A stretch of 59,569 nt of DNA from positions 1 through 59,569 of the forward strand of contig JALOTZ010000015.1 in NCBI GenBank assembly GCA_025457615.1, given 5' to 3'. A model generated the notes under the pieces. That model did not search any database and had not been told where the DNA came from. It worked only from the letters and a program-made list of their open reading frames with translations. Source of the DNA: Verrucomicrobiota bacterium. Its GTDB lineage: Bacteria; Verrucomicrobiota; Verrucomicrobiia; Limisphaerales; DSYF01. The position numbers and the translations under genes were made by a program. Within the stretch, counting starts at the first letter, position 1; every line of letters begins with the position of its first letter. Of this stretch, positions 1 through 59,569 are shown one piece after another.

Positions 1-3000
1 GTTGCTGTAGGGCGAGTTGAGCCATTCGAGGTAGGTCGGCTCTGAGATGGGGCCGGTGTAGGTGTGGTTTTCGGCGGGGTCATTGGCGTCCTGGTGACAG
101 GCCGCGCAGACTTCGGCGACGAGTTGCGGCTGGTAGGCGGGTCGCATCAGGCCGGCGGAGTTGTAATCCGTGTCCCCGAGCACGCCGTATTGAACTTGAT
201 GCGCACTGTCGGTTGGGCGTGAAAATTCCACCGCGCCGGGGAAGAGGCCGGGGAAGTTGATTTTGTTCGTGTCCACGTTGGCGACCTTGTGGCAGACCTC
301 GCAGGAGACGCCGTGAACGGTGGCGGCATCAGGCGACAAGGTGGGATTTTGCAAGGGCGTGAAGGGAGAATGAATCCAGCGCACCGGCTGGTGGCAGGCG
401 GCGCATTCGGAATTTGGGTTGTGCGGGGCGAGCATGGAATCGCGCACATAGACGAAGCCGTTCGTGCCGTTGGCAGTGCCGAGGCCGCTGTAAGTGTCAT
501 GCACCCAGGTGTTCGAGCCAGCGCGGGCCATCGGGGTGCCCTGCCATTGGGCGAGTTGATTGGGATGGCAGACGCCGCAGGTGTCCGGCGGAAGGACGGC
601 GTAGTTGGAATTTTGCATGACGGGCACGGGTTCGAGCCACAAGGTCACATTGGTGCCCGGGGCGTTGGTGGTGATTGAGGCGTTGTAATGGCCCTTGTGC
701 GCCCCGACGAGCACGAGGCCGGAGCCGTTGTTCATCAATAGCGTGAAGGTGCCGTCCGGCGCGGTGTTCGTGTGGTTGGCGGTGGCTTGCAGGGTGACGC
801 GGGCACTGGGAATGGGTTGCAGCGTGACCGAATCCCGCACGGTGCCGGAGATGCCCGTCGGGGCGAGCGCGTTGACGGTGAGTTGAAAGCTGTTGCTCGC
901 ACTGAGGCCGCCCGCATCACTGACAACCACGGTGATAGTGGCGCTCCCGGATTGATTGGATTCGGGAGTCAGCGTGAGGGTGCGATTGGTGCCGCTGCCG
1001 CCCAGAACCAGCCCCGCGTCAATCAGCGCGGGATGGGACGACGTGGCGGTGACCACGAGATTGCTGGCGGCGGTCTCAATGTCCGTCACTTGGAATGGCA
1101 CCGCGCTGGAGGTGGTGTTCTCGTCCATCACTACGTTGGTGAAGGCGGAGATGGTGGGCGGATTGTTCACGTTAGGGCCGGTAAGCAGGAGGTTGTCGAA
1201 TGCCGCAACGCCCAGTGTGTTCGTGTCATGCGACGTCACCGCCAGCCCGGCGTAAATGGTGCCGGTCATGCTGATGGCTTGGGGGCTGCCCACCTGGGTC
1301 CAGGTGGTGCCGTTGGGGGATTGATAAGCCGTGAACGTGTTGCCGCTGCGGGTGAGTCGGACCCAGTAGGGCGAGGCGACGCTGGCTCCGGCGGTGTATT
1401 GGCTTGCGCCGTCCGCAGCGGGCCGCCAGGTGAAGGAGATGCCCTGGCTTGGCGTGCATCCCACGAAGGCATGTTGGGATCCGGCGGACAGATTCTGCCG
1501 GAGCATCACCCCGGCCAGTGCCCACGGATCGGTGTTTTGCTGGCTGGCCACGCGGACGGTCAGGGTCGCGTCGCCGACCAACGGACGGTGCATGAAATGG
1601 AAGCTGTCTTGCGCGCCCCAGATGTCCACACCCGCACCGGCGAGGGTGAAGGTGCCGAGTGCGTGGGTGGCATTGCCGGCCAGGCCAACGGGGCCGACGT
1701 CCTGATTGGTCCAAGGCGGCGGCAGGTTGACGAGGGGCGGCAGGCTCGCGATCCATTGGGTGAGCACGTTCAAGGCGGCGTTGTCCGTGAGTTCGCGGCC
1801 GAGCGGGGGCATGCGCAGGGCGGGGGCGTTGGTGGCCTGCCGCAGGTGCATCAGCGACTGCGGGACGCTCTGGGGCATGATGACGCGGGCGTTGGTGATG
1901 CCGAGGGAATTTTGCACCAGGCCGCCCACGATGTTTTGGCTCTCAAGCGGAGTGTCGAACCGCGCATCAAAATTGGCGCGGGCACCGTTGGGCCGGTGGC
2001 AATGGGCGCAATTGGCATCCAGATAGGAGCGGACCCTGGATTCGAGCGAGGCGGTGGGGTGATCCAGCGGGACAGCCTGCGAGAGGGAGGCGATGGTGTT
2101 TTCGGCAGGGGCGTTGGCGAAGTAGCCCGCGTGGCCGAGCGCGCGCAACTGGTTGTCGGTGACGCCAGTTTGCGGGTAGGTGAAGGTGCGGTTCATCTGG
2201 CAGGTGCGGGGGCCGAGCACGCTGCCGGCGTTGGCGTTGTGGCAGGTGCGGCAGTCGTCGCGTGAGGGATAATTCCAGACCTGGGTGCGGACGCCCGTCG
2301 CAGTCGTGATTAAAATGTTTTCTACGAGGCCGCCGGGGAGGAGGTCGGCGTCGGAATCATCCGCCCGCCATTTGTAGGTGAGGCCATACCATTGCTGGTT
2401 GGTGCCGTGAATGAGCAGGCGGGTTTCGAGCCGTTTGATGGCGGCAGGGTTGGTTTCGTTGACTGGCAGTTCAAAGTGCTTCACCAGCACGCTGCCCACC
2501 GGCCAGGTCCAGTTGCCGTTGGTGGCAAAGCCGATGGTTTCATTGGTGCCATAGGGGAAGCCATCGTTGGGAACCACCAGCCAGCGTTGTTTGCGGGCGC
2601 CATCGGACCAGAGGGGTGAGGCAATATCATAGGGCATCAGGGCGGCGGCGGGTGTCAGTGAAGCAGCGTCCGTGAAGGTGCCGGTCTGGGAGAGCAGCGC
2701 GGGCGGGGGCGTGCCTCCGCCGGAGGCTGAAAGTTTGTAAATGGACGTGCCGGGACCGGCCACCAGCAGGTAAAGCTCCTGATTCTGGTCCGTGCCAAAG
2801 GACGCCAGCCCGTAACTGCCGGGCGGCGCGGGCATGACACAGAGTTGCGTGACGACGGTGGGATTGACGCCGTCGTAGGTCATCGCCCAGATGCGCCCGG
2901 AGCCGTTGTCACCGAAAACATATTTGCCGACCAGCGACGGGAACTGGGTGCCGCGATAAACGTAGCCACCGATGACGCAGTTGTTGCCGCTGGCGTGCGC

Positions 3001-4110
3001 GTAGTCATGCACCGGCGGTGTCGAAACGCCGATGACGGGATCGGGCTGGCTCTTCGGTCCGGTGGCGAAACCCTCGCGGAAGGCCCACTGGTAGTTGTGG
3101 CCGGACTCGATGACGGAGACTTCCTCCCAGGCGTTCTGCCCCACGTCGCCCACCCAGATCCGGCTGGTGGGCGGATCAAACGTCATGCGATGCGGACTGC
3201 GCAGCCCGATGGCGTAGAACTCCTCCAATACACTGCCGCCGGCATCCTGCCACGGGTTGTCATTCGGGATGAAATAGTTGCTGGAGTAAGTGGCTGGCCA
3301 GCCGCCGGGAGGCGAACTGCTGGCCAACGGCTGCCTTCGGATGGGATGGCTGTTCGTGGGATTCATATCCACGTCAAGGCGCAGCACACCGCCAAAGAGG
3401 CCTGCGTTGATTTTCTGAGACCGGTTTAATTCATCGTTGGCATCCCCTTCATCACCAACTGTGAGGTAAAGCAAGCCATCGGGGCCAAAGAACATGCCGC
3501 CTCCGTTATGCCACAGGTGGCGGTCGAATTGGTTGATGAGCACCCGTTCAGAATCCGGATCCGCCACCAGCGAGCCGTCCGGCACGGTGAAGCGGGAGAG
3601 CCGGTTGTAGCTGTCCGTGTCGTTTGGCGCGTAACCCTGGCTGCCGGGGCCGACCGGCGACGGAGAATACGAATACCAGACATACACCCGGCCCCGGTTG
3701 GTGGAGCCCGCCACGCCATACTGCGGATGAAACGCCAGGCCCAGCACGCCGCAATCGTTGTAACCCTGCGTCTTGGCGGTCAAATCAAGGAACAGCGTCT
3801 TGGTGCTGGTCGCAGGCGAGTTGGTGATAAAGAAAATCTTCCCCTGCCGCTCGCCGATGTAGAGGCGGGTGGAATTCGGCTCCGCAGCAAACACAATCGG
3901 GTCATCGAATGTCAGGGCTGGAAAAGCCACCGTGGCCTGCCACGCCGCCGGACTTGGTTCCACCAACGGCAGGGCTCCATTCAGAAACGACCCGACAGGT
4001 GGGCGGTTGGTCAAGCCATAAGGCTGGGCCAGGGCACCTGTCAGGATTAACAGCAACAGTCCGCCGGTCAGCCATGCTCGGTAAAGGCGTTGAATCTTGG
4101 GAGTATTCAT
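1..4110 (-). CDS. Exported GSDH-type sugar dehydrogenase / multihaem c-type cytochrome fusion (3' end beyond window)
   Basis: One frame stays open from the ATG at 4110 to base 1, giving at least 1370 residues without a stop. The N-terminus (MNTPKIQRLYRAW, then a hydrophobic stretch ending in ALAQ) is a signal peptide. Residues about 40-440 look like a glucose/sorbosone-dehydrogenase beta-propeller (YIGERQGKIFFI, GLRSPHRMTFDP). Residues about 530-830 resemble SO2930-type dihaem cytochromes, with CRTCH at 620 and CAHCH at 701. A beta-sandwich, a cadherin-like stretch and a carboxypeptidase-regulatory-like domain follow. After residue 1170 comes a haem-rich tail with CGVCH at 1178, CAACH at 1236, CEVCH at 1270 and CAACH at 1335. 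All six motifs are read directly. The likely role is periplasmic or surface oxidation of a sugar-like substrate coupled to haem electron transfer, which is inferred. It is transcribed away from the Mo-cofactor operon; the box at 4230 lacks a good -10 in this direction. No strong Shine-Dalgarno is visible. Confidence 0.8.
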   Translation of the reverse strand, partial: MNTPKIQRLYRAWLTGGLLLLILTGALAQPYGLTNRPPVGSFLNGALPLVEPSPAAWQATVAFPALTFDDPIVFAAEPNSTRLYIGERQGKIFFITNSPATSTKTLFLDLTAKTQGYNDCGVLGLAFHPQYGVAGSTNRGRVYVWYSYSPSPVGPGSQGYAPNDTDSYNRLSRFTVPDGSLVADPDSERVLINQFDRHLWHNGGGMFFGPDGLLYLTVGDEGDANDELNRSQKINAGLFGGVLRLDVDMNPTNSHPIRRQPLASSSPPGGWPATYSSNYFIPNDNPWQDAGGSVLEEFYAIGLRSPHRMTFDPPTSRIWVGDVGQNAWEEVSVIESGHNYQWAFREGFATGPKSQPDPVIGVSTPPVHDYAHASGNNCVIGGYVYRGTQFPSLVGKYVFGDNGSGRIWAMTYDGVNPTVVTQLCVMPAPPGSYGLASFGTDQNQELYLLVAGPGTSIYKLSASGGGTPPPALLSQTGTFTDAASLTPAAALMPYDIASPLWSDGARKQRWLVVPNDGFPYGTNETIGFATNGNWTWPVGSVLVKHFELPVNETNPAAIKRLETRLLIHGTNQQWYGLTYKWRADDSDADLLPGGLVENILITTATGVRTQVWNYPSRDDCRTCHNANAGSVLGPRTCQMNRTFTYPQTGVTDNQLRALGHAGYFANAPAENTIASLSQAVPLDHPTASLESRVRSYLDANCAHCHRPNGARANFDARFDTPLESQNIVGGLVQNSLGITNARVIMPQSVPQSLMHLRQATNAPALRMPPLGRELTDNAALNVLTQWIASLPPLVNLPPPWTNQDVGPVGLAGNATHALGTFTLAGAGVDIWGAQDSFHFMHRPLVGDATLTVRVASQQNTDPWALAGVMLRQNLSAGSQHAFVGCTPSQGISFTWRPAADGASQYTAGASVASPYWVRLTRSGNTFTAYQSPNGTTWTQVGSPQAISMTGTIYAGLAVTSHDTNTLGVAAFDNLLLTGPNVNNPPTISAFTNVVMDENTTSSAVPFQVTDIETAASNLVVTATSSHPALIDAGLVLGGSGTNRTLTLTPESNQSGSATITVVVSDAGGLSASNSFQLTVNALAPTGISGTVRDSVTLQPIPSARVTLQATANHTNTAPDGTFTLLMNNGSGLVLVGAHKGHYNASITTNAPGTNVTLWLEPVPVMQNSNYAVLPPDTCGVCHPNQLAQWQGTPMARAGSNTWVHDTYSGLGTANGTNGFVYVRDSMLAPHNPNSECAACHQPVRWIHSPFTPLQNPTLSPDAATVHGVSCEVCHKVANVDTNKINFPGLFPGAVEFSRPTDSAHQVQYGVLGDTDYNSAGLMRPAYQPQLVAEVCAACHQDANDPAENHTYTGPISEPTYLEWLNSPYSN

Positions 4111-4229
4111 GGACTGAAATGATCTGAGTTTAAGTTGTTAGGGTTGCGGAGCCTTGGCCGGATTCGACGCCATCCAGCCAACGGCGGATCGTCCTGCCCG
4201 CCATTCTGCTTGGATATCCGCCTGACTCC

Positions 4230-4270
4230 TTGACCTGGGTCAAAGCCAGGCTGATGAGCTGCTTTAAAAT
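4230..4270 (+). promoter_or_regulatory. FNR/DNR-type box and -10 of the Mo-cofactor operon
   Basis: TTGACCTGGGTCAA occupies 4230-4243, a perfect TTGAC-N4-GTCAA palindrome. TAAAAT at 4265-4270 follows after 21 nt, the spacing of a class II Crp/Fnr-activated promoter. The predicted transcript would start about 4 nt before the ATG at 4281. Confidence 0.7.
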
Positions 4271-4280
4271 CACTTCAACC

Positions 4281-5207
4281 ATGCAACTGCGCTACGACGA
4301 GGATTTCATCGAGTCCGCCGCGTTTCTCTGCACGAGCGGAAAACGTAAGAGCGTTCCGTCGTTGCAGATCGTCCGCTTCCATCGCGAGCGTGAGAGGCTC
4401 TACGCCATTCTTGATCCCGACGAGCGCAACACGGCCTTCTTCAACCTGCACCTCGACTGGTTTCGCGAATGGGGTCTGGAGAAACTCATCACGGATCTGC
4501 TGAAGGAATTCCCGCTGCTGCCGGAGAAGCTGGCCGTGCTCGCGGTGCGGAAGACGCGCAACAAGAACGACGATGGCGCGGAACTTTACGTCAACGAAAC
4601 CGGCCAACGCAGCGCCATCCTCGCCTTGCGCCCGGAGTCCTTCGAGCGCGATGCCGCGCTGCGAGATTATGTGCGCCACGAGTTCACCCACTTGAGCGAC
4701 ATGCTTGATCCCGCCTTCGGCTACGCGCCCACGCTGGACCTTCCCGGATTGAACGGCGCGCAGCAACGCCTCGCCCGCGAGCGTTACCGCCTGCTGTGGG
4801 ACATCACGATTGATGGCCGCCTCGCCGCCGCCGGGCGCTCGCCGATGCAGCCCCGCGAGCAGCACGCCGCCGCGTTCGCGCGCGGCTACTCGTTCTGGTC
4901 GGAGCAAAGGCAAACTGAAACCTTCAACTCGCTCTGGGAATGCCGCGCGCCGCACCACGCGGATTTCCTCGCACTGATTGCCGACCCGCGTGGGTTGCGC
5001 GATGCGCATCGGCCCGAGCCGGGTGCGTCCTGCCCGTTGTGCGACTTTCCGACATTCCAATGGGCGGATGCGACGGTGTTGCCACCGGCAATTCTCCAGC
5101 GCATCACGGCGGAGTTTCCCGCGTGGCAGCCGGAGCAGAGCTTGTGCAGCCGCTGTCTGGAGACCTATGAAGCAACGGCCAGTCTGGAGTTGGCGTCGGC
5201 ATCATGA
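4281..5207 (+). CDS. HExxH metallopeptidase-like protein with C-terminal zinc knuckles
   Basis: This is a 308-residue protein. RHEFTH puts a gluzincin-type HExxH at residues 133-137 inside a predicted helix, so it is probably a zinc metallopeptidase or a zinc protein of that fold. Near the C-terminus, CPLC and CSRC form a treble-clef or ribbon-like cysteine pair, possibly a second metal site. No signal peptide is seen, so it is probably cytoplasmic. I chose the ATG at 4281 because the in-frame TTG at 4230 lies in the regulatory palindrome. It is the first gene of a run with MOSC, MobA and radical SAM genes, and it sits directly behind a nitrogen-oxide-type box. I do not recognise the family. 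A role in maturing or turning over a metalloenzyme is a guess from context. Confidence 0.7.
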   Translation: MQLRYDEDFIESAAFLCTSGKRKSVPSLQIVRFHRERERLYAILDPDERNTAFFNLHLDWFREWGLEKLITDLLKEFPLLPEKLAVLAVRKTRNKNDDGAELYVNETGQRSAILALRPESFERDAALRDYVRHEFTHLSDMLDPAFGYAPTLDLPGLNGAQQRLARERYRLLWDITIDGRLAAAGRSPMQPREQHAAAFARGYSFWSEQRQTETFNSLWECRAPHHADFLALIADPRGLRDAHRPEPGASCPLCDFPTFQWADATVLPPAILQRITAEFPAWQPEQSLCSRCLETYEATASLELASAS

Positions 5208-5222
5208 AATAATTTGGCAACT

Positions 5223-5687
5223 ATGTTGCGCGTTGAACATCTTTGCGTTTCGCCCGGTCATAATTTCTTTGGTCATCACGGGCAGGCGGCTGGTGGGCAT
5301 CCGATTGTAGTCGTTGAACATATCGAATGCGTTGCTGGACGTGGGATTCGCGGCGACCGTTTCTTTGATTACAAGGCGAACTACAAGGGGCAGATAACCT
5401 TTTTTGCAATGGAAGTGCTGGAGGCGCTGCGGCGCGAATTGAATCTGCCTGACGCCCAACCACTGGCTACCAGACGCAATGCCTTTACTCGCGGCGCAGA
5501 TTTGAATGGGCTGATCGGGAAACAATTCGAGGTGCAGGGCGTGCGATTCGAGGGCGTGGAGGAAAGCAGGCCATGTTACTGGATGAACTCGGCGCTAGGG
5601 CCGGGCGCGGAAGAGTGGTTGCGTGGCCGGGCAGGATTGCGTTGCCGCATCTTGACGGATGGCAGGCTTCATCGGGAAGGGTGTTGA
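5223..5687 (+). CDS. MOSC domain protein
   Basis: A 154-residue protein matching a stand-alone MOSC domain. It has the GIRGDRFFDY segment near the middle, the R-N-AFTRGADLN motif, and a conserved cysteine in ESRPCYWM. MOSC domains occur at the C-terminus of Mo-cofactor sulfurases and as small proteins thought to handle sulfur on, or bind, molybdopterin. It begins 15 nt after the metallopeptidase stop, and the mobA start lies 1 nt beyond its own stop, so it is co-transcribed with Mo-cofactor maturation. An in-frame TTG at 5214 could add three residues; the ATG at 5223 is preferred. Confidence 0.8.
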   Translation: MLRVEHLCVSPGHNFFGHHGQAAGGHPIVVVEHIECVAGRGIRGDRFFDYKANYKGQITFFAMEVLEALRRELNLPDAQPLATRRNAFTRGADLNGLIGKQFEVQGVRFEGVEESRPCYWMNSALGPGAEEWLRGRAGLRCRILTDGRLHREGC

Positions 5688-5688
5688 T

Positions 5689-6279
5689 ATGCAATTCAGT
5701 GCTCTCATCCTTGCGGGCGGCGAGTCCAAGCGCATGGGCCGCGACAAGGCGTGGATGGAAGTTGGCGGCAAGCCCTTGATTCAACTGGCCGTGGAGAAGG
5801 CCCGCGCGCTAGGCATCAAAGAAATCTTCATCTCGGGCCGTGCCGGTGGAGACTATTCGGCATTGAAGTGCCCAGTCCTGTTCGATCTTGAGCCAGGCTT
5901 TGGACCTATGGGTGGAATCGAGCGCGGGTTATACGAGTGTGCTTCCCCGTTATTGCTCGTGCTCGCGGTTGATTTGCCCCGGATGAGCCTGACACTCCTG
6001 GGCAGAATGCAAAATGCCTGTGACCGCCTGACCGGCGTCGTCCCAAAACTGAACGGGCAGCTTGAGCCGATGGCGGCGATATATCCTAAACGCTGTCATG
6101 CATTTGCTTTTGCGGCCATTGCCAGGTCTCATTATTCAGCACGCGCTTTTGCCTCCGCTTGCTTGGGCGAACGAGCCGTGCGGACGTTTGCTGCGACCCC
6201 GCGTGAAACCTCGAACTTTTTGAATTGGAATCGGCCCGCCGATTTTTCCGACGATACAGGAGTGTCCGCACCGAACTAA
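5689..6279 (+). CDS. mobA: Molybdenum cofactor guanylyltransferase
   Basis: A 196-residue protein. It opens with the nucleotidyltransferase signature LAGGESKRMGRDKAW near residue 8, the GTP-binding P-loop-like motif of MobA. DLEPGFGPMGGIERGL and AVDLPRMS follow and match the metal- and nucleotide-binding parts. MobA transfers GMP from GTP to Mo-molybdopterin to give the bis-MGD cofactor used by DMSO-reductase-family enzymes. The nitrate reductase at 33409-35625 needs that cofactor. The ATG at 5689 starts one base after the MOSC stop, and an upstream in-frame ATG at 5659 would overlap the MOSC gene. The length is normal for the family. Confidence 0.88.
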   Translation: MQFSALILAGGESKRMGRDKAWMEVGGKPLIQLAVEKARALGIKEIFISGRAGGDYSALKCPVLFDLEPGFGPMGGIERGLYECASPLLLVLAVDLPRMSLTLLGRMQNACDRLTGVVPKLNGQLEPMAAIYPKRCHAFAFAAIARSHYSARAFASACLGERAVRTFAATPRETSNFLNWNRPADFSDDTGVSAPN

Positions 6280-6286
6280 AGCCGTC

Positions 6287-7180
6287 ATGTGCCTACAGAA
6301 TGAATCCTTGAACGGCGCTCCCGCGCAATCTGCCGACGGAGCAAACAACACCGTGTTCGGACACCCTCGGGATTATCTTAACAAGCGGTTTGTTTATGCG
6401 GTGATCTCGCAGCGTGCGCACGGCCTTTCCATCGGCATCAACCTCACGCCGGACCATCACTGTAATTTCGACTGTGCCTATTGTGAAATTGACCGCGACC
6501 GTCCCGTGCGCGACCGGGAGGTGGACATCGCCATCCTCCTAAGCGAACTGGATGAGTTGCTTGTCATGGCCAAGGAAGAGCGGATGCGGGAAATTCCGTG
6601 GTTGCGCAACGTGCCTGACGAATTGCTGGAACTGAAGGAAGTAGCACTCAGCGGCGATGGCGAACCGACCTTATGTCCGAAGTTCCGTGAGGCTGTCGAA
6701 ACAGTTGTCCATCGGCGGGCACAGGAACAGCATCCATTCAAACTCGTTCTTGTCACCAACACAACGGGCCTTGGATTGCCCGATGTTCAACGTGCCCTGC
6801 GTCTATTTGCATCTTGGGACGAAATCTGGGTCAAACTGGATGCTGGCACACAACCCTATATGAATCGCATCAATCGGCCTGGCATCAGCCTGAAAGAAGT
6901 GTTGGACAACATCCATAGCATAGCCAAGACGCGCCCGGTCGTGGTGCAAAGCTTGTTTCCATTGTTGGACGGACTAGAGCCGCCAACCGAAGAGATTGAG
7001 GAATACGGACGCCGGCTGCTGGAATTGAAACAGGCGGGCGCGCAAATCTCGCTGGTTCAGATTTACTCGGCGCATCGTCCGCCGCATCGCCCGAACTGCG
7101 CACATCTGCCGTTAAAAACACTGTCCGATATTGCACGTCGTGTCAGGCGGGACACCGGTTTAAGAGTCGAGGTGTTTTGA
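6287..7180 (+). CDS. Radical SAM protein
   Basis: A 297-residue radical SAM enzyme. CNFDCAYCEID carries the CxxxCxxC [4Fe-4S] ligand set at about residue 63. LSGDGEPTLCPKF is the GGEP-like segment that contacts SAM, and VLVTNTTG and VKLDAG mark later barrel strands. The architecture resembles the wyosine-synthase-like or activase-like family of small radical SAM proteins without a SPASM extension. The substrate cannot be read from the sequence. It begins 7 nt after mobA, which suggests a role near molybdoenzyme maturation, but this is inference only. Confidence 0.78.
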   Translation: MCLQNESLNGAPAQSADGANNTVFGHPRDYLNKRFVYAVISQRAHGLSIGINLTPDHHCNFDCAYCEIDRDRPVRDREVDIAILLSELDELLVMAKEERMREIPWLRNVPDELLELKEVALSGDGEPTLCPKFREAVETVVHRRAQEQHPFKLVLVTNTTGLGLPDVQRALRLFASWDEIWVKLDAGTQPYMNRINRPGISLKEVLDNIHSIAKTRPVVVQSLFPLLDGLEPPTEEIEEYGRRLLELKQAGAQISLVQIYSAHRPPHRPNCAHLPLKTLSDIARRVRRDTGLRVEVF

Positions 7181-7196
7181 AATGACTGGAAACCTG

Positions 7197-7214
7197 GTGT
7201 TGGTCACTCAACAC
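7197..7214. terminator. Small hairpin between convergent genes
   Basis: GTGTTG at 7197-7202 and CAACAC at 7209-7214 form a 6-bp stem with a 6-nt loop. It sits between the convergent ends of the radical SAM gene (7180) and the hemerythrin gene (7242). There is no T-tract, so a terminator role is only suggested by position. Confidence 0.3.
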
Positions 7215-7241
7215 GCGATAGCCGAACAAAAACCGTGGCTG

Positions 7242-7640
7242 TCATTCCAGTGCCGGAAAGACGATGGTGTGCTCCTTGTGATTGTGTGCGGCCAGCAGCC
7301 TTTGCAGCGCGGTCTCCTCGGTATCGGTCGCTCTGTCCAAGCGGCTTAACTTCGCCTCGATGGCGGCTAGCAGTTTTATCACTTCCCGGTGCTCCTCCCG
7401 CAACAAATCGCAAGTGCCTTCCAAGCCGCCTCCAACTCTATGAAGGAACTCGGGAAAGACCTCGGCTTCTTCCCACTGAATCCGCCGAGTGATGGCGATT
7501 TTGAATTCGGCGAAACACTTTGCCGCCGCAGGAAAGTTTGATGCCTTGAGGGTTTGAAAGCGATGAAATGGCGCGCCAATCTCCTCGTCGTTCAACCACG
7601 AGTCGCCACTATGAGGCTGCCTTGCATCAGAGATTTTCAC
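7242..7640 (-). CDS. Hemerythrin-like (HHE) domain protein
   Basis: A 132-residue four-helix-type protein with the spaced His/Glu ligands of a hemerythrin di-iron site: H near residue 26, WEEAEVFPEF, LREEHREV and the C-terminal HNHKEHTIVFP. Hemerythrin-like proteins bind O2 or NO, or help repair Fe-S centres, and are often induced during denitrification. The start is a GTG at 7640. On the minus strand a FNR/DNR-type box (7687-7674) and TAGAAT (7652-7647) place the predicted transcription start on that GTG itself, so the message may be leaderless. It diverges from the DGC-domain gene and shares the same box. Confidence 0.82.
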   Translation of the reverse strand: MKISDARQPHSGDSWLNDEEIGAPFHRFQTLKASNFPAAAKCFAEFKIAITRRIQWEEAEVFPEFLHRVGGGLEGTCDLLREEHREVIKLLAAIEAKLSRLDRATDTEETALQRLLAAHNHKEHTIVFPALE

Positions 7641-7646
7641 TCAGAC

Positions 7647-7715
7647 ATTCTAGGAAAGCCGTGGCAAGAAGCCTTGACGTAGGTCAAAGCCCGTCGTCGT
7701 CAGGTTCTTTACCCT
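7647..7715. promoter_or_regulatory. Bidirectional FNR/DNR-type promoter region
   Basis: TTGACGTAGGTCAA at 7674-7687 is flanked on both sides by -10-like hexamers. TAGAAT (read on the minus strand, 7652-7647) lies 21 nt away. TACCCT (plus strand, 7710-7715) lies 22 nt away. One palindrome could therefore serve hemerythrin leftward and the DGC operon rightward. The leftward -10 is the better match. Confidence 0.65.
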
Positions 7716-7745
7716 TGGGAGCGTGAGTCAAAAGGCTCGCGTGGC

Positions 7746-8246
7746 ATGAATGACGACAAAAAGCTTCCGTTGGTTTACGCCTGTTCCGGCGCATCAAGCG
7801 CGGCGCAGTTGGCCAATCACATTGCGGTGAAGCTGGACCGGCTCAAGGTCGCGGAGATGTCCTGCATCGCGGGTGTGGGCGGCGACGTGAAGCCGTTGGT
7901 GAAAACTGCCTTGTCCGGGCGGCCCATCATCGCGCTGGACGGTTGCCCATTGCAGTGCGCGGCGAAGATTCTGGCGCGGCACGGCTTGAAGGCGGACAAG
8001 CATCTGGACTTGAGCGAACTCGGCGTGAAGAAACGCAAGCATGAGGATTTTGATCCGCAGGAGGCGGCGCGCGTGCTCCAGCAGTTGCTTGATGCGCCAG
8101 ATTTCCCGGGTCGTTCCCAGACTGCCGCCAACACCTTGACTTCGGCGATGACACCCACGCCTGCCGCTGCGGCGGACGAGCCAATGAAAAGCGCCAGTCC
8201 GCCCTGTTACCTGGCGGAGTTTGATCGCTCGCCGCCAAAAACCTGA
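7746..8246 (+). CDS. DGC-domain putative zinc-binding protein
   Basis: A 166-residue protein. Residues 1-115 match the DGC domain family: YACSGASSAAQ near the start, MSCIAGVGG, then the name-giving DGCPLQCA with its C-x3-C. These cysteines are thought to bind zinc, and the biochemical role of the family is unknown. The last 50 residues are low complexity (Ala/Pro/Thr) and probably disordered. It lies 59 nt downstream of the shared box at 7674 and is the first gene of a run that continues into the radical SAM and flavoprotein genes. In other bacteria DGC proteins recur near nitrogen-oxide or anaerobic genes, which fits here. Confidence 0.75.
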   Translation: MNDDKKLPLVYACSGASSAAQLANHIAVKLDRLKVAEMSCIAGVGGDVKPLVKTALSGRPIIALDGCPLQCAAKILARHGLKADKHLDLSELGVKKRKHEDFDPQEAARVLQQLLDAPDFPGRSQTAANTLTSAMTPTPAAAADEPMKSASPPCYLAEFDRSPPKT

Positions 8247-8359
8247 GCGGGCTGACCGTCTGGCTGGGGTGCGCTGGCGATTGAATGTCGGAGTTGAGTC
8301 CACTGGAGTCAGAGGGCAATTGGCACTGGGCTGTGGCAAGGCTCTAAATTTCTCACATC

Positions 8360-9730
8360 ATGTTGCCTCAAACCCAATCATGGCTTCAGTCGGCCGCAGC
8401 CGCGCCGGATGCGCGGGACGATTATTCGCGTCCAGCGGCGGCGGAGCCGGTGGTGGGCAACTACTTCGTCGCGGCCTATCCACCGTTCTCAGCCTGGACC
8501 GAGGCGCAAGTGCCGGCGTTGCACGATGCGTTGGGGCGGCACCCGACTTCCGTGCCGTTGGGTGTCTATGTCCACCTGCCGTTTTGTCATCACAAGTGTG
8601 ATTACTGCTACTACCTCTCCTACATCGGGCAACCGGCGGCGGTGATCAACCGTTACCTGGACACGGTGATGCGGGAGGCGGCGCTTTACGCGGCGCAACC
8701 GGCGGTGAAGGAGCGACCCGTGGCCTTCGGCTATTTCGGCGGCGGCACGCCGTCGCTTCTGAGCGTGGCCCAACTGAGCCGGCTGATGACCGGCTTGCGC
8801 GCGGCGTTCCGTTGGGACGCGGCGGAAGAAATCACCTTCGAGTGCGCACCGCGCTCCGTGACGCGCGAGCTGCTGGCGGCCCTGCGCGAATCCGGCGTGA
8901 CGCGGGTGAGCATGGGCGTGCAGAGTTTCGACGACGGGTTGCTCGCGTTGAATGGCCGGGTGCATCGCGCGGCGGACGTGCGCCGGGCGTATGTGTTGAT
9001 CGCGGCGGCGGGATTTGCGCAGGTGAACCTCGACTTGATGTGCGGGCTGTTGGGCGAAACCGACGCGCACTGGCACGCGACCCTCCAGCAGGTGCTCGAA
9101 CTGCAACCGGACGCGGTGACGCTTTACCAGACGGAAATCCCGCGCAACACGAGGCTGGCGCGGGAATTCGAGGCGGGAATGCTGCCCACGCCGCCGCCTT
9201 CCTGGGAGGTCAAGCGGGCGCGGCTGGACGCGGGCCGACGGGCGTTTGAGGAGGAGGGTTACACGGCCACCAGTGCTTACAATCTGGTGCGTGATCCGGC
9301 CCGGCAGCCCTTCCGATATCAAGACCTGCTCTGGCGCGGCGCGGACATGCTGGGCCTGGGCGTGGCGTCGTTCGGTTACGTGGGCGGGGTGCATTACCAG
9401 AATCAAACCAAACTCGAAGCTTACGAGGCCGCCTTGGCCGGTGGCGCGTTGCCCCTGCAACGCGCCTTCCCGCTGACACCGGGCGACCAGCTCATCCGCG
9501 AGTTCATTCTCCAACTCAAGCTGGGCCGCGTGGACCTGGCACCGCTGCATGCACGCTTCGGCGTGGATCCGCTGGAGCGCTTCGCCGCGCCCTTAAAGGC
9601 GTTCGCGGACGACGGCTGGCTGACGTGGAATGAGCGCGCCGTGGAACTGACCCGTGCGGGATTGCTGCGCGTGGACCGGCTGCTGCCGGCTTTTTACGAC
9701 GCCCGCTTCCAAACCATCCGTTACTCGTGA
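8360..9730 (+). CDS. HemN-like radical SAM protein (coproporphyrinogen oxidase superfamily)
   Basis: A 456-residue protein with PFCHHKCDYCYY giving radical SAM cysteines C76, C80 and C83. YFGGGTPSLL, SMGVQSFDDGLL and DLMCGLLGET are characteristic of the HemN/HemW superfamily, and a HemN-type C-terminal domain follows. True HemN has a further Cys two residues after the third ligand; here that position is Tyr. This argues against assuming coproporphyrinogen dehydrogenase activity. HemW-like or specialised radical chemistry is possible. It starts 113 nt after the DGC gene and is followed closely by a second radical SAM gene and a flavoprotein, suggesting a three-enzyme pathway. Confidence 0.78.
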   Translation: MLPQTQSWLQSAAAAPDARDDYSRPAAAEPVVGNYFVAAYPPFSAWTEAQVPALHDALGRHPTSVPLGVYVHLPFCHHKCDYCYYLSYIGQPAAVINRYLDTVMREAALYAAQPAVKERPVAFGYFGGGTPSLLSVAQLSRLMTGLRAAFRWDAAEEITFECAPRSVTRELLAALRESGVTRVSMGVQSFDDGLLALNGRVHRAADVRRAYVLIAAAGFAQVNLDLMCGLLGETDAHWHATLQQVLELQPDAVTLYQTEIPRNTRLAREFEAGMLPTPPPSWEVKRARLDAGRRAFEEEGYTATSAYNLVRDPARQPFRYQDLLWRGADMLGLGVASFGYVGGVHYQNQTKLEAYEAALAGGALPLQRAFPLTPGDQLIREFILQLKLGRVDLAPLHARFGVDPLERFAAPLKAFADDGWLTWNERAVELTRAGLLRVDRLLPAFYDARFQTIRYS

Positions 9731-9791
9731 GCCTGCCCGTGACCGCAATTTTATTGTGCAAACCTAATCCACCATGTTTATACAAAACTCC

Positions 9792-11744
9792 ATGAGTAAA
9801 AAAATCCTGCTAACCAGTGTGTGCCGCCCGTTGGGGCCGGAATACGGCGATGCTCCCTCGGTGGGTTATGAACTGCTTTACCGGCAGGTCCTCCGCGCAC
9901 AAGGCATCTTCAGTCCGCGCACGGTCAACATCCACTTTGGGCTGGAATACATCGCCGAAAATCTCGACGCCCCCACCGTGGTGTTGCAATACCCCTCGAA
10001 GCGCGAACTGATCCAGGAACTCAAAAAGGGCTACGATTACGTGGGCGTCTCCTTCCTGATGGCGGTGATGCACAAGATGAAGGAAACCGTTGCGCTCATC
10101 CGCCAGTATTCACCGCACAGCAAGATTGTTTTGGGCGGTTACGGCACGGTGCTCAAGGATGAAGTGCTCAAACCCTACGGGGATTACATCTGCCGCGAGG
10201 AGGGCGTGGCGTTCTTTCGCCGGTTGCTGGGCGAACCCCCTATTCCGATGCCCTACAAACACCCGCTGATCGTGAGCTGGCTGAAGGTGTTTGGCATCAA
10301 AGTCTCCGGGACAGGGAAAATCTTCGCCGGGCTTGGCTGTCCGAATGGCTGCGACTTCTGTTGCACGTCCCATTTCTTTTCGCGCAAACACATCAAGCTG
10401 CTGCCCGAAGGCAAAGACATTTACGCCGTGGCGGAACGTTATCTCGATCTTGATCCCCGGCTGGTGTTCTTGATTCTGGACGAGGATTTCCTGCTCAACA
10501 AAAAACGGGCGATGGAATTTCGCGATTGCGTGATGAAGGGCGGGAAGAAGCTCTCGATCTTTGCCTTTTCCAGCATCAAGGCCATCAGCCAATATACCGT
10601 GGAGGAAATACTGGAGATGGGCATTGACGGCTTCTGGATCGGCTACGAGGGAACGCGCTCCAATTACGCCAAGCAACAGGGCCGGCCCGCCAACGAGATC
10701 CTCAAGGAGTTTCGCGACCATGGCATCACCGTGCTGGCCTCCATGATTGTCGGTTTTGATTATCAAACTCCGGAAGTCGTGGCGCAGGAACTGGACGGCC
10801 TGATGAAAGCGAAACCGGCTCTGGCGCAGTTCCTGATTTACGGACCCGTGCCTGGCACGCCGTTCCACGAGCGAGTCATCAAAGAGAATCTGTTGCACGA
10901 CATCTACACGACCGACAAGGACCTGTTCTATCGGCGGGCGGATGGGTTTTGCACGATGATGAAACATCCGACGCTCTCGCCGGAGCAAATTGAAGACATC
11001 CAGCGCTGGTGTTTCGAGCAGGATTTTCACCGGCTCGGGCCGAGCATCTATCGGGTGCTGGAAGCCCGGCTGCTGGGTTATCAAAAGCTCAAGCATTCCT
11101 CCAATCCCATTCTCCGCCAAAAGGCGGAATACTACGCCGCCGAACTGCGCACCGCGTATCCGGTGTTTCTCGCCGGGCGATTGCTCGGACCGAACACCTA
11201 CGTGCGCCGTTGGATCGATGACTTGGAGCGGCGCATCCATGCCGAATTGGGCCAGCCCACGCTGCGCGAGCGTGGCACTTCCGTGCTTGCGGTGGGGGCC
11301 GCATTGTGGACGGCGCTGACCCTCAAGATGAATTGGTTTCAGCACCCCAAATTGATCCGCACCACGTATCGCCTGCCCGGGGAGCGTGGAGGCGGCTTCG
11401 CCAGATGGGAGGAATTTCAGCGCAAGGTGACTTCGCCGGAGTTCTCCATCCAGGTCGAGTTGCAACATGCCAAGCAACAAGTCTGGATGCGGTTGGAAGG
11501 TGTCCTTTCAACCTTGGAGGCCGAGGGGCTGGGCGAACGGATTAGCGAGTCCCTGGCCCGCAGCCGCAGCCGCCTGATTCTGGATTTGAACAAACTACAC
11601 TGGGACAAGACCCAGGATCTGCGTCCGCTCCGGGAAAAACTGGCGGCCCATCGCTCGCGCATCCGGCTCGTGCTGCCCAAGCTCGCCGCGCCCCATCCTG
11701 AGTTGCTGCTGCTCGCCAGCCTGTTCCAACATTACCACCATTGA
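9792..11744 (+). CDS. Cobalamin-type (B12-binding-like) radical SAM protein
   Basis: A 650-residue protein. Residues about 1-140 form a Rossmann-like domain of the B12-binding radical SAM class (YDYVGVSFLMAVMHKM, KIVLGGYGTV). CPNGCDFCC gives the cluster cysteines C183, C187 and C190. The usual DxHxxG cobalamin-ligand motif is not evident, so B12 may bind base-off without it or not at all. The C-terminal 200 residues are extra and unassigned. The ATG at 9792 (MSKKILL) is preferred over the ATG at 9774 because of family N-termini. Relatives do methylations or C-C bond chemistry on lipids and natural products. It lies between the HemN-like and halogenase-like genes. Confidence 0.78.
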   Translation: MSKKILLTSVCRPLGPEYGDAPSVGYELLYRQVLRAQGIFSPRTVNIHFGLEYIAENLDAPTVVLQYPSKRELIQELKKGYDYVGVSFLMAVMHKMKETVALIRQYSPHSKIVLGGYGTVLKDEVLKPYGDYICREEGVAFFRRLLGEPPIPMPYKHPLIVSWLKVFGIKVSGTGKIFAGLGCPNGCDFCCTSHFFSRKHIKLLPEGKDIYAVAERYLDLDPRLVFLILDEDFLLNKKRAMEFRDCVMKGGKKLSIFAFSSIKAISQYTVEEILEMGIDGFWIGYEGTRSNYAKQQGRPANEILKEFRDHGITVLASMIVGFDYQTPEVVAQELDGLMKAKPALAQFLIYGPVPGTPFHERVIKENLLHDIYTTDKDLFYRRADGFCTMMKHPTLSPEQIEDIQRWCFEQDFHRLGPSIYRVLEARLLGYQKLKHSSNPILRQKAEYYAAELRTAYPVFLAGRLLGPNTYVRRWIDDLERRIHAELGQPTLRERGTSVLAVGAALWTALTLKMNWFQHPKLIRTTYRLPGERGGGFARWEEFQRKVTSPEFSIQVELQHAKQQVWMRLEGVLSTLEAEGLGERISESLARSRSRLILDLNKLHWDKTQDLRPLREKLAAHRSRIRLVLPKLAAPHPELLLLASLFQHYHH

Positions 11745-11790
11745 CCGGTCGGCTGGTCACGACTCCACCACGAAACGCAACTAAATCCTT

Positions 11791-13089
11791 ATGAGCAAGC
11801 CATCAATTCCTCCTCCTTCAAACCAATACGACGTCGCCGTCATCGGCGGTGGTCCCGGCGGCGCGGCGCTCGCGACCTTTCTCGCCCGCCGCGGACGCCG
11901 CTGTGTGGTCTGCGAGCAGTCCGCGTTTCCCCGCTACCACATCGGCGAATCCCTCGTGCCGCACACTTACGGCATCCTCGACCGGCTGGGGTTTCTGCCG
12001 AAGTTGAAAGCCTCGCCCTTTCCGGAGAAATACAGCGTCCGGTTCGTCCCGCCCGACGGCAAGGAAGCCACTCCATTTTATTTTTCCGAGACGATTCCGG
12101 GTGACGGCGCGCGCACCTGGCAGGTCGAGCGGTCGCTCTTTGATCGCATGCTGCTGGATCACGCCCGCGAGGCGGGGGTGGAAGTGCGCGAGGGCGTGGC
12201 GGTGGACCAGGTGCGGTTCGACGGGCCGCGCGCCACGGGGATGGTCGTGAGCAACGGCACGGGCACGCAGAACATTGCCGCGAAAGTGGTGGTGGACGCC
12301 TCGGGCCGCGCGACGGTGATTGGCCGGCAGTTAAAACTCAAGGGCAACGTGCCGGGGCTGAAAAAAGCCTCCTTGTGGGGGTATTACCGCAGTGGAGAGC
12401 GTCTCCCGGGCATTGATGCCGGCGAGACCACCATGTTCCTCATCCCGGGCGGCGGCTGGTTTTGGTATATCCCGCTGCCCGAGGACATCGTGAGCGTGGG
12501 CATCGTGGCGGACCCGGAATATCTCTTCGGCACCGGCGGCACAGCGGAGTCCATCTTCGAGCGGGAAGTGGCGCGGTGCGGGTCGTTGAGCGAGCGGTTG
12601 ACCGTTGCGCAACGCGTTGGCCCGGTGCGCGGCCTCCGCCAACTGGCCTATCTCAACCGCCAGACCTGCGGCGACGGGTGGGTGATGATCGGTGACGCCC
12701 GCGCGTTTCTCGATCCGATTTATTCCTCCGGTCTGTTTCTCGCGCTCGGTTCGGCGGAACTGGCGGCCAACTGCATTGAGGACGCGCTGGCGGCCAATGA
12801 CGTTTCTGCCGCACGCCTGGGCGCGTTCGAGCCGGCGTTGTGGGACGGGGTGGATTCCGTGCGCCGGCTGATCCACGCGTTCTATGATCCGAACTTCAGC
12901 TTCCGCACCTTCACCGAGCGCTACCCGGAGCATCGGCGCAGTCTGATTGACTGTCTCGTGGGGGATGTGGTGAAGGACATGTCCGCGTTCAAAGCCGCGC
13001 TGGCCAGCCTGACTCCGCCGCCGCCGCCGTTGACCGGCTCCGTTCCCTTTGCCGGTTCTGCTGGTCCGGCCGATGAAGAGTTGAAATGA
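11791..13089 (+). CDS. FAD-dependent oxidoreductase, flavin halogenase-like
   Basis: A 432-residue flavoprotein. VIGGGPGGAALATFLARRG near residue 17 is the FAD-binding Rossmann motif. YHIGESLVPHTYGILDRLG matches the segment after the dinucleotide fold in flavin halogenases and geranylgeranyl-reductase relatives. GWFWYIPL resembles the WxWxIP signature of halogenases. GDARAFLDPIYSSGLFLAL is the second FAD contact. The catalytic Lys of tryptophan halogenases is not clearly identifiable, so reduction or hydroxylation is equally possible. It is third in the putative pathway after two radical SAM enzymes. A stem-loop follows 14 nt after its stop. Confidence 0.78.
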   Translation: MSKPSIPPPSNQYDVAVIGGGPGGAALATFLARRGRRCVVCEQSAFPRYHIGESLVPHTYGILDRLGFLPKLKASPFPEKYSVRFVPPDGKEATPFYFSETIPGDGARTWQVERSLFDRMLLDHAREAGVEVREGVAVDQVRFDGPRATGMVVSNGTGTQNIAAKVVVDASGRATVIGRQLKLKGNVPGLKKASLWGYYRSGERLPGIDAGETTMFLIPGGGWFWYIPLPEDIVSVGIVADPEYLFGTGGTAESIFEREVARCGSLSERLTVAQRVGPVRGLRQLAYLNRQTCGDGWVMIGDARAFLDPIYSSGLFLALGSAELAANCIEDALAANDVSAARLGAFEPALWDGVDSVRRLIHAFYDPNFSFRTFTERYPEHRRSLIDCLVGDVVKDMSAFKAALASLTPPPPPLTGSVPFAGSAGPADEELK

Positions 13090-13102
13090 GGTTGGCTGCC
13101 GT

Positions 13103-13130
13103 GAGGCCGGTCTGCTGACCGCCCGGCCTC
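13103..13130 (+). terminator. Stem-loop after the flavoprotein gene
   Basis: GAGGCCGG (13103-13110) and CCGGCCTC (13123-13130) pair perfectly over 8 bp with a 12-nt loop, starting 14 nt after the stop at 13089. There is no U-tract, so it may be a weak or Rho-assisted terminator. Confidence 0.5.
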
Positions 13131-13237
13131 GCTGGCTCGCCCCACCGGGGCGCATGGTTTTCAGCCGTCCCAACAGATTCGGCGGCTGAAATCGAGGGGT
13201 TGGCAGGCGGGAGTTGGAGGTGAAAACTCACAAATCT

Positions 13238-13279
13238 TTGACTTGGGTCAAATCCCGAACCATTCGGCCGGATTAAAAA
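13238..13279 (+). promoter_or_regulatory. FNR/DNR-type box upstream of the secreted-protein cluster
   Basis: TTGACTTGGGTCAA at 13238-13251 is a perfect TTGAC-N4-GTCAA palindrome. TAAAAA at 13274-13279 follows after 22 nt, an acceptable -10 though it lacks the final T. The predicted start near 13286 leaves a leader of about 220 nt before the ATG at 13508. Confidence 0.6.
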
Positions 13280-13285
13280 AGGCAT

Positions 13286-13507
13286 AAGCATACCTCGCCT
13301 ACGGATCGCCTGCCCGGCGCAACTGTGGTTGCGCGCGGGGGAGCGTTTTGCAAGGCACAGTGCCTGTCGGATCATTCGTTCATCGTCCGACGGCGCGGCG
13401 TGTGATGCATGGATTGCGGATGGCTGGGCGGGTTCCGCGCATGGGTTAGGGCGTGGCTACTCTTCCATTTCCGGTCTGCCAATCCGGCAGCATTGGAAGA
13501 AACAGTC
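13286..13507 (+). other. Long 5' leader with three inverted repeats
   Basis: The only gene-free stretch over 300 bp in this region (13090-13507) holds the terminator, the box and this leader. Inverted repeats are GCGCAAC/GTTGCGC (13317-13323 with 13328-13334, tetraloop TGTG), GGCA/TGCC (13354-13357 with 13361-13364) and GTCGGA/TCCGAC about 20 nt further on. GGAAG lies shortly before the ATG at 13508 and may be the ribosome-binding site. No riboswitch class was recognised. Confidence 0.4.
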
Positions 13508-16500
13508 ATGAAGACGCCAAGCTTCCGGACGGACCGCGTCCCGCGCCGCATTCACCAAGTGGCCGCCGTCGGCTGCGTCCGCATCCTCCTGATCTTCAGC
13601 GGGACGTTTCTAACTTGTCTGCTCGCGCTGCGTCCCGCGCACGCGACGACCAAGACTTGGGACGGCAGCAGCAGCGGCAACTGGGCCACGGGCGCCAACT
13701 GGTCTGACGGCACCGCCCCGGCCAATGGTGACGACCTGGTTTTTCCGTCGGGCGCGGCGCGGCTGGTGACCACTAACAATTTCAGCCCCAACCGCAACTT
13801 CGCCAGCGTGACGCTGCTTGCTTCGGGCTACGTGCTGCGCGGCAATCCCATCGTGGCCAGCAACCTCGTCGCCTGCGGCCAGGCAAGCGGCACCGTGACG
13901 GTTGACGCGGCGCTCGGCATGGTCTTCAAGCCCGTCATCACGGTTTCCAACGCGGCGGCGACCCTACGCCTGCGCGGCACCAACGTCAGCCTGCTGGGCA
14001 CCCTCACCGTCCGGGGCAACGGCGTCACCGAGATTGCCAGTCCCATCGCCGGCTCCGGCGGCCTGGTCAAGAGCGGCACCAACGTGCTGCTCCTGCACGG
14101 CATCGACGCCAACACCTACAGGGGCATCACCACGGTCAACGAAGGCATCCTGCGCTTGAGCAAAACCAACGTCACCGCCATCCCGGGCAACCTGACCATC
14201 GGTGACGGCGTGGGCGGCGTGGAGGCCGACGTGGTCGAACTGTTGCGGGCCAACCAGATTGCCGATGCCGCGAGCGTCCGGGTGAACAAGTCCGGCCTGC
14301 TCCAGCGGAACAACGGGGCGGCGGAATCAATCGGGACGCTGGAACTGGCCGGTGGACGTCTCGATGCCGTGGGCGGCGCCCCGCTGACGCTGCTCAGCAA
14401 CGTCACAAGCCTCGCCTCCGACACCACCGCCTGGATAGATGGAGTGATTGAACTCGCCGCCACCCGCACGTTCACGGTGGCGGACGGCACCGCCAATCCA
14501 GACGTGGTCGTGAGTTACCACATTGACGGCGGCGCGGGCATCGGTTTGGTCAAGGATGGCCCCGGGACAATGCAGATCAGTTCGCAATACAACTCCAGCG
14601 GCCCGATGACCGTGAGGGCGGGGACGCTGGAATGGAGCGGCAACGCGCCCGAGGGCGATGTCGTGGTGAGCAACAACGCCGTGCTGCGGATGACGGGGAC
14701 GGGCAATTTCTTTGACTGGAACCTGACGCTGAACGGCAACGGCGACGGCAACGGGGCGCTGCAGTTCACGAACGGCGTGCGCAAGTGGGCCGGGCGGGTG
14801 ACGCTGGCCAGCGACGCGGCAATCGGTGTTTGGGGTTCAAGCAGCACCTTTATCGTGGGGGACTTCGAAGGGCGTGTCGCTGGCCCGGGCAATTTGACCA
14901 AACTGGGCGATGGAATCCTCCGGTTCGCCAACACGTCCCTGAACAACAACTATTCGGGCAGCACCTTCGTCAACGCGGGCACCCTGGAACTCACCAATGC
15001 GCCAGGGCTTACAGCCATTCCGGGCAATCTCGTGGTCGGTGATGGTGCCGGCAGTGAGGACGACGATGTGGTCCGCCTGCTGGCTGGCGGGCAGCTTTCG
15101 TCTTCCACGGCGGTGACGGTCAACGACTCGGGATGGTTTGACTGCACACCCATCCCGAACGGCCAGTTTCCAACCGTCAGCAGCCTGACTCTCAACAATG
15201 GCGCTCACGCCACCGTGCCCTCCAGTTCGGAACTTCACGTGTCCGGCACGATCACCGCCACTGGCGAGTATCAATCACGGATTGACGGCGGCGGGTATCT
15301 GGTCCTTGACGCCGCCAACGCCCTCATCAACGTGACCGGCAGCGGCGAGGAGGTCAATCTCCGCATCAGCCCGCCCACGATCGCCGCCGGCAGCGTCACC
15401 AAGACCGGACCGGGACGACTGCTATTGGGGCCGGGCTACCTGGCCACCTCGTCGCTGCGGGTTGCCGCCGGCACGGTCCAACCTGCTTCGACCACGGCCT
15501 TGGGCCATTTCGTTGCCAACCCCACCGTGACCGTCTCCAACGGCGCCACCTTGTATCTCACAGGCGGTTCGCCTTACCCGCAAACGCTCATTCTTCACGG
15601 GCATGGCGTCGGCGGCACGAACGGTGCCCTACGCGTCAGCGGTGCCAACAGCAACAAGGTCTGGGCCGGCGCGGTCACGCTGGCCACCGACAGCACCATC
15701 CACGTCACCGGCAGCAGTTGGGTCTCCGCCACCGTGCTCACCCTCACGAACACCATCAGCGGCGCGGGCCGGTTCATCAAGGAGGGCAGTGGCCGGCTCG
15801 AGTTTGCGGGCAGCGCCGCCAACACCTATTCCGGCGGCACGTGGGTCCGGGACGGCTACTTCGACCTCATGAAACCCGCCGGCGTTGCCGCCATTCCCGG
15901 CAACGTCGTCATCGGCGACGGCCAGCCCGGCAAGTCGCCCACCCTGCATCTCGCGGATTCCCATCAAATTGCCAACGGCTTCGACGTCACCATGACCAAC
16001 GGCATGTTCGAACCCAATGCGAATTCGGAGAGCATCGGCACGTTGAACGGGCGCGGCGCGGTGGATGTGAGTGCGGGCGGCTTCCTGACCGTCAGTCCGG
16101 GATCGGGCGTCACATGTGTCTTTGACGGCGGCATCGGCAACGCCGGCAGTGTCGTGAAGGGCGGCAACGGCACGTTGATTCTCGGCGGCACGAACACCCA
16201 CACCGGCGCGACCACAATCAACGCCGGCACGTTGCAGGTGGACGGCGAGATCCGCAGCAGCCCGCTCACTCTCAACGGCGGACGGTTGCAGGGGTCCGGC
16301 AAGGTCGCGAATGTGTCCCCGAACAGCGTCGGCTGCCTGGTCACGCCCGGCACCAGTCCCGGCATTCTCACGTGCAGCAATTTCAACGCGTCGGGCACCG
16401 GCAGCGGGCTGCTGTTAATCGAAATGGCGGGCACGACGCCGGGCGCGGGCTATGACCAGTTGGATGTGCGCGGCACGGTGAACCTCAACGGCATCGTGCT

Positions 16501-16912
16501 GGCCGGCGCGCTGACCTTCCCGTCCACCCTGAGCAACCAGTTCGTCCTCATCAAGAACGACGGCGCGGACGCGGTGGTGGGCACGTTCACCGGCTGGCCG
16601 CAGAACAGCGTCCTGACCTTCAACGGCGAACAATTTCGCCTCAGCTACACCGGCGGCGACGGCAACGACGTGGTGCTGACGCAAATCAGCGGGGTCTTCC
16701 GGCCCGTGCTGGCGATTGAGCGGATTCCGCCCGCGTCCGTGCGGTTGCTCTGGGCGACCAACAACGCCGCCGGCTTCGGTCTGCAATCCAACACGAATCT
16801 GAACACCACCAACTGGACCGCCGTGTCGCCGCCGCCGTCCCTTGTCGGCACAAACAACGTCGTGACCAACACCGCCACCGGTCAGCGCCTTTATCGCCTG
16901 TTCAAGCCTTGA
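13508..16912 (+). CDS. Secreted autotransporter-associated beta-strand (PATR) repeat protein
   Basis: A 1134-residue exported protein. A basic N-terminus and hydrophobic core ending in RPAHA precede TTKTWDGSSSGNW, the usual opening of PATR proteins. At least four PATR units are readable, each with the G-x-L-x-K-x-G-x-G-x-L-x-L core followed by Y-x-G-x-T-x-V-x-G-x-L: near residues 180, 460, 750 and 880. These build a right-handed beta-helix. There is no C-terminal autotransporter barrel. Instead the last 70 residues form an Ig-like module ending in LYRLFKP, as in many Verrucomicrobiota exported proteins. The ATG at 13508, preceded by GGAAG, is preferred over the upstream in-frame codon at 13409. 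A role in the cell surface or matrix is inferred. Confidence 0.8.
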   Translation: MKTPSFRTDRVPRRIHQVAAVGCVRILLIFSGTFLTCLLALRPAHATTKTWDGSSSGNWATGANWSDGTAPANGDDLVFPSGAARLVTTNNFSPNRNFASVTLLASGYVLRGNPIVASNLVACGQASGTVTVDAALGMVFKPVITVSNAAATLRLRGTNVSLLGTLTVRGNGVTEIASPIAGSGGLVKSGTNVLLLHGIDANTYRGITTVNEGILRLSKTNVTAIPGNLTIGDGVGGVEADVVELLRANQIADAASVRVNKSGLLQRNNGAAESIGTLELAGGRLDAVGGAPLTLLSNVTSLASDTTAWIDGVIELAATRTFTVADGTANPDVVVSYHIDGGAGIGLVKDGPGTMQISSQYNSSGPMTVRAGTLEWSGNAPEGDVVVSNNAVLRMTGTGNFFDWNLTLNGNGDGNGALQFTNGVRKWAGRVTLASDAAIGVWGSSSTFIVGDFEGRVAGPGNLTKLGDGILRFANTSLNNNYSGSTFVNAGTLELTNAPGLTAIPGNLVVGDGAGSEDDDVVRLLAGGQLSSSTAVTVNDSGWFDCTPIPNGQFPTVSSLTLNNGAHATVPSSSELHVSGTITATGEYQSRIDGGGYLVLDAANALINVTGSGEEVNLRISPPTIAAGSVTKTGPGRLLLGPGYLATSSLRVAAGTVQPASTTALGHFVANPTVTVSNGATLYLTGGSPYPQTLILHGHGVGGTNGALRVSGANSNKVWAGAVTLATDSTIHVTGSSWVSATVLTLTNTISGAGRFIKEGSGRLEFAGSAANTYSGGTWVRDGYFDLMKPAGVAAIPGNVVIGDGQPGKSPTLHLADSHQIANGFDVTMTNGMFEPNANSESIGTLNGRGAVDVSAGGFLTVSPGSGVTCVFDGGIGNAGSVVKGGNGTLILGGTNTHTGATTINAGTLQVDGEIRSSPLTLNGGRLQGSGKVANVSPNSVGCLVTPGTSPGILTCSNFNASGTGSGLLLIEMAGTTPGAGYDQLDVRGTVNLNGIVLAGALTFPSTLSNQFVLIKNDGADAVVGTFTGWPQNSVLTFNGEQFRLSYTGGDGNDVVLTQISGVFRPVLAIERIPPASVRLLWATNNAAGFGLQSNTNLNTTNWTAVSPPPSLVGTNNVVTNTATGQRLYRLFKP

Positions 16913-17002
16913 ACCCCCACTTCAACCCTCCATGAAGCCACGAACGCAAGGCGGAATCCCAGACAAGAACAACCAGCAACAGTGGTGACGATGGAGACTC
17001 CT

Positions 17003-19711
17003 ATGAGAAGACAATCGCGTTCGATCCTGCGGTGCATCGCCACCGCCTTCCTGATCCTTGCGCCGCTCGCGCTGCGCGCCCAGGCGCCGGCGGCTTCCGG
17101 CACCGTCATCACCATCGCGGGCAAGGGCGTGTTCGGCTTTTCCGGCGACGGCGGGCCGGCCACCAACGCCGCGTTCAGAGAGCCCTACGGCATGGCCATT
17201 GGTCCGGACGGCACACTCTACATTGCTGACAACGGCAACTACCGCATCCGCGCCATCGCTCCCGCGACCGGAATCATCACCACCGTGGCCGGCAACGGCA
17301 CCTTTGGCGACACGGGCGATGGCGGGCCGGCCACCAACGCCACGATCAGCGGCGTCACCAGCATCGCCGTGGACCGCGCCCGGCGCGCTCTCTATCTGTG
17401 CGATAGCGACAACAACCGCGTGCGCAAGGTGAACCTGACCAATGGCCTCATCTCGAATTATGCGGGCACCGGTCTCGCCGGCTTCGGTTTCAGCGGTGAC
17501 GGCGGCCCGGCCACGTCGGCCTGGTTCGCCCTCCCGGAGACCGTCTGCACCGACGGGGCCGGCCGGCTTTCCATCTCCGACGTGTTCAACGACCGCGTCC
17601 GCCAGGTGAATCCCGTCACCGGCATCATCACCACCATTGCCGGCATCGGATATTTAGGCAGCGGCGGAAACACTGGCGTCACGGCTGGCGACGGCGGCCC
17701 GGCCACGAGCGCCTCACTCTCGCCCCGGCGCCTCACCGCCGACCGCGCGGGCAACGTCTTCGTGCAGGACACCTGGACCAACTCCGTCCGCCGCATCGCG
17801 GCCGCCACGGGCCTCATCACCACGGTTGCGGGCGGCGGCACCAACATCCCGGGCAGCGGGCCGGCCACGAGCATGGCGCTCGGTGATTTCAGCGATCTGG
17901 TGGTCAGCAGCGATGCCGGCAAGCTCTACATCGCCGATAACACGCGGGTGTTCGTGGTGGACTTGGCCACCGGCCAGCTCGCGCCGTTTGCCGGCGGCAC
18001 CAATGGGGGGTTCAGTGGCGACGGCGGCCCGGCCTTGGACGCCCGGTTCAACTTCATCAGCAGCCTGGCGCTCGCGCCCGGCGGCGGATTGCTCATTGCC
18101 AGTTCTGAACAGGGGCGCATCCGTTACGTGGTGCCGGATTCAATCATCCTCACCAACGACAGCCAGCAAACGGCCTTCTACCTGCCCTGGGTCAGCGCGC
18201 TGGCCGGTGACCTCACCATCGCGGAGAACCCCAGCCTGACGACGGTGGACATGACCGGGCTCACGAGCGTTGGCGGGAATTTGAGCCTGAGTGGGAACAC
18301 CAACGCGACGGCCATTGGCATGGATTCATTCACGACCGTCGGTGGTGACTTGGCGGTTGATATGAATACGTCTGCGGACCCCATTGACATGGGGTCGCTC
18401 ACTACGGCCGGCGGAGATTTGAGCGTAAGCGGGAACACCAGCGCGACGGTCATTGATGTGGGTTCACTCACGACCGTCACGGGTGGCTTGACGATCGACA
18501 TGAATACGTCGGCGGACCCCATTGACATGGGGTCGCTCACTACGGTCGGCGGAGATTTGAGCGTGAGTGGGAACACCAGCGCGACGGTCATTGATGTGGG
18601 TTCACTCACGACCGTCACGGGTGGCTTGACGGTCGACACGAATACGTCGGCGGACCCCATTGACATGGGGTCGCTCACTGCGGTCGGCGGAGATTTGAGC
18701 GTGAGCGGAAACACCAACGCGACGGTCATTGATGTGGGTTCACTCACGACCGTCACTGGTGATTTGACGATAGCGTCCAACGCTCCCGACGCTATCGTTG
18801 ACATGAGCAGTTTCACCGCGTTTGGCTGCGGCACCAGCGAGGTGACCATGACATTGGACGGCGGCACCGTCCAGATGACCAATGGGTTGACCCTCTGCAC
18901 CAATGCGACGCTCACCGGTTCAACCACCCTGGACGGCAGCGTGACCAACCACGGCACGATCCAACCCGGCTCCTCGCCTGGTCAGCTCAACCTCACCGGG
19001 CACCTCGTGCTGGCCAACTCATCCCGAGTGCGATTGGAAATCGGCGGCTACGCGCCCGGCCAGTTCGATGTCGTCAACGTGGCCGGCAGCGTCGCGCTGG
19101 GCGGCACGCTGGCCGTCACGCTGGTCAACAACTTCGCCAGCGTGATGACCAACGGCGCAAGCTTCACCGTGTTGAGTGGCGGAACGCCCGTGCTGGGCGC
19201 CTTTGCCAACGTCCCGAGCGGCGGCACTCTGACCACGACCGAGGGTTACGCCCGTTTCACGGTGCTTTACGCCGGGGAGAGCACTATGCGGCTGACCGAT
19301 CTGGTGATGGTGGACACCGACGCCGACGGCCTTCCGAACTGGTGGGAAGACCAGTTTGGCCTCGGCAAAACCAACGCCGCCGACGCAACGCTGGATCTGG
19401 ACGGCGACGGCGCGTCCAACCTCAACGAATTCCTGGCCGGCACCAAGCCAAACGATGCCGCGTCGGTCTTCCGCATCACCGCGCTCCAGCCCGAGGGCGG
19501 TGATCTGCGGGTTACGTGGACGACGGTCGGCGGCAGGAGCTATGTCGTGCAGACCAACGGCGAGCTGGTCCAGCCCTTCGCCGACCTCAGCGCGCCGCTC
19601 ACCATGCCCGGCACCGGCGAATCGGTGACCAACTTTGTGCATCCCAGTGGCGCGACCAACGGCCCGCGCTACTACCGCGTGCGACTGCAACCTTACCACC
19701 CAGAATCATAG
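17003..19711 (+). CDS. Secreted NHL-propeller / leucine-rich solenoid protein
   Basis: About 902 residues. A signal peptide ends around ALRAQAPA. Residues about 40-370 contain NHL-type repeats (GDGGPATNA recurs at least six times, alternating with ITTVAG). Residues about 385-600 form a receptor-L-domain-like solenoid with an almost perfect 46-residue duplication. A PATR-like segment (GTIQPGSSPGQL) follows. A thrombospondin type-3-like calcium site (DTDADGLPNWWE, DLDGDGASNLNEF) lies near residue 780, and an Ig-like end follows. GGAG six bases before the ATG at 17003 supports that start; the ATG at 16991 is the alternative. It lies 90 nt after the PATR gene. The propeller suggests ligand or protein binding outside the cell. 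Confidence 0.75.
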   Translation: MRRQSRSILRCIATAFLILAPLALRAQAPAASGTVITIAGKGVFGFSGDGGPATNAAFREPYGMAIGPDGTLYIADNGNYRIRAIAPATGIITTVAGNGTFGDTGDGGPATNATISGVTSIAVDRARRALYLCDSDNNRVRKVNLTNGLISNYAGTGLAGFGFSGDGGPATSAWFALPETVCTDGAGRLSISDVFNDRVRQVNPVTGIITTIAGIGYLGSGGNTGVTAGDGGPATSASLSPRRLTADRAGNVFVQDTWTNSVRRIAAATGLITTVAGGGTNIPGSGPATSMALGDFSDLVVSSDAGKLYIADNTRVFVVDLATGQLAPFAGGTNGGFSGDGGPALDARFNFISSLALAPGGGLLIASSEQGRIRYVVPDSIILTNDSQQTAFYLPWVSALAGDLTIAENPSLTTVDMTGLTSVGGNLSLSGNTNATAIGMDSFTTVGGDLAVDMNTSADPIDMGSLTTAGGDLSVSGNTSATVIDVGSLTTVTGGLTIDMNTSADPIDMGSLTTVGGDLSVSGNTSATVIDVGSLTTVTGGLTVDTNTSADPIDMGSLTAVGGDLSVSGNTNATVIDVGSLTTVTGDLTIASNAPDAIVDMSSFTAFGCGTSEVTMTLDGGTVQMTNGLTLCTNATLTGSTTLDGSVTNHGTIQPGSSPGQLNLTGHLVLANSSRVRLEIGGYAPGQFDVVNVAGSVALGGTLAVTLVNNFASVMTNGASFTVLSGGTPVLGAFANVPSGGTLTTTEGYARFTVLYAGESTMRLTDLVMVDTDADGLPNWWEDQFGLGKTNAADATLDLDGDGASNLNEFLAGTKPNDAASVFRITALQPEGGDLRVTWTTVGGRSYVVQTNGELVQPFADLSAPLTMPGTGESVTNFVHPSGATNGPRYYRVRLQPYHPES
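18362..18775 (+). repeat. Three tandem 138-bp coding repeats
   Basis: Copies start at 18362, 18500 and 18638, exactly 138 bp apart and nearly identical. Each encodes 46 residues made of two related 23-residue solenoid turns (TSADPIDMGSL and TSATVIDVGSL). Differences are mostly single bases, indicating recent duplication by unequal recombination or slippage. Confidence 0.85.
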
Positions 19712-19720
19712 TGAGCCAAA

Positions 19721-21502
19721 ATGAAAACCCAACACTTGCTCCGAATCGCCAGCCTCGCGCTGGTTTCAGCCTTCAGCCTTCAGCCTTCAGCCTTGCTGGC
19801 CCAAGGCACCGCGTTCACCTACCAAGGTCGCCTGAACGACGACGCGAATCCGGCCAGCGGGATTTACGATCTGCGATTCACGATTTACGACTCGGCGGGT
19901 GGCAGCGGGGTTGTCGCCGGGCCGCTCGACACCACAGCCACCAGCGTGAGCAACGGCCTGTTCATGGTGACGCTGGACTTTGGCCGGGGGGTGTTCACTG
20001 GCGAGGATCGCTGGCTCGAAATCGCCGTGCGCACCAACGGGGTGGCAGGATTCAGCACGCTGACTCCACGCCAGCCGTTGACGCCCGCCCCCTACGCCAT
20101 CACTGCGGGCAATGTGCCGGATTTTTCGATCACCTCGGAGAAACTCGCGCCCGGGGCGGTGGGCAGCACACAATTGGCCCCGGGCGCAATCGAAGCCGGC
20201 AACATCGCCCCGGGCGCGATTACCGCCGCGCAACTGGCCAAGCCGCCGCGCGCCGGCAGCGTGTCGTCCAGCGCGCTGGCCCTAGACTTCGGTCAGGCGG
20301 ATTTCGGGGTGACATTCAGTCCGGCGTTCAGCAACGCGCCCGTCGTCACGCTGGGATTGCAGCCGATTTATCCATCATCCTTGGGGCTGGAAGCGACGCT
20401 GTATGTCAAGAGCCAGTCGGCCACCGGATTCACCGGACGGTTCAGTTCTCCGGCCGCGGTGCAGAAGCTTTCCACCGCCGGCACGTATTCCTCCGCCGCC
20501 ATCGTCAATGGCGCGCCGGCCCTCTGCGCGGGCGGGTCGCCCGCTTCCATCCAATATCTTCGCGCCGATTCAACCGGCGGTGCTTGGAGCGCACCGCTCA
20601 AACTCTTCCTCGACTCGGGCGGCCAGAACTACATGCGCCTGGCGGTCGTCAACGGCAACCCGGCCATCGCGTATCATTCCGTCACCGGGGCGGTGCGATT
20701 CGTTCGCGCCACGGATGTGGACGGCACGGCCTGGGGTGCGCCCGTCAACGTCGTCGCATCCACCAGCACCTCGTTCAGCTACCTCTCCTTTGCCGTGGTG
20801 AACGGCAACCCCGCCATTGCCTGGTTTGAGTGGCCAAACTGGGATTTGAAATTTGCCCGCGCCACCGATGCCGACGGCACCACTTGGGGCGCCCCCGTAG
20901 CAGTGCAAGCGTCGGGCGACGTCGGGCGCACCTGTTCGCTGGCCATCATCAACGGCCAGCCCGCCATCAGCTATGAGGATTATTCCGCGGGCGCGGTAAA
21001 ATACATCCGCGCGACCGACGCCAACGGGACGGCGTGGGGCGCACCCGTCACGGTGGACGCCACGCACGGCTGGCAGACTTCGCTGGCGGTGGTGAACGGA
21101 CGCCCGGCCGTTGGCTACGCCCGGCCTGCGGGCGGCACGTGGTTTGTCCGCGCCAACGACGCCGACGGGGCAACCTGGGGAACGCCCGGCTTGGTGGGCG
21201 ATTACGGTGCGGACCTTTCGCTGCAAGTCGTCAGCGGAACACCCGCCATGAGTTTCATCGCCGCCGGGCGATTGCAATATGCGCGGGCGACCGATGCCAA
21301 CGGGACGATCTGGAACACCCCCGCGCAACTTGACCCGGAAGCGGGCGCGCAGGGCGGCACTTCCTTGATCGTGCTGCCAACCGGAGTCCCGGCCATCAGC
21401 TATTACGGGCAATACAGTTTCAGTGAGCCGGAGGGCACGTTGCGTTTTGTCCGTCAGCCGCAAGTCTCATTCACCGTCAACTGGATCGCTTTGGAACCTT
21501 GA
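19721..21502 (+). CDS. Secreted repeat protein with YQGRL-type N-terminal domain
   Basis: A 593-residue exported protein. The signal peptide ends at LLAQG. TAFTYQGRLNDDANP and GIYDLRFTIYDS begin a domain common in Verrucomicrobiota exported proteins. A proline- and glycine-rich hinge (residues 140-185) includes repeats of LAPGA-type turns. The second half has six to seven repeats of about 50 residues around YLRATD-type or FVRATDxDGTxWGxP motifs with VVNGxPAIxY, consistent with a beta-propeller. The function is unknown. It starts 9 nt after the upstream gene, so it is co-transcribed with the other surface proteins. Confidence 0.75.
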   Translation: MKTQHLLRIASLALVSAFSLQPSALLAQGTAFTYQGRLNDDANPASGIYDLRFTIYDSAGGSGVVAGPLDTTATSVSNGLFMVTLDFGRGVFTGEDRWLEIAVRTNGVAGFSTLTPRQPLTPAPYAITAGNVPDFSITSEKLAPGAVGSTQLAPGAIEAGNIAPGAITAAQLAKPPRAGSVSSSALALDFGQADFGVTFSPAFSNAPVVTLGLQPIYPSSLGLEATLYVKSQSATGFTGRFSSPAAVQKLSTAGTYSSAAIVNGAPALCAGGSPASIQYLRADSTGGAWSAPLKLFLDSGGQNYMRLAVVNGNPAIAYHSVTGAVRFVRATDVDGTAWGAPVNVVASTSTSFSYLSFAVVNGNPAIAWFEWPNWDLKFARATDADGTTWGAPVAVQASGDVGRTCSLAIINGQPAISYEDYSAGAVKYIRATDANGTAWGAPVTVDATHGWQTSLAVVNGRPAVGYARPAGGTWFVRANDADGATWGTPGLVGDYGADLSLQVVSGTPAMSFIAAGRLQYARATDANGTIWNTPAQLDPEAGAQGGTSLIVLPTGVPAISYYGQYSFSEPEGTLRFVRQPQVSFTVNWIALEP

Positions 21503-21522
21503 ACTTTTATCCCCCGGTCACC

Positions 21523-22005
21523 ATGAAAAAATCATCACGCCCTCGTTCCTTGTGTGTCGCGCCCCGGCTGATGCTGCTTTCCATCTCCGTCGCATTCTAC
21601 ATCGCCACCCTCTCGACCTCCCTTGCCCCAAGCTACTCCCTTGACTGGCACACCATGGACGGCGGAGGCGGCACCAGCACCGGCGGCGTGTATTCCGTCA
21701 GCGGCACCATCGGCCAGTCGGATGCCGGCGCGGCGATGACCAACGGCCAGTATTCCGTCGCCGGCGGTTTCTGGGCGTTGCCGCATGCGGTGCAGACCGA
21801 CGGCGCGCCCACGCTCATCATTGCGAAAGGCGCACCGGGCCTCGCGAGCATTTCATGGACGCCCGCCACCGGCACGAACTGGGTCTTGCAGGAACGCTTG
21901 AGCCTCACGTCGGGCAGTTGGACCAACGCCCCCAGCGGGGCAACGAATCCAATAACCGTGCCCGCCACCGTGCCGGCGAAGTTCTACCGCCTGTTCAAAC
22001 CGTAA
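21523..22005 (+). CDS. Small secreted protein with LFKP C-terminus
   Basis: A 160-residue protein starting MKKSSRPRS with a hydrophobic signal core. The mature part begins SLDWHTMDGGGGTSTGG, and the segments YSVSGTIGQ and YSVAGGFW suggest a small beta-domain. It ends in an Ig-like module and KFYRLFKP, the same terminal motif as the 13508 gene. It follows the upstream stop by 20 nt. The protein may be a matrix or anchoring component. No function is known. Confidence 0.7.
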   Translation: MKKSSRPRSLCVAPRLMLLSISVAFYIATLSTSLAPSYSLDWHTMDGGGGTSTGGVYSVSGTIGQSDAGAAMTNGQYSVAGGFWALPHAVQTDGAPTLIIAKGAPGLASISWTPATGTNWVLQERLSLTSGSWTNAPSGATNPITVPATVPAKFYRLFKP

Positions 22006-22018
22006 GCCGAATACAGCG

Positions 22019-22405
22019 ATGACCAAAATCGAAGGCGTTTGTCGTGAAGTGATCGAGAAGTCCGAATCGGTGGCCATTGCCACGACCGGCCCGGACGGTC
22101 CGCATCTGGCCGCCTGCTGGACCCGCAATGTGCTGGCCCTGGGCCTGAAGGACGACGAAATCCTCATCCCGGCGTGGCGCTACGAGCAGACCGGCGAAAA
22201 CCTGCGGCGCGACCCGCGCATCGAGTTGCTGTTTGTGGCGCGCGACGTGCCGCACAGTGATGGAAAGGGCCAGGGTTGCACGGTGGCTGGCACGGGCGAG
22301 TTGCAGACCACCGGGCCAATCGCGGAACGAGTCAAAATGGTTTTCCCGTGGTCGCGCGGGGTGCTGGTGGTTAAAGTCCGCAGCGTGAAAACCCATTTGC
22401 CATGA
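22019..22405 (+). CDS. Pyridoxamine 5'-phosphate oxidase-like FMN-binding protein
   Basis: A 128-residue split-barrel protein of the PNPOx-like superfamily: SVAIATTGPDGPHLAACW at the N-terminus, then a beta strand run with RRDPRIELLFVAR and a C-terminal VVKVRSVKTH. Members bind FMN or F420 and catalyse small redox steps. The stop overlaps the start of the downstream PLP gene by 4 nt (ATGA), showing translational coupling. Whether it acts in B6 metabolism or is merely a neighbour cannot be decided. Confidence 0.7.
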   Translation: MTKIEGVCREVIEKSESVAIATTGPDGPHLAACWTRNVLALGLKDDEILIPAWRYEQTGENLRRDPRIELLFVARDVPHSDGKGQGCTVAGTGELQTTGPIAERVKMVFPWSRGVLVVKVRSVKTHLP

Positions 22406-23550
22406 GCCAGAACAATTCTTCGCTTCGCCCCGCCTCGCTCTGCATCCATGCCGGAACGCATCTTGAACCGGCCACCGGCGGCGCGTGCAGCCCGATTTAC
22501 ACCTCCACCGCCTACGCGTTTCCCAACGCGGCCAACCAGAACATCTATCCGCGCTACTTCAACACGCCGAACCAGCGGGTGATTGCCCGCAAGCTCGCGG
22601 CGTTGGAACAGGGTGAGGACGCGCTGGTGTTCGGCTCGGGCATGGCGGCGATTTCCACTTTGCTGTTCGCGCAGCTCAAACCGGGTGACCACGCGGCTTT
22701 TCAAACGGACCTCTACGGCGGCACCCAACAGTTGGTCACGAAGGAACTCACGCGCTTCGGCGTCGAAATCTCCTTTTGCCAAACGGCGGAGGAATTCGCG
22801 ACCGCCCTCAAACCCAACACGCGGCTGCTGTATGTGGAGTCGCCGTCGAATCCCGTGCTGCGCTGCGTGGACCTCGCGGCCATCGCCAAACTCGGCCGTA
22901 AACGCGGTCTATTGACCACCGTGGACAACACCTTCGCCACGCCGATCAACCAGAACCCGATCCTGCTCGGGTTTGACGTCGTGATTCACAGCGCGACAAA
23001 ATACCTGAATGGCCACAGCGACGTGAACGCGGGTGTGGTGGTTTCGTCCGCGGCGATCATCCGGCGGCTGGCCGAGTGCGCCACCCTTTATGGCGGCATG
23101 TTGGACGCCCACGCCTGTTACCAGCTTGAACGCGGTTTGAAGACGCTCGCGCTGCGGGTGCGCCAGCACAACGAGAATGCCGGACAGCTCGCGCGTTTTC
23201 TCCAGACGCACACCGCCGTGGCCCGCGTCAATTATCCCGGCCTGCCCGAACATCCCGACCACGCCATTGCGGCCCGGCAGATGCGCGGCTTCGGCGGCAT
23301 GCTCTCGTTCGAACTGCGCGACCCAGCGCAGGTGGATCGCCTGTTGGGCCGGTTGCGCGTGGTGATGCCCGCGTTGAGTCTGGGCGGGGTGGAAAGCCTG
23401 GTGTGCGTCCCCAGCCGCACGTCGCACCGGTTGATGACGCCGGACGAGCGCCGGCGCGCGGGCATCAGCGACGGGCTCGTGCGCGTTTCGGTCGGCATCG
23501 AGGATGTCGAGGATCTGCTGGAGGATTTCGCGCAGGCGATTGGATCTTAG
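22402..23550 (+). CDS. Trans-sulfuration family PLP-dependent enzyme
   Basis: A 382-residue Cys/Met-metabolism enzyme of PLP fold type I. HSATKYLNGHSDVNAG carries the Schiff-base lysine at K200. FGSGMAAISTLLFA, YVESPSNPVLRCVDL and VDNTFATP are family signatures. SLGGVESLVCVPSRTSH near the C-terminus is typical of cystathionine gamma-synthase, gamma- or beta-lyase and methionine gamma-lyase relatives. The exact activity cannot be told from sequence alone. It is coupled to the FMN-binding protein gene and ends directly at a long hairpin. Confidence 0.85.
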   Translation: MSQNNSSLRPASLCIHAGTHLEPATGGACSPIYTSTAYAFPNAANQNIYPRYFNTPNQRVIARKLAALEQGEDALVFGSGMAAISTLLFAQLKPGDHAAFQTDLYGGTQQLVTKELTRFGVEISFCQTAEEFATALKPNTRLLYVESPSNPVLRCVDLAAIAKLGRKRGLLTTVDNTFATPINQNPILLGFDVVIHSATKYLNGHSDVNAGVVVSSAAIIRRLAECATLYGGMLDAHACYQLERGLKTLALRVRQHNENAGQLARFLQTHTAVARVNYPGLPEHPDHAIAARQMRGFGGMLSFELRDPAQVDRLLGRLRVVMPALSLGGVESLVCVPSRTSHRLMTPDERRRAGISDGLVRVSVGIEDVEDLLEDFAQAIGS

Positions 23551-23609
23551 AAAACATGAGAGCAGACAGAGGCCACAACGGTGGTTCAACCTGTCTGCTC
23601 GCATGTTTT
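23551..23609. terminator. Long stem-loop after the PLP enzyme gene
   Basis: AAAACATG-AG-AGCAGACAG (23551-23569) pairs with CTGTCTGCT-CG-CATGTTTT (23591-23609). This is 17 of 19 bp with one 2-nt internal mismatch and a 21-nt loop, immediately after the stop at 23550. The 3' arm ends in TTTT, so it is a good intrinsic terminator candidate and separates the upstream genes from the next box. Confidence 0.75.
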
Positions 23610-23637
23610 CAAACCGTCCCGGATTTCAAGCAGGCCT

Positions 23638-23679
23638 TTGACTCACGTCAACGCACCTTCCAACGGAGCGAGGTAGAAA
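23638..23679 (+). promoter_or_regulatory. FNR/DNR-type box and -10 of the DUF2249 gene
   Basis: TTGACTCACGTCAA at 23638-23651; TAGAAA at 23674-23679 after 22 nt. The predicted start is at 23686, one base before the ATG at 23687, so the mRNA would be practically leaderless. Confidence 0.7.
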
Positions 23680-23686
23680 CGACCGC

Positions 23687-23932
23687 ATGATGCCGCCCCT
23701 CAAGAAATTCAAGCGACTGGATGTGCGCGAAATGCTGCGTCAGGGCATCGAGCCGTGTTCGCCGATTTTTGCCCGCATTGATGCGCTGAAGGCGGACGAA
23801 GGCTTGATCATCGTCGCGCCGTTCCTGCCATCGCCGTTGATTGAGCGGCTCGGCAGCCAGGGATTTGCCTCGAAAGTAGAGCGTGGCACGGGCACGGACT
23901 GGCTGGTTTACTTCTGGCGGGAAGCGGCCTGA
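23687..23932 (+). CDS. DUF2249 domain protein
   Basis: An 81-residue DUF2249 protein: KRLDVREMLRQGIEP at the start, the DEGLIIVAPFLPSPL strand-loop and the terminal TDWLVYFWRE. DUF2249 proteins are TusA-like-fold small proteins that cluster with nitrogen-oxide and anaerobic respiration genes; their biochemistry is unsettled. The start may be either of two adjacent ATGs (23687, 23690). The box upstream ties it to the regulon. Two further DUF2249 genes lie in the 28068-30688 operon. Confidence 0.8.
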   Translation: MMPPLKKFKRLDVREMLRQGIEPCSPIFARIDALKADEGLIIVAPFLPSPLIERLGSQGFASKVERGTGTDWLVYFWREAA

Positions 23933-23978
23933 CGCGCTTCGTGTGGACGCCGTGCTGTTTTAGGAGTTGATCCAACTG

Positions 23979-24005
23979 GTTGCCGTCGTCCGTTCAGTCG
24001 GCAAC
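23979..24005 (+). terminator. Hairpin after the DUF2249 gene
   Basis: GTTGCCG (23979-23985) and CGGCAAC (23999-24005) form a 7-bp perfect stem with a 13-nt loop, 46 nt after the stop. There is no T-tract. Confidence 0.4.
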
Positions 24006-24097
24006 GGTGAGTCAAACATCGCTGCCCAAGAAGAGGCTGGTTGGCTACTCTTTGTCCAAGCTGCGGTTGGCACACGACTGCGCGCTTTACGAAAATT

Positions 24098-25264
24098 ATG
24101 AAGACCGATTCGATTCGCAACTCACTTCGCAAATCGGCCAAGTGGCTCCTCCTCGCTGCCATTGTCGTTGTGGTCGTCTACCGCGCGAAGTTCGCGCCCG
24201 TGCCGGTGGAGGCGTTTGAAGTCAAACCGGGTGTCGTGGTCGGCGAAGTCATGGGCACGGGCACGCTCGAAGCGCGCGTCAAAACAACAATCAGCCCGCG
24301 CATCCAAGAAAGACTGGCCGAGGTGCTGGTGGATCAAGGGGACACCGTCCACGCGGGACAGTTGCTCGCGCGACTCGATGACGGTGAACTCAAGCGGCAG
24401 GTTGAAGTTGCCGAAGCCTCGCTCGCCGCCGCCAAAGCCACCGCCGAGCGGGTGCGCGTGGATGAAGCCCGCGCCCGGGCCGTCGAACAGCAGGCCCAAC
24501 AGGACCACAAGCGCGTCTCTGAATTGCTCGCCACAAAAGTGAGCTCCACCGCCGAAATGGACAAGGCGGTCGAGCAACTGCGCGTCGCCGAAGCGGATTT
24601 GCAGCGCGCCCGCGCGGCCACGGTGGAAGCTGGTCAACAGGTCATCACCGCCGAACGCAATCTGGATTACCAACGCGAGCGGCTGGCATTCTCCGAGCTT
24701 CGCAGTCCCTACGATGGACTGATCACGAAGCGCGAACGTGATCCCGGCGGAGTTGTTGTGCCGGGCAGCTCCATGCTCCAACTGATTTCCACGAACGAAT
24801 TGTGGGTTTCCGCGTGGGTGGACGAAACCGCGTCCGCCAGACTGGCGCTTGGGCAAAAGGCGCGTGTGGTGTTTCGCTCGGAAGCGGAAAGAAATTATAT
24901 CGGCGAGGTCGCCCGACTTGGGCGCGAAACCGATCCCGAAACGCGGGAGTTTCTGGTGGACGTTCGTGTGCGCGAACTGCCACCAAACTGGACCATCGGC
25001 CAACGCGCCGAGGTGTTCATCGAAACAGGGCGCAAATCAGACGCGCTGGCCGTCCCGCAAACGTGTTTGCAATGGCGCGATGGCCAACCAGCTGTGCTGG
25101 TTGCCGAACACGGCAAAGCTTCGTGGCGGGAAGTGACCCTTGGGTTGCGTGGTCGCGATTCGGTGGAGGTTGTGCAGGGCCTGGTTGCCGGCGAAAGAGT
25201 TTTGCTGCCCAGAAGCCCACAACAACCGCCGCTCAAGCCCGGTCAACGCATCAAAGCCAAATGA
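24098..25264 (+). CDS. HlyD/DevB-like periplasmic adaptor of an ABC exporter
   Basis: A 388-residue membrane-fusion protein. A short cytoplasmic start is followed by one TM segment (WLLLAAIVVVVVYRAKF). Then come a lipoyl half-motif (VLVDQGDTVHAGQLLARLDD), a long alpha-helical hairpin (residues about 95-185, rich in Ala/Glu/Gln), the second lipoyl half (LRSPYDGLITKRERDPGG) and a beta-barrel domain. It bridges an inner-membrane exporter to an outer-membrane channel. Its stop overlaps the permease start (ATGA at 25261), and the ATPase follows, giving the order DevB-DevC-DevA. The ATG at 24098 is chosen because residues before it do not match the family. Confidence 0.82.
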   Translation: MKTDSIRNSLRKSAKWLLLAAIVVVVVYRAKFAPVPVEAFEVKPGVVVGEVMGTGTLEARVKTTISPRIQERLAEVLVDQGDTVHAGQLLARLDDGELKRQVEVAEASLAAAKATAERVRVDEARARAVEQQAQQDHKRVSELLATKVSSTAEMDKAVEQLRVAEADLQRARAATVEAGQQVITAERNLDYQRERLAFSELRSPYDGLITKRERDPGGVVVPGSSMLQLISTNELWVSAWVDETASARLALGQKARVVFRSEAERNYIGEVARLGRETDPETREFLVDVRVRELPPNWTIGQRAEVFIETGRKSDALAVPQTCLQWRDGQPAVLVAEHGKASWREVTLGLRGRDSVEVVQGLVAGERVLLPRSPQQPPLKPGQRIKAK

Positions 25265-26472
25265 ACCTTGCGGCCAAGGACATCCGCCACAACTTCGGCC
25301 GGTTTGCGCTAACGACCGTCGGCATCGGATTGCTGCTGATGATCGTGATGGGCATGGGCGGAATCTACCGCGGGTTGATCCGTGAAGCGACCTTGCTCGT
25401 GGACCGTATCGGTGCAGACCTTTGGGTGGTGCAAGGCGATACGCGTGGACCGTTCGCCGAAATTTCCCGTGTGCCGGCGAACCTCGAAGATCGCGCCCGC
25501 GCCGTGCCGGGCGTGGCAAGCGCACGACGCTTTGTGTCACACACCATCCAGCGCGAACATCGCGGAAAACCGCTCCGCATCGTGGTGCAAGGCCTCTCGT
25601 GGCCGGAGGATCGCGGCGACTGGATTCCGCTCGTCGCCGGTCGCGCGCTGCATCAAGCGCACTACGAAATGATCGCCGACCGTTCGCTGAAGCTGGAACT
25701 CGGCGAGAAAGTCCAGCTCGGCAAGGACGTTTATGAAGTTGTCGGCCTCACGAGCGGCATGGTCGGCTCGGGTGGCGATGGCCTGGGTTTTTTCACCGCC
25801 CGCGACGCGCAATCCATCCAGTTTGATCTGCCGGGTGAAGCCCTGCGCCTGGAGCGGCAGTCGCGCCGCGCTCGAGTTGCGAACGTGGACTTGGGGCAAA
25901 CCCAGCCGCTTCTGCTCGAACGCGCCGTGGGTTCAGCCCGGGGAATTCCCGCACTCGCCCCGGCTCAAGTCAGTGCCGTGATGTTGACCGTTCAGCCCGG
26001 CGCGGATGCGGCCCAAGTCGCGGCAACCATCGAAATGTGGCCGGATGTGACGGTGTATTCCAAGCAGCAACAGGTGGACTTGCTGCTCTCCGGCATGGTG
26101 GACAAGGCGCGACGGCAACTCGGCCTGTTCCGCGTGCTGCTCATCATCATCTCGACGATCATCCTGGCGCTGATCATCTACACGCTCACGCTCGACAAGA
26201 TTCACGACATCGCGATGCTCAAGCTCATGGGCGCGCGCAACCGCGTCATCGCGAGTTTGATTCTCCAGCAGGCGCTGCTCATCGGCGCACTTGGTTACGC
26301 CCTGGCCTATTGGCTGGGCACGTTCGCCTTCCCGAAATTCCCGCGTCTGGTGGTGATTGAGACACCGGACCTGATCCAGCTTGCCGTAATCGTGTTTGGC
26401 ATTTCCGTGCTGGCGAGCATGATTGGCATCGCCAAAGCCATGCGGGTCGAACCGAACAAGGTGCTGTCATGA
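25261..26472 (+). CDS. FtsX/DevC-like ABC transporter permease
   Basis: A 403-residue permease starting MNLAAKDIRHNFGRF. TM1 (ALTTVGIGLLLMIVMGMGGI) is followed by a large periplasmic MacB-like domain (residues about 45-270) and three C-terminal TM helices (LFRVLLIIISTIILALIIYTL, a second around ALLIGALGYALAYWLG, and a last near LAVIVFGISVLASMIGI). This is the FtsX/MacB topology. Such permeases use mechanotransmission to export lipids, glycolipids or peptides. Start and stop overlap neighbouring genes by 4 nt each, so the three genes form one translationally coupled unit. Confidence 0.82.
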   Translation: MNLAAKDIRHNFGRFALTTVGIGLLLMIVMGMGGIYRGLIREATLLVDRIGADLWVVQGDTRGPFAEISRVPANLEDRARAVPGVASARRFVSHTIQREHRGKPLRIVVQGLSWPEDRGDWIPLVAGRALHQAHYEMIADRSLKLELGEKVQLGKDVYEVVGLTSGMVGSGGDGLGFFTARDAQSIQFDLPGEALRLERQSRRARVANVDLGQTQPLLLERAVGSARGIPALAPAQVSAVMLTVQPGADAAQVAATIEMWPDVTVYSKQQQVDLLLSGMVDKARRQLGLFRVLLIIISTIILALIIYTLTLDKIHDIAMLKLMGARNRVIASLILQQALLIGALGYALAYWLGTFAFPKFPRLVVIETPDLIQLAVIVFGISVLASMIGIAKAMRVEPNKVLS

Positions 26473-27191
26473 CCGCAAACGCCAACCATCCGCCGGCCGT
26501 AGAGGCCATCGGGCTGACGAAAATATACGGCTCGGGCAATACCGAAGTGGTGGCGATGAAAGACGTTTCCGTCAAACTATCGCGCGGCGAAGTGGTGGCA
26601 CTGCTCGGCCCGAGCGGCGCGGGTAAATCCACTTTTCTCACCGCCGTCGGATTGATCAATCCGCCCACGTCGGGCCGCATCGTCATCGGCGGCGAGGCGG
26701 TGATGGAAGGGGAACGTGCGTTGGTGGACCTGCGCGCCTTCCGCCGGCAACATCTCGGCTTTGTATTCCAAAAGGCCAACCTCATTCCCTTTCTTAACGC
26801 GGTCGAAAATGTGGCGGTGGCGATGGAAATCAACGATGTTGCCCCGCGCGCGGCCCGGCAGCGGGCGATGGAACTGCTTGACTATCTCGGCGTGGCTGAA
26901 CGCGCGAACAATCTGCCCGATGCGCTTTCCGGCGGGCAGCAGCAGCGCGTGGCGGTCGCTCGCGCGCTGGCGAACCAACCCAGCCTGATCCTCGCGGATG
27001 AACCCACCGCCGCACTCGACAGCCATCGTGGGCGGCAGGTGATGGAGTTGTTCCGGAAAGTCGCCCATGAACGCGGCTCGGCGGTAATTGTCGTCACGCA
27101 CGACCACCGTTCGTTGGATGTATTTGACCGCACCTATGAGATGGAGGATGGGAAATTGCGGGCCTCACTTCATGATGGTCATGCTGTTTGA
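26469..27191 (+). CDS. DevA/LolD-like ABC transporter ATPase
   Basis: A 240-residue ATPase with Walker A GPSGAGKST, Q-loop FVFQKANLIPF, signature LSGGQQQR, Walker B LILADEPTAALD and the H-loop VVTHDHR. The pattern (ATP-binding subunit of about 230 residues, N-terminal IYGSGNTEVVAM) is the LolD/MacB/DevA class. With the adaptor and permease it forms a tripartite exporter. The substrate is unknown, though DevBCA of cyanobacteria exports glycolipids. The ATPase is the last gene before the regulator. Confidence 0.85.
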   Translation: MTANANHPPAVEAIGLTKIYGSGNTEVVAMKDVSVKLSRGEVVALLGPSGAGKSTFLTAVGLINPPTSGRIVIGGEAVMEGERALVDLRAFRRQHLGFVFQKANLIPFLNAVENVAVAMEINDVAPRAARQRAMELLDYLGVAERANNLPDALSGGQQQRVAVARALANQPSLILADEPTAALDSHRGRQVMELFRKVAHERGSAVIVVTHDHRSLDVFDRTYEMEDGKLRASLHDGHAV

Positions 27192-27248
27192 ATAACGTGA
27201 TTCATTTGCCGGTTCATTTGCGAGCCGATACGGCGGATGTGACTGGAG

Positions 27249-27272
27249 TGGCTGGTTTACTTTTGGCGGGAA
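27249..27272 (+). pseudogene. Vestige of a DUF2249 gene 3' end
   Basis: This 24-bp segment matches 23900-23923 in the intact DUF2249 gene at 23 of 24 positions. In its frame it reads WLVYFWRE and is followed by L-G-stop; upstream, a stop interrupts the frame. It looks like the decayed tail of a second DUF2249 copy that once preceded the regulator, left inside its 5' flank. Confidence 0.5.
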
Positions 27273-27292
27273 CTTGGTTGAATGTCAGCCGC

Positions 27293-28012
27293 ATGACTGC
27301 GCGGCTGACTGAACTCAAAACCATTGCCCTGGTCAACACTCTGCGGGGTTGCCAGCTATTCACTGGCCTCCCGTCGGTGGACATGGAGCGCATTGCGGCA
27401 GTGGCCGCGGTGAAATCGCTTGATAAGGGCGAATACTTGTTTCACGAAGGCGATGTCGCCTTGGGATTCTACGTCGTCCAAACAGGCGCAATCAACGTCC
27501 ACCGCGTGAGTGCCGCTGGCAAGGAGCAGATCATCCATGTATTCAGGCCGGGAGAATCATTCGCCGAGGTCGCGCTGGCGTCGGAGCGCGGTTATCCCGC
27601 TGATGCGCGGGCGCTCGAAGACTCGCAGGTGTTGCTGGTGCAGAAGGCGGGCATTATCGCGTTGCTCAAGCAGCAACCGGAACTGGCCCTGCGCATGCTC
27701 GGCTCGATGAGCAGTCACCTGCGCGTGCTCGTCGGGCAACTGGAAGACCTTACGATGAGGGACGTGGAAACGCGCCTGGCGAACTGGCTCGTCAAGCGCT
27801 GCCCGAAACGCGATGACGGGCGGCCGGTCGTGATCAAGCTCCCCATGACAAAACGCGTGCTGGCGGCAGAACTCGGCACGGTGAGTGAGACGTTTTCCCG
27901 CACGCTTGCCAAGTTTCGGGATTTGAAACTGGTATCGGTCAAGGGCGACACGATCACCGTGTTATCCCCCGCGAAACTGGACGCGCTGCTCCGCCGCAAT
28001 CTCGGCGAGTGA
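27293..28012 (+). CDS. Crp/Fnr-family regulator, DNR/NNR-like
   Basis: A 239-residue transcription factor. Residues about 15-140 are a cNMP-binding-fold sensor domain (GEYLFHEGDVALGFYVVQTG, FRPGESFAEVALASE). A long dimerisation helix and a winged HTH follow. The recognition helix TVSETFSRTLAKF places E199, S202 and R203 at the positions that read TTGA(C/T) half-sites in FNR-type proteins. Only two cysteines occur (C20, C170), so it cannot hold FNR's four-Cys [4Fe-4S] cluster. It is therefore more like DNR/NNR (haem/NO) or a cluster-free relative. The ATG at 27293 fits the family; an upstream in-frame TTG at 27188 would start within the ATPase gene. It is the best candidate to bind the seven boxes in the window. 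No box precedes it. Confidence 0.85.
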   Translation: MTARLTELKTIALVNTLRGCQLFTGLPSVDMERIAAVAAVKSLDKGEYLFHEGDVALGFYVVQTGAINVHRVSAAGKEQIIHVFRPGESFAEVALASERGYPADARALEDSQVLLVQKAGIIALLKQQPELALRMLGSMSSHLRVLVGQLEDLTMRDVETRLANWLVKRCPKRDDGRPVVIKLPMTKRVLAAELGTVSETFSRTLAKFRDLKLVSVKGDTITVLSPAKLDALLRRNLGE

Positions 28013-28032
28013 ACCAGCTTCGCAGGGGATGA

Positions 28033-28059
28033 ATTGCCCATCGCAGACGGTGCGGCAAT
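28033..28059. terminator. Weak hairpin between convergent genes
   Basis: ATTGCC (28033-28038) and GGCAAT (28054-28059) pair over 6 bp with a 15-nt loop. They lie between the regulator stop (28012) and the end of the opposing DUF2249 gene (28068). Confidence 0.3.
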
Positions 28060-28067
28060 GGCAAAGT

Positions 28068-28379
28068 TCAGTGGTGACCGCAACTGCCCGGGGCGAAGCT
28101 GCGCGGATCAACCACCTGACGGAGCTTGGTGATCTTCACGCGGAATTCCTCCGGGCCTTTCACAAGATGCTCCCAAGTGAACGCGCCGGGCCATTCCGCC
28201 GAGAACTGGTAGAACAACGGCACGGGGTCGTGGTCGTTCAGCAGGATGAAATGGTCACCGACCGCCAATTCCAGCCAGTTGCGGATGATGAGGCCATGCT
28301 TGACGGAACAAGGAATCGGGCGGACATCCATCACTTTATCCGGGCCGATGAGGTTGTTGGTTTCGATTGTGTTACTCAT
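28068..28379 (-). CDS. DUF2249 domain protein
   Basis: A 103-residue protein. VMDVRPIPCSVKHGLI and VGDHFILLNDHDPVPLFYQF are the DUF2249 core, and GPEEFRVKITK is the terminal strand. It ends in a GSCGHH tail that could bind metal. This is the last gene of the cupin/DUF2249/oxidase-like/DUF59 operon. It starts 28 nt after the DUF59 stop. The conserved Cys in PIPCSVKH recalls the catalytic Cys of TusA-like sulfur carriers, though no role is proven. Confidence 0.78.
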   Translation of the reverse strand: MSNTIETNNLIGPDKVMDVRPIPCSVKHGLIIRNWLELAVGDHFILLNDHDPVPLFYQFSAEWPGAFTWEHLVKGPEEFRVKITKLRQVVDPRSFAPGSCGHH

Positions 28380-28407
28380 GTTTGTTTTTTCTTGGTTTGA
28401 TTTACGG

Positions 28408-28722
28408 TCAAAATCTCGCGCCGGTCATCGCCCGACCGGCTTCGGTCATCATGGCCGGATGCCACGGCGGGTCGAAGGTGAGTTCCACTTGCGCATCCGT
28501 CACCGGTTCGAGCGCAAGCAAAGCGTTCTGCACCCCGGCGGCAATGCTCTCGCTCATCGGGCAGCCGGGGGTGGTGAGCGTCATGATTACCCGCACGCAA
28601 CCTCCATTGATCTGCACGCTGTAAACCATTCCCAAATCCACGATGTTGCAACCGATCTCCGGGTCAATCACTTGCCGCAACGCGTCGAGCGCGGCCGTTT
28701 CGGTTAAGGTGGTATCGGTCAT
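28408..28722 (-). CDS. DUF59/MIP18-family iron-sulfur assembly protein
   Basis: A 104-residue protein with RQVIDPEIGCNIVDLGMVY at the N-terminus, TLTTPGCPMSESIAAGV in the middle and VELTFDPPWHPAMM near the end. These are the standard motifs of the DUF59 (SufT/PaaD/MIP18) family, including the conserved Cys of TTPGCPM. Members help insert or transfer Fe-S clusters or metals into target enzymes. It is encoded 4 nt downstream of the 12-TM oxidase-like gene in an operon that also holds two DUF2249 genes. A role in maturing that protein, or in repairing clusters under NO stress, is plausible. Confidence 0.8.
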   Translation of the reverse strand: MTDTTLTETAALDALRQVIDPEIGCNIVDLGMVYSVQINGGCVRVIMTLTTPGCPMSESIAAGVQNALLALEPVTDAQVELTFDPPWHPAMMTEAGRAMTGARF

Positions 28723-28726
28723 AGAA

Positions 28727-30151
28727 TTATTTGGAGGCCGGCGCTGGGAAAGGCTTCAACACCGGACGCACGATGTGCGACAAGATTTTACCAATGTTCA
28801 CCGCGAACAATGCGAGGCTTGCAGCCAGAAGCAGCGCGCCGCCACGGGCGAGCGCGGCGTGCTCCGCGAGGATGCCCGCGCAAGTCACGACCAGCCCCGC
28901 CTGCCACGTCCAAAAGCTCGCAACTTGCACGCGCTCGGAATACAGGTCCGCCAGCGCGGGCAGTTGGGCTTTCCCGACATGCGGGCTGTAGGTGTGAAAC
29001 CAGACGAGGAACGGGATGATCTTGTGAAGCATGCCGATGATGGCAAACGTCACAAAGCCGATGAGCCCCAGGAAACCGTAGAGATTTTCAAGCTGGCCGG
29101 TGAAGGGGTTCAGCGGCAACCGTGGCCACGCCAGCACGGCAGCCAGCAGCGACAGGGGCGCAAGCATCGCCACCGCGGTCAGAAAGCTTTTCACACCCCA
29201 ATCCAGCGCGGAACGACGGCGGGCGCGCACGATGGCCGCGAGTTCCCAGCCATAAATCGCCAGGGCCGCGATGATGACGAGCGCAAAGACGAACTTGAAC
29301 TGGCTGCGTAGGAGAATCGAGATGACCGAGCCGAGCAGGCCGGCATTGAGCAGCCACACGGACAGGTTGGCGCGCCGGCGGCTCTGAATTTCTCCGAGGG
29401 TGAACATGGGGACGAGCTTATAGCTCACACCCACAACGAGCATGGTGAAGAACCCCACGACACCGAGGTGCGCGTGCGCGTGCATCGCGTTGAGGGCGTC
29501 AAAGTGCGACATGAATGCGCCGACGGCGCGCAAACCGCTCACGATCTGACGCACGCCGTCCGCAGTCGCGAGTCCTTCCGCAGATTCGTAGGAGCATTTG
29601 GCCGCCGCGATGGAGAGTCCCGCGATGACGGTGAGCGACAACCAGACGAGTGCGGACGCAATGGCGGTGGCGACGACGTTCCATTTCGGCACGCGCAGCA
29701 GCGTGCGCGTGAGGTTGTAAACAAACAGCCCGACGCCGATTGCCATTCCCGTGCCGAAGTGGCCGACCTGTTTCATGTCCCATTTGCGGAACATCCAAAC
29801 CATGCCGACAAAGGCGACGAGGTGGATGACAAACTGCCATTTCGCCAGCCGCTCGCTGTAGAGCTTCGTTTCGAGCGCGACGGGCACGAGTTGATACATC
29901 GCCCCCATGACGGTGGAGCAAAGCCAGCCCAGCACGAACAAATGCGTGAGGGCGATGATAAACTGGTTGTAGTGGTAAGTGGTAAGCAGATCAGGTCGGG
30001 AAATGAGCCAGCCCGCGCCGACAAAGAGCGACAACAATCCGGTGACCACGAAGCGCAGCGGCAACGAGACCGACGGAGCGGCGGCGGCCACCGGTGCGGC
30101 CTGCTTGCGCGTTGATTTAGCGACGGCGGATATGGGTAATGCAGCTTCCAT
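28727..30151 (-). CDS. 12-TM haem-copper oxidase subunit I-like / NnrS-like membrane protein
   Basis: A 474-residue polytopic protein with about 12 hydrophobic helices. Histidines lie in THLFVLGWL (helix 2), in HAHAHLGVVGFF (helix 6) and in HKIIPFLVWFHTY (helix 10). This spacing recalls haem b and Cu ligands of subunit I of cbb3 oxidases and NO reductases, but there is no clear helix-7 HH pair. The protein is either an atypical haem-copper oxidase or NO-reductase relative or an NnrS-type haem/copper protein. The first codons overlap the DUF2249 gene (30117-30341) by 35 nt. Its operon carries an upstream FNR/DNR box, so NO or low-oxygen control is likely. An NO-related role is inferred. Confidence 0.65.
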   Translation of the reverse strand: MEAALPISAVAKSTRKQAAPVAAAAPSVSLPLRFVVTGLLSLFVGAGWLISRPDLLTTYHYNQFIIALTHLFVLGWLCSTVMGAMYQLVPVALETKLYSERLAKWQFVIHLVAFVGMVWMFRKWDMKQVGHFGTGMAIGVGLFVYNLTRTLLRVPKWNVVATAIASALVWLSLTVIAGLSIAAAKCSYESAEGLATADGVRQIVSGLRAVGAFMSHFDALNAMHAHAHLGVVGFFTMLVVGVSYKLVPMFTLGEIQSRRRANLSVWLLNAGLLGSVISILLRSQFKFVFALVIIAALAIYGWELAAIVRARRRSALDWGVKSFLTAVAMLAPLSLLAAVLAWPRLPLNPFTGQLENLYGFLGLIGFVTFAIIGMLHKIIPFLVWFHTYSPHVGKAQLPALADLYSERVQVASFWTWQAGLVVTCAGILAEHAALARGGALLLAASLALFAVNIGKILSHIVRPVLKPFPAPASK

Positions 30152-30341
30152 CAGATTGTTCCTGGGATTCGCCGATGAACCCGCGTTTCTCCAGCTCCGC
30201 GTTAAGCAGCGCGGGACGCCAGCGGGTGTGGACGCGCAACTCCACCCCCTCCGGCAGCGTGGTGACCGCTTCGAGCGTTTTCATCAGCGGCATGGGCGGT
30301 TCAAAGCTGCGAGCGTCGAGCTCGATGATGGACGTGCTCAT
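30117..30341 (-). CDS. DUF2249 domain protein
   Basis: A short 74-residue DUF2249 protein: IIELDARSFEPPMPLMKTLE, LPEGVELRVHTRWRPALLNA and the terminal GSCITHIRRR. The RxxPALLNAELEKRGF segment fits the central helix of the domain. The start overlaps the cupin stop by 4 nt, and the end overlaps the 12-TM gene start by 35 nt, so all three are tightly coupled. The protein may chaperone or donate sulfur or metal to its neighbour, but this is a hypothesis. Confidence 0.75.
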   Translation of the reverse strand: MSTSIIELDARSFEPPMPLMKTLEAVTTLPEGVELRVHTRWRPALLNAELEKRGFIGESQEQSDGSCITHIRRR

Positions 30342-30688
30342 ACCTTTGCTTCGGGTTTGCTCAAGGTGAGCAACATGGAGAACTGCCGGTTCGCCTTGAC
30401 CGCGTGTGGCAGATTAGGCGGCATGTAAATCAGGTCGCCGGCTTTGACTGCGTGTGGTTTTCCGGCGAGAGAGAGTTCACATTCGCCGGAAAGGATTTGA
30501 ATCACCGCATGCTGCGTCGAGGTGTGTTCGGTGAGTTCCTGCCCCTCGGCGAAACCGAAAAGCACGACCCGGGAATTCGGCGTGCGCAGGATCGTCCGGC
30601 TGACGATTCCGTTCGCCGCATATTTGGTTTCCGCCGCCAGCGAAATGATGCTTTCGGCAGCCGGGTCAATCAAGGGCCTCTCACTCAT
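30338..30688 (-). CDS. Cupin-domain protein
   Basis: A 116-residue single-domain cupin. GQELTEHTSTQHAVIQILSGE and GDLIYMPPNLPHAVKA are the two cupin motifs, with the histidines that usually hold a metal. The first motif has EHTSTQHA in place of the classical HxH spacing. The start is the ATG at 30688, because the longer reading begins inside the box at 30723. It is the first gene of the cupin/DUF2249/oxidase-like/DUF59/DUF2249 operon. GATACT (30700-30695) puts the predicted transcription start on the A of this ATG. Confidence 0.78.
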   Translation of the reverse strand: MSERPLIDPAAESIISLAAETKYAANGIVSRTILRTPNSRVVLFGFAEGQELTEHTSTQHAVIQILSGECELSLAGKPHAVKAGDLIYMPPNLPHAVKANRQFSMLLTLSKPEAKV

Positions 30689-30694
30689 GCCGGG

Positions 30695-30736
30695 AGTATC
30701 GCCCAACAGCGACGGACGCGCTTTGACGCAAATCAA
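30695..30736 (-). promoter_or_regulatory. FNR/DNR-type box and -10 of the cupin operon
   Basis: Read on the minus strand, TTGATTTGCGTCAA (30736-30723) is followed after 22 nt by GATACT (30700-30695). The +1 predicted from this spacing is 30688, the first base of the cupin start codon. Confidence 0.7.
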
Positions 30737-30762
30737 AGCTCAGGTGAAAAGCGCCGATCGGA

Positions 30763-30788
30763 GATTGGCCGACACACGACAGCCAATC
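30763..30788 (-). terminator. Hairpin after narK
   Basis: GATTGGC (30763-30769) and GCCAATC (30782-30788) pair over 7 bp with a 12-nt loop, 32 nt downstream of the narK stop on the minus strand. No strong T-tract. Confidence 0.4.
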
Positions 30789-30819
30789 GCCATCCAAGTA
30801 ACCGCTTCCGGGCAGGACG

Positions 30820-32334
30820 TTAGCAGTGCGTGGGTGAACTTCGCCGGTGATAGAACCAGAGGTTCACCCCCAGGCAAATCAAGGCAAACAAGGCCATCCC
30901 CGTGTAGGCCCAGGCCGGGCCGCCCAGATGATCCATGGTCCAGCCGAGCAACAGCGGCGGCACGAACCCGCCCAATGCGCCCAGACAACTGACGATGCCA
31001 ATAGCTGCACCCGCCTCCTTTGAAAGCACGAGCGGAATGATCTTGAACACACTGCCATTGCCGAGGCCGGCCGCCGCGCAGATCAACAGGATCACGGCGA
31101 AGAATCCGGCGAACTGATCTGGCTGGAGAAATCCAGAAAGGCTGAAGCCACCCACGGCCATTGTGCCGATTGAAATGGACGTGATCAGGCCCGCGCCAAA
31201 TTTGTCCGCCAGCCAGCCGCCGAGCGGACGCATCAAAGTGGCAATGGCCGCCGCCCACGGCGCATAAAGCAAGGGCTTGGGTGCGCCGCCCGGCGCGGCC
31301 GCAAACACTTCCTTGATGATGAGCGGCAATGAAGCCCCCATGGCCACGAAGCAACCGAAGGTAAGGAAGTAGAGGAACGAAAGCACCCAGGTATGCAATC
31401 GTTTTCCCGCCACGAGTTGTGAGGCCAGGGTTTTGGGCGGCGTGGGGTTGTCTTTTGTGCCAAACCAAATCGCCGCCGAACAGATCAGAATAATGGGAAT
31501 CCAGACCAACGCGGCGTTCTCGATGTGGACGACCCGGGCAGGCGTTGGCGACGCCTCTTGCGCCGCACCCAGCCAGGAAAAGCCGATCACGACGGGAATG
31601 GTGAATTGCGCGATGGTTACGCCGAAATTTCCCAGCCCGTTGATGCCCAGCGCCGTGCCCTGGGTTTGCTTGGGAAACCACAGATTGATGACGCCCATTG
31701 AAGTGGCGAAGTTCGCACCAGCGATGCCGGTCAGCGCCGCGCACGCAAGCAGCACCCAATACGGCGTGGCCGGATTCTTTACGGCCAAGCCGGTGGCGAT
31801 ACACGGGAGCAGGAGCAGCAGCGTGACGATGGCGTAACTTTTCCGGCTGCCGAACGTGGAAACAATCAGGCCGTAGGGAATGCGCAGAACCGAACCGAGC
31901 AGCACCGGGGTTGCCGTCAGCCAGAACAGTTGCTGGCGTGAGAAGGTGAAGCCCGCGTCTTTCAATCGCAACGGAATGGCCGACCACATGAACCAGACGG
32001 CAAACGCCAGCGCCAACGAAACCGCGCTGATGCCCAGCGTGCGCCAGGCAAGCGCCGCCTGCGGAAAAGCTTCGCGCACCACTTCCCGCGCCGGCAGGCG
32101 GATAGGCGAAGGCAAATAACGCAACAACGCCGCGCCCGCGCCAAACAGCGCGAGCGACGTCCAAAAGGCCGGCCATTTGACCGCATTGTGGCCGTCGAGC
32201 GATTCATTCAACGCCACCGTCAGCAGCCACACCTGCATGATGAGAATGAGGATCAACACGCACATCACGCCCAGCAGCAGCGTGTTGGTCTTGGTGGGAT
32301 GCGCCTGTCGTTGGGCTTCGCGGAAAGTGCTCAT
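30820..32334 (-). CDS. narK: NarK-type nitrate/nitrite transporter (MFS)
   Basis: A 504-residue MFS protein. Two extra N-terminal helices precede the usual twelve. The first nitrate signature is readable as GANFATSMGVINLWFP followed by QTQGTALGINGLGN. The second lies around GLGNGSVFKIIPLVL. These Gly/Asn-rich segments are diagnostic of nitrate/nitrite porters. It overlaps the Rieske gene by 4 nt and ends the nitrate reductase operon, so it probably brings nitrate to the reductase and exports nitrite. The length is slightly greater than usual because of the N-terminal pair. Confidence 0.88.
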   Translation of the reverse strand: MSTFREAQRQAHPTKTNTLLLGVMCVLILILIMQVWLLTVALNESLDGHNAVKWPAFWTSLALFGAGAALLRYLPSPIRLPAREVVREAFPQAALAWRTLGISAVSLALAFAVWFMWSAIPLRLKDAGFTFSRQQLFWLTATPVLLGSVLRIPYGLIVSTFGSRKSYAIVTLLLLLPCIATGLAVKNPATPYWVLLACAALTGIAGANFATSMGVINLWFPKQTQGTALGINGLGNFGVTIAQFTIPVVIGFSWLGAAQEASPTPARVVHIENAALVWIPIILICSAAIWFGTKDNPTPPKTLASQLVAGKRLHTWVLSFLYFLTFGCFVAMGASLPLIIKEVFAAAPGGAPKPLLYAPWAAAIATLMRPLGGWLADKFGAGLITSISIGTMAVGGFSLSGFLQPDQFAGFFAVILLICAAAGLGNGSVFKIIPLVLSKEAGAAIGIVSCLGALGGFVPPLLLGWTMDHLGGPAWAYTGMALFALICLGVNLWFYHRRSSPTHC

Positions 32335-32840
32335 GCGGTTGCGGGTTCGGTGACGTAGATGTCGTCGCCTTTGACGACGACTTCGAGTCGCGGCAGCGGA
32401 CGCGGCGGCGGGCCTTGGAGAACATTGCCAGTGCGCGCGTCAAACCAGCCGTTGTGACAGGGACATTGAATCTTGTCGGCAGCCGGTTGATAAAAGACTG
32501 CGCAGGAAAGGTGCGTGCATTTCTGCTCGAAGGCCCGCCAACCGCCGTCGTTCAGATGAATCAGGATGAACGGCGTTTTTGAGCCGGTAACCGTAAACGC
32601 GCGAGTGCCGCCCACCGGAACTTCCCCGGTCTTGCAGACGAATTCCTCGCCCTGAATCCGATGCGGTGGAAACAGGCGATCCTTGACGGCCACCCAGCCG
32701 CTGCCGACGGCCATGCCGCCGGAAACCAGGCACAGAAACTTGGTGAATTCGCGGCGGGAAACGTGTTCGGCTTCCACGCGCTCGATGGGAAAGTCCACCT
32801 CCGGCGCGGACTTTTCAGGTAATGGGCTGTTGGGGTTCAT
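32331..32840 (-). CDS. Rieske [2Fe-2S] protein
   Basis: A 169-residue protein. SRREFTKF followed by a hydrophobic stretch is a twin-arginine-type anchor near residue 30. The Rieske cluster is held by QKCTHLSC and CPCHNGWFD near residues 110 and 130, giving the C-x-H and C-x2-H ligand pairs. Between the two comes a short loop typical of soluble Rieske domains. It overlaps both its neighbours by 4 nt (ATGA), with the ferredoxin subunit upstream and narK downstream. In this operon it may pass electrons between quinol, haem b and the reductase. Confidence 0.85.
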
Positions 32841-33412
32841 TCGCTATCCACGATGAGTTCGGTTGCGCCTTTGGGCATCATGATGTTGACCTTGGTTTTC
32901 ACAAGCTGCTGGCCGAAACGGAACGTGTTGACCGGGGAGCTTTTTGGGCGATTGCGGGTGATTTGTTCCCGTGTCCCGTAGAACAATGCGCCGCTGGGAC
33001 AGACGGTAGCGCACATCGGCTTTTTACCCGCGCTGGTGCGGTCGTAGCACATGTTGCACTTCATCATTAAATCGAGCGGCTCGACTTTCTTAGGCACGCC
33101 GAACGGGCAGGCTTGAACGCAATTCGAGCAAGCGATGCAGCGAGCTGTGTTCGCGCTGTGAACGATGCCAAACTCGTCCTTGGTGATGGCGTCGGCGGGG
33201 CAGACCTTGGCGCAGACCGGGTCTTCGCAGTGCATACAGACTTGCACGGAAGTTTGCGTCGTCAGAAAACGATCCACGTAATCCACGTGAATCATCGCCG
33301 TCTGGCCGTTCGTTTCACATTCGGCGCACGCCATCTCGCAGGCGTGGCAACCGATGCAACGCTGCGGATCGAAAAAGAATTCCTGGTCCGTGCGAAACGT
33401 CGTGGTGTTCAT
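32837..33412 (-). CDS. Four-cluster ferredoxin subunit (NrfC/DmsB-like)
   Basis: A 191-residue protein with the four cysteine groups of DmsB/NrfC electron-transfer subunits. They are [12 protein letters not shown] (residues 18-29), [30 protein letters not shown] and [12 protein letters not shown]...CATVCP, ligating four [4Fe-4S] clusters. It carries electrons from the membrane subunit to the molybdenum subunit. The ATG at 33412 overlaps the stop of the catalytic gene. No signal peptide is seen, so it stays with a cytoplasmic catalytic subunit. Confidence 0.88.
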
Positions 33413-35625
33413 GCGCTGGCGTAGGCTTTGGTTTCCGCCGGGGACGGCGCGGGACGGCCCTGCGGTTCGAGCCGGCAGGCGCAAACCTTGAATTCGGGAA
33501 TCTTGGAAATGGGATCAAGATGCCCCGAAGTGAGTTGGTTGGCGGACTTCCTGCCCGGCCAATGATAGGGAATGAACACCGTGTCCTCGCGAATGGTCTC
33601 GACAAGTTGCGCCGGGAATTCCGCCGCGCCGCGCCGCGTCACGACCTTGACCAGCTCGCGGTCCTTGATGCCGAAGCGCGCCGCCGTCTGGGGATGAATC
33701 TCCAGCAATGGTTCGGGATACTGTTCGACGAGTTTGCCGATGCGCCGCGTCTGCGTGCCGCTGAGGTATTGCGATACCACGCGACCGGTGGTGAGGATCA
33801 TCGGATAGTCCGCATCTGTGAGTTCCGCCGGTTCGCGATAAGGGACGCCGTGAAAATGCGCCCGGCCATCGGGCGTCTTGAATTTGCGGTCCTCCCACAA
33901 TCGCGGCGTGCCGGGATGATCTTCCGACGGACACGGCCAGAACACGCCCATGTTGTCCTCAATTTTCTTATAGGTGATGCCGAAGTAATCCGCCGTGCCG
34001 CCTTTGGACGCAACGCGCAGTTCGTTGAAAATGTCCTCGGAGGAATTAAAGCTGAAGTGTTTCTCCGCACCGAGCCGTTTGGCGATTTCCAATAGAATGC
34101 TGGTGTCGGTGCGGGCGTTGCCCGGAGGATTGATTGCCTTGCGGATGCGCACCACGCGCCCCTCGGCCGTGGTCACTGTGCCGTCCTCCTCTTCGTGGAG
34201 CGAGCCGGGCAAGATCAGATTGGCGTGGCGGGCGGTCTCGTTGAGGAAGAAATCAATGCAGGCGTAGAACTCCAGCTTTTCCAGCGCCTCGCGAATCATG
34301 TTGTTGTTCGGCAGGGAGACGAGCGGGTTGAAGCAGATGCTCAACAATCCTTTGATTTCGCCGCGATGAATCGCCTCCATGATTTCGTAGGCGGTGAGCC
34401 CCTTGCCGGGCATTTCCTTTTCCTCAATGCCCCAAACGCTGCTGATGTATTTGCGATGCTCGGGATTCTCGATGTCGCGATTGCCGGGAAGTTGGTCGCA
34501 CTTGTGACCGTGCTCGCGTCCGCCCTGGCCATTGCCCTGGCCGGTGATGGTCGCATAGCCGCAGTAGGGCTTGCCAATGCGGCCAGTCGCCAGCACAAGA
34601 TTGATGCAGCCGAGCACGTTCTCGACGCCTTTGCTGTGATGCTCGATGCCGCGCGCGTGCATCAGGAAACTCGTCTTGGCCGCGCCCCACCACTGCGCGG
34701 CTTGCATGATCTTGTCCTTGGGGATGCCCGTCGTGCGCTCCGCCCATTCCAGATCGTAGGATTCGACGGCTTTCTTCGCTTCCTCAAATCCGCTGGTGTG
34801 ATTGGCGATGAATTCGTGATCGAGCCAGTCATGCTTGATGAGCTGGTGCAGAATCGCTCCATAAAGCGCCGAGTCACGACCCGGACGGATGGGCAGATGC
34901 AAATCAGCGGTGCGCGCAATGGGGGTGAGGCGCGGGTCAACGACGATGAGCTTCGCGCCATTGTCGCGCGCCTGCCAGATCCAGTGCGTGAGTGTCGGGA
35001 ACGTTTCGCTGACGTTCGTGCCGCAGATCATCACGACCTCGGCGTGGGCGAGGTCGGAGTAATTGTTCGAGCCACGATCCAGACCGAATGCCTTCTTGTT
35101 GCCCGCGCCGGCACTGACCATGCAGAGGCGTCCGTTGTAATCGAGGTTCTTGGTCTTGAGAGCCACCCGCGCAAACTTGCCAACGAGATAGCTTTTTTCA
35201 TTCGTCAGCGAGACGCCGGACAGCATGGCGAACGCATCGCGGCCATACTGCCCTTGAATGCGTTGGATTTCGGAAATCAATCGGTCGTAGGCGGCATCCC
35301 AGCCGATCGGACGGAAACCCTTGCCCTCGACGCGCTCAATCGGATCGAGCAGGCGGTCAGGATGATTGTTTTGCAGATAACGCTGGACGCCCTTCGGACA
35401 CAGCCGGCCTTCGTTGTAAGGAAATTCCTCCCACGGTTCGAAGCCGACGATCCGATTGTCCTTCACCAGCAGTTTGATGCCGCATTGCATGCCGCAAAAG
35501 CAGCAGTGCGTTTTGACGACCTCATCCGGCTCGTCGCGCCCCGGATAGCCCTGCACGGGCGGGAAGTTGAGCGACGGCCCGAATTGGGCAATCAGGTTCT
35601 CGGCAGTTACAGGTAAGGTTGCCAT
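33409..35625 (-). CDS. Molybdopterin nitrate reductase catalytic subunit (NasA/NapA-like)
   Basis: A 738-residue DMSO-reductase-family enzyme. [10 protein letters not shown] and GRLCPKG ligate one [4Fe-4S] cluster (C41, C44, C48, C76). [10 protein letters not shown] puts a cysteine at C168 as the likely Mo ligand, as in NapA, NasA and formate dehydrogenases. [12 protein letters not shown] and [15 protein letters not shown] are MGD-binding and family motifs. No twin-arginine signal is visible, so it is cytoplasmic. The genes with it (NarK, ferredoxin, Rieske, membrane cytochrome) and the box upstream support nitrate as substrate, although formate or another oxyanion cannot be excluded by sequence alone. 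It starts 6 nt after the membrane gene. Confidence 0.82.
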
Positions 35626-35631
35626 GACAAT

Positions 35632-36678
35632 TTATCCGAAGAGTGAACCCGCCTTTTGCCGGGCCTTGAGATGGGCCTTGGCCAGCAAGGCCCGTTTGCC
35701 GCGCGGACTGTATTCGATATGCGACTTGCCGTCCTTGCGCGCGTAATTGAAACCCAATTCGGCGGCCACGGCTTTGACATCGTCCACGTGCATTTGCGAA
35801 TCGAATTCCTCTTTCGTGTGCGGACAAACCGCCTGCGGCCCTTCCGCGCCGGCGCGCCGGTAGATAGCGATGCCCAACTGCGCGGGCCGTTGGATGATGT
35901 GGTAAAACTTGCCGAACGGCATCCAGAGCAGGAACAGAATCACCGTGATGGCGTGGGTGATGGCCATAAACTGATGCGCTTTGCCCTCCATAAACTTGTA
36001 GTCGAGGCTGATGCCCAAGCCGGTCAGCGAAATGGCCAGCAACAGCAACAACGGCAACCAGTCACCTTCGAACGTCTGGATCGCGATCTGCCCGGCGTGC
36101 GTGAGGCGGCGGCGCATCATGATCATCACGCCCACGATGACCAGTATGGCCGACCAGTTCAGCGCGTTGAAGATGATTTCCGCCAGCACGGTATGCAGCG
36201 GAAACTCCATCACCTTGAAACCAAAGGTGAAAATCTCATAGGTGTTGATGCCGCCGGGCTTCAACCCGAAGTGAATCCAGCCAAACACCAATGGAAACGT
36301 CACGGCAAACGCCAGCAGACAACCCCACGCCATTAACATGTGGCCGTAGCCGCGTGCCTTGCTCCGGTTGCGGATGAACTTCTGGCCGAGGAACTGCACA
36401 ACAAAATGCTTCGTCAATTCCCAGCCGTAAGCGATGGTGCGTCCGGTGAAGAACAATTTCCAGCCGCGGGCGAAATACCGCCAGGTCGGTGGCCGTTGCA
36501 GCCAGACCGTGTAGCGATAGACAATGCCGAAGCAGGCGAAGATGCAGCCAAACAAATAGGCGACCAGCGCCGGGTCAAAGTTGGTCAGATTGCGAGAGCC
36601 GACCAAAATCGAAATCACCAGCAGTGCCGTGGCAACGGCAGCTATCCATGCGGCCCGGAGATTAAGCGTGTTGAACAT
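35632..36678 (-). CDS. Membrane haem b subunit of the nitrate reductase complex (NarI/HdrE-like)
   Basis: A 348-residue membrane protein. Its hydrophobic helices include AAWIAAVATALLVISILVG, LVAYLFGCIFACFGIVY, MLMAWGCLLAFAVTFPLVFG, ILVIVGVMIMM, LPLLLLLAISLTGLGISL and AITHAITVILFLLWMPFG. Histidines in THAITV, HGHML-like (YGHML) and PLHTV positions could ligate haem b, as in NarI and the HdrE/DsrM family. The soluble tail carries a lone VCPH motif. It is the first gene of the nitrate reductase operon and likely oxidises quinol. The leader between the predicted transcription start (about 36838) and the ATG is about 160 nt. Confidence 0.72.
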   Translation of the reverse strand: MFNTLNLRAAWIAAVATALLVISILVGSRNLTNFDPALVAYLFGCIFACFGIVYRYTVWLQRPPTWRYFARGWKLFFTGRTIAYGWELTKHFVVQFLGQKFIRNRSKARGYGHMLMAWGCLLAFAVTFPLVFGWIHFGLKPGGINTYEIFTFGFKVMEFPLHTVLAEIIFNALNWSAILVIVGVMIMMRRRLTHAGQIAIQTFEGDWLPLLLLLAISLTGLGISLDYKFMEGKAHQFMAITHAITVILFLLWMPFGKFYHIIQRPAQLGIAIYRRAGAEGPQAVCPHTKEEFDSQMHVDDVKAVAAELGFNYARKDGKSHIEYSPRGKRALLAKAHLKARQKAGSLFG

Positions 36679-36844
36679 GTGTGCTTGCGGCGGACGCTAC
36701 AAGTCTATTGAGTCGCCTCTTAAAGTCGAGCGACCAATACCTCTTGGCGTCCGTTTCATTCCAGCGATTGCATCGGAAGTGCAACTGAAAACACTTCTAG
36801 CTGCACTGCCCGCCGGACCAGTGTTGCTGGTTACCATTCGGCAA

Positions 36845-36886
36845 AGAATAGCAGCGCTTCCCATAACAGCGTTTGACTCGAATCAA
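36845..36886 (-). promoter_or_regulatory. FNR/DNR-type box and -10 of the nitrate reductase operon
   Basis: On the minus strand TTGATTCGAGTCAA (36886-36873) is followed after 22 nt by TATTCT (36850-36845). The predicted +1 is near 36838, giving a leader of about 160 nt to the ATG at 36678. Confidence 0.65.
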
Positions 36887-36925
36887 AGAACTGGCAGTTC
36901 TGACCATACGCTCGCCGAATCGCTT

Positions 36926-36966
36926 TTGACGTGGGTCAATGTGCCGCTTGCACATTGTGATACGAT
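36926..36966 (+). promoter_or_regulatory. FNR/DNR-type box and -10 of the TauE/moa operon
   Basis: TTGACGTGGGTCAA at 36926-36939; TACGAT at 36961-36966 after 21 nt. The predicted +1 is 36973, one base before the GTG at 36974. The two boxes at 36873 and 36926 face opposite ways, 39 bp apart, and serve divergent operons. Confidence 0.7.
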
Positions 36967-36973
36967 TTTTTTC

Positions 36974-37729
36974 GTGGCCGACCTAAACGACTTTCAAATC
37001 CTTGCGCTTCCATTGGCAGTGGGGTTGGTGGCGTTTTTGTATTCTTCGGTTGGTCACGGTGGGGCGACCGGCTATCTCGCGGCGGCGGCGTTGCTCGGCT
37101 TGTCGCCCGCGTTCGCCCGGCCTGGGGCGTTGTGGATGAATTGCGTCGTTGCGAGCATCGCGTTCTGGCGATTTCAACGCGCCCGTTTCTTTGACGCCCA
37201 AGTATTCTGGCCGCTGGCGACCGCCTCCATTCCGTGCGCCTGGCTGGGCAGCCGGATGCACCTCGAAGGGCGCGGCTATGCCTTGGTGTTGGGTGCAGCG
37301 CTGCTGGCGGCGGGCTGGTTTCTGGGCTGGGGCAAGCGCGACACGACCAGCGAATCACCCCGGCCCATCGGCCTGCCCATAGCCATGCTGGCCGGCGGCG
37401 GTCTGGGTTTCCTTGCGGGACTCACCGGCATTGGCGGCGGGGTGTTTCTGACTCCACTGCTGATTTTTCTGAACTGGACACCAGCCAAAGTCGCGGGCGG
37501 CATTTCTGCGCTGTTCATCGTGGTCAATTCACTCGCCGGGCTGGCAGGCTTGGGCGGCAAGGCGCTGGTGTGGCAACCTTCATTTCTTGCTCCAATTCTC
37601 CTCGGCATCATTGGGGCGCTGCTCGGCACGCATTTTGGCGTGAACCGCTGGCGCACGACTGCCTTTCGCCGCGCGCTCGCAACGGTGTTGTGGATTGCCG
37701 CCGCAAAACTCATGCTCAGCGGAAAATAA
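36974..37729 (+). CDS. TauE/SafE-family permease
   Basis: A 251-residue membrane protein of two similar halves, each starting with a Gly-rich first helix (LYSSVGHGGATGYLAAAALLG and GLTGIGGGVFLTPLLIFLNW), as in the TauE/SafE anion permease family. About eight hydrophobic helices are visible. Relatives move sulfite, sulfonates or other organic anions. Located first in the moa operon, a part in molybdate or sulfur supply is imaginable, but not shown. The GTG at 36974 is chosen because of the box spacing; an in-frame GTG at 36941 lies directly after the box. Confidence 0.72.
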   Translation: MADLNDFQILALPLAVGLVAFLYSSVGHGGATGYLAAAALLGLSPAFARPGALWMNCVVASIAFWRFQRARFFDAQVFWPLATASIPCAWLGSRMHLEGRGYALVLGAALLAAGWFLGWGKRDTTSESPRPIGLPIAMLAGGGLGFLAGLTGIGGGVFLTPLLIFLNWTPAKVAGGISALFIVVNSLAGLAGLGGKALVWQPSFLAPILLGIIGALLGTHFGVNRWRTTAFRRALATVLWIAAAKLMLSGK

Positions 37730-37731
37730 AT

Positions 37732-37968
37732 ATGCGCATTCTCTTCTTTGCCCATTTGAAAGACGTGACGCGCTGCTCGGAGATGAATCTGAGTTGCGCC
37801 GAGACGAACGCCGATGGTCTGTGGCGCGAGTTGATTGCCGCGCATCCGGGCTTGGAGCGTTTTCGTGGTTCAGTGCGGCTGGCCAGAAACTCCGAATACG
37901 TCGCACCGGAGGCGCGCTTCACTGACGCCGATGAAGTGGCGTTGATTCCACCGGTGTCGGGCGGCTGA
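37732..37968 (+). CDS. moaD: Molybdopterin synthase small subunit
   Basis: A 78-residue ubiquitin-like protein: MRILFFAHLKDVTRCSEM opens the beta-grasp fold, and the last residues LIPPVSGG end in the Gly-Gly that is thiocarboxylated. MoaD delivers the dithiolene sulfurs to precursor Z in concert with MoaE. It starts 2 nt after the TauE-like stop. The MoeB-like adenylyltransferase that would activate it is not in the window. Confidence 0.88.
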   Translation: MRILFFAHLKDVTRCSEMNLSCAETNADGLWRELIAAHPGLERFRGSVRLARNSEYVAPEARFTDADEVALIPPVSGG

Positions 37969-37980
37969 ACCCAGAGACAC

Positions 37981-39615
37981 ATGGAAATCCACATCCAACT
38001 GACGACCGAGCGCATCACGGAGCATCTGCCACCGCCGTCGGCGGCGCTGGGAGCGTGGGGGGAATTTCGCGGTGTGGTGCGGGGCGAGGAAAACGGCGCA
38101 ACCATTGCGGCCTTGGAATACGAGGCTTACCAGCCGATGGCGGAGCGTGAAATCCGCCGCCTGCTTACGGAGCTTTCGACCGCACAGCCTTGTCTGGCGG
38201 CCCGTGTGATTCATCGCCTCGGTATCGTGCCGGTCGGCGAGGCGGCGATTTATGTGGGCATCGCCGGACGGCATCGCGCGGAAGCCTTCGCTTTGCTCAC
38301 GGCTTTCATGGACCGGTTGAAACGAGACGTGCCGATCTGGAAACGGCGGGCCGTTACGAATCTCAACGTGATTGAGGACCGCACCCCAAACGCCAGCGGA
38401 CATCCGAAGTCCGGTTCTGTATCTGCGCACTCCGCCAGTGAAGTCGTGACGCTGCTTCGCGAATTGTGTCAACCTTTGGCGACGGAACGAGTCGCCTTGG
38501 CGGAGTCTAATGGGCGAGTGCTGCGTGAAGCGGTTTGTGCGCTGGAAGACCAACCGTCTTTCGACCGGTCTTCCGTGGATGGCTACGCCGTCCGGCAGGA
38601 TGATGCCGGCACGAGCTTTGTCGTCGTGGACGAACTTCGCGCCGGTGACTGGCGGCCGCGGGCGCTGCAACCGGGCGAGGCGGTTCGTATCGCCACCGGC
38701 GGCGCATTGCCGGGGGATGGTTTGCAGGTGGTGATGAAGGAGGATGTGCGTGTCGAACCGGGCAAGGTTCTCGTTTTGAAGAGAGACGGCGACCGCAACA
38801 TCCGTTTCCGGGGCGAGGATGCGAAGTGCGGACAGATTTTGGTCAGTGCCGGGACGGTGCTTCGCCACGGCACGCTAGGCCTGCTGGCAAGTTTAGGCTG
38901 CGTCCAACCACTGGTCACACGTCTACCACGGGTGTTGCACCTAGCAACCGGAAATGAAATCGTGTCGCCGGATCAATTTCCCAAACACGGCCAGATTCGC
39001 GATTCCAATTCGACGTTGGTGCAGGCGTTCCTCAGTCAGTGGAATATCATCCCTGAACAGAGGCGCGTGGCGGAAGATGCCCCCGCCATTCAATCAGCCA
39101 TGAGCCATCAGCTGTCTGAGATTGACCTCCTGCTGATTTCCGGCGGCGCGAGCGTGGGCGAACATGATTTTACCCGGCGATTGCTGGCGGAGGCGGGGTT
39201 TGTCATTCATGTCAGCAAAACCACGGCGCGTCCGGGCAAGCCGCTCATCGTCGCGCAACGTGGCGGCACGCTGGCGTTCGGGCTGCCGGGTAATCCGCTG
39301 GCGCACTTCGTCTGCTTGAACCTCTACGTGCGCGCGGCGTTGGAATCTTGGAGCGGCCAATTTCAGCGGACGGATTTTGCGGCAGGCGAGTTGACGGAAG
39401 ATTTGGCCGCCGGTGGCAATGCGCGGGAATCATTCTGGCCCGCGCGCTGGCATCTGACGGACGGCGCGGTTCGCCTTGCGCCTTCGCGGTGGCAAAGTTC
39501 CGGTGACTTGACCGCTCTCGCCGGGGCAAACGCGATCATTCGCGTCAGGGCGGAAACAAAGCAACTGCCGCGTGGCAGTCGGGTGGAGTTTATGAACACG
39601 GAAGGAATTGGATGA
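37981..39615 (+). CDS. MoaE-MoeA fusion (molybdopterin synthase large subunit + molybdenum insertase)
   Basis: A 544-residue single chain with two complete Moco enzymes. Residues 1-130 are MoaE: GEFRGVVRG, LEYEAYQPMAE, VIHRLGIVPVGEAAIYV and VPIWKRR (the catalytic Lys region). A short linker (residues 131-150) is followed by MoeA: LAESNGRVLREAV, FDRSSVDGYAVR, ATGGALPGDGLQVVMKED, LATGNEIV, LISGGASVGEHD and FGLPGNPLAHFV. MoaE converts precursor Z into molybdopterin, and MoeA inserts molybdate. Both are normally separate proteins, so product channelling is suggested. It starts 13 nt after moaD and overlaps moaC by 4 nt. Confidence 0.9.
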   Translation: MEIHIQLTTERITEHLPPPSAALGAWGEFRGVVRGEENGATIAALEYEAYQPMAEREIRRLLTELSTAQPCLAARVIHRLGIVPVGEAAIYVGIAGRHRAEAFALLTAFMDRLKRDVPIWKRRAVTNLNVIEDRTPNASGHPKSGSVSAHSASEVVTLLRELCQPLATERVALAESNGRVLREAVCALEDQPSFDRSSVDGYAVRQDDAGTSFVVVDELRAGDWRPRALQPGEAVRIATGGALPGDGLQVVMKEDVRVEPGKVLVLKRDGDRNIRFRGEDAKCGQILVSAGTVLRHGTLGLLASLGCVQPLVTRLPRVLHLATGNEIVSPDQFPKHGQIRDSNSTLVQAFLSQWNIIPEQRRVAEDAPAIQSAMSHQLSEIDLLLISGGASVGEHDFTRRLLAEAGFVIHVSKTTARPGKPLIVAQRGGTLAFGLPGNPLAHFVCLNLYVRAALESWSGQFQRTDFAAGELTEDLAAGGNARESFWPARWHLTDGAVRLAPSRWQSSGDLTALAGANAIIRVRAETKQLPRGSRVEFMNTEGIG

Positions 39616-40067
39616 AGTCGGACCAGAAATTTTCTCATCTTGATGCCACTGGCACGGCCCGCATGGTGAACGTCGGCGCGAAGCCGGTGCAGCGCCGCCG
39701 CGCAACTGCGGCGGCGATTTTGGTTTGCCAACCGTCCACTATTCGCGCGTTAAAGCGGAACGCGCTCCCGAAAGGCGATGTGCTGACCGTGGCGCAGATT
39801 GCCGGCATTCAGGCCGCCAAGCGCACGGCGGACTTGATTCCGCTTTGCCACCCGCTCGCCTTGTGCCACGTCGCCGTGAGTTTTCAGGTGAAGCGCGACC
39901 AGGTGCTCGTGGAATGTGTGGCCGAGACCACCGCGCAGACCGGCGTGGAAATGGAGGCGTTGACGGGAGCAAGTGTGGCGGCGTTGACGCTTTATGACAT
40001 GTGCAAGGCCGTGGACAAGACGATGCGCGTCGAGGGCGTGCGGGTGCTGGCAAAGGTGAAAGAATGA
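39612..40067 (+). CDS. moaC: Cyclic pyranopterin monophosphate synthase
   Basis: A 151-residue protein with the MoaC motifs: FSHLDATGTARMVNVG, IPLCHPLALCHV (active-site His and Cys region), VECVAETTAQTGVEMEAL and LTLYDMCKAVDKTM. It completes the formation of cyclic pyranopterin monophosphate with MoaA, which lies two genes downstream. Its start overlaps the moaE-moeA stop, and its stop overlaps the moaB-like start, both by 4 nt. Confidence 0.93.
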   Translation: MKSDQKFSHLDATGTARMVNVGAKPVQRRRATAAAILVCQPSTIRALKRNALPKGDVLTVAQIAGIQAAKRTADLIPLCHPLALCHVAVSFQVKRDQVLVECVAETTAQTGVEMEALTGASVAALTLYDMCKAVDKTMRVEGVRVLAKVKE

Positions 40068-40555
40068 AAATCGGGCGTGTCACCATCAGCGACCGCGCCA
40101 GTGCGGGCGTCTATGCCGACCGTAGCGGGCCGGAGATCGAGACTGTGTTGGAGGAGCATTTCCCGGATGCGCAATTCCATGCGGAGGTTGTGCCGGATGA
40201 GCGCGAAATGATTGCCGCCGCACTGCTGCATTGCGCCGACGATTTGAAGTTTGACCTCGTGGTGACGACCGGCGGCACGGGGATTTCCTCACGCGATGTC
40301 ACGCCCGAGGCGACGCGCGCGGTGCTGGAAAAGGAATTGCCCGGCTTCGGCGAAGCCATGCGGATGGCTTCACTGGCGCGCGTGAAGACCGCGATTCTTT
40401 CTCGCGCCACGGCGGGCACGCGCGGACGCTCGCTCATTGTGAATTTGCCGGGCAAGCCTTCCGCCGTGCGCGAGTGCCTGGAAATCCTCGCGCCCGCCAT
40501 CCGTGAAGGCGTCGCGCATTTGCGCGGCGAAGACCCGCATCAGGGCAAAGCATAA
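40064..40555 (+). CDS. moaB: MoaB/MogA molybdopterin adenylyltransferase
   Basis: A 163-residue protein: RVTISDRASAGVYADRSGPEI at the N-terminus, LVVTTGGTGISSRDVTPEAT near the middle and IVNLPGKPSAVRECLEIL near the end. These are the MPT-binding and nucleotide-binding signatures of MogA/MoaB, which adenylates molybdopterin before metal insertion by MoeA. The ATG at 40064 overlaps the moaC stop. It precedes moaA by 4 nt. Confidence 0.88.
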   Translation: MKIGRVTISDRASAGVYADRSGPEIETVLEEHFPDAQFHAEVVPDEREMIAAALLHCADDLKFDLVVTTGGTGISSRDVTPEATRAVLEKELPGFGEAMRMASLARVKTAILSRATAGTRGRSLIVNLPGKPSAVRECLEILAPAIREGVAHLRGEDPHQGKA

Positions 40556-40559
40556 ATTT

Positions 40560-41534
40560 ATGGACCACTTTGGACGCACCATTGATTACCTGCGCATCTC
40601 GGTCACCGACCGGTGCAATGAACGCTGCCTCTACTGTATGCCGGAGGGCTACAAAGGCTGGGAGCGCAAACCTGATCATTTGACGGCAGAGGAAATCCTT
40701 CGTGTCGCGCGCGTGGCAGCGGGCATGGGCTTCCGCAAATTCCGGCTCACCGGCGGCGAACCGCTGGTGCGGGCAGACCTGACGAACATCGTGCGCGGCA
40801 TGACGGCCCTGCCCGGGGTGGAACATGTCGGAATCTCGACGAACGGCACGAAACTGGCCGCGCTGGCGCAGCCGTTGCGGGACGCGGGCGCGGGCACGGT
40901 GAACGTGAGTCTTGATGCGCTCGATCCGGAGGTGTATGGCCGCGTCACCGGGGGCGACGTGAAGCAGGTGATTGCCGGCATCCGTGCAGCGGTGGCGGCA
41001 AAGTTCGAGTGCGTGAAGCTGAACGCGGTGCTGATGCGTGGCGTGAATGAGGGTGAAATCTGGCCGCTCGTGTTGTTCGCGGCGGAACACGGGTTGCCGC
41101 TCCGACTTATCGAACTCATGCCGATCACAACGACCGACGTGTTGACTGAAAAGAACTTCATGAGTGTCGAGGAGGCAATGGCGCTGCTGCGGCAGAAGGA
41201 CGAATTGATTCCGCAACCGGACTGGCGGCTGGGGTTTGGCCCGGCAAAGTATTATCTGCTGAAACACACCGGCGCGCGGGTCGGCTTCATTGGTGCGATG
41301 ACCAATCTGCATTTCTGTGAAACGTGCAACAAGATGCGGCTCACCGCCGATGGCAAGCTCCGCCCGTGCCTGGGCGACCACGGCGAAATTGATTTGCGCG
41401 ACACGCTGCGCCACGCGCCGGACGACGCAGCGGTGCGTTCCCTCCTGCAAACGGCCCTGCAACGCAAACCGCTGGAGCACTCCTTCCGAGGGTCATATCA
41501 GCCCTGCCGCCCGATGACGGCTATTGGTGGCTGA
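40560..41534 (+). CDS. moaA: GTP 3',8-cyclase
   Basis: A 324-residue radical SAM enzyme with ISVTDRCNERCLYCMPEGY, giving the N-terminal cluster, and FCETCNKMRLTADGKLRPCLG, giving the second [4Fe-4S] cluster that binds GTP. FRLTGGEPLVRADL is the SAM-binding stretch. The C-terminal Gly-Gly (AIGG) typical of MoaA is present. It converts GTP to 3',8-cyclo-7,8-dihydro-GTP, the first Moco step. This is the last gene of the moa operon; the opposing accessory gene ends 10 nt away. Confidence 0.93.
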   Translation: MDHFGRTIDYLRISVTDRCNERCLYCMPEGYKGWERKPDHLTAEEILRVARVAAGMGFRKFRLTGGEPLVRADLTNIVRGMTALPGVEHVGISTNGTKLAALAQPLRDAGAGTVNVSLDALDPEVYGRVTGGDVKQVIAGIRAAVAAKFECVKLNAVLMRGVNEGEIWPLVLFAAEHGLPLRLIELMPITTTDVLTEKNFMSVEEAMALLRQKDELIPQPDWRLGFGPAKYYLLKHTGARVGFIGAMTNLHFCETCNKMRLTADGKLRPCLGDHGEIDLRDTLRHAPDDAAVRSLLQTALQRKPLEHSFRGSYQPCRPMTAIGG

Positions 41535-41543
41535 ATGGAGCAT

Positions 41544-41900
41544 TCATTCTCTGTCGTCTTCCATCCGCTTGTCACTTTCGGCAACCTCTTTCACGTCAAT
41601 CTTGGTAATTGCCGGCTGGCCTTCGGTAGGCAAGGACCGCTGACTGGCTGGTAGTGCTCCCAGGAACGCCAGTTCCATCCGCTGCATCGCAGTTTCGATG
41701 CGGCGCAGCGAGTGGCCGCGCAGCGTGACTTCATGTGTAGCGAAGACCAAACGCAATCGTTGCTCTTTGCCTTCGTTTTTGAGTTCAGCGAAGGCGAATT
41801 GGTCGAACGGCAGCAGCAGGGTTTGTTCAGCCGACACTTCGATTTTGACCGCGCGAGCGTTTGGATCGCTCGCCCAACATTCGGGTGTTTTTGTGCTCAT
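41544..41900 (-). CDS. Hypothetical protein at the end of the relaxase gene
   Basis: A 118-residue acidic protein with TLLLPFDQFAFAELKNEGKE in the middle, rich in charged residues and lacking Cys clusters or membrane segments. Its start overlaps the end of the relaxase by about 74 nt, so the two are translated as a unit. I do not recognise a family. It may be an auxiliary factor of the mobilisation module. Confidence 0.5.
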   Translation of the reverse strand: MSTKTPECWASDPNARAVKIEVSAEQTLLLPFDQFAFAELKNEGKEQRLRLVFATHEVTLRGHSLRRIETAMQRMELAFLGALPASQRSLPTEGQPAITKIDVKEVAESDKRMEDDRE

Positions 41901-44682
41901 GGATTTCGGTGGGTTGTTGATGACGACGACGGGAATGTTTCAGGCGACGGAAGTTGTCAGCGGCACGACGGCCAAAGCGCAGCACATAGCCGTGCAGCCG
42001 ATCCCAAAGGCGAAGACCGCGCCGATGGGTTAAGCCAGCGGCGAGTTCCATCGCGAGCGGGCGATGCCCGGAGCGGGTGACGTTCTCGCGCAACTGTTCC
42101 TTGTCCGGTGTGAAGATGCGGATGCCGCGCCGACCGCGCGAAATGGTCACATACCATTGCTGGGCATTCGTCGCCGCTTTGATGGTGGAATCTGAAAACA
42201 GGACGTAATCCACCGTCTTGCCTTGCGAGCCGTAAGACGTGACGGCGTAACCCGGCAGGAACTCGCGGAAGCTCGCGTCCAACACCCGGCCATCGGCGAG
42301 TTCAATGCTGCCATCAGAACGAACCGATTTCACCGCGACAAGCTCGCCATTTGTGACGCGGCCACCCGAGGCAAGTTTGCGATTGGCTTTCAGGTGGAGC
42401 CGGTCGCCGGTCGCGACAGCAATCTCGCGTGTCTGACAGACCGAAATGTGGTCGAGCATCTTGTTCGATACCGTGACGAATCGCCCACCGACTTCCACGA
42501 GCAGCCCGGTCCTTAGTATCCCCGACAGCCTGCCTTTCGCCCCGGCATCGGCCTCGCGCACTTTCTGGTTGAACACGATGACGGCATCTTGCGGGTAGAA
42601 TCGTTCGTCGCGCTTCTGCGCGTTGGTCAGGTCAACACGTTCGAGGACTTGAACTGCGGTATCATTCGCACCGACCAATCCCTTTGCTTTGAGCGCCTCG
42701 CGCACTCGTGCATTCACCCGATGCACCTCGCCCCAGGTCTGTGACACTACAACCACCGAGGCGTTTCGCTCCATGAGTCGAAGGTATTCGTCGGCGAGCT
42801 TGTCGGCTTGTTCGCCCAAGCCGCACCCAACGACCGCGCCCATTTGGTCCAGCTGTTTAAAGGATTCCGCCAATTTTCCCGCCGCTGCCGCTTCAACTGC
42901 ATTTCGATACCGCTTGATGCTGGCGCGTTCGCTGTTGTCGCGAGCGAGGCCGGGATCTTGGCGACGAATTGTATGCAACTCCACCGGCTTCACGCCCGCG
43001 TGACGCTCGATGGCGAGCAACGCATCCGATGCTTCCACCGCACCGTGTTGCCGTGTATCGCCGGAGAGAACGACGCGAGCATTCCGTTCTTTGGCGAATC
43101 GAAGCAACATGAGCATCTGCTGCCCGCCTATCTGGCCAGCCTCATCGACGACGATCACGGCTCGTTCTGGAAATTCAGCTTTGGTGAGAAAACTCGCCAC
43201 TGTCGCCGGTGACGGAAAACCCGCCTTTTCCATATCCACCACTTGCTGACGCTGCGGTGCAAGCACGGCCACCAGACGACCCGATTGCTGGATTTGCCGG
43301 ACCAACTCGTGCAAGACAAAACTTTTCCCTGTGCCCGCGCCACCGCGAAAGACTGAAACCAGATTGGTCGAACCGAGCAATCCATCAAGCGCCTTGCGCT
43401 GCTCGTCATCGAGCTTTGGACTTGTGGGCTGAGGATTCGGCACGAGCGGCCAACAGTCGCCGATGCCTTCCTTGGCGGTCTGAACAATCTCCCATTCACG
43501 CAATAGCACGTCGCGCTTGGTCAATTCACCGGGACGATCCGCATCACGAATGTAACCGCGCCGGTCGGTCAACTGCTTGAGTTCTGCCAGCGAGAAATCT
43601 TCACCGCGTGCCCGGCCCAGCGCTTCCTGCCACACCTGGCATTCCAGCACGACTGAGTTGCGGTCGAATAGATGTTCTTCCGCCCACTGCACCGCCTCGA
43701 CCACCGGAATGGACGTGCGTTGCCTCTCATCCTCGGTCACGGATTTGGTCAACCCGCGCAGGAGTTCCCGATCAGCCTGACTCAATTGCGCGCCCCATAT
43801 CGCCCGCAGTTCATCGCGGCTCAAATCCTTTTGCTTGCGCGTCCGCTTTTCCGTCGCCAGCCGTGCTCGCAATTCAGCGATGTTTGATCCGGTCAGTTCG
43901 GGTTTGTCCGCAAGCAACTTTGCGAGGGCTTTATCAATCTCAGCATCACGCTTGGAAAAGCGGTCACACAGTTCGGCGGGAATACCCTCAATCTGAAAAT
44001 CACCACGCGACAGGTTGCGAATACGATAGCCGAAACCGCGCAACTCACGGGCGAGTTCATGATAGTAGGCGTTCTCGGCGAATTTACGGGCGCGTAGCAT
44101 CTCGTAGTTCTGAAGCGCCTTCCAGCGATTCTCGGAAGCGTCGTATGTCGCGTTAAAAACGATGCAGTGCGTGTGCAGATGCGGATCAAGCGCCCGTGAT
44201 GTGTCGTGAGTGAACAAGGCGGCCGCAAAGTTTCTGGTGCGCCGGTCGGAATGCTCGCCACCGGCTCGGATGCGTGTCGAGGCGAAGGCCTCGAATTCGC
44301 GCAACGCCGACTTTACTGCCCGCGCATGAGCTTCCAGCACACGCGTGTCCTCGCCGAGGAATCCAGCCAGTGATACCGACTTTGGCGGGGAAAACGTGAA
44401 GTCGTAGAAAATCCGTCTGTTCGCTGCGCTCCCGTCGCCATCGGCCCGTGTGGTGTTCAGCCGCTGGGTCAGCGTTTCGCCCGTCGCGGGGTGCTGATTC
44501 TCACACAGACGGAGAAAATCATCCGCCCGGACTCGACCAGCCAAACCAAGCCGTTCTGCGCCCAAACCCTGCCACTCGCCTGAAACGCGCTGCCCCTCGT
44601 CGTAGTAGTCGCCGACGCAGAGGTGTTCCTCAAAGTATTCGCGTGCGTTCGCGAGGTTGTATTGCGTCTTGGCCGTGACCAT
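41827..44682 (-). CDS. MobF/TrwC-like conjugative relaxase-helicase
   Basis: A 951-residue relaxase. KTQYNLANAREYFEEHL and GDYYDEGQRVSGEW carry the N-terminal catalytic tyrosines (Y16, Y26, Y27) that nick oriT. ALDPHLHTHCIVFN holds the three metal-binding histidines (H168, H170, H172) of the HUH nuclease. The second half is a RecD-like helicase: Walker A FRGGAGTGKS, then VIVVDEAGQIG and VVLSGDTRQHGAV, then a late SYGSQGKTVDYV-type motif. The C-terminus is basic. MobF relaxases start plasmid or ICE transfer. The coupling protein gene lies at 51446 on the other strand, separated by the two-gene cassette. This is the strongest evidence that the right part is a mobile element. Confidence 0.88.
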   Translation of the reverse strand: MVTAKTQYNLANAREYFEEHLCVGDYYDEGQRVSGEWQGLGAERLGLAGRVRADDFLRLCENQHPATGETLTQRLNTTRADGDGSAANRRIFYDFTFSPPKSVSLAGFLGEDTRVLEAHARAVKSALREFEAFASTRIRAGGEHSDRRTRNFAAALFTHDTSRALDPHLHTHCIVFNATYDASENRWKALQNYEMLRARKFAENAYYHELARELRGFGYRIRNLSRGDFQIEGIPAELCDRFSKRDAEIDKALAKLLADKPELTGSNIAELRARLATEKRTRKQKDLSRDELRAIWGAQLSQADRELLRGLTKSVTEDERQRTSIPVVEAVQWAEEHLFDRNSVVLECQVWQEALGRARGEDFSLAELKQLTDRRGYIRDADRPGELTKRDVLLREWEIVQTAKEGIGDCWPLVPNPQPTSPKLDDEQRKALDGLLGSTNLVSVFRGGAGTGKSFVLHELVRQIQQSGRLVAVLAPQRQQVVDMEKAGFPSPATVASFLTKAEFPERAVIVVDEAGQIGGQQMLMLLRFAKERNARVVLSGDTRQHGAVEASDALLAIERHAGVKPVELHTIRRQDPGLARDNSERASIKRYRNAVEAAAAGKLAESFKQLDQMGAVVGCGLGEQADKLADEYLRLMERNASVVVVSQTWGEVHRVNARVREALKAKGLVGANDTAVQVLERVDLTNAQKRDERFYPQDAVIVFNQKVREADAGAKGRLSGILRTGLLVEVGGRFVTVSNKMLDHISVCQTREIAVATGDRLHLKANRKLASGGRVTNGELVAVKSVRSDGSIELADGRVLDASFREFLPGYAVTSYGSQGKTVDYVLFSDSTIKAATNAQQWYVTISRGRRGIRIFTPDKEQLRENVTRSGHRPLAMELAAGLTHRRGLRLWDRLHGYVLRFGRRAADNFRRLKHSRRRHQQPTEIHEHKNTRMLGERSKRSRGQNRSVG

Positions 44683-44812
44683 TCGGCCAAATCATACGCC
44701 GGCGATTGCATTGACCGTGTGTTTGGCGAACACGACGTATTTTCGATTTGAGTCGGCAAAGTCCGTGGCTGGCGTTAAACTCCGCCCACCGAATTGGCAG
44801 TTCCGCAATTGC

Positions 44813-47278
44813 ATGTCTGATGAACTTTCACCAATCGAGATTATTGCCAAGGGGCGTTGGGACAACGCGCTGTTCACGACCTACGCGTTGAGCCTGACTT
44901 TCTTCGAGACGCATTTAATCAAGAACTGTCTCGTCAAAACCGGTTGTAGAAATATTTGGGTAGTCGCCGATGTTGACGGATATCAGCAGAGTCTTGCTGA
45001 GAGGCAATCTGCACGTGTGGGACAGGAATACCACCTTGTTCCGGTCGCACTCCCCAACGGGGTATTCCACCCCAAGTGCAGCTATCTTTCCGGGCCTGAC
45101 GGTGATCTCCTCATGGTCAGCAGCGGTAACCTGACGTTTGGTGGATTTGGACGCAACGTCGAGGTGATCGAAATGTTTCATTCACGCCAGAACCCCGGAG
45201 TGTTCAGACAATTCGGCGAATTTCTCCAAGCGCTCAACAACAGAAAGGACTTCCTCAATCCCGATAGCCGCTGGGTAACGACGTTTGCGGACTTGGCGCT
45301 GAAGGTCGGAATATCCCCAGCATTCGTGACGGCCGAAGAGCCACGCCTGATTCATTGCGCACAGGATACGATTTTTAATCAGATCAAGAGTGTGCTCAAA
45401 TCCAGCGGTGGTGCATCGAGGTTAAAAGTGCTGTCGCCGTTCTACGACGCGCAAGCCGGTGCGGTGCAAGCTTTGACCAAAGAGGCAAAGTGTGGCCGAT
45501 TGACGATTGGCTTGCTTCCTGGCCGAGAGGAGGCAAGTGCTTTCCCGTTTGGGACTAAACCCACAGGCGATTTCAAAATAGATGCCGCATTGGTTTCAGA
45601 TCAGCTAGACGGTCGCGCCCTCCACGCCAAATGGTTTGAGGCTGACTTGAACGACGGAGGCCGGGTGACCGTGACCGGCAGCACCAATGCGACCCAGAAG
45701 TCACTCTGCAAGACGGATAATATCGAGGTGAGTGTTCTCCGAGTTGAACCGCAACGAACGAAGCGGGCAATTTCGTGGAAAGCTGTTCCGCTTCCGAAAG
45801 CGCACCAAAAACTGGAATTTCATAAAGCAGGCATCGGGGATCGAATCGTGGTTCATGCGCGAATCGTGAAGCACGGCGATTTGGCTGGCTCTTTGATTAG
45901 CTCGCGCAGTGTCCAAGGTATTTGGAAAGCGGCTGTTGTCCGGCCTGACGGCGAAATGGTGGAATTTAACGTGGATGTTAGCGCAGACAGCAAATTCCAA
46001 GCTGCAATTCCACACGCCGAGCACTACGCAACGCAGACTGGATTGCAGGCCGTATTCAAGCGCGATGGTCTGGAAGCACGCGGCTGGATTCAGAATGAAG
46101 AGATTCTGAAGCTGCCACGTTTGCCCCACTTGGGCATCACATCCTTGATTCGTCTCATCAACAACGACCAGACGGAGGACGACGACGCAGCATTGTTGGA
46201 ATACCTTGCGTTGAGTGCCCAGCAGCACCTCACAACCTTCAAGATCGACGCTCGGCTTTCCAAAAAGGCGACTTCTGCCAAGGGCGATGAGACGGAGCAG
46301 ACTCCTTCAATTGAATTGGAGGAGCTAAAGCCATCGAGCCAATCCGGGGAGCAACTTGTAGCAACCGATTCCCCAGAGGCAGCGCTCGATGAAATTTTCG
46401 GCAAACTCAGGCGAAGACTGTTGAGGTCTCTTGGAACTCGGAAACTCTCTGCGTCGGGCAGTCCGGTCGCAGACGATGCTGAGGATGGAGAGGGCGAGGA
46501 ATCTGGAACAAAGCCAAAACCTGTGTTGAGTGGTTTGGAGCGTTTCGATGCAGCGATGAAGATGCTGGTGGAGACCATTCAGGATCAAACCCAATTGAAG
46601 GCAGCTTTCAACATGTGGCTCGAAGTTGAACTCGCCATGTTTACCGAGCGGCTTAATGACGATGTAGGCGCGGAACAATTCTGTCGTCGCTGGCATCGCA
46701 TTGCGGCATCACGGTGTCGGCGCAGCGAGACGATTGCGACCTTCGACCACCACCTTTTCACGGTTTCGGCTTCGTTGGCTGGAAACATAATTTGCCAAAA
46801 CCAGCACAATGCAGATGAACAGATAGCCAGGTTGGTTCATCTCCACGATGAATTGGAGCGTTATTACGGCGGGCCAGTGGACAAGTCCTTCGCAGCCTCC
46901 GCACTCATCACCGAAGCCGGGCGCATCATCACAGAAAAAGTCAGACTCCCCGCAGCCCCGGAGTTGGCCGTCTCGATGGAGCAACTACTTTCGACCCGGA
47001 CTTTCCGAGAGGAAATCAACATTGTCCGGGATTGCGCAGCCGACAAAGCAGAGCCGCCAGATGATTTTACGATTTTCAAGACGCCGACTGGAAGAATGCT
47101 GTTGGAGTCGCTGCGGCGACGCCAGCGCATCGACCTTGTTGAATGGAGCAACGGTCGCAACGCCTGCCCGAAGTGCCACCTGGTTTTGCCGGAATCAGTG
47201 AAGCGGACGCTTGAATCGGAGCGGCTAGCGGTGTGCCCGCATCGCAATCACTTCCTCGTTCATTTGAAAGTCGCATGA
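44813..47278 (+). CDS. Phospholipase D-like nuclease protein (candidate defence effector)
   Basis: An 821-residue protein with two PLD-type motif sets. FHPKC (H86, K88) with VSSGNLTFGG (S104, N106) is the first. ALHAKWFEAD (H271, K273) with VTGSTNATQK (S290, N292) is the second. The N-terminal 300 residues thus form a complete PLD dimer-like fold. The rest is unassigned and has an acidic low-complexity stretch near residue 560. It ends with a cysteine-rich segment (ACPKCH, CPHRNH) like a zinc finger. PLD-fold nucleases of this size occur in antiphage systems. The stop overlaps the next gene by 4 nt, and the base composition is visibly more A/T-rich than the moa genes. The ATG at 44813 (MSDEL) is chosen over the upstream codon at 44657, which overlaps the relaxase start. 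Confidence 0.65.
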   Translation: MSDELSPIEIIAKGRWDNALFTTYALSLTFFETHLIKNCLVKTGCRNIWVVADVDGYQQSLAERQSARVGQEYHLVPVALPNGVFHPKCSYLSGPDGDLLMVSSGNLTFGGFGRNVEVIEMFHSRQNPGVFRQFGEFLQALNNRKDFLNPDSRWVTTFADLALKVGISPAFVTAEEPRLIHCAQDTIFNQIKSVLKSSGGASRLKVLSPFYDAQAGAVQALTKEAKCGRLTIGLLPGREEASAFPFGTKPTGDFKIDAALVSDQLDGRALHAKWFEADLNDGGRVTVTGSTNATQKSLCKTDNIEVSVLRVEPQRTKRAISWKAVPLPKAHQKLEFHKAGIGDRIVVHARIVKHGDLAGSLISSRSVQGIWKAAVVRPDGEMVEFNVDVSADSKFQAAIPHAEHYATQTGLQAVFKRDGLEARGWIQNEEILKLPRLPHLGITSLIRLINNDQTEDDDAALLEYLALSAQQHLTTFKIDARLSKKATSAKGDETEQTPSIELEELKPSSQSGEQLVATDSPEAALDEIFGKLRRRLLRSLGTRKLSASGSPVADDAEDGEGEESGTKPKPVLSGLERFDAAMKMLVETIQDQTQLKAAFNMWLEVELAMFTERLNDDVGAEQFCRRWHRIAASRCRRSETIATFDHHLFTVSASLAGNIICQNQHNADEQIARLVHLHDELERYYGGPVDKSFAASALITEAGRIITEKVRLPAAPELAVSMEQLLSTRTFREEINIVRDCAADKAEPPDDFTIFKTPTGRMLLESLRRRQRIDLVEWSNGRNACPKCHLVLPESVKRTLESERLAVCPHRNHFLVHLKVA

Positions 47279-48870
47279 GCCTTGATCTCCAAGACATCCC
47301 GAAAGGGCCGCACTTGTTGCCGGAATTCGATCCGGGGCGCGGCGGTGTGGATTTTCTGGGGTTGCGTCAGGTCAACTTGGACCTGATGGCAGAATGTTTT
47401 CCCGGTATCAACAATGTTACCTACTACATTCGGCCATACAGCGTTCTCAGTTGGATTTATTGGAAGTTCTACGAAAGCAAGAAGGCGGATTCCGATGACA
47501 AGGCGACCGCCAAGGAACTCGCCCGTTTCAAGGAGAAGGTCGAGAGCTTGTTTTTGTGGGGGCATCAACTCAACAACGTGAGCGGAATTCCCGGATTGCG
47601 TTCCAAGCCGCACGAACTTGAAAAGGGAAAAGCGAACCTCACATTCAAGGCTTGGCGTCGAAGTGCGGACAACACCAGCCTGCAAGCCGCTGTGCAATAT
47701 GGTCCTTCGGTGAAAGACCGAGGCGGGCTCGGTTTCATCCATCAGATTGAAGGACCGTTTTTCCAAGTCACCAAGGAAGGTGCTGGGCTTGCAGAAGCAT
47801 TGGATTCTTCACTGCAAAAGCGCCGTGCGTATTCGATGCTTTCGGACCACGAAGATCTGTTTGCGAGCGAAACCCAAGCTTCAGAGTTGTTTGAATCTTG
47901 GCGGGTAGATGATCCTCCATCCAAGCGGGAACGGGAAATCTTCGCAGGATGTTTCTATGATGAATCCAAGATCAATGAATCAAGCGATATTGGCCGCCGA
48001 AGTGCCACCTTGCATCTGATTCTATCCGTGCTCCGCAACAGCAACCAGCCAATGCAGGAGGAGGAAATCCGCAGAAGCATGGCTTTCCAACGGCTGCCAA
48101 ATAGGAAAAAGATCAAGCTGGAGCGAGGCCCGGAACAGAGCGCAAAGAAGTGGTTGTTGCTGCAAGTGAGGCAGGCGCAACGCATCGCAATGGAATGTCT
48201 TCTAGCGTGGGTTGAGCACCGCATCTTAAACTGTCACGAACGCAACCCTGCCAAAATCGTTGGCTCACTCCGAGATATTCTCTCGAAATCTGCTCCCGAA
48301 GTATTCGCCAAGAAGACTCCAGACTCTGCCGTGGAATCGTGGCTTGGCGAAATAAAGACGCTCGACGACTACATTGTGCGAGCGATGACCGACGACGGTG
48401 TAAGTCTATTCTGGCTGTCGCGCGAGTTGGAACGCGTTGTCGGAGATGAACCAGATTCAGTATGTGTTCCCGCTGCAAAGTTGCTTCTACTGATGCGCCG
48501 CTTTGGCGAGTGGCTGACGGACGACTCACAGCTAAAGCAGGAGATTGGACGTGGAGGAGCGCCACGCATCTCCCTCGCCTATTGGTGCAAAGTGTTCGAC
48601 AAGAATTCTCAGCAGCCATCGGAACACTTGCTTGCCGTTCTGATTGAAAACTTGGTTCTGAGCCAGCATTTCGCGGTTGCCACAAACCGTTTCGACGGAG
48701 GCCGGCAACGATTGCGGATCATCTTGGAAGAAGGCGGTCTTGAGGCACTGGTTGAATATCCGTGGCAGCCACGCATCACGGCAGATCGCCTGGCCAGTTC
48801 GTTGTCGTTGCTCGTTGATTGCGGCCTCGTGTCGTATGACTCGGATTCCGATAAATACCACTGCGAGTAA
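47275..48870 (+). CDS. Uncharacterised partner of the PLD-like protein
   Basis: A 531-residue protein with no recognised catalytic motif. Its N-terminus (DFLGLRQVNLDLMAECFPG, then TYYIRPYSVLSWIYWKFYE) faintly recalls the DUF6361-type proteins found beside PLD-like genes. That similarity is from memory and needs a profile search. The middle and C-terminal parts are mixed alpha-helical, with several WH-like helices possible (residues about 250-330). It is translationally coupled to the PLD gene and has no other partner, so the two very probably work as one system. A sensing or specificity subunit is a guess. Confidence 0.6.
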   Translation: MSLDLQDIPKGPHLLPEFDPGRGGVDFLGLRQVNLDLMAECFPGINNVTYYIRPYSVLSWIYWKFYESKKADSDDKATAKELARFKEKVESLFLWGHQLNNVSGIPGLRSKPHELEKGKANLTFKAWRRSADNTSLQAAVQYGPSVKDRGGLGFIHQIEGPFFQVTKEGAGLAEALDSSLQKRRAYSMLSDHEDLFASETQASELFESWRVDDPPSKREREIFAGCFYDESKINESSDIGRRSATLHLILSVLRNSNQPMQEEEIRRSMAFQRLPNRKKIKLERGPEQSAKKWLLLQVRQAQRIAMECLLAWVEHRILNCHERNPAKIVGSLRDILSKSAPEVFAKKTPDSAVESWLGEIKTLDDYIVRAMTDDGVSLFWLSRELERVVGDEPDSVCVPAAKLLLLMRRFGEWLTDDSQLKQEIGRGGAPRISLAYWCKVFDKNSQQPSEHLLAVLIENLVLSQHFAVATNRFDGGRQRLRIILEEGGLEALVEYPWQPRITADRLASSLSLLVDCGLVSYDSDSDKYHCE

Positions 48871-49262
48871 CGGCTTCCCGCTCGGACTCGCTGCGGATGG
48901 CAGGTGGACGGATTAAGGACTGGTTGCGCACCTTGTGTAACTGATACATCCGCCCCTTTGTCGCTTGTGCTGAACTGCTGGGGTGAGCACGAGCACGATT
49001 CAATCAGCAGCCGGCAAACTCCAGGCATCTACCACAGTGACCAGAACACACCCGCGTCCTCGGCGATCCCGTCACGGACACTTGTTGAAGCTCGCACTGA
49101 AAATGCGGTCCAGGAAGCTGCCCCGTGTCGTGGGTTCAGTAAGCCTCGGGCACATCCGATCCGGCGTGGACAAGTTCAACGGGCGAAATGGTCGGCGAAC
49201 CGTCGTCTCGGGCATCACCAGAAATTCGACAACAGGCAATCACTTCGCATTCGCATCTGACT
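48871..49262. other. Gene-poor spacer between the cassette and the mobilisation genes
   Basis: This 392-bp stretch has only short overlapping frames without a good start or family resemblance. A GTG-started frame from 48983 overlaps the next gene and reads as low-complexity basic sequence. I see no RNA gene or clear promoter in it. Confidence 0.4.
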
Positions 49263-49517
49263 ATGCAAACACCCACCACCACCCAACTGCGCACTGCCAT
49301 CGAGGTGCTGAAGAAGCTTGGAGAACGGCTCAACACCCACGCTGAGAACTCGGCCATGCAGCTCGCTGAGACACCCGTCACCGCACATCAGGCCGCGCAA
49401 ATCGGCGTGGGCGCGATTGAACAAACCACCCGCATCGAAGGTGTCGTCACGCAATTGGAGCAGTGGCGCACGGAACTCAATCAGCAAAGGAGGCATTGTG
49501 TTTCGCATCACGTTTAA
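49263..49517 (+). CDS. Small coiled-coil protein of the mobilisation region
   Basis: An 84-residue protein, largely helical: TQLRTAIEVLKKLGERLNTH, then a second helix with GVGAIEQTTRIEGVV and LEQWRTELNQQRR. The heptad-like Leu/Ile/Val spacing suggests a small coiled coil. It precedes the probable noncoding region and the ParA/coupling genes on the same strand. It could be an accessory of the relaxosome or a partition partner. No family is recognised. Confidence 0.5.
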   Translation: MQTPTTTQLRTAIEVLKKLGERLNTHAENSAMQLAETPVTAHQAAQIGVGAIEQTTRIEGVVTQLEQWRTELNQQRRHCVSHHV

Positions 49518-49972
49518 GACAGGACAAGCCTTACCCCTTGTAGTCACAAGGATTTTGCGTCCGCGAATGAGTCGCGAGGTGGACGCGCAACAACCGCGCA
49601 TTAGGGGCGGCCAGCGGCCACGGCAAGAGCCAGTCCGTGACCGCGAATTAGCCACAGGCCGGGCGCATTCATGCAAGGATCAGAAGCGCGGACGAGCCAC
49701 AGACACAGGCAGGCCATATCCGCAGTCGCGGCAGCAAATTGTCCGTGTCCGTAAACTGGCACCGGGCCAGAACAGTCGCGATCAGGCAACGGTCACGGAC
49801 GTGATTCGTCCCGGTTCAGTCCACGATGCCGGAATGTCCGCGACCACAAACTGGCCGCAGCCGCGAGCGGATCGCAAATCATCCGTGACTCAGACGCTGG
49901 CAGTTCATCGACTGTCCGTGTCCATCGCGCCGCCCACAGAATTCCTCGTCCGTATTCAACACGCTCCCACTC
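49518..49972. repeat. Repeat-bearing noncoding region, candidate oriT
   Basis: No convincing gene occurs over 455 bp. Four imperfect direct copies of a motif near GTCCGTGNCCNNNAANTNGC start at 49633, 49741, 49836 and 49881, and another GTCCGTGTCC starts at 49914. Short GCC(A/G)CAGNC(C/G)-type pieces follow several copies. The irregular spacing, the position between mobilisation genes and the absence of coding features resemble a relaxosome or oriT region. An open frame across it has biased composition and no family resemblance. Confidence 0.45.
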
Positions 49973-50392
49973 ATGACCTCATTTGATCCAGCCAGTGTCC
50001 GGCAGGCGGTCGCAGAATTTACACCGCGCCGTCCCGAGAAGTTCCAGGACTTGATGCCGGCCAAAGATGTCATCGTTGAACTCCGGCAGAAGCGCGCGTC
50101 GTATCGTGCGATTGCCGAATTGCTCACGCAGCATTGCCTGCCCACCAGCAAGACGGCCATCGCCGTGTTCTGTCACGAAGTGCTGGGAGAAATCGTCCGT
50201 CCGCGTCGGCGTCCCGGACGCAAACGGCCCGTTATCCCCACAACGGCGAATCCAGCGTCCACGCCGGAACAGCCTGCCGCCGCACCGCCTTCCGCCGAAC
50301 AGACGGGCAATGGCAACGGTGATGACACGCCATCGCGTAGCCGTGGCCCACGCATCGCCCAAGTGCGGATGCTCAAACCCCAAACCCCATGA
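49973..50392 (+). CDS. HTH-like protein with proline-rich tail
   Basis: A 139-residue protein. Residues 20-70 (LMPAKDVIVELRQKRASYRA, then IAELLTQHCLP and TAIAVFCHEVLG) look like a helix-turn-helix for DNA binding. The second half is Pro/Ala/Thr-rich, basic and probably disordered (RRRPGRKRP and a run of PAAAPPSAEQ). It starts immediately after the repeat region and overlaps the ParA-like gene by 4 nt. A relaxosome or oriT-binding auxiliary is likely from position, but not proven. Confidence 0.6.
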   Translation: MTSFDPASVRQAVAEFTPRRPEKFQDLMPAKDVIVELRQKRASYRAIAELLTQHCLPTSKTAIAVFCHEVLGEIVRPRRRPGRKRPVIPTTANPASTPEQPAAAPPSAEQTGNGNGDDTPSRSRGPRIAQVRMLKPQTP

Positions 50393-51081
50393 AACGACTC
50401 GATTTGATCCTCAATGGCAAAGGTGGCGTCGGCAAAAGTTTCTTCGCCGTAAACTTCGTCCAATTCCTGAAGGACAAGAGCATCGCTCATGCAGCGATTG
50501 ATTCCGACAACGAGAACTCGACGTTGAAGCGATTTCACCCGGATGCGCGGTTTCTCGACCTCGATAACCGCCGCGAAATGGACGGGATCTTCGCCGCGTT
50601 GGAGAAATCGCAGCTCGTGGTGATGGATTGCCGGGCAGCTTCCACGGATTTGTTTATCGAATACTTTGCGGAGATTGATTTACCCGCCGTTCTCGCGGCG
50701 ATGGGCGCGAAGCTCACCCTCATCATGCCCGTCAATCACGAGGCCGACAGCGTGGACCAAGTGCAACGGCTCGCCGACCAGTTTGGCAAACAAGCCAGTT
50801 ACGTCGTCGTGCGAAACGCCGCGCACAGCGACAGTTTCACGCTGTTCGAGGCATCGGAAGTCCGGGCGCAACTGAAGGACAAACTTGGCGGACGCGAGAT
50901 TGCGATGACGCGGTTGCAGGATTGGCTGGTCGAAGCCCTGAATGCTGAGAACGTGACCATCACTGCCGCAGCGAAGCACGCGTCATTCAGTCTGCTCGAC
51001 CGGCAACGTCTCCAGACATGGCAGCGCAAACTCTACGCCGAGATTGAATCCGTCTCCGAATTGCTCCTGCCAACTAAGTGA
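50389..51081 (+). CDS. ParA/TraL-like P-loop ATPase
   Basis: A 230-residue ATPase with the deviant Walker A motif NGKGGVGKSFF at residue 8, then AAIDSDNENSTLKRF and VVMDCRAAST as the second and third nucleotide contacts. It lacks the lengthy insertions of chromosomal ParA. Plasmid-type ATPases of this class help partition DNA or act as TraL in conjugation. Start and stop overlap or abut neighbouring genes (ATGA at 50389; the next ATG is 3 nt past the stop), so it belongs to the HTH/ATPase/coupling operon. Confidence 0.75.
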   Translation: MKRLDLILNGKGGVGKSFFAVNFVQFLKDKSIAHAAIDSDNENSTLKRFHPDARFLDLDNRREMDGIFAALEKSQLVVMDCRAASTDLFIEYFAEIDLPAVLAAMGAKLTLIMPVNHEADSVDQVQRLADQFGKQASYVVVRNAAHSDSFTLFEASEVRAQLKDKLGGREIAMTRLQDWLVEALNAENVTITAAAKHASFSLLDRQRLQTWQRKLYAEIESVSELLLPTK

Positions 51082-51083
51082 CC

Positions 51084-51449
51084 ATGTCCGCCCCCGAACA
51101 ACCAGACTTCGACGACGAATTCGAGCGGGCCATCGCCGACTGGCGCGAGCGTCATCGTTTGCGCGAAGACGACGCCGTGTTGCTGCTGGTGGACTTGTTT
51201 CGCATCCATCAGCGGCATTGGGATGAGTTGCGACAGCGCGAATTGCCATCGCTCGACCTCGTGCGGGCCGACATCGGCAAGCTCGCGGAATCAACACGGA
51301 TGTTTCAGGCGCAATCGGCAACCTTGCTTGAAGCCTTGCGGAAGCTTCCCTCAACACATGTGGCTGCGCGCGTCACTCGCACGGCGGCATTTTTCGCCGC
51401 GCTGGCGAGCCTGCTGGCGGGTTATCTGATCGGGAGGGTTTGGCCATGA
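51084..51449 (+). CDS. Small C-terminally membrane-anchored protein
   Basis: A 121-residue protein. The N-terminal 90 residues are charged and helical (DEFERAIADWRERHRLREDD, LDLVRADIGKLAE). A single hydrophobic segment (AAFFAALASLLAGYLIGRVW) ends the chain two residues before the stop. This tail-anchored topology and the position just before the VirD4-like gene (4-nt overlap) suggest an accessory of the coupling protein. No family is recognised. An upstream in-frame GTG at 51078 is possible. Confidence 0.55.
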   Translation: MSAPEQPDFDDEFERAIADWRERHRLREDDAVLLLVDLFRIHQRHWDELRQRELPSLDLVRADIGKLAESTRMFQAQSATLLEALRKLPSTHVAARVTRTAAFFAALASLLAGYLIGRVWP

Positions 51450-52927
51450 AACTCGACTTCATACCGTTCAGCCCAATTACCTTTCCGCCCGACTTGGAAT
51501 GGCTGCTCCGGCATCCGCATTACTTCATGCTCGCTGGCGGAATCGTTTTGATCCTCATCGCCGCATGGCTGTTGTTCAAACCAAGAAAGCGTGGATTCGT
51601 GGCGAGGCTGGGCGGACTGACGTGGCGGCGAAATCAATTTTGCCGTGGCTGGCTCATCACTGGCGACACCGGCTCAGGCAAAACCAGTTCCGGCATCAAC
51701 CAACTCGCGCACCAAGTGTTCCAGAACGAACCGAATTGGGGCGGGTTGTGCATTGACGAAAAAGGCGTCTATTGGGAAACGCTGGCGGCAATGGCCCGCC
51801 ACTACGGGCGCGAACATGACCTGATTCACCTGCAAATCCGCGCCGATGACACCGACGTGCATTGGACTCCGCCGCATCGCTACAACCTGACCGGCGACCG
51901 CAGCATTCCGTTCACGACCTATGCCAAGTTCATCGTGGACACCGCCACTAGCCTCGGCCAAGGCGGTGACAAGGGGTTCTTCAAAAGCCAGGCGCAGACG
52001 CACATCGCTCATGCGCTTGAAATGCTGTTCGAGTTGAACCGGCCGGTAACGTTGCGAGGCGCATTCGAGCTACTTTCCGACCGGGAGCTTCTCGAAGAAG
52101 AAATGGAGAATCTCGAATCGCTCCTCGATACGCCGCGTCGTGACGCGGTTTACGCGCACTTCGCCAATCGTTTCCTGACGCAACCCGACGAGCAGCTTGG
52201 CGGCGTGCGTGAAACCATCGCCAACTATCTACAATACTTCCTGACACCCGAAGTCGCCGAGGTGTTCTGCACCGGTGAGAGCACATTTGATTTCGCGGCG
52301 ATTGATTCCGGCAAAATCATCCTCACTACGATGCCGCAAAAGTTCCAAACCGAGCGCCGCTACGTGAACACGTTCCTCAAGCTGCTTTACTACAACCACG
52401 CGCTCCGTCGCTTCGATCAGACGAAATCGGCACGCGCCAAGAACAACCTGCTCATCCTGTGGGCAGACGAAGCCCAACGTTTCATGACCGCCAGCGAAGA
52501 CGGCACGAGCGATTACAACTGCGTGGACGTGATCCGCGAAGCAGGCGCAACGGTGGTCGCAGCCGCGCAAAGCACTACCTCACTTGTGCCGCCTCTCGGC
52601 AACGACAAGGCCAAGGTGCTGACGTTGAACCTCCGCAACCGCCTCATCTTTCGCGCTGCCGATGAGGCCGATGCGGTCCAAGCCGCCGATTTTCTCGGCA
52701 AGAAACGAGTCGTCAAACGCTCATGGGGCTACAGTGCTGGCAAGGCAAGCAGCAACTACTCCGAAACCGAGGAGCACAAAATCAAACCGCACAAGCTCCG
52801 CAACCTTCGCGACCACGAATGCGTCCTCGTCCACTGCGAACGTGGCTTTCGGCGAGTGACGTTGCCGCCGTTGGAATCGGACGGAACTACGGCAAAATGG
52901 TTCTCACTCTGGCGAAGAGTTCTCTAA
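51446..52927 (+). CDS. VirD4/TraG-type conjugative coupling protein
   Basis: A 493-residue protein. One N-terminal membrane segment (FMLAGGIVLILIAAWLLF) is followed by Walker A ITGDTGSGKTSSG near residue 77. Walker B LLILWADEAQRF lies near residue 335, and the segment AQSTTSLVPPLGNDKA follows, as in TraD/VirD4/TrwB hexameric motors. It would link the relaxosome to a type IV secretion channel. No mating-pair genes (VirB4, VirB8 etc.) are in the window, so the element may be mobilisable only or incomplete here. It overlaps the membrane-anchored gene by 4 nt. Confidence 0.82.
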   Translation: MKLDFIPFSPITFPPDLEWLLRHPHYFMLAGGIVLILIAAWLLFKPRKRGFVARLGGLTWRRNQFCRGWLITGDTGSGKTSSGINQLAHQVFQNEPNWGGLCIDEKGVYWETLAAMARHYGREHDLIHLQIRADDTDVHWTPPHRYNLTGDRSIPFTTYAKFIVDTATSLGQGGDKGFFKSQAQTHIAHALEMLFELNRPVTLRGAFELLSDRELLEEEMENLESLLDTPRRDAVYAHFANRFLTQPDEQLGGVRETIANYLQYFLTPEVAEVFCTGESTFDFAAIDSGKIILTTMPQKFQTERRYVNTFLKLLYYNHALRRFDQTKSARAKNNLLILWADEAQRFMTASEDGTSDYNCVDVIREAGATVVAAAQSTTSLVPPLGNDKAKVLTLNLRNRLIFRAADEADAVQAADFLGKKRVVKRSWGYSAGKASSNYSETEEHKIKPHKLRNLRDHECVLVHCERGFRRVTLPPLESDGTTAKWFSLWRRVL

Positions 52928-52959
52928 GTCAGTGACGACACTTCCCGGGAGGGCGGTGT

Positions 52960-53910
52960 TCACTTCATCCGGAGCAGGCGCTTGAGCTTGCTTTCATCGT
53001 TTCCGCAATCGAGGTGCAGCTTGGCCAATACCCACTCTACTCGCCGTCGCCCCCGCAGCCCCTGTGCTCTGGCCTCTTTCCAATGTCGTTTGGCCGCGAT
53101 GGCGTCATCGCGGTTGGCCATCCGATTTACGCTAAGTTTCGGACCTTGGCGCTGGACGCCCCGCGCCCGATGCAATGCCGTAATGGCCTTCCAATTCAAA
53201 TCGCGCTTCGGGTCAAAGCTCCAGTAACCAGGGATCAGAATCATCGTGCCGTATGGCGTCAGATTGACAGTCAGCTTCAAAAGCAGCGGACGGTCGCCTT
53301 CCATGCCATACAGATTCCATTTGTGGCAGAACGCATCAAAGACGTTTTGAAAGCGATCCTTCTTCGCGGTCCACCTGAAGTCCCACGCGGATCGAAAATT
53401 TCTTTCTTGAACCATCCTTCGCCGCACGACTCCTTTTGGATTCCGATAGTCGTTCACCGGAAAATGCTCCTTGATTTCATTCCACGCGCGGTTGAAGTCA
53501 GGGTCGCGGTGAAGTTGTTGTTCCATCTCCTCGAACTTCGGTTGTGATTTTATCAGCGATTCGTAGTTCCCGAGCTGAACCAGATGCTCGTGGGCCGCAG
53601 CCACACTCTGCACAGATTCGTCTGGCGGAGTTCCCAGCAGGGCCAGGAGGAGTTTCGTTTTGGGATCGAGCTTCGGCCCAGCGATCATTTTCCGAAGAAG
53701 GTGCGTCATCAGGCCGGCGACATCTACGGGCCAGAGTGTCAACGGAACGAATAGCCACTGGTAAAGGCATTCGGCTTCGGCACAGCTCGCGTGATCTTGA
53801 ATCTGCTTCTTGACTTCGTGAAATTCGCGAACGACTTCCCGTGCCTTCTCGGTTCGTCGAAAGGCTAACCGGGACAGTTTATCCAAATCTGTCCGGAGGC
53901 TTGCTGTCAT
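52960..53910 (-). CDS. Hypothetical protein, basic
   Basis: A 316-residue protein encoded against the coupling gene, with its stop 33 nt beyond it. The N-terminal half is helical (RTDLDKLSRLAFRRTEKARE, HEVKKQIQDHASCAEAECLY). The C-terminus is Arg/Lys-rich (KRHWKEARAQGLRGRRRVEW). A Trp-rich stretch (WNEIKEHFPVNDY, SAWDFRWTAKKD) suggests a compact globular domain in the middle. No family is recognised. The ATG at 53910 is preferred; the in-frame ATG at 54006 would add poorly conserved-looking sequence. Confidence 0.5.
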   Translation of the reverse strand: MTASLRTDLDKLSRLAFRRTEKAREVVREFHEVKKQIQDHASCAEAECLYQWLFVPLTLWPVDVAGLMTHLLRKMIAGPKLDPKTKLLLALLGTPPDESVQSVAAAHEHLVQLGNYESLIKSQPKFEEMEQQLHRDPDFNRAWNEIKEHFPVNDYRNPKGVVRRRMVQERNFRSAWDFRWTAKKDRFQNVFDAFCHKWNLYGMEGDRPLLLKLTVNLTPYGTMILIPGYWSFDPKRDLNWKAITALHRARGVQRQGPKLSVNRMANRDDAIAAKRHWKEARAQGLRGRRRVEWVLAKLHLDCGNDESKLKRLLRMK

Positions 53911-54048
53911 ACCCCGGGAGCATAACGAGTAGGCATCCCATCGCGCAGTCAAAACTGGTGCAAGAATTGTCCCCAAACTTTGCCCCTTCGCGCTCGCGGC
54001 GGTCATGCGATTCTGCCCGCAGTCGGAAAAGACAAAACTCGACGAATT

Positions 54049-54416
54049 ATGCCGAACGCAAAACAACATTTGATCGCAGGTCTGGCTGTGGGCGTAGTAG
54101 TGAACAGCGCAATCCAGTGGCTCGAACGGATGGATGACCCCAGCAAGCCATTCGATTGGGGTGAACTGTTCGTGTGCTCACTCGCTGGAGGGGCTGCCGC
54201 ACTTTTGCCGGACATCCTTGAGCCAGCAGACAGTCCAGACCATCGAAAGTTTTTCACAGCCTTACAGCGGCGGGTTTAGTTGCTCACGCGATATCCGGTA
54301 AACACACGGAGGAATATTCTGAGTCAACGTGCCGATTGCTTGCTGCGCTTGGCGTGGGCTACCTCAGCCACATAGCCCTCGACTGCACGACCCCGGCCGC
54401 AATTGATATTATTTAG
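54049..54416 (+). pseudogene. YdjM/DUF457-like membrane-associated hydrolase, frameshifted
   Basis: The ATG at 54049 reads MPNAKQHLIAGLAVGVVVNS and later LLPDILEPADSPDHRKFF, the start of a small LexA-regulated-hydrolase-type protein. After the five Ts at 54250-54254 this frame reads TALQRRV and stops at 54279. The frame shifted by one base reads HSLTAAGLVAHAIS and later GVGYLSHIALDCTTPAAI, the expected family continuation, and stops at 54414-54416. One extra T would restore a protein of about 122 residues. The break could be a real mutation, a slippery site or a sequencing error. Confidence 0.7.
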
Positions 54417-54772
54417 GTGACCAGCCACAAACGATCCATAGAAGCAGTCATTTCGACCAATTTGGCTCTGCCACCCTGGGGTTTGACCGCCTGCCATCCG
54501 CCCATTTCCGCCGCTTTGAGCCTTAATACGCGCCGATTCCGCCGACAGTATTTGAAGTCCGGCAGTGCGAAATCAGATTTGACAACCGCCCGAATACTGA
54601 TACTGTATGCGTCAGTAGTGTTAAAGAAAGGCATCGCCGACGACCGGGATGCCTTTCCAACTAACCGTAAGCCTTGCGGCCACGATCAGGTGTTGCAACC
54701 AAGAAAATGGCAGAAGGGCGGTCGGGAAACAACAACAATTCGGGGTCGAGTCGTGCCCCGCACCGCGACATT
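54417..54772. other. Intergenic region before the restriction-modification locus
   Basis: No recognisable gene in 356 bp. A perfect 9-bp inverted repeat, AAAGGCATC (54627-54635) with GATGCCTTT (54648-54656) and a 12-nt loop, is a candidate terminator or regulator site. TACTGA and TCAGTA flank a second, imperfect palindrome around 54596-54618. The promoter of the following genes should lie between 54660 and 54772, but no clear -35/-10 stands out. Confidence 0.45.
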
Positions 54773-55480
54773 ATGATCGCCCTAAAGAAAACATCTGGCC
54801 CGCGGCCCTTGCCGCGCATCAGTGTCACCAAACTTGGTGAATACGTCGGTAGCCGGTCCGCTGCACGCCGTAAAACCATCCTCGTGGACCAAAAGTATCC
54901 CAAGCCGTTCAAGACGGCGATTTACAACGATTGCTTCGACCCGTTGGTCGGGTTTTTCGTTGATACGTCGCACGACACGGCGGCGGTAAAGGCGGCGATT
55001 CTCGCCATTCAATCTCGGACGGTCACAACCGAGACCGAGGAGATGCGCCGCCAAGTCAACAGCCAAGCGCTTGACCACTTGCTCAAGACAGCGCCGAGTC
55101 TTCCTCTCGACGGCATCGCGTTTCGCAAAGCACCGCAGTCCACGAAGCCGCTGGTCATTGGAGGAGTTGAAGTCAGCATCCGCCCCGAGTTGGAACTGGT
55201 CGTCACCGGTAAAAGCGGGGCGGTCCACTATGGATTGCTTAAACTCTACCTGAGCAAGAGCCATCCGCTCACTGACGAGGCCGGAAGTTACGTCGCCACA
55301 CTGGTTCACTCTTACGCGAGTCACCGCTTCACCGGGCCGAAATCTGTGGACCGGAAGCATTGCTACGTCTTCGACGTGTTTCAGGAGAAGCTTTTCGTTG
55401 CTCCTGTAAATCACACCCAACGTCGTAAGGACATCAACGCAGCGTGCGAGGAAATCGCGAGTCGCTGGCCATCACTCTAA
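54773..55480 (+). CDS. Uncharacterised protein of the restriction locus
   Basis: A 235-residue protein. PRISVTKLGEYVGSRSAARR is a basic N-terminus. The middle (GGVEVSIRPELELVVTGKSG, YGLLKLYLSKSHPL) has the alternating strand-acidic-strand pattern sometimes seen in PD-(D/E)xK nuclease folds. The catalytic set is not secure, so this remains a suggestion. No membrane segment is present. It is followed 12 nt later by the 57-residue gene and then the specificity gene, so it probably belongs to the restriction-modification or defence locus. Confidence 0.5.
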   Translation: MIALKKTSGPRPLPRISVTKLGEYVGSRSAARRKTILVDQKYPKPFKTAIYNDCFDPLVGFFVDTSHDTAAVKAAILAIQSRTVTTETEEMRRQVNSQALDHLLKTAPSLPLDGIAFRKAPQSTKPLVIGGVEVSIRPELELVVTGKSGAVHYGLLKLYLSKSHPLTDEAGSYVATLVHSYASHRFTGPKSVDRKHCYVFDVFQEKLFVAPVNHTQRRKDINAACEEIASRWPSL

Positions 55481-55492
55481 CCAAACGATACT

Positions 55493-55666
55493 ATGGCAAC
55501 GAATCCACCTAAAGGCGACGGCCACCGGAACGGTCCGGTGACGAACCGCTCGCAGACCTGGAATCCTCACTCAGAACGCTGGGTCAAGCGTGATGGTGAC
55601 ACGGGGAAATTCATGGACATGAAGTCCAACCCGAAGCCTTTCAAAGGCGTCCGTAAAGAAAAGTAA
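55493..55666 (+). CDS. Small conserved-type protein of 57 residues
   Basis: The frame from the ATG at 55493 to TAA at 55664-55666 encodes a hydrophilic 57-residue protein. It begins MATNPPKGDGHRNGPV, has SQTWNPHSERWVKRD and ends KPFKGVRKEK. The PPKGDGHR and KPFKGVRKEK ends look constrained. It sits 12 nt after the 54773 gene and 3 nt before the specificity gene, so it is very likely translated. The function is unknown. Confidence 0.6.
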   Translation: MATNPPKGDGHRNGPVTNRSQTWNPHSERWVKRDGDTGKFMDMKSNPKPFKGVRKEK

Positions 55667-55669
55667 ACC

Positions 55670-56251
55670 GTGAATACAACGCTTGGACAAATCGCCGCGC
55701 TCCGTGCCGGCTATCCGTTTCGGTCGAGCATCCAGCACGACCCGGACGGAACTGTCGCGTTGATTCAAGGGCGCGATGTGGACGCAGACCGCCTCCGCAT
55801 CGCGCCCGCTCAAGACGGGCTGGCGCAAATCAGTTCCAGCGGGATTCGCAATCTCGCCGATCATTTGCTCCAACCGGGCGACGTAATTCTAATGGCGCGC
55901 GGGCCGCGCAATTACGCCGTTCCAATCGGCGAAACCGGCGGTCAGGCCATTGTGCCGGGCAGTTTCCATGTCCTGCGTCCCGATGCGCAGCTTGTGTTCC
56001 CGCCGTTCCTCGCGTGGTGGCTCAATCAGGACGCGTCGCAGCAATTCATGCGCGCGAACAACTCTGGCACGACCATCCCGATGATTTCTCTCGACGTGCT
56101 ACGCGCATTGCCGGTGCAACTGCCACCGCTCGATGTTCAACGTCGCGTGGCTGAACTCAATTCACTCATAGAGCAGGAGCATAATCTCATGAACCAACTT
56201 TCTATCGCCCGGCGCGACCTCCTGCGCGGTTGGGCCAACCAAACGCGATGA
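55670..56251 (+). CDS. HsdS-like single-TRD specificity protein
   Basis: A 193-residue protein with a GTG start (MNTTLGQIAAL). It contains one target-recognition domain, with the segments FHVLRPDAQLVFPPFLAWWL and IPMISLDVLRALPVQLPPLD, followed by one conserved helix (VAELNSLIEQEHNLMNQLSI). Full HsdS has two TRDs separated by such helices, so this is a half subunit. It could work as a dimer, or serve as a donor for exchange with the full HsdS at 58378. It ends 4 nt into the zinc-ribbon gene. Confidence 0.75.
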   Translation: MNTTLGQIAALRAGYPFRSSIQHDPDGTVALIQGRDVDADRLRIAPAQDGLAQISSSGIRNLADHLLQPGDVILMARGPRNYAVPIGETGGQAIVPGSFHVLRPDAQLVFPPFLAWWLNQDASQQFMRANNSGTTIPMISLDVLRALPVQLPPLDVQRRVAELNSLIEQEHNLMNQLSIARRDLLRGWANQTR

Positions 56252-56826
56252 GCACCGTCGGCTACATCTACCCATGCCCTCAATGCGGCGCTCACCTAAG
56301 CGGCCCGTTCAACGGCTGCGCTGCTTGCGGATATTCCTTTGGCCACCTTGTTGCGCCGACATCTCCCGAGGCACAGAACAAGATGGCCGACCACAAGCAG
56401 TTGCTTACCCGGGGAACAATCTCCTTGGGCGGCAAACCCGAAAGCAACGCATCGTTTGATTACTACGGAGTGGCGAATCTCACCGACCTTGTCCGCTTCA
56501 CGATTACCTACGGCCACCGTTCGCAGGTGTCGTCCGGCCCTGGGCGGACACCGTCGGATGTTATCGCGGCCTTTGTCCCGGAGATTATAGGTTCTGGAGT
56601 TTCGCGTTACACGACCGACTACCAGCCCTGCTCGGGCTTGTGCATCATTTCACCCGCCAGCACCAAGTGGGGACACCCGTTTCCGGTGCTCGACAAGTGG
56701 GTTACGTCAAAATTCGCAGGCCAAACCGCCAGTTGCTTTCGATGTGGCGATCCAACGCCATTCGCACAACCCGTCTGCCCCAAGTGCTACGGAGAACTCG
56801 GAAACGATTGGAGGAACTGCCTCTAA
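56248..56826 (+). CDS. Double zinc-ribbon protein
   Basis: A 192-residue protein with CPQCG and CAACGYSFG near residues 10 and 23, and CFRCG and CPKCYGELG near the C-terminus. These two pairs make two zinc ribbons or one composite site. The middle of about 120 residues is mixed beta (TDLVRFTITYGHRSQ, CSGLCIISPAS) and unassigned. It overlaps the half-HsdS gene by 4 nt and lies 31 nt before hsdM. The zinc ribbons suggest nucleic-acid or protein binding within the locus. No family is recognised. Confidence 0.55.
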   Translation: MSTVGYIYPCPQCGAHLSGPFNGCAACGYSFGHLVAPTSPEAQNKMADHKQLLTRGTISLGGKPESNASFDYYGVANLTDLVRFTITYGHRSQVSSGPGRTPSDVIAAFVPEIIGSGVSRYTTDYQPCSGLCIISPASTKWGHPFPVLDKWVTSKFAGQTASCFRCGDPTPFAQPVCPKCYGELGNDWRNCL

Positions 56827-56857
56827 CCCACCACGGACTAATTACCAAAGAACTGCC

Positions 56858-58381
56858 ATGCCTGATCCAATCATTGACCGCAAAGCCGAAATTAACCGCG
56901 TCGCCTGGAAGGCGTGCGACACCTTCCGGGGCGTCATGGATTCGTCCGTTTACAAGGACTACGTCCTGACCATGCTCTTTCTCAAATACCTGAGCGACGT
57001 GCGCCGCCAGCGGGTTGAGGAACTTCGCACCCAATTTCCCAAGGACGAAGCGATGGTCCAGCGCCGGCTCGCCCGTGAGCGGTTTATCATGCCGGAGGAT
57101 GCGACCTTCGATGCCCTCTACAAACAGCGCGATGCCGACAACATTGGCGAACTCATCAACCACGCGCTCGACACCATTGAGGACGAGAACAAGGCCAAGC
57201 TCGACGGCGTGTTCCGTAAAATTGATTTCAACTCCGAGGTGAACCTCGGCGAAACGCGCGACCGCAATCGCCGCCTCAAGCATCTGCTGGAGGATTTTGC
57301 GGCGTTGGATCTCCGGCCTCGCACACTCGGCAAGGCGGACATCATCGGCGACTGCTACGAATACCTCATTGGCCAGTTCGCGTCCGATGCGGGCAAGAAA
57401 GGCGGCGAGTTCTACACGCCCGCCGAAGTTGCCACGCTGCTCGCCAAGCTGCTCGCGCCGAAACCGGGCAACACGATTTGCGACCCGACGTGCGGCTCGG
57501 GTTCATTGCTCGTGAAAGTCGCGCACGAAGTGCCGCGCAAGGACAAGACCCAGCCGCCGAACGTCGCCGTGTTTGGCATGGAGAACAACAACCAGACTTA
57601 CGCGTTGGCGCGGATGAACATGTTTCTCCACGGCCTCGACTCGGCGCGCATCGAATGGTGCGACGCGCTCAACTCCACCAAACTCGTGGAGGACAGCCGA
57701 CTGATGAAGTTCGACATCGTCGTCGCCAATCCGCCGTTCTCCCTCGACAAGTGGGGCGCGGAGAAAGCCGCCGCTGATCCCTATGGCCGCTTCCATCGCG
57801 GCATCCCGCCCAAGACCCGGGGCGACTATGCGTTCGTCACGCACATGATTGAAGTGGCTGCCGCCGGCTCGGGCCGCGTTGGTGTGATTGTCCCGCATGG
57901 CGTTCTCTTTCGTGGCGCTGCCGAAGGCCGGATTCGCCAAACCCTCATCGAGGAAAATCTGCTCGAAGCCGTCATCGGTCTGCCGGTGAATCTGTTTTAC
58001 GGCACGGGGATTCCCGCCGCGATTCTCCTGTTCAACAAAGGCAAGAAGGAAGCCCGCCACGGCACGGACATCCTGTTCATTGACGCCAGCCGCGACTTCG
58101 CCCAGGACGCGAAGCAAAACAAGCTCCGCCCGCAGGACATTGAAAAGATCGTTGAAATATTCCAGCGTTTCGAGGATGTCCCCAAATATGCCAAGCGCGT
58201 CACTTTCGATTCAGTGAAGGAAAATGGCTTCAACCTCAACGTCCCACGTTATGTGGACACGTTCGAGCCGGAAGCCCCGGTTGACCTAAAGAAGGTGCAG
58301 CGAGAAATCACCCGCATCGAAGACGAGCTTGTGGGTGTCCGAAAGGACATTGGGCGTCACCTAAAGGAGCTTGGACTGTGA
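56858..58381 (+). CDS. hsdM: Type I restriction-modification methyltransferase subunit
   Basis: A 507-residue HsdM. YLIGQFASDAGKKGGEFYTP and ICDPTCGSGSLLVKVA carry the SAM-binding motif I. VVANPPFSLDKW is the N6-adenine NPPF catalytic motif IV. VGVIVPHGVLFRGAAEGRIR is a later conserved segment. The N-terminal HsdM helical domain (MDSSVYKDYVLTMLFLKYLS) is complete. It methylates adenine together with HsdS to protect against HsdR. The ATG at 56858 fits the family N-terminus. Its stop overlaps the GTG of the downstream hsdS by 4 nt. No hsdR is in the window; it may lie beyond the right edge. Confidence 0.92.
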   Translation: MPDPIIDRKAEINRVAWKACDTFRGVMDSSVYKDYVLTMLFLKYLSDVRRQRVEELRTQFPKDEAMVQRRLARERFIMPEDATFDALYKQRDADNIGELINHALDTIEDENKAKLDGVFRKIDFNSEVNLGETRDRNRRLKHLLEDFAALDLRPRTLGKADIIGDCYEYLIGQFASDAGKKGGEFYTPAEVATLLAKLLAPKPGNTICDPTCGSGSLLVKVAHEVPRKDKTQPPNVAVFGMENNNQTYALARMNMFLHGLDSARIEWCDALNSTKLVEDSRLMKFDIVVANPPFSLDKWGAEKAAADPYGRFHRGIPPKTRGDYAFVTHMIEVAAAGSGRVGVIVPHGVLFRGAAEGRIRQTLIEENLLEAVIGLPVNLFYGTGIPAAILLFNKGKKEARHGTDILFIDASRDFAQDAKQNKLRPQDIEKIVEIFQRFEDVPKYAKRVTFDSVKENGFNLNVPRYVDTFEPEAPVDLKKVQREITRIEDELVGVRKDIGRHLKELGL

Positions 58382-59569
58382 AGTTGCCGAAAGGATGGCA
58401 AATCATGCAGATGAACGAGGCGGGCGTTGTTGACGCTGGTCGCCAACGTTCACCTCATCTTGTCGCCGGGAAACTGCGTCCATACCTCCGTGTCGCAAAC
58501 GTGATGGACGGCTACATTGATGCATCTGACGTGAACTCAATGCTGTTCACCGATTCAGAATTTGAGCGATTCAAATTACGAACAGGAGACATATTGCTCA
58601 ACGAAGGCCAGAGCCTCGAACTCGTAGGCAGGCCCGCAATCTACAAAGGTATTCCTGCAAACTGCTGTTTCCAAAACACCCTAATTCGATTCCGCTCGCG
58701 CAATGGCACAGATGCGAAGTTCGCACTCCAACTCTTCAAGCACCTTTTGATTACGGGCCGATTCTCCGCCATCGCGTCACAAACAACCTCGATCGCGCAC
58801 CTCGGTGTGAGCCGTTTTGCCGGACTGAAGGCCGCCTTTCCACCACTACTAGAGCAAAAGAAAATTGCCGCAATTCTTGGCTCGTGTGATTCGGCGATTG
58901 AGAAGGTGCAGGCTTTGTTGGCACTGAAGTCAAAGCGATTGCTCGGGCTGCGTTGGCAGCTTCTGAACGGAACTCGACGTTTCTCAAAATATGCTCGTGG
59001 CAAATGGCATCGTTATCAGTTGAGCGAAGTCCTAAAACACGTTTTCCGTCCCGTTGATTGGTCGCCGAGCGCAATGTTCCGGCTCGTCAGCATTCGCCGT
59101 CGCTGCGGTGGTTTGTTTCGCCGCGAAGACTTGCTCGGTGCGGATTACAAGACCACCGACCTGCACGAGATTCGCACCGGCGATTTCCTCGTCTCCAAAC
59201 GCCAGGTCGTCCACGGCGCATGGGCCATGGTGACCAAGGAATTCTCCGGCTGCCATGTCTCGAAGGAATACTCCATCCTCGTGAACAAAGCGCCTGACGT
59301 GTTGCACATGCCGTTCTTCGACTGGCTCTCCCACGAGCAACGCATGTGGCATCTCGCCTTTCTCGCCAGCGACGGCGTTCACCGCGAAAAGCTCATCTTT
59401 GATTCCAAGGACTTCCTGCGGCACTACATCGAGTTGCCGCCGACCATCGAAGAACAGCAACGCATCGTCCAAGTCCTCGACGCCTGCGACCGGGAACTCC
59501 GCCTGCTCGAAGCCGAGTTGGAAGCGCTCAAACTTCAAAAGCGCGGCCTGATGCAAAAGCTCCTGACCG
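58378..59569 (+). CDS. hsdS: Type I restriction-modification specificity subunit (partial at right edge)
   Basis: A GTG at 58378 opens a frame without a stop to the last base, covering at least 397 residues. Two target-recognition domains are visible: residues about 5-160 (LRTGDILLNEGQSLELVGRP) and about 225-370 (IRTGDFLVSKRQVVHGAWAM). Each is followed by conserved helices (PPLLEQKKIAAILGSCDSAI and LPPTIEEQQRIVQVLDACDR). The first TRD is noticeably more A/T-rich than the second, which suggests domain exchange. It is coupled to hsdM by a 4-nt overlap and ends outside the window. Confidence 0.85.
   Translation, partial: MKLPKGWQIMQMNEAGVVDAGRQRSPHLVAGKLRPYLRVANVMDGYIDASDVNSMLFTDSEFERFKLRTGDILLNEGQSLELVGRPAIYKGIPANCCFQNTLIRFRSRNGTDAKFALQLFKHLLITGRFSAIASQTTSIAHLGVSRFAGLKAAFPPLLEQKKIAAILGSCDSAIEKVQALLALKSKRLLGLRWQLLNGTRRFSKYARGKWHRYQLSEVLKHVFRPVDWSPSAMFRLVSIRRRCGGLFRREDLLGADYKTTDLHEIRTGDFLVSKRQVVHGAWAMVTKEFSGCHVSKEYSILVNKAPDVLHMPFFDWLSHEQRMWHLAFLASDGVHREKLIFDSKDFLRHYIELPPTIEEQQRIVQVLDACDRELRLLEAELEALKLQKRGLMQKLLT

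What the first reader, a model, noticed from the sequence alone, without database searches (positions are those of the whole stretch)
4230..36939. Seven-box nitrogen-oxide regulon spread over 33 kb
TTGAC-N4-GTCAA or TTGAC-N4-ATCAA occurs at 4230, 7674, 13238, 23638, 30723, 36873 and 36926, each in the gap before an operon start. The operons are Mo cofactor, hemerythrin/DGC, secreted surface proteins, DUF2249, cupin/oxidase-like, nitrate reductase and moa. I noticed no such palindrome inside the genes. A Crp/Fnr protein with the matching E-x2-SR helix lies in the same block. Placing surface solenoid proteins and a radical SAM/flavoprotein pathway in this regulon is not something I know to be described.
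Basis: partly seen in the sequence, partly recalled or inferred. Interest (0 to 1): 0.82.

Follow-up and report, generated by a model that had tools for sequence, protein, structure and literature searches.

The report
Nitrogen-oxide regulon including a halogenase-like pathway
Seven copies of one DNA palindrome stand in front of operons on a single 60 kb bacterial contig; they are likely landing sites of one regulator, predicted to switch on nitrate-respiration genes together with a radical SAM and halogenase-like pathway, a partner that such switches are not known to have.

Summary
In detail: seven boxes, exactly where stated, all between genes, 7 of only 17 such sites in the 3.33 Mb genome. 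Two lines of evidence say they are used. A -10-like hexamer stands 22-23 nt after the box in all 8 gene-facing directions scored, the -41.5 (class II) activator geometry; none of 20,000 random intergenic sets scored as high. Box plus -10 is 3.8 times denser in 66 related genomes that carry this regulator than in 80 without it. The regulator's best match among solved structures is the NO sensor DNR, just ahead of an uncharacterised relative. In the neighbourhoods fetched from relatives, boxes recur before cupin (12 of 12), HemN-like (4 of 4) and halogenase-like genes (5 of 7). An eighth box precedes an octaheme cytochrome operon on another contig. The surface-protein branch rests on its own box alone: 0 of 11 homologous loci have one. 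NO sensing, DNA binding and expression are untested. The contig also carries a MobF relaxase and a coupling protein, so the regulon may be mobile. The kind of system is known; its membership here is partly new.

The parts
4230..4243 (.). box 1, TTGACCTGGGTCAA; TAAAAT at offset 22 towards the Mo-cofactor operon, its start codon at offset 38; CAGAAT at offset 22 towards the gene at 1-4110 (-)
4281..7180 (+). Mo-cofactor operon: 308-aa protein of unknown family, MOSC, MobA-like, radical SAM
   Evidence: the 308-aa gene lies in the nar-regulator blocks of G130 and G028
1..4110 (-). glucose/sorbosone-dehydrogenase plus cytochrome c554-like protein, cut by the contig end; possible second target of box 1
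7674..7687 (.). box 2, TTGACGTAGGTCAA; TACCCT at 23 (+), TAGAAT at 22 (-)
7242..7640 (-). hemerythrin-like protein; GTG start at offset 34 from box 2
7746..13089 (+). DGC protein 7746-8246, HemN-like radical SAM 8450-9730, B12-binding radical SAM 9774-11744, flavin-dependent-halogenase-like protein 11791-13089
13238..13251 (.). box 3, TTGACTTGGGTCAA; TAAAAA at offset 23 (+)
13508..23550 (+). four secreted or surface proteins (PATR repeats, NHL repeats, partial H-type lectin similarity, 144 aa) followed by a PNPOx-like protein and a cystathionine gamma-synthase-family enzyme
   Evidence: membership rests on box 3 alone
23638..23651 (.). box 4, TTGACTCACGTCAA; TAGAAA at 23, start codon at offset 36
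23687..28012 (+). DUF2249 protein, HlyD/MacB/ABC exporter, Crp/Fnr regulator
27293..28012 (+). DNR-like Crp/Fnr regulator (239 aa; ORF open from 27188)
30723..30736 (.). box 5, TTGACGCAAATCAA; GATACT at 23 (-), ATG at offset 35
28068..30688 (-). cupin 30338-30688, haem-copper-oxidase-I-like membrane protein 28727-30151, FeS-assembly (PF01883) protein 28408-28722, DUF2249 28068-28379
   Evidence: boxed in relatives
36873..36886 (.). box 6, TTGACTCGAATCAA; TATTCT at 23 (-)
30820..36678 (-). QmoC-like membrane cytochrome, NasC-like molybdoenzyme 33409-35625, FeS protein, Rieske protein, NarK-like transporter
36926..36939 (.). box 7, TTGACGTGGGTCAA; TACGAT at 22 (+), GTG at offset 35
36974..41534 (+). 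TauE-like exporter, MoaD, MoaE-MoeA fusion, MoaC, MoaB-like, MoaA
41827..44682 (-). MobF/TraI relaxase (mobility context, not part of the regulon)
51446..52927 (+). TrwB/TraD-like coupling protein (mobility context)

Best explanation
The seven palindromes are likely class II activator sites of the DNR-like Crp/Fnr protein encoded at 27293-28012, which would switch on these operons together when nitrogen oxides appear. Predicted mechanism: the active dimer binds TTGAC-N4-[GA]TCAA centred at -41.5, touches RNA polymerase and starts transcription about 35 nt after the box; at five of the eight scored directions that falls at or within four bases of the start codon, so those messages would be leaderless or nearly so. 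Shown in sequence: the boxes, the -10 spacing, the recurrence in relatives, the correlation with the regulator gene. Inferred: binding, activation, nitrogen oxide (NO above all) as the signal, positive autoregulation through box 4. The controlled set is a nitrate reductase-like complex with its Mo-cofactor supply, NO-associated proteins (hemerythrin, DUF2249, haem-copper-oxidase-like protein), a HemN-like / B12 radical SAM / halogenase-like operon and, by its own box only, a surface-protein operon; outside the contig an octaheme-cytochrome operon also carries the complete promoter.
For: Seven exact sites, all intergenic, 7 of 17 in the genome. -10-like hexamer at offset 22-23 in 8 of 8 scored directions, mean score 3.26 against 1.36, 0 of 20,000 random sets. 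In relatives 38 of 49 boxes intergenic in 671 kb that is 14.6% intergenic, backwards control 0; best -10 at 22-23 in 20 of 47 directions (4.2e-15). Extended pattern 194 in 361.0 Mb of 66 regulator-bearing genomes against 49 in 346.2 Mb of 80 others, Mann-Whitney p = 2.6e-9 (4.6e-9 without the own genome); backwards control runs the other way, 10 against 22. Box before 12 of 12 distinct cupin genes, 7 of 10 haem-copper-like, 5 of 7 halogenase-like, 4 of 4 HemN-like genes in the fetched neighbourhoods. DUF2249 gene directly upstream of the regulator in 20 of 42 loci. Regulator: best PDB match DNR, E-x2-SR, only two cysteines. Molybdoenzyme has Cys-Met at the Mo ligand as in the periplasmic nitrate reductase, where the three formate enzymes aligned have His. 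Eighth complete promoter on C27 before tetraheme cytochrome / FeS / NrfD / octaheme HAO-like genes.
Against: No binding, expression or signal data. The -10 spacing was first seen by eye, then tested; the relatives and the genome-wide count are the independent tests, and their p-values ignore relatedness. Neighbourhoods of relatives were fetched around the regulator or the halogenase-like gene, so counts there are not a random sample. 18 of 42 regulator loci show no box within 5 kb (some are short contigs). A second regulator of the same clade (54% identical, C95) with nearly the same recognition helix could serve these boxes. The NasC-like (850 of 1100 bits) and NarK-like (266 of 312 bits) genes score below their curated cut-offs and the best PDB matches of the first are formate enzymes. 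No copper nitrite reductase and no NrfA over cut-off were found, so a source of NO is not evident. Surface branch not conserved. B12 radical SAM gene boxed in only 3 of 11 other loci examined.
Confidence: 0.8

Rival explanations
1. The boxes are real and co-regulate the operons, but the signal is oxygen or redox state rather than nitrogen oxides (FNR/FixK-like role).
For: The box is the FNR type; FNR and DNR share it in other bacteria (PMC5398030 passages). No NO-generating nitrite reductase NirK or NrfA over cut-off was found in the genome.
Against: The regulator has two cysteines, so no FNR-type four-cysteine iron-sulphur site; its best solved match is DNR; the regulon is built of nitrate, Mo-cofactor and NO-associated genes rather than general anaerobic metabolism.
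Confidence: 0.25
2. The boxes are served mainly by the second Crp/Fnr protein of the genome (C95), or by both, rather than by the contig's own regulator.
For: C95 protein is 54% identical and has SETLSRTLAK where the window protein has SETFSRTLAK; a box lies beside it before a second haem-copper-like cluster.
Against: The window regulator lies within the boxed block, and its gene is in a boxed unit; in many relatives one regulator of this clade is present with boxes nearby.
Confidence: 0.2
3. The box at 13238 is a relic or serves an older downstream pair (PNPOx-like and cystathionine-synthase-like genes), and the surface proteins are passengers inserted between the flavoprotein and that pair.
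For: In G084 HemN-like, halogenase-like, B12 radical SAM, PNPOx-like and, further on, the cystathionine-synthase-like gene lie in one same-strand block without the surface genes. No homologous surface gene elsewhere has a box.
Against: Box 3 has a -10-like hexamer at the right place (TAAAAA at 23), and the genes downstream are closely packed.
Confidence: 0.4
4. Chance palindromes in intergenic DNA.
For: Outside the window only 4 of 10 sites are intergenic, so the bare 14-mer is a weak predictor by itself.
Against: Clustering p = 1.1e-9, -10 spacing, conservation and correlation with the regulator.
Confidence: 0.02

Closest known systems
DNR regulon of Pseudomonas and beta-proteobacteria (PMC1274295, passages read)
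   Same: FNR-type box TTGAT-N4-ATCAA, NO-responsive Crp/Fnr activator, control of nitrogen-oxide genes; COG4309 is named there as a gene linked to NO reductase (that COG4309 is DUF2249 is recalled)
   Different: Here TTGAC half-sites prevail, the phylum is Verrucomicrobiota, no nirK was found, and a radical SAM/halogenase-like operon and surface genes are included
HcpR regulon (same paper)
   Same: TTGACnnnnGTCAA is given there as the HcpR site of two cyanobacteria; HcpR regulons include nar, nrf, hemerythrin-like and cytochrome c genes in some lineages
   Different: Core target hcp not looked for here; the regulator's best solved match is DNR, and no HcpR sequence was compared
Nitrate respiration conjugative element of Thermus thermophilus (PMC6282519, passages read)
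   Same: Nitrate respiration with its own Crp-like regulator on a mobile element, and DUF2249 proteins (DrpA, DrpB) expressed under that regulator
   Different: Different reductase type and regulator; Thermus element has no halogenase-like branch in the passages read; mobility of our contig is inferred from gene content
E. coli FNR class II promoters (PMC3688515, passages read)
   Same: Site centred near -41.5; 19 of 23 directly activated promoters with known start there
   Different: Here the start codon lies at the predicted +1 in many promoters, so leaderless messages are predicted
Methylobacter NO / quorum sensing / tundrenone response (PMC6977074, passages read)
   Same: A secondary metabolite cluster tied to an NO and hypoxia response
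   Different: Other genes and another circuit; no halogenase or radical SAM term occurs in that text

Membership tests
DNR-type Crp/Fnr regulator | cNMP_binding domain plus Crp-type HTH | tested here: met
   PF00027 77.6 bits and PF13545 58 bits, over cut-off
DNR-type Crp/Fnr regulator | E-x2-SR recognition helix | tested here: met
   SETFSR, invariant E..SR among the 28 aligned proteins, which had been picked by that motif
DNR-type Crp/Fnr regulator | no FNR-type four-cysteine cluster | tested here: met
   two cysteines in the window protein, 1-4 in the 28 aligned
DNR-type Crp/Fnr regulator | groups with DNR rather than other Crp/Fnr clades | tested here: inconclusive
   best PDB match DNR 3dkw (1.2e-24), almost tied with 3fx3 and 3h3z (2.8e-24, 2.9e-24); no NCBIfam model over cut-off, best FtrB 108 of 211 bits; no tree made
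DNR-type Crp/Fnr regulator | binds haem and senses NO | not testable with these tools
   -
DNR-type Crp/Fnr regulator | FNR-type box at -41.5 before targets | tested here: met
DNR-type Crp/Fnr regulator | controls nir, nor, nos | tested here: inconclusive
   NirK not found, NrfA below cut-off; nirS, nor and nos were not searched; box-controlled haem-copper-oxidase-like and octaheme proteins present
HcpR regulon | TTGACnnnnGTCAA site | tested here: met
HcpR regulon | hcp as core target | not tested
   hcp was not searched for
Flavin-dependent halogenase (11791-13089) | GxGxxG and GWxWxIP motifs and aligned lysine (motifs recalled) | tested here: met
   GGGPGG, GWFWYIP, FLDPIYSSG in window; same set in 5 of 5 orthologues looked at (GWFWFIP in one); lysine aligned with PltA
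Flavin-dependent halogenase (11791-13089) | halogenates a substrate | not testable with these tools
   best NCBIfam match CmlS at 194 of 900 bits, so no equivalog
Nitrate reductase, NasC/NapA type (33409-35625) | curated family cut-off | tested here: not met
   NasC model 850 of 1100 bits; Fdh-alpha 622.5 of 666 bits
Nitrate reductase, NasC/NapA type (33409-35625) | Cys-Met at the Mo ligand instead of Cys/Sec-His of formate enzymes (distinction recalled) | tested here: met
   RLCM aligned with RLCM of periplasmic nitrate reductase and with RLXH, RLCH, RICH of three formate enzymes
Conjugative or mobilizable element | relaxase and coupling protein | tested here: met
   MobF model 226.9 bits over 100; TrwB_AAD_bind 57.3 over 20.5
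Conjugative or mobilizable element | defined ends, or circular; transfer | tested here: inconclusive
   no terminal overlap of 20 nt or more; contig ends inside genes; transfer not testable

The most novel reading that the evidence does not exclude
A mobile nitrate-respiration element carries its own DNR-type switch, and that switch drives a dedicated biosynthetic pathway (HemN-like radical SAM, B12 radical SAM, flavin halogenase-like enzyme, cystathionine-synthase-like enzyme) that makes or attaches a modified, perhaps halogenated, compound as part of the response to nitrogen oxides, with the surface proteins of the same contig as its place of action; all read from leaderless class II promoters.
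Probability: 0.2. Interest if true: 0.8.

Novelty: new variant of a known kind. Interest (0 to 1): 0.55.

Why it matters
Limisphaerales-type Verrucomicrobiota are known here only from assembled genomes of environmental DNA, and no such regulon turned up for them in my paper searches (titles, abstracts and counts of listed papers; the library lacks most subscription journals). If true it gives a transcription rule (box, 21-22 nt, -10, start codon) that can be read straight from sequence across the order, places an unexplained radical SAM/halogenase-like pathway in a physiological context, and suggests that nitrate respiration moves between these bacteria together with its switch.

Tried and rejected
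Chance: rejected. A single giant box-driven transcript: not needed, each box faces its own unit. Surface proteins as conserved members: no support, 0 of 11 homologous loci with a box and none in 19.9 kb around the G130 orthologue. B12 radical SAM as a general regulon gene: only 3 of 11 other loci examined (one inside the boxed G084 block, two with a box 110-150 nt upstream); three more genomes with the gene were not fetched. Large genes after the halogenase-like gene in G133, G064 and G106 as surface proteins: they are pyruvate phosphate dikinase, a sulfatase-modifying-factor-domain protein and an RapA-like helicase. Mo genes of relatives: my operon walk found no box for them, but by hand the nar-regulator-moa blocks of G130 and G028 carry one at their head; in G130 the block has gaps up to about 300 nt. 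Other own-genome sites: C60, C18 and C95:49998 are intergenic but lack a -10 at 22-23 (C95 has one at 24) as read by eye. A circular contig: no end overlap. An ATACG-N4-CGTAT palindrome over the -10 of three promoters was noted, not pursued. Meta-regulon paper PMC8510549: none of six terms found. HTH-clade tree, structure prediction and fold search were not made.

Rows dropped before counts: L022, L028 and L030 (same loci as L091, L108, L183) and L021 (same locus as the window); the duplicate L183/L030 and the cut copy L173 were taken out by hand from the counts; the direction 4230(-) was scored but left out of the mean (it fits too: best hexamer at 22).
Full report
What was claimed. Seven copies of TTGAC-N4-[GA]TCAA, each before an operon, with a Crp/Fnr protein in the same block, read as a nitrogen-oxide regulon.

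Check. The seven sites are exact. In the whole genome (3.33 Mb, 96 contigs) TTGAYN4RTCAA is found 17 times, 7 of them here, against 4 for the pattern read backwards. The window is one whole contig. All seven lie between genes, in a window that is 8.5% intergenic. Of the ten other sites in the genome 4 are intergenic, so the bare palindrome is a weak predictor outside this contig; the clustering itself has Poisson p = 1.1e-9.

Promoter geometry. After each box, towards the gene, a -10-like hexamer begins 22 or 23 nt on: TAAAAT, TACCCT, TAGAAT, TAAAAA, TAGAAA, GATACT, TATTCT, TACGAT. Mean score 3.26 against 1.36 for random intergenic places; 0 of 20,000 random sets reached it; in 7 of the 8 it is the best hexamer of the first 45 positions (the exception is the DUF2249 operon, best at 35, second at 23). 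A ninth direction, 4230 on the minus strand, was scored but left out of the mean; its best hexamer is also at 22. I saw the spacing by eye before testing it. It equals a site centred at -41.5, the class II position of FNR (PMC3688515, passages). The start codon stands at offset 34-38 in five of the eight (308-aa Mo gene, hemerythrin, DUF2249, cupin, TauE-like), so leaderless or nearly leaderless messages are predicted.

Relatives. The regulator is present in 66 of 146 related genomes at E <= 1e-40; named relatives are Verrucomicrobiota, Limisphaerales among them. In 40 stretches fetched around the regulator or the halogenase-like gene (671 kb, 14.6% intergenic) 38 of 49 boxes are intergenic, control 0, and the best -10 falls at 22-23 in 20 of 47 directions. 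Start codons lie 33-38 nt after the box in 18 of 65 directions (a slightly different set of loci). As a genome-wide test, box plus 21-22 nt plus TANNNT occurs 194 times in 361.0 Mb of regulator-bearing genomes and 49 times in 346.2 Mb of the others (0.54 against 0.14 per Mb, p = 2.6e-9; without the own genome 0.53, p = 4.6e-9); the backwards control is 10 against 22. The genomes are related, so the p-values are not exact.

Which members are conserved (fetched neighbourhoods only). Cupin: box before 12 of 12 distinct genes. Haem-copper-oxidase-like: 7 of 10. DGC: 2 of 2 (partial similarity). Hemerythrin: 1 of 2. Halogenase-like: 5 of 7 other orthologues of 54% identity or more, in five other families (G048, G133, G064, G106, G084); the two without are G004, which lacks the regulator (no match at E <= 1e-40), and G085, which has it. 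HemN-like: 4 of 4. In G084 a box is followed by HemN-like, halogenase-like, B12 radical SAM (88%), PNPOx-like and, further on, the cystathionine-synthase-like gene. The Mo genes gave 0 by the script, but the nar-regulator-moa block of G130 and the nar-regulator block of G028 have a box at their head. The DUF2249 gene sits directly before the regulator in 20 of 42 loci; in the window an exporter (HlyD, MacB, ABC) lies between them. Eighteen of the 42 regulator loci have no box within 5 kb.

Surface proteins. Box 3 has a good -10 but lies 256 nt before the called start codon. None of 11 loci with homologues of the first protein, and not the G130 orthologue of the third, has a box. This branch is unproven and may be specific to this contig.

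The regulator. cNMP and Crp HTH domains, SETFSR helix, two cysteines, best solved match DNR just ahead of two chains labelled cyclic nucleotide-binding protein, no NCBIfam model over cut-off. The genome has one more of the same clade, on C95.

What it controls. Molybdoenzyme 33409-35625: best family NasC, below cut-off; best solved matches are formate enzymes, but Cys-Met at the Mo ligand matches the periplasmic nitrate reductase where the formate enzymes have His (meaning recalled). NarK-like transporter next to it, also below cut-off. Mo-cofactor genes on both sides. NirK was not found and NrfA not over cut-off; C27 has a complete promoter of this type before tetraheme cytochrome, FeS, NrfD and an octaheme protein like hydroxylamine oxidoreductase, a candidate for handling nitrite. 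The flavoprotein 11791-13089 carries halogenase motifs, as do 5 of 5 orthologues looked at, and its best solved matches are halogenases. Known halogenases of this type use oxygen (recalled), which would suit microoxic rather than strictly anoxic induction.

Mobility. MobF relaxase and coupling protein are on the contig, its G+C (60.3%) and tetranucleotide make-up differ from 16 other stretches of the genome (distance 0.17-0.31 against 0.07-0.14). Plasmid, integrated element or misbinning cannot be told apart.

Known ground. FNR-type boxes and NO-responsive regulons with DUF2249-type genes are in print (PMC1274295, passages), also TTGACnnnnGTCAA as a HcpR site of cyanobacteria. Mobile nitrate respiration with its own Crp-like regulator and DUF2249 proteins is known from Thermus (PMC6282519, passages), and DUF2249 genes rise in haloarchaeal denitrification (PMC11218638, passages). 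A search for halogenase, radical SAM, denitrification, nitric oxide, regulon and FNR together (five of six) listed two papers, neither on this subject by title and abstract.

Verdict.

Noticed in passing
window promoters at 4230, 7674, 23638, 30723, 36926; relatives: Start codons cluster 33-38 nt after the box (18 of 65 directions in relatives), where the class II geometry puts +1: predicted leaderless messages.
   Followed up: partly
G000 C27:10366 (L073:10366): An eighth complete promoter of this type, before tetraheme cytochrome c, FeS protein, NrfD and octaheme HAO-like genes.
   Followed up: partly
G000 C95:49998-53266 (L072): Second regulator of the same clade beside a second haem-copper-like / FeS-assembly / DUF2249 cluster, with two boxes (one inside a called gene).
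   Followed up: partly
L171, L103, L109 upstream of the HemN- or halogenase-like gene: An ATACG-N4-CGTAT-like palindrome overlaps the -10 region in three genomes; possibly a second operator.
   Followed up: no
window 7746-8246; L174:15648-16481: Two unrelated proteins (DGC and a class-I amidotransferase-like protein) end in the same tail, SPPCYLxEF.
   Followed up: no
window 1-4110 (-): Glucose/sorbosone-dehydrogenase plus multihaem cytochrome c gene, divergent from box 1, with CAGAAT at offset 22.
   Followed up: partly
window 55670-59568: Type I restriction-modification genes (HsdM, specificity domain) near the contig end; ParA-like ATPase at 50389-51081.
   Followed up: no
L091 (G130), L095 (G028): Tat-type NarG-like nitrate reductase blocks that contain the Mo gene, DUF2249 and the regulator, with a box at the head.
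   Followed up: partly
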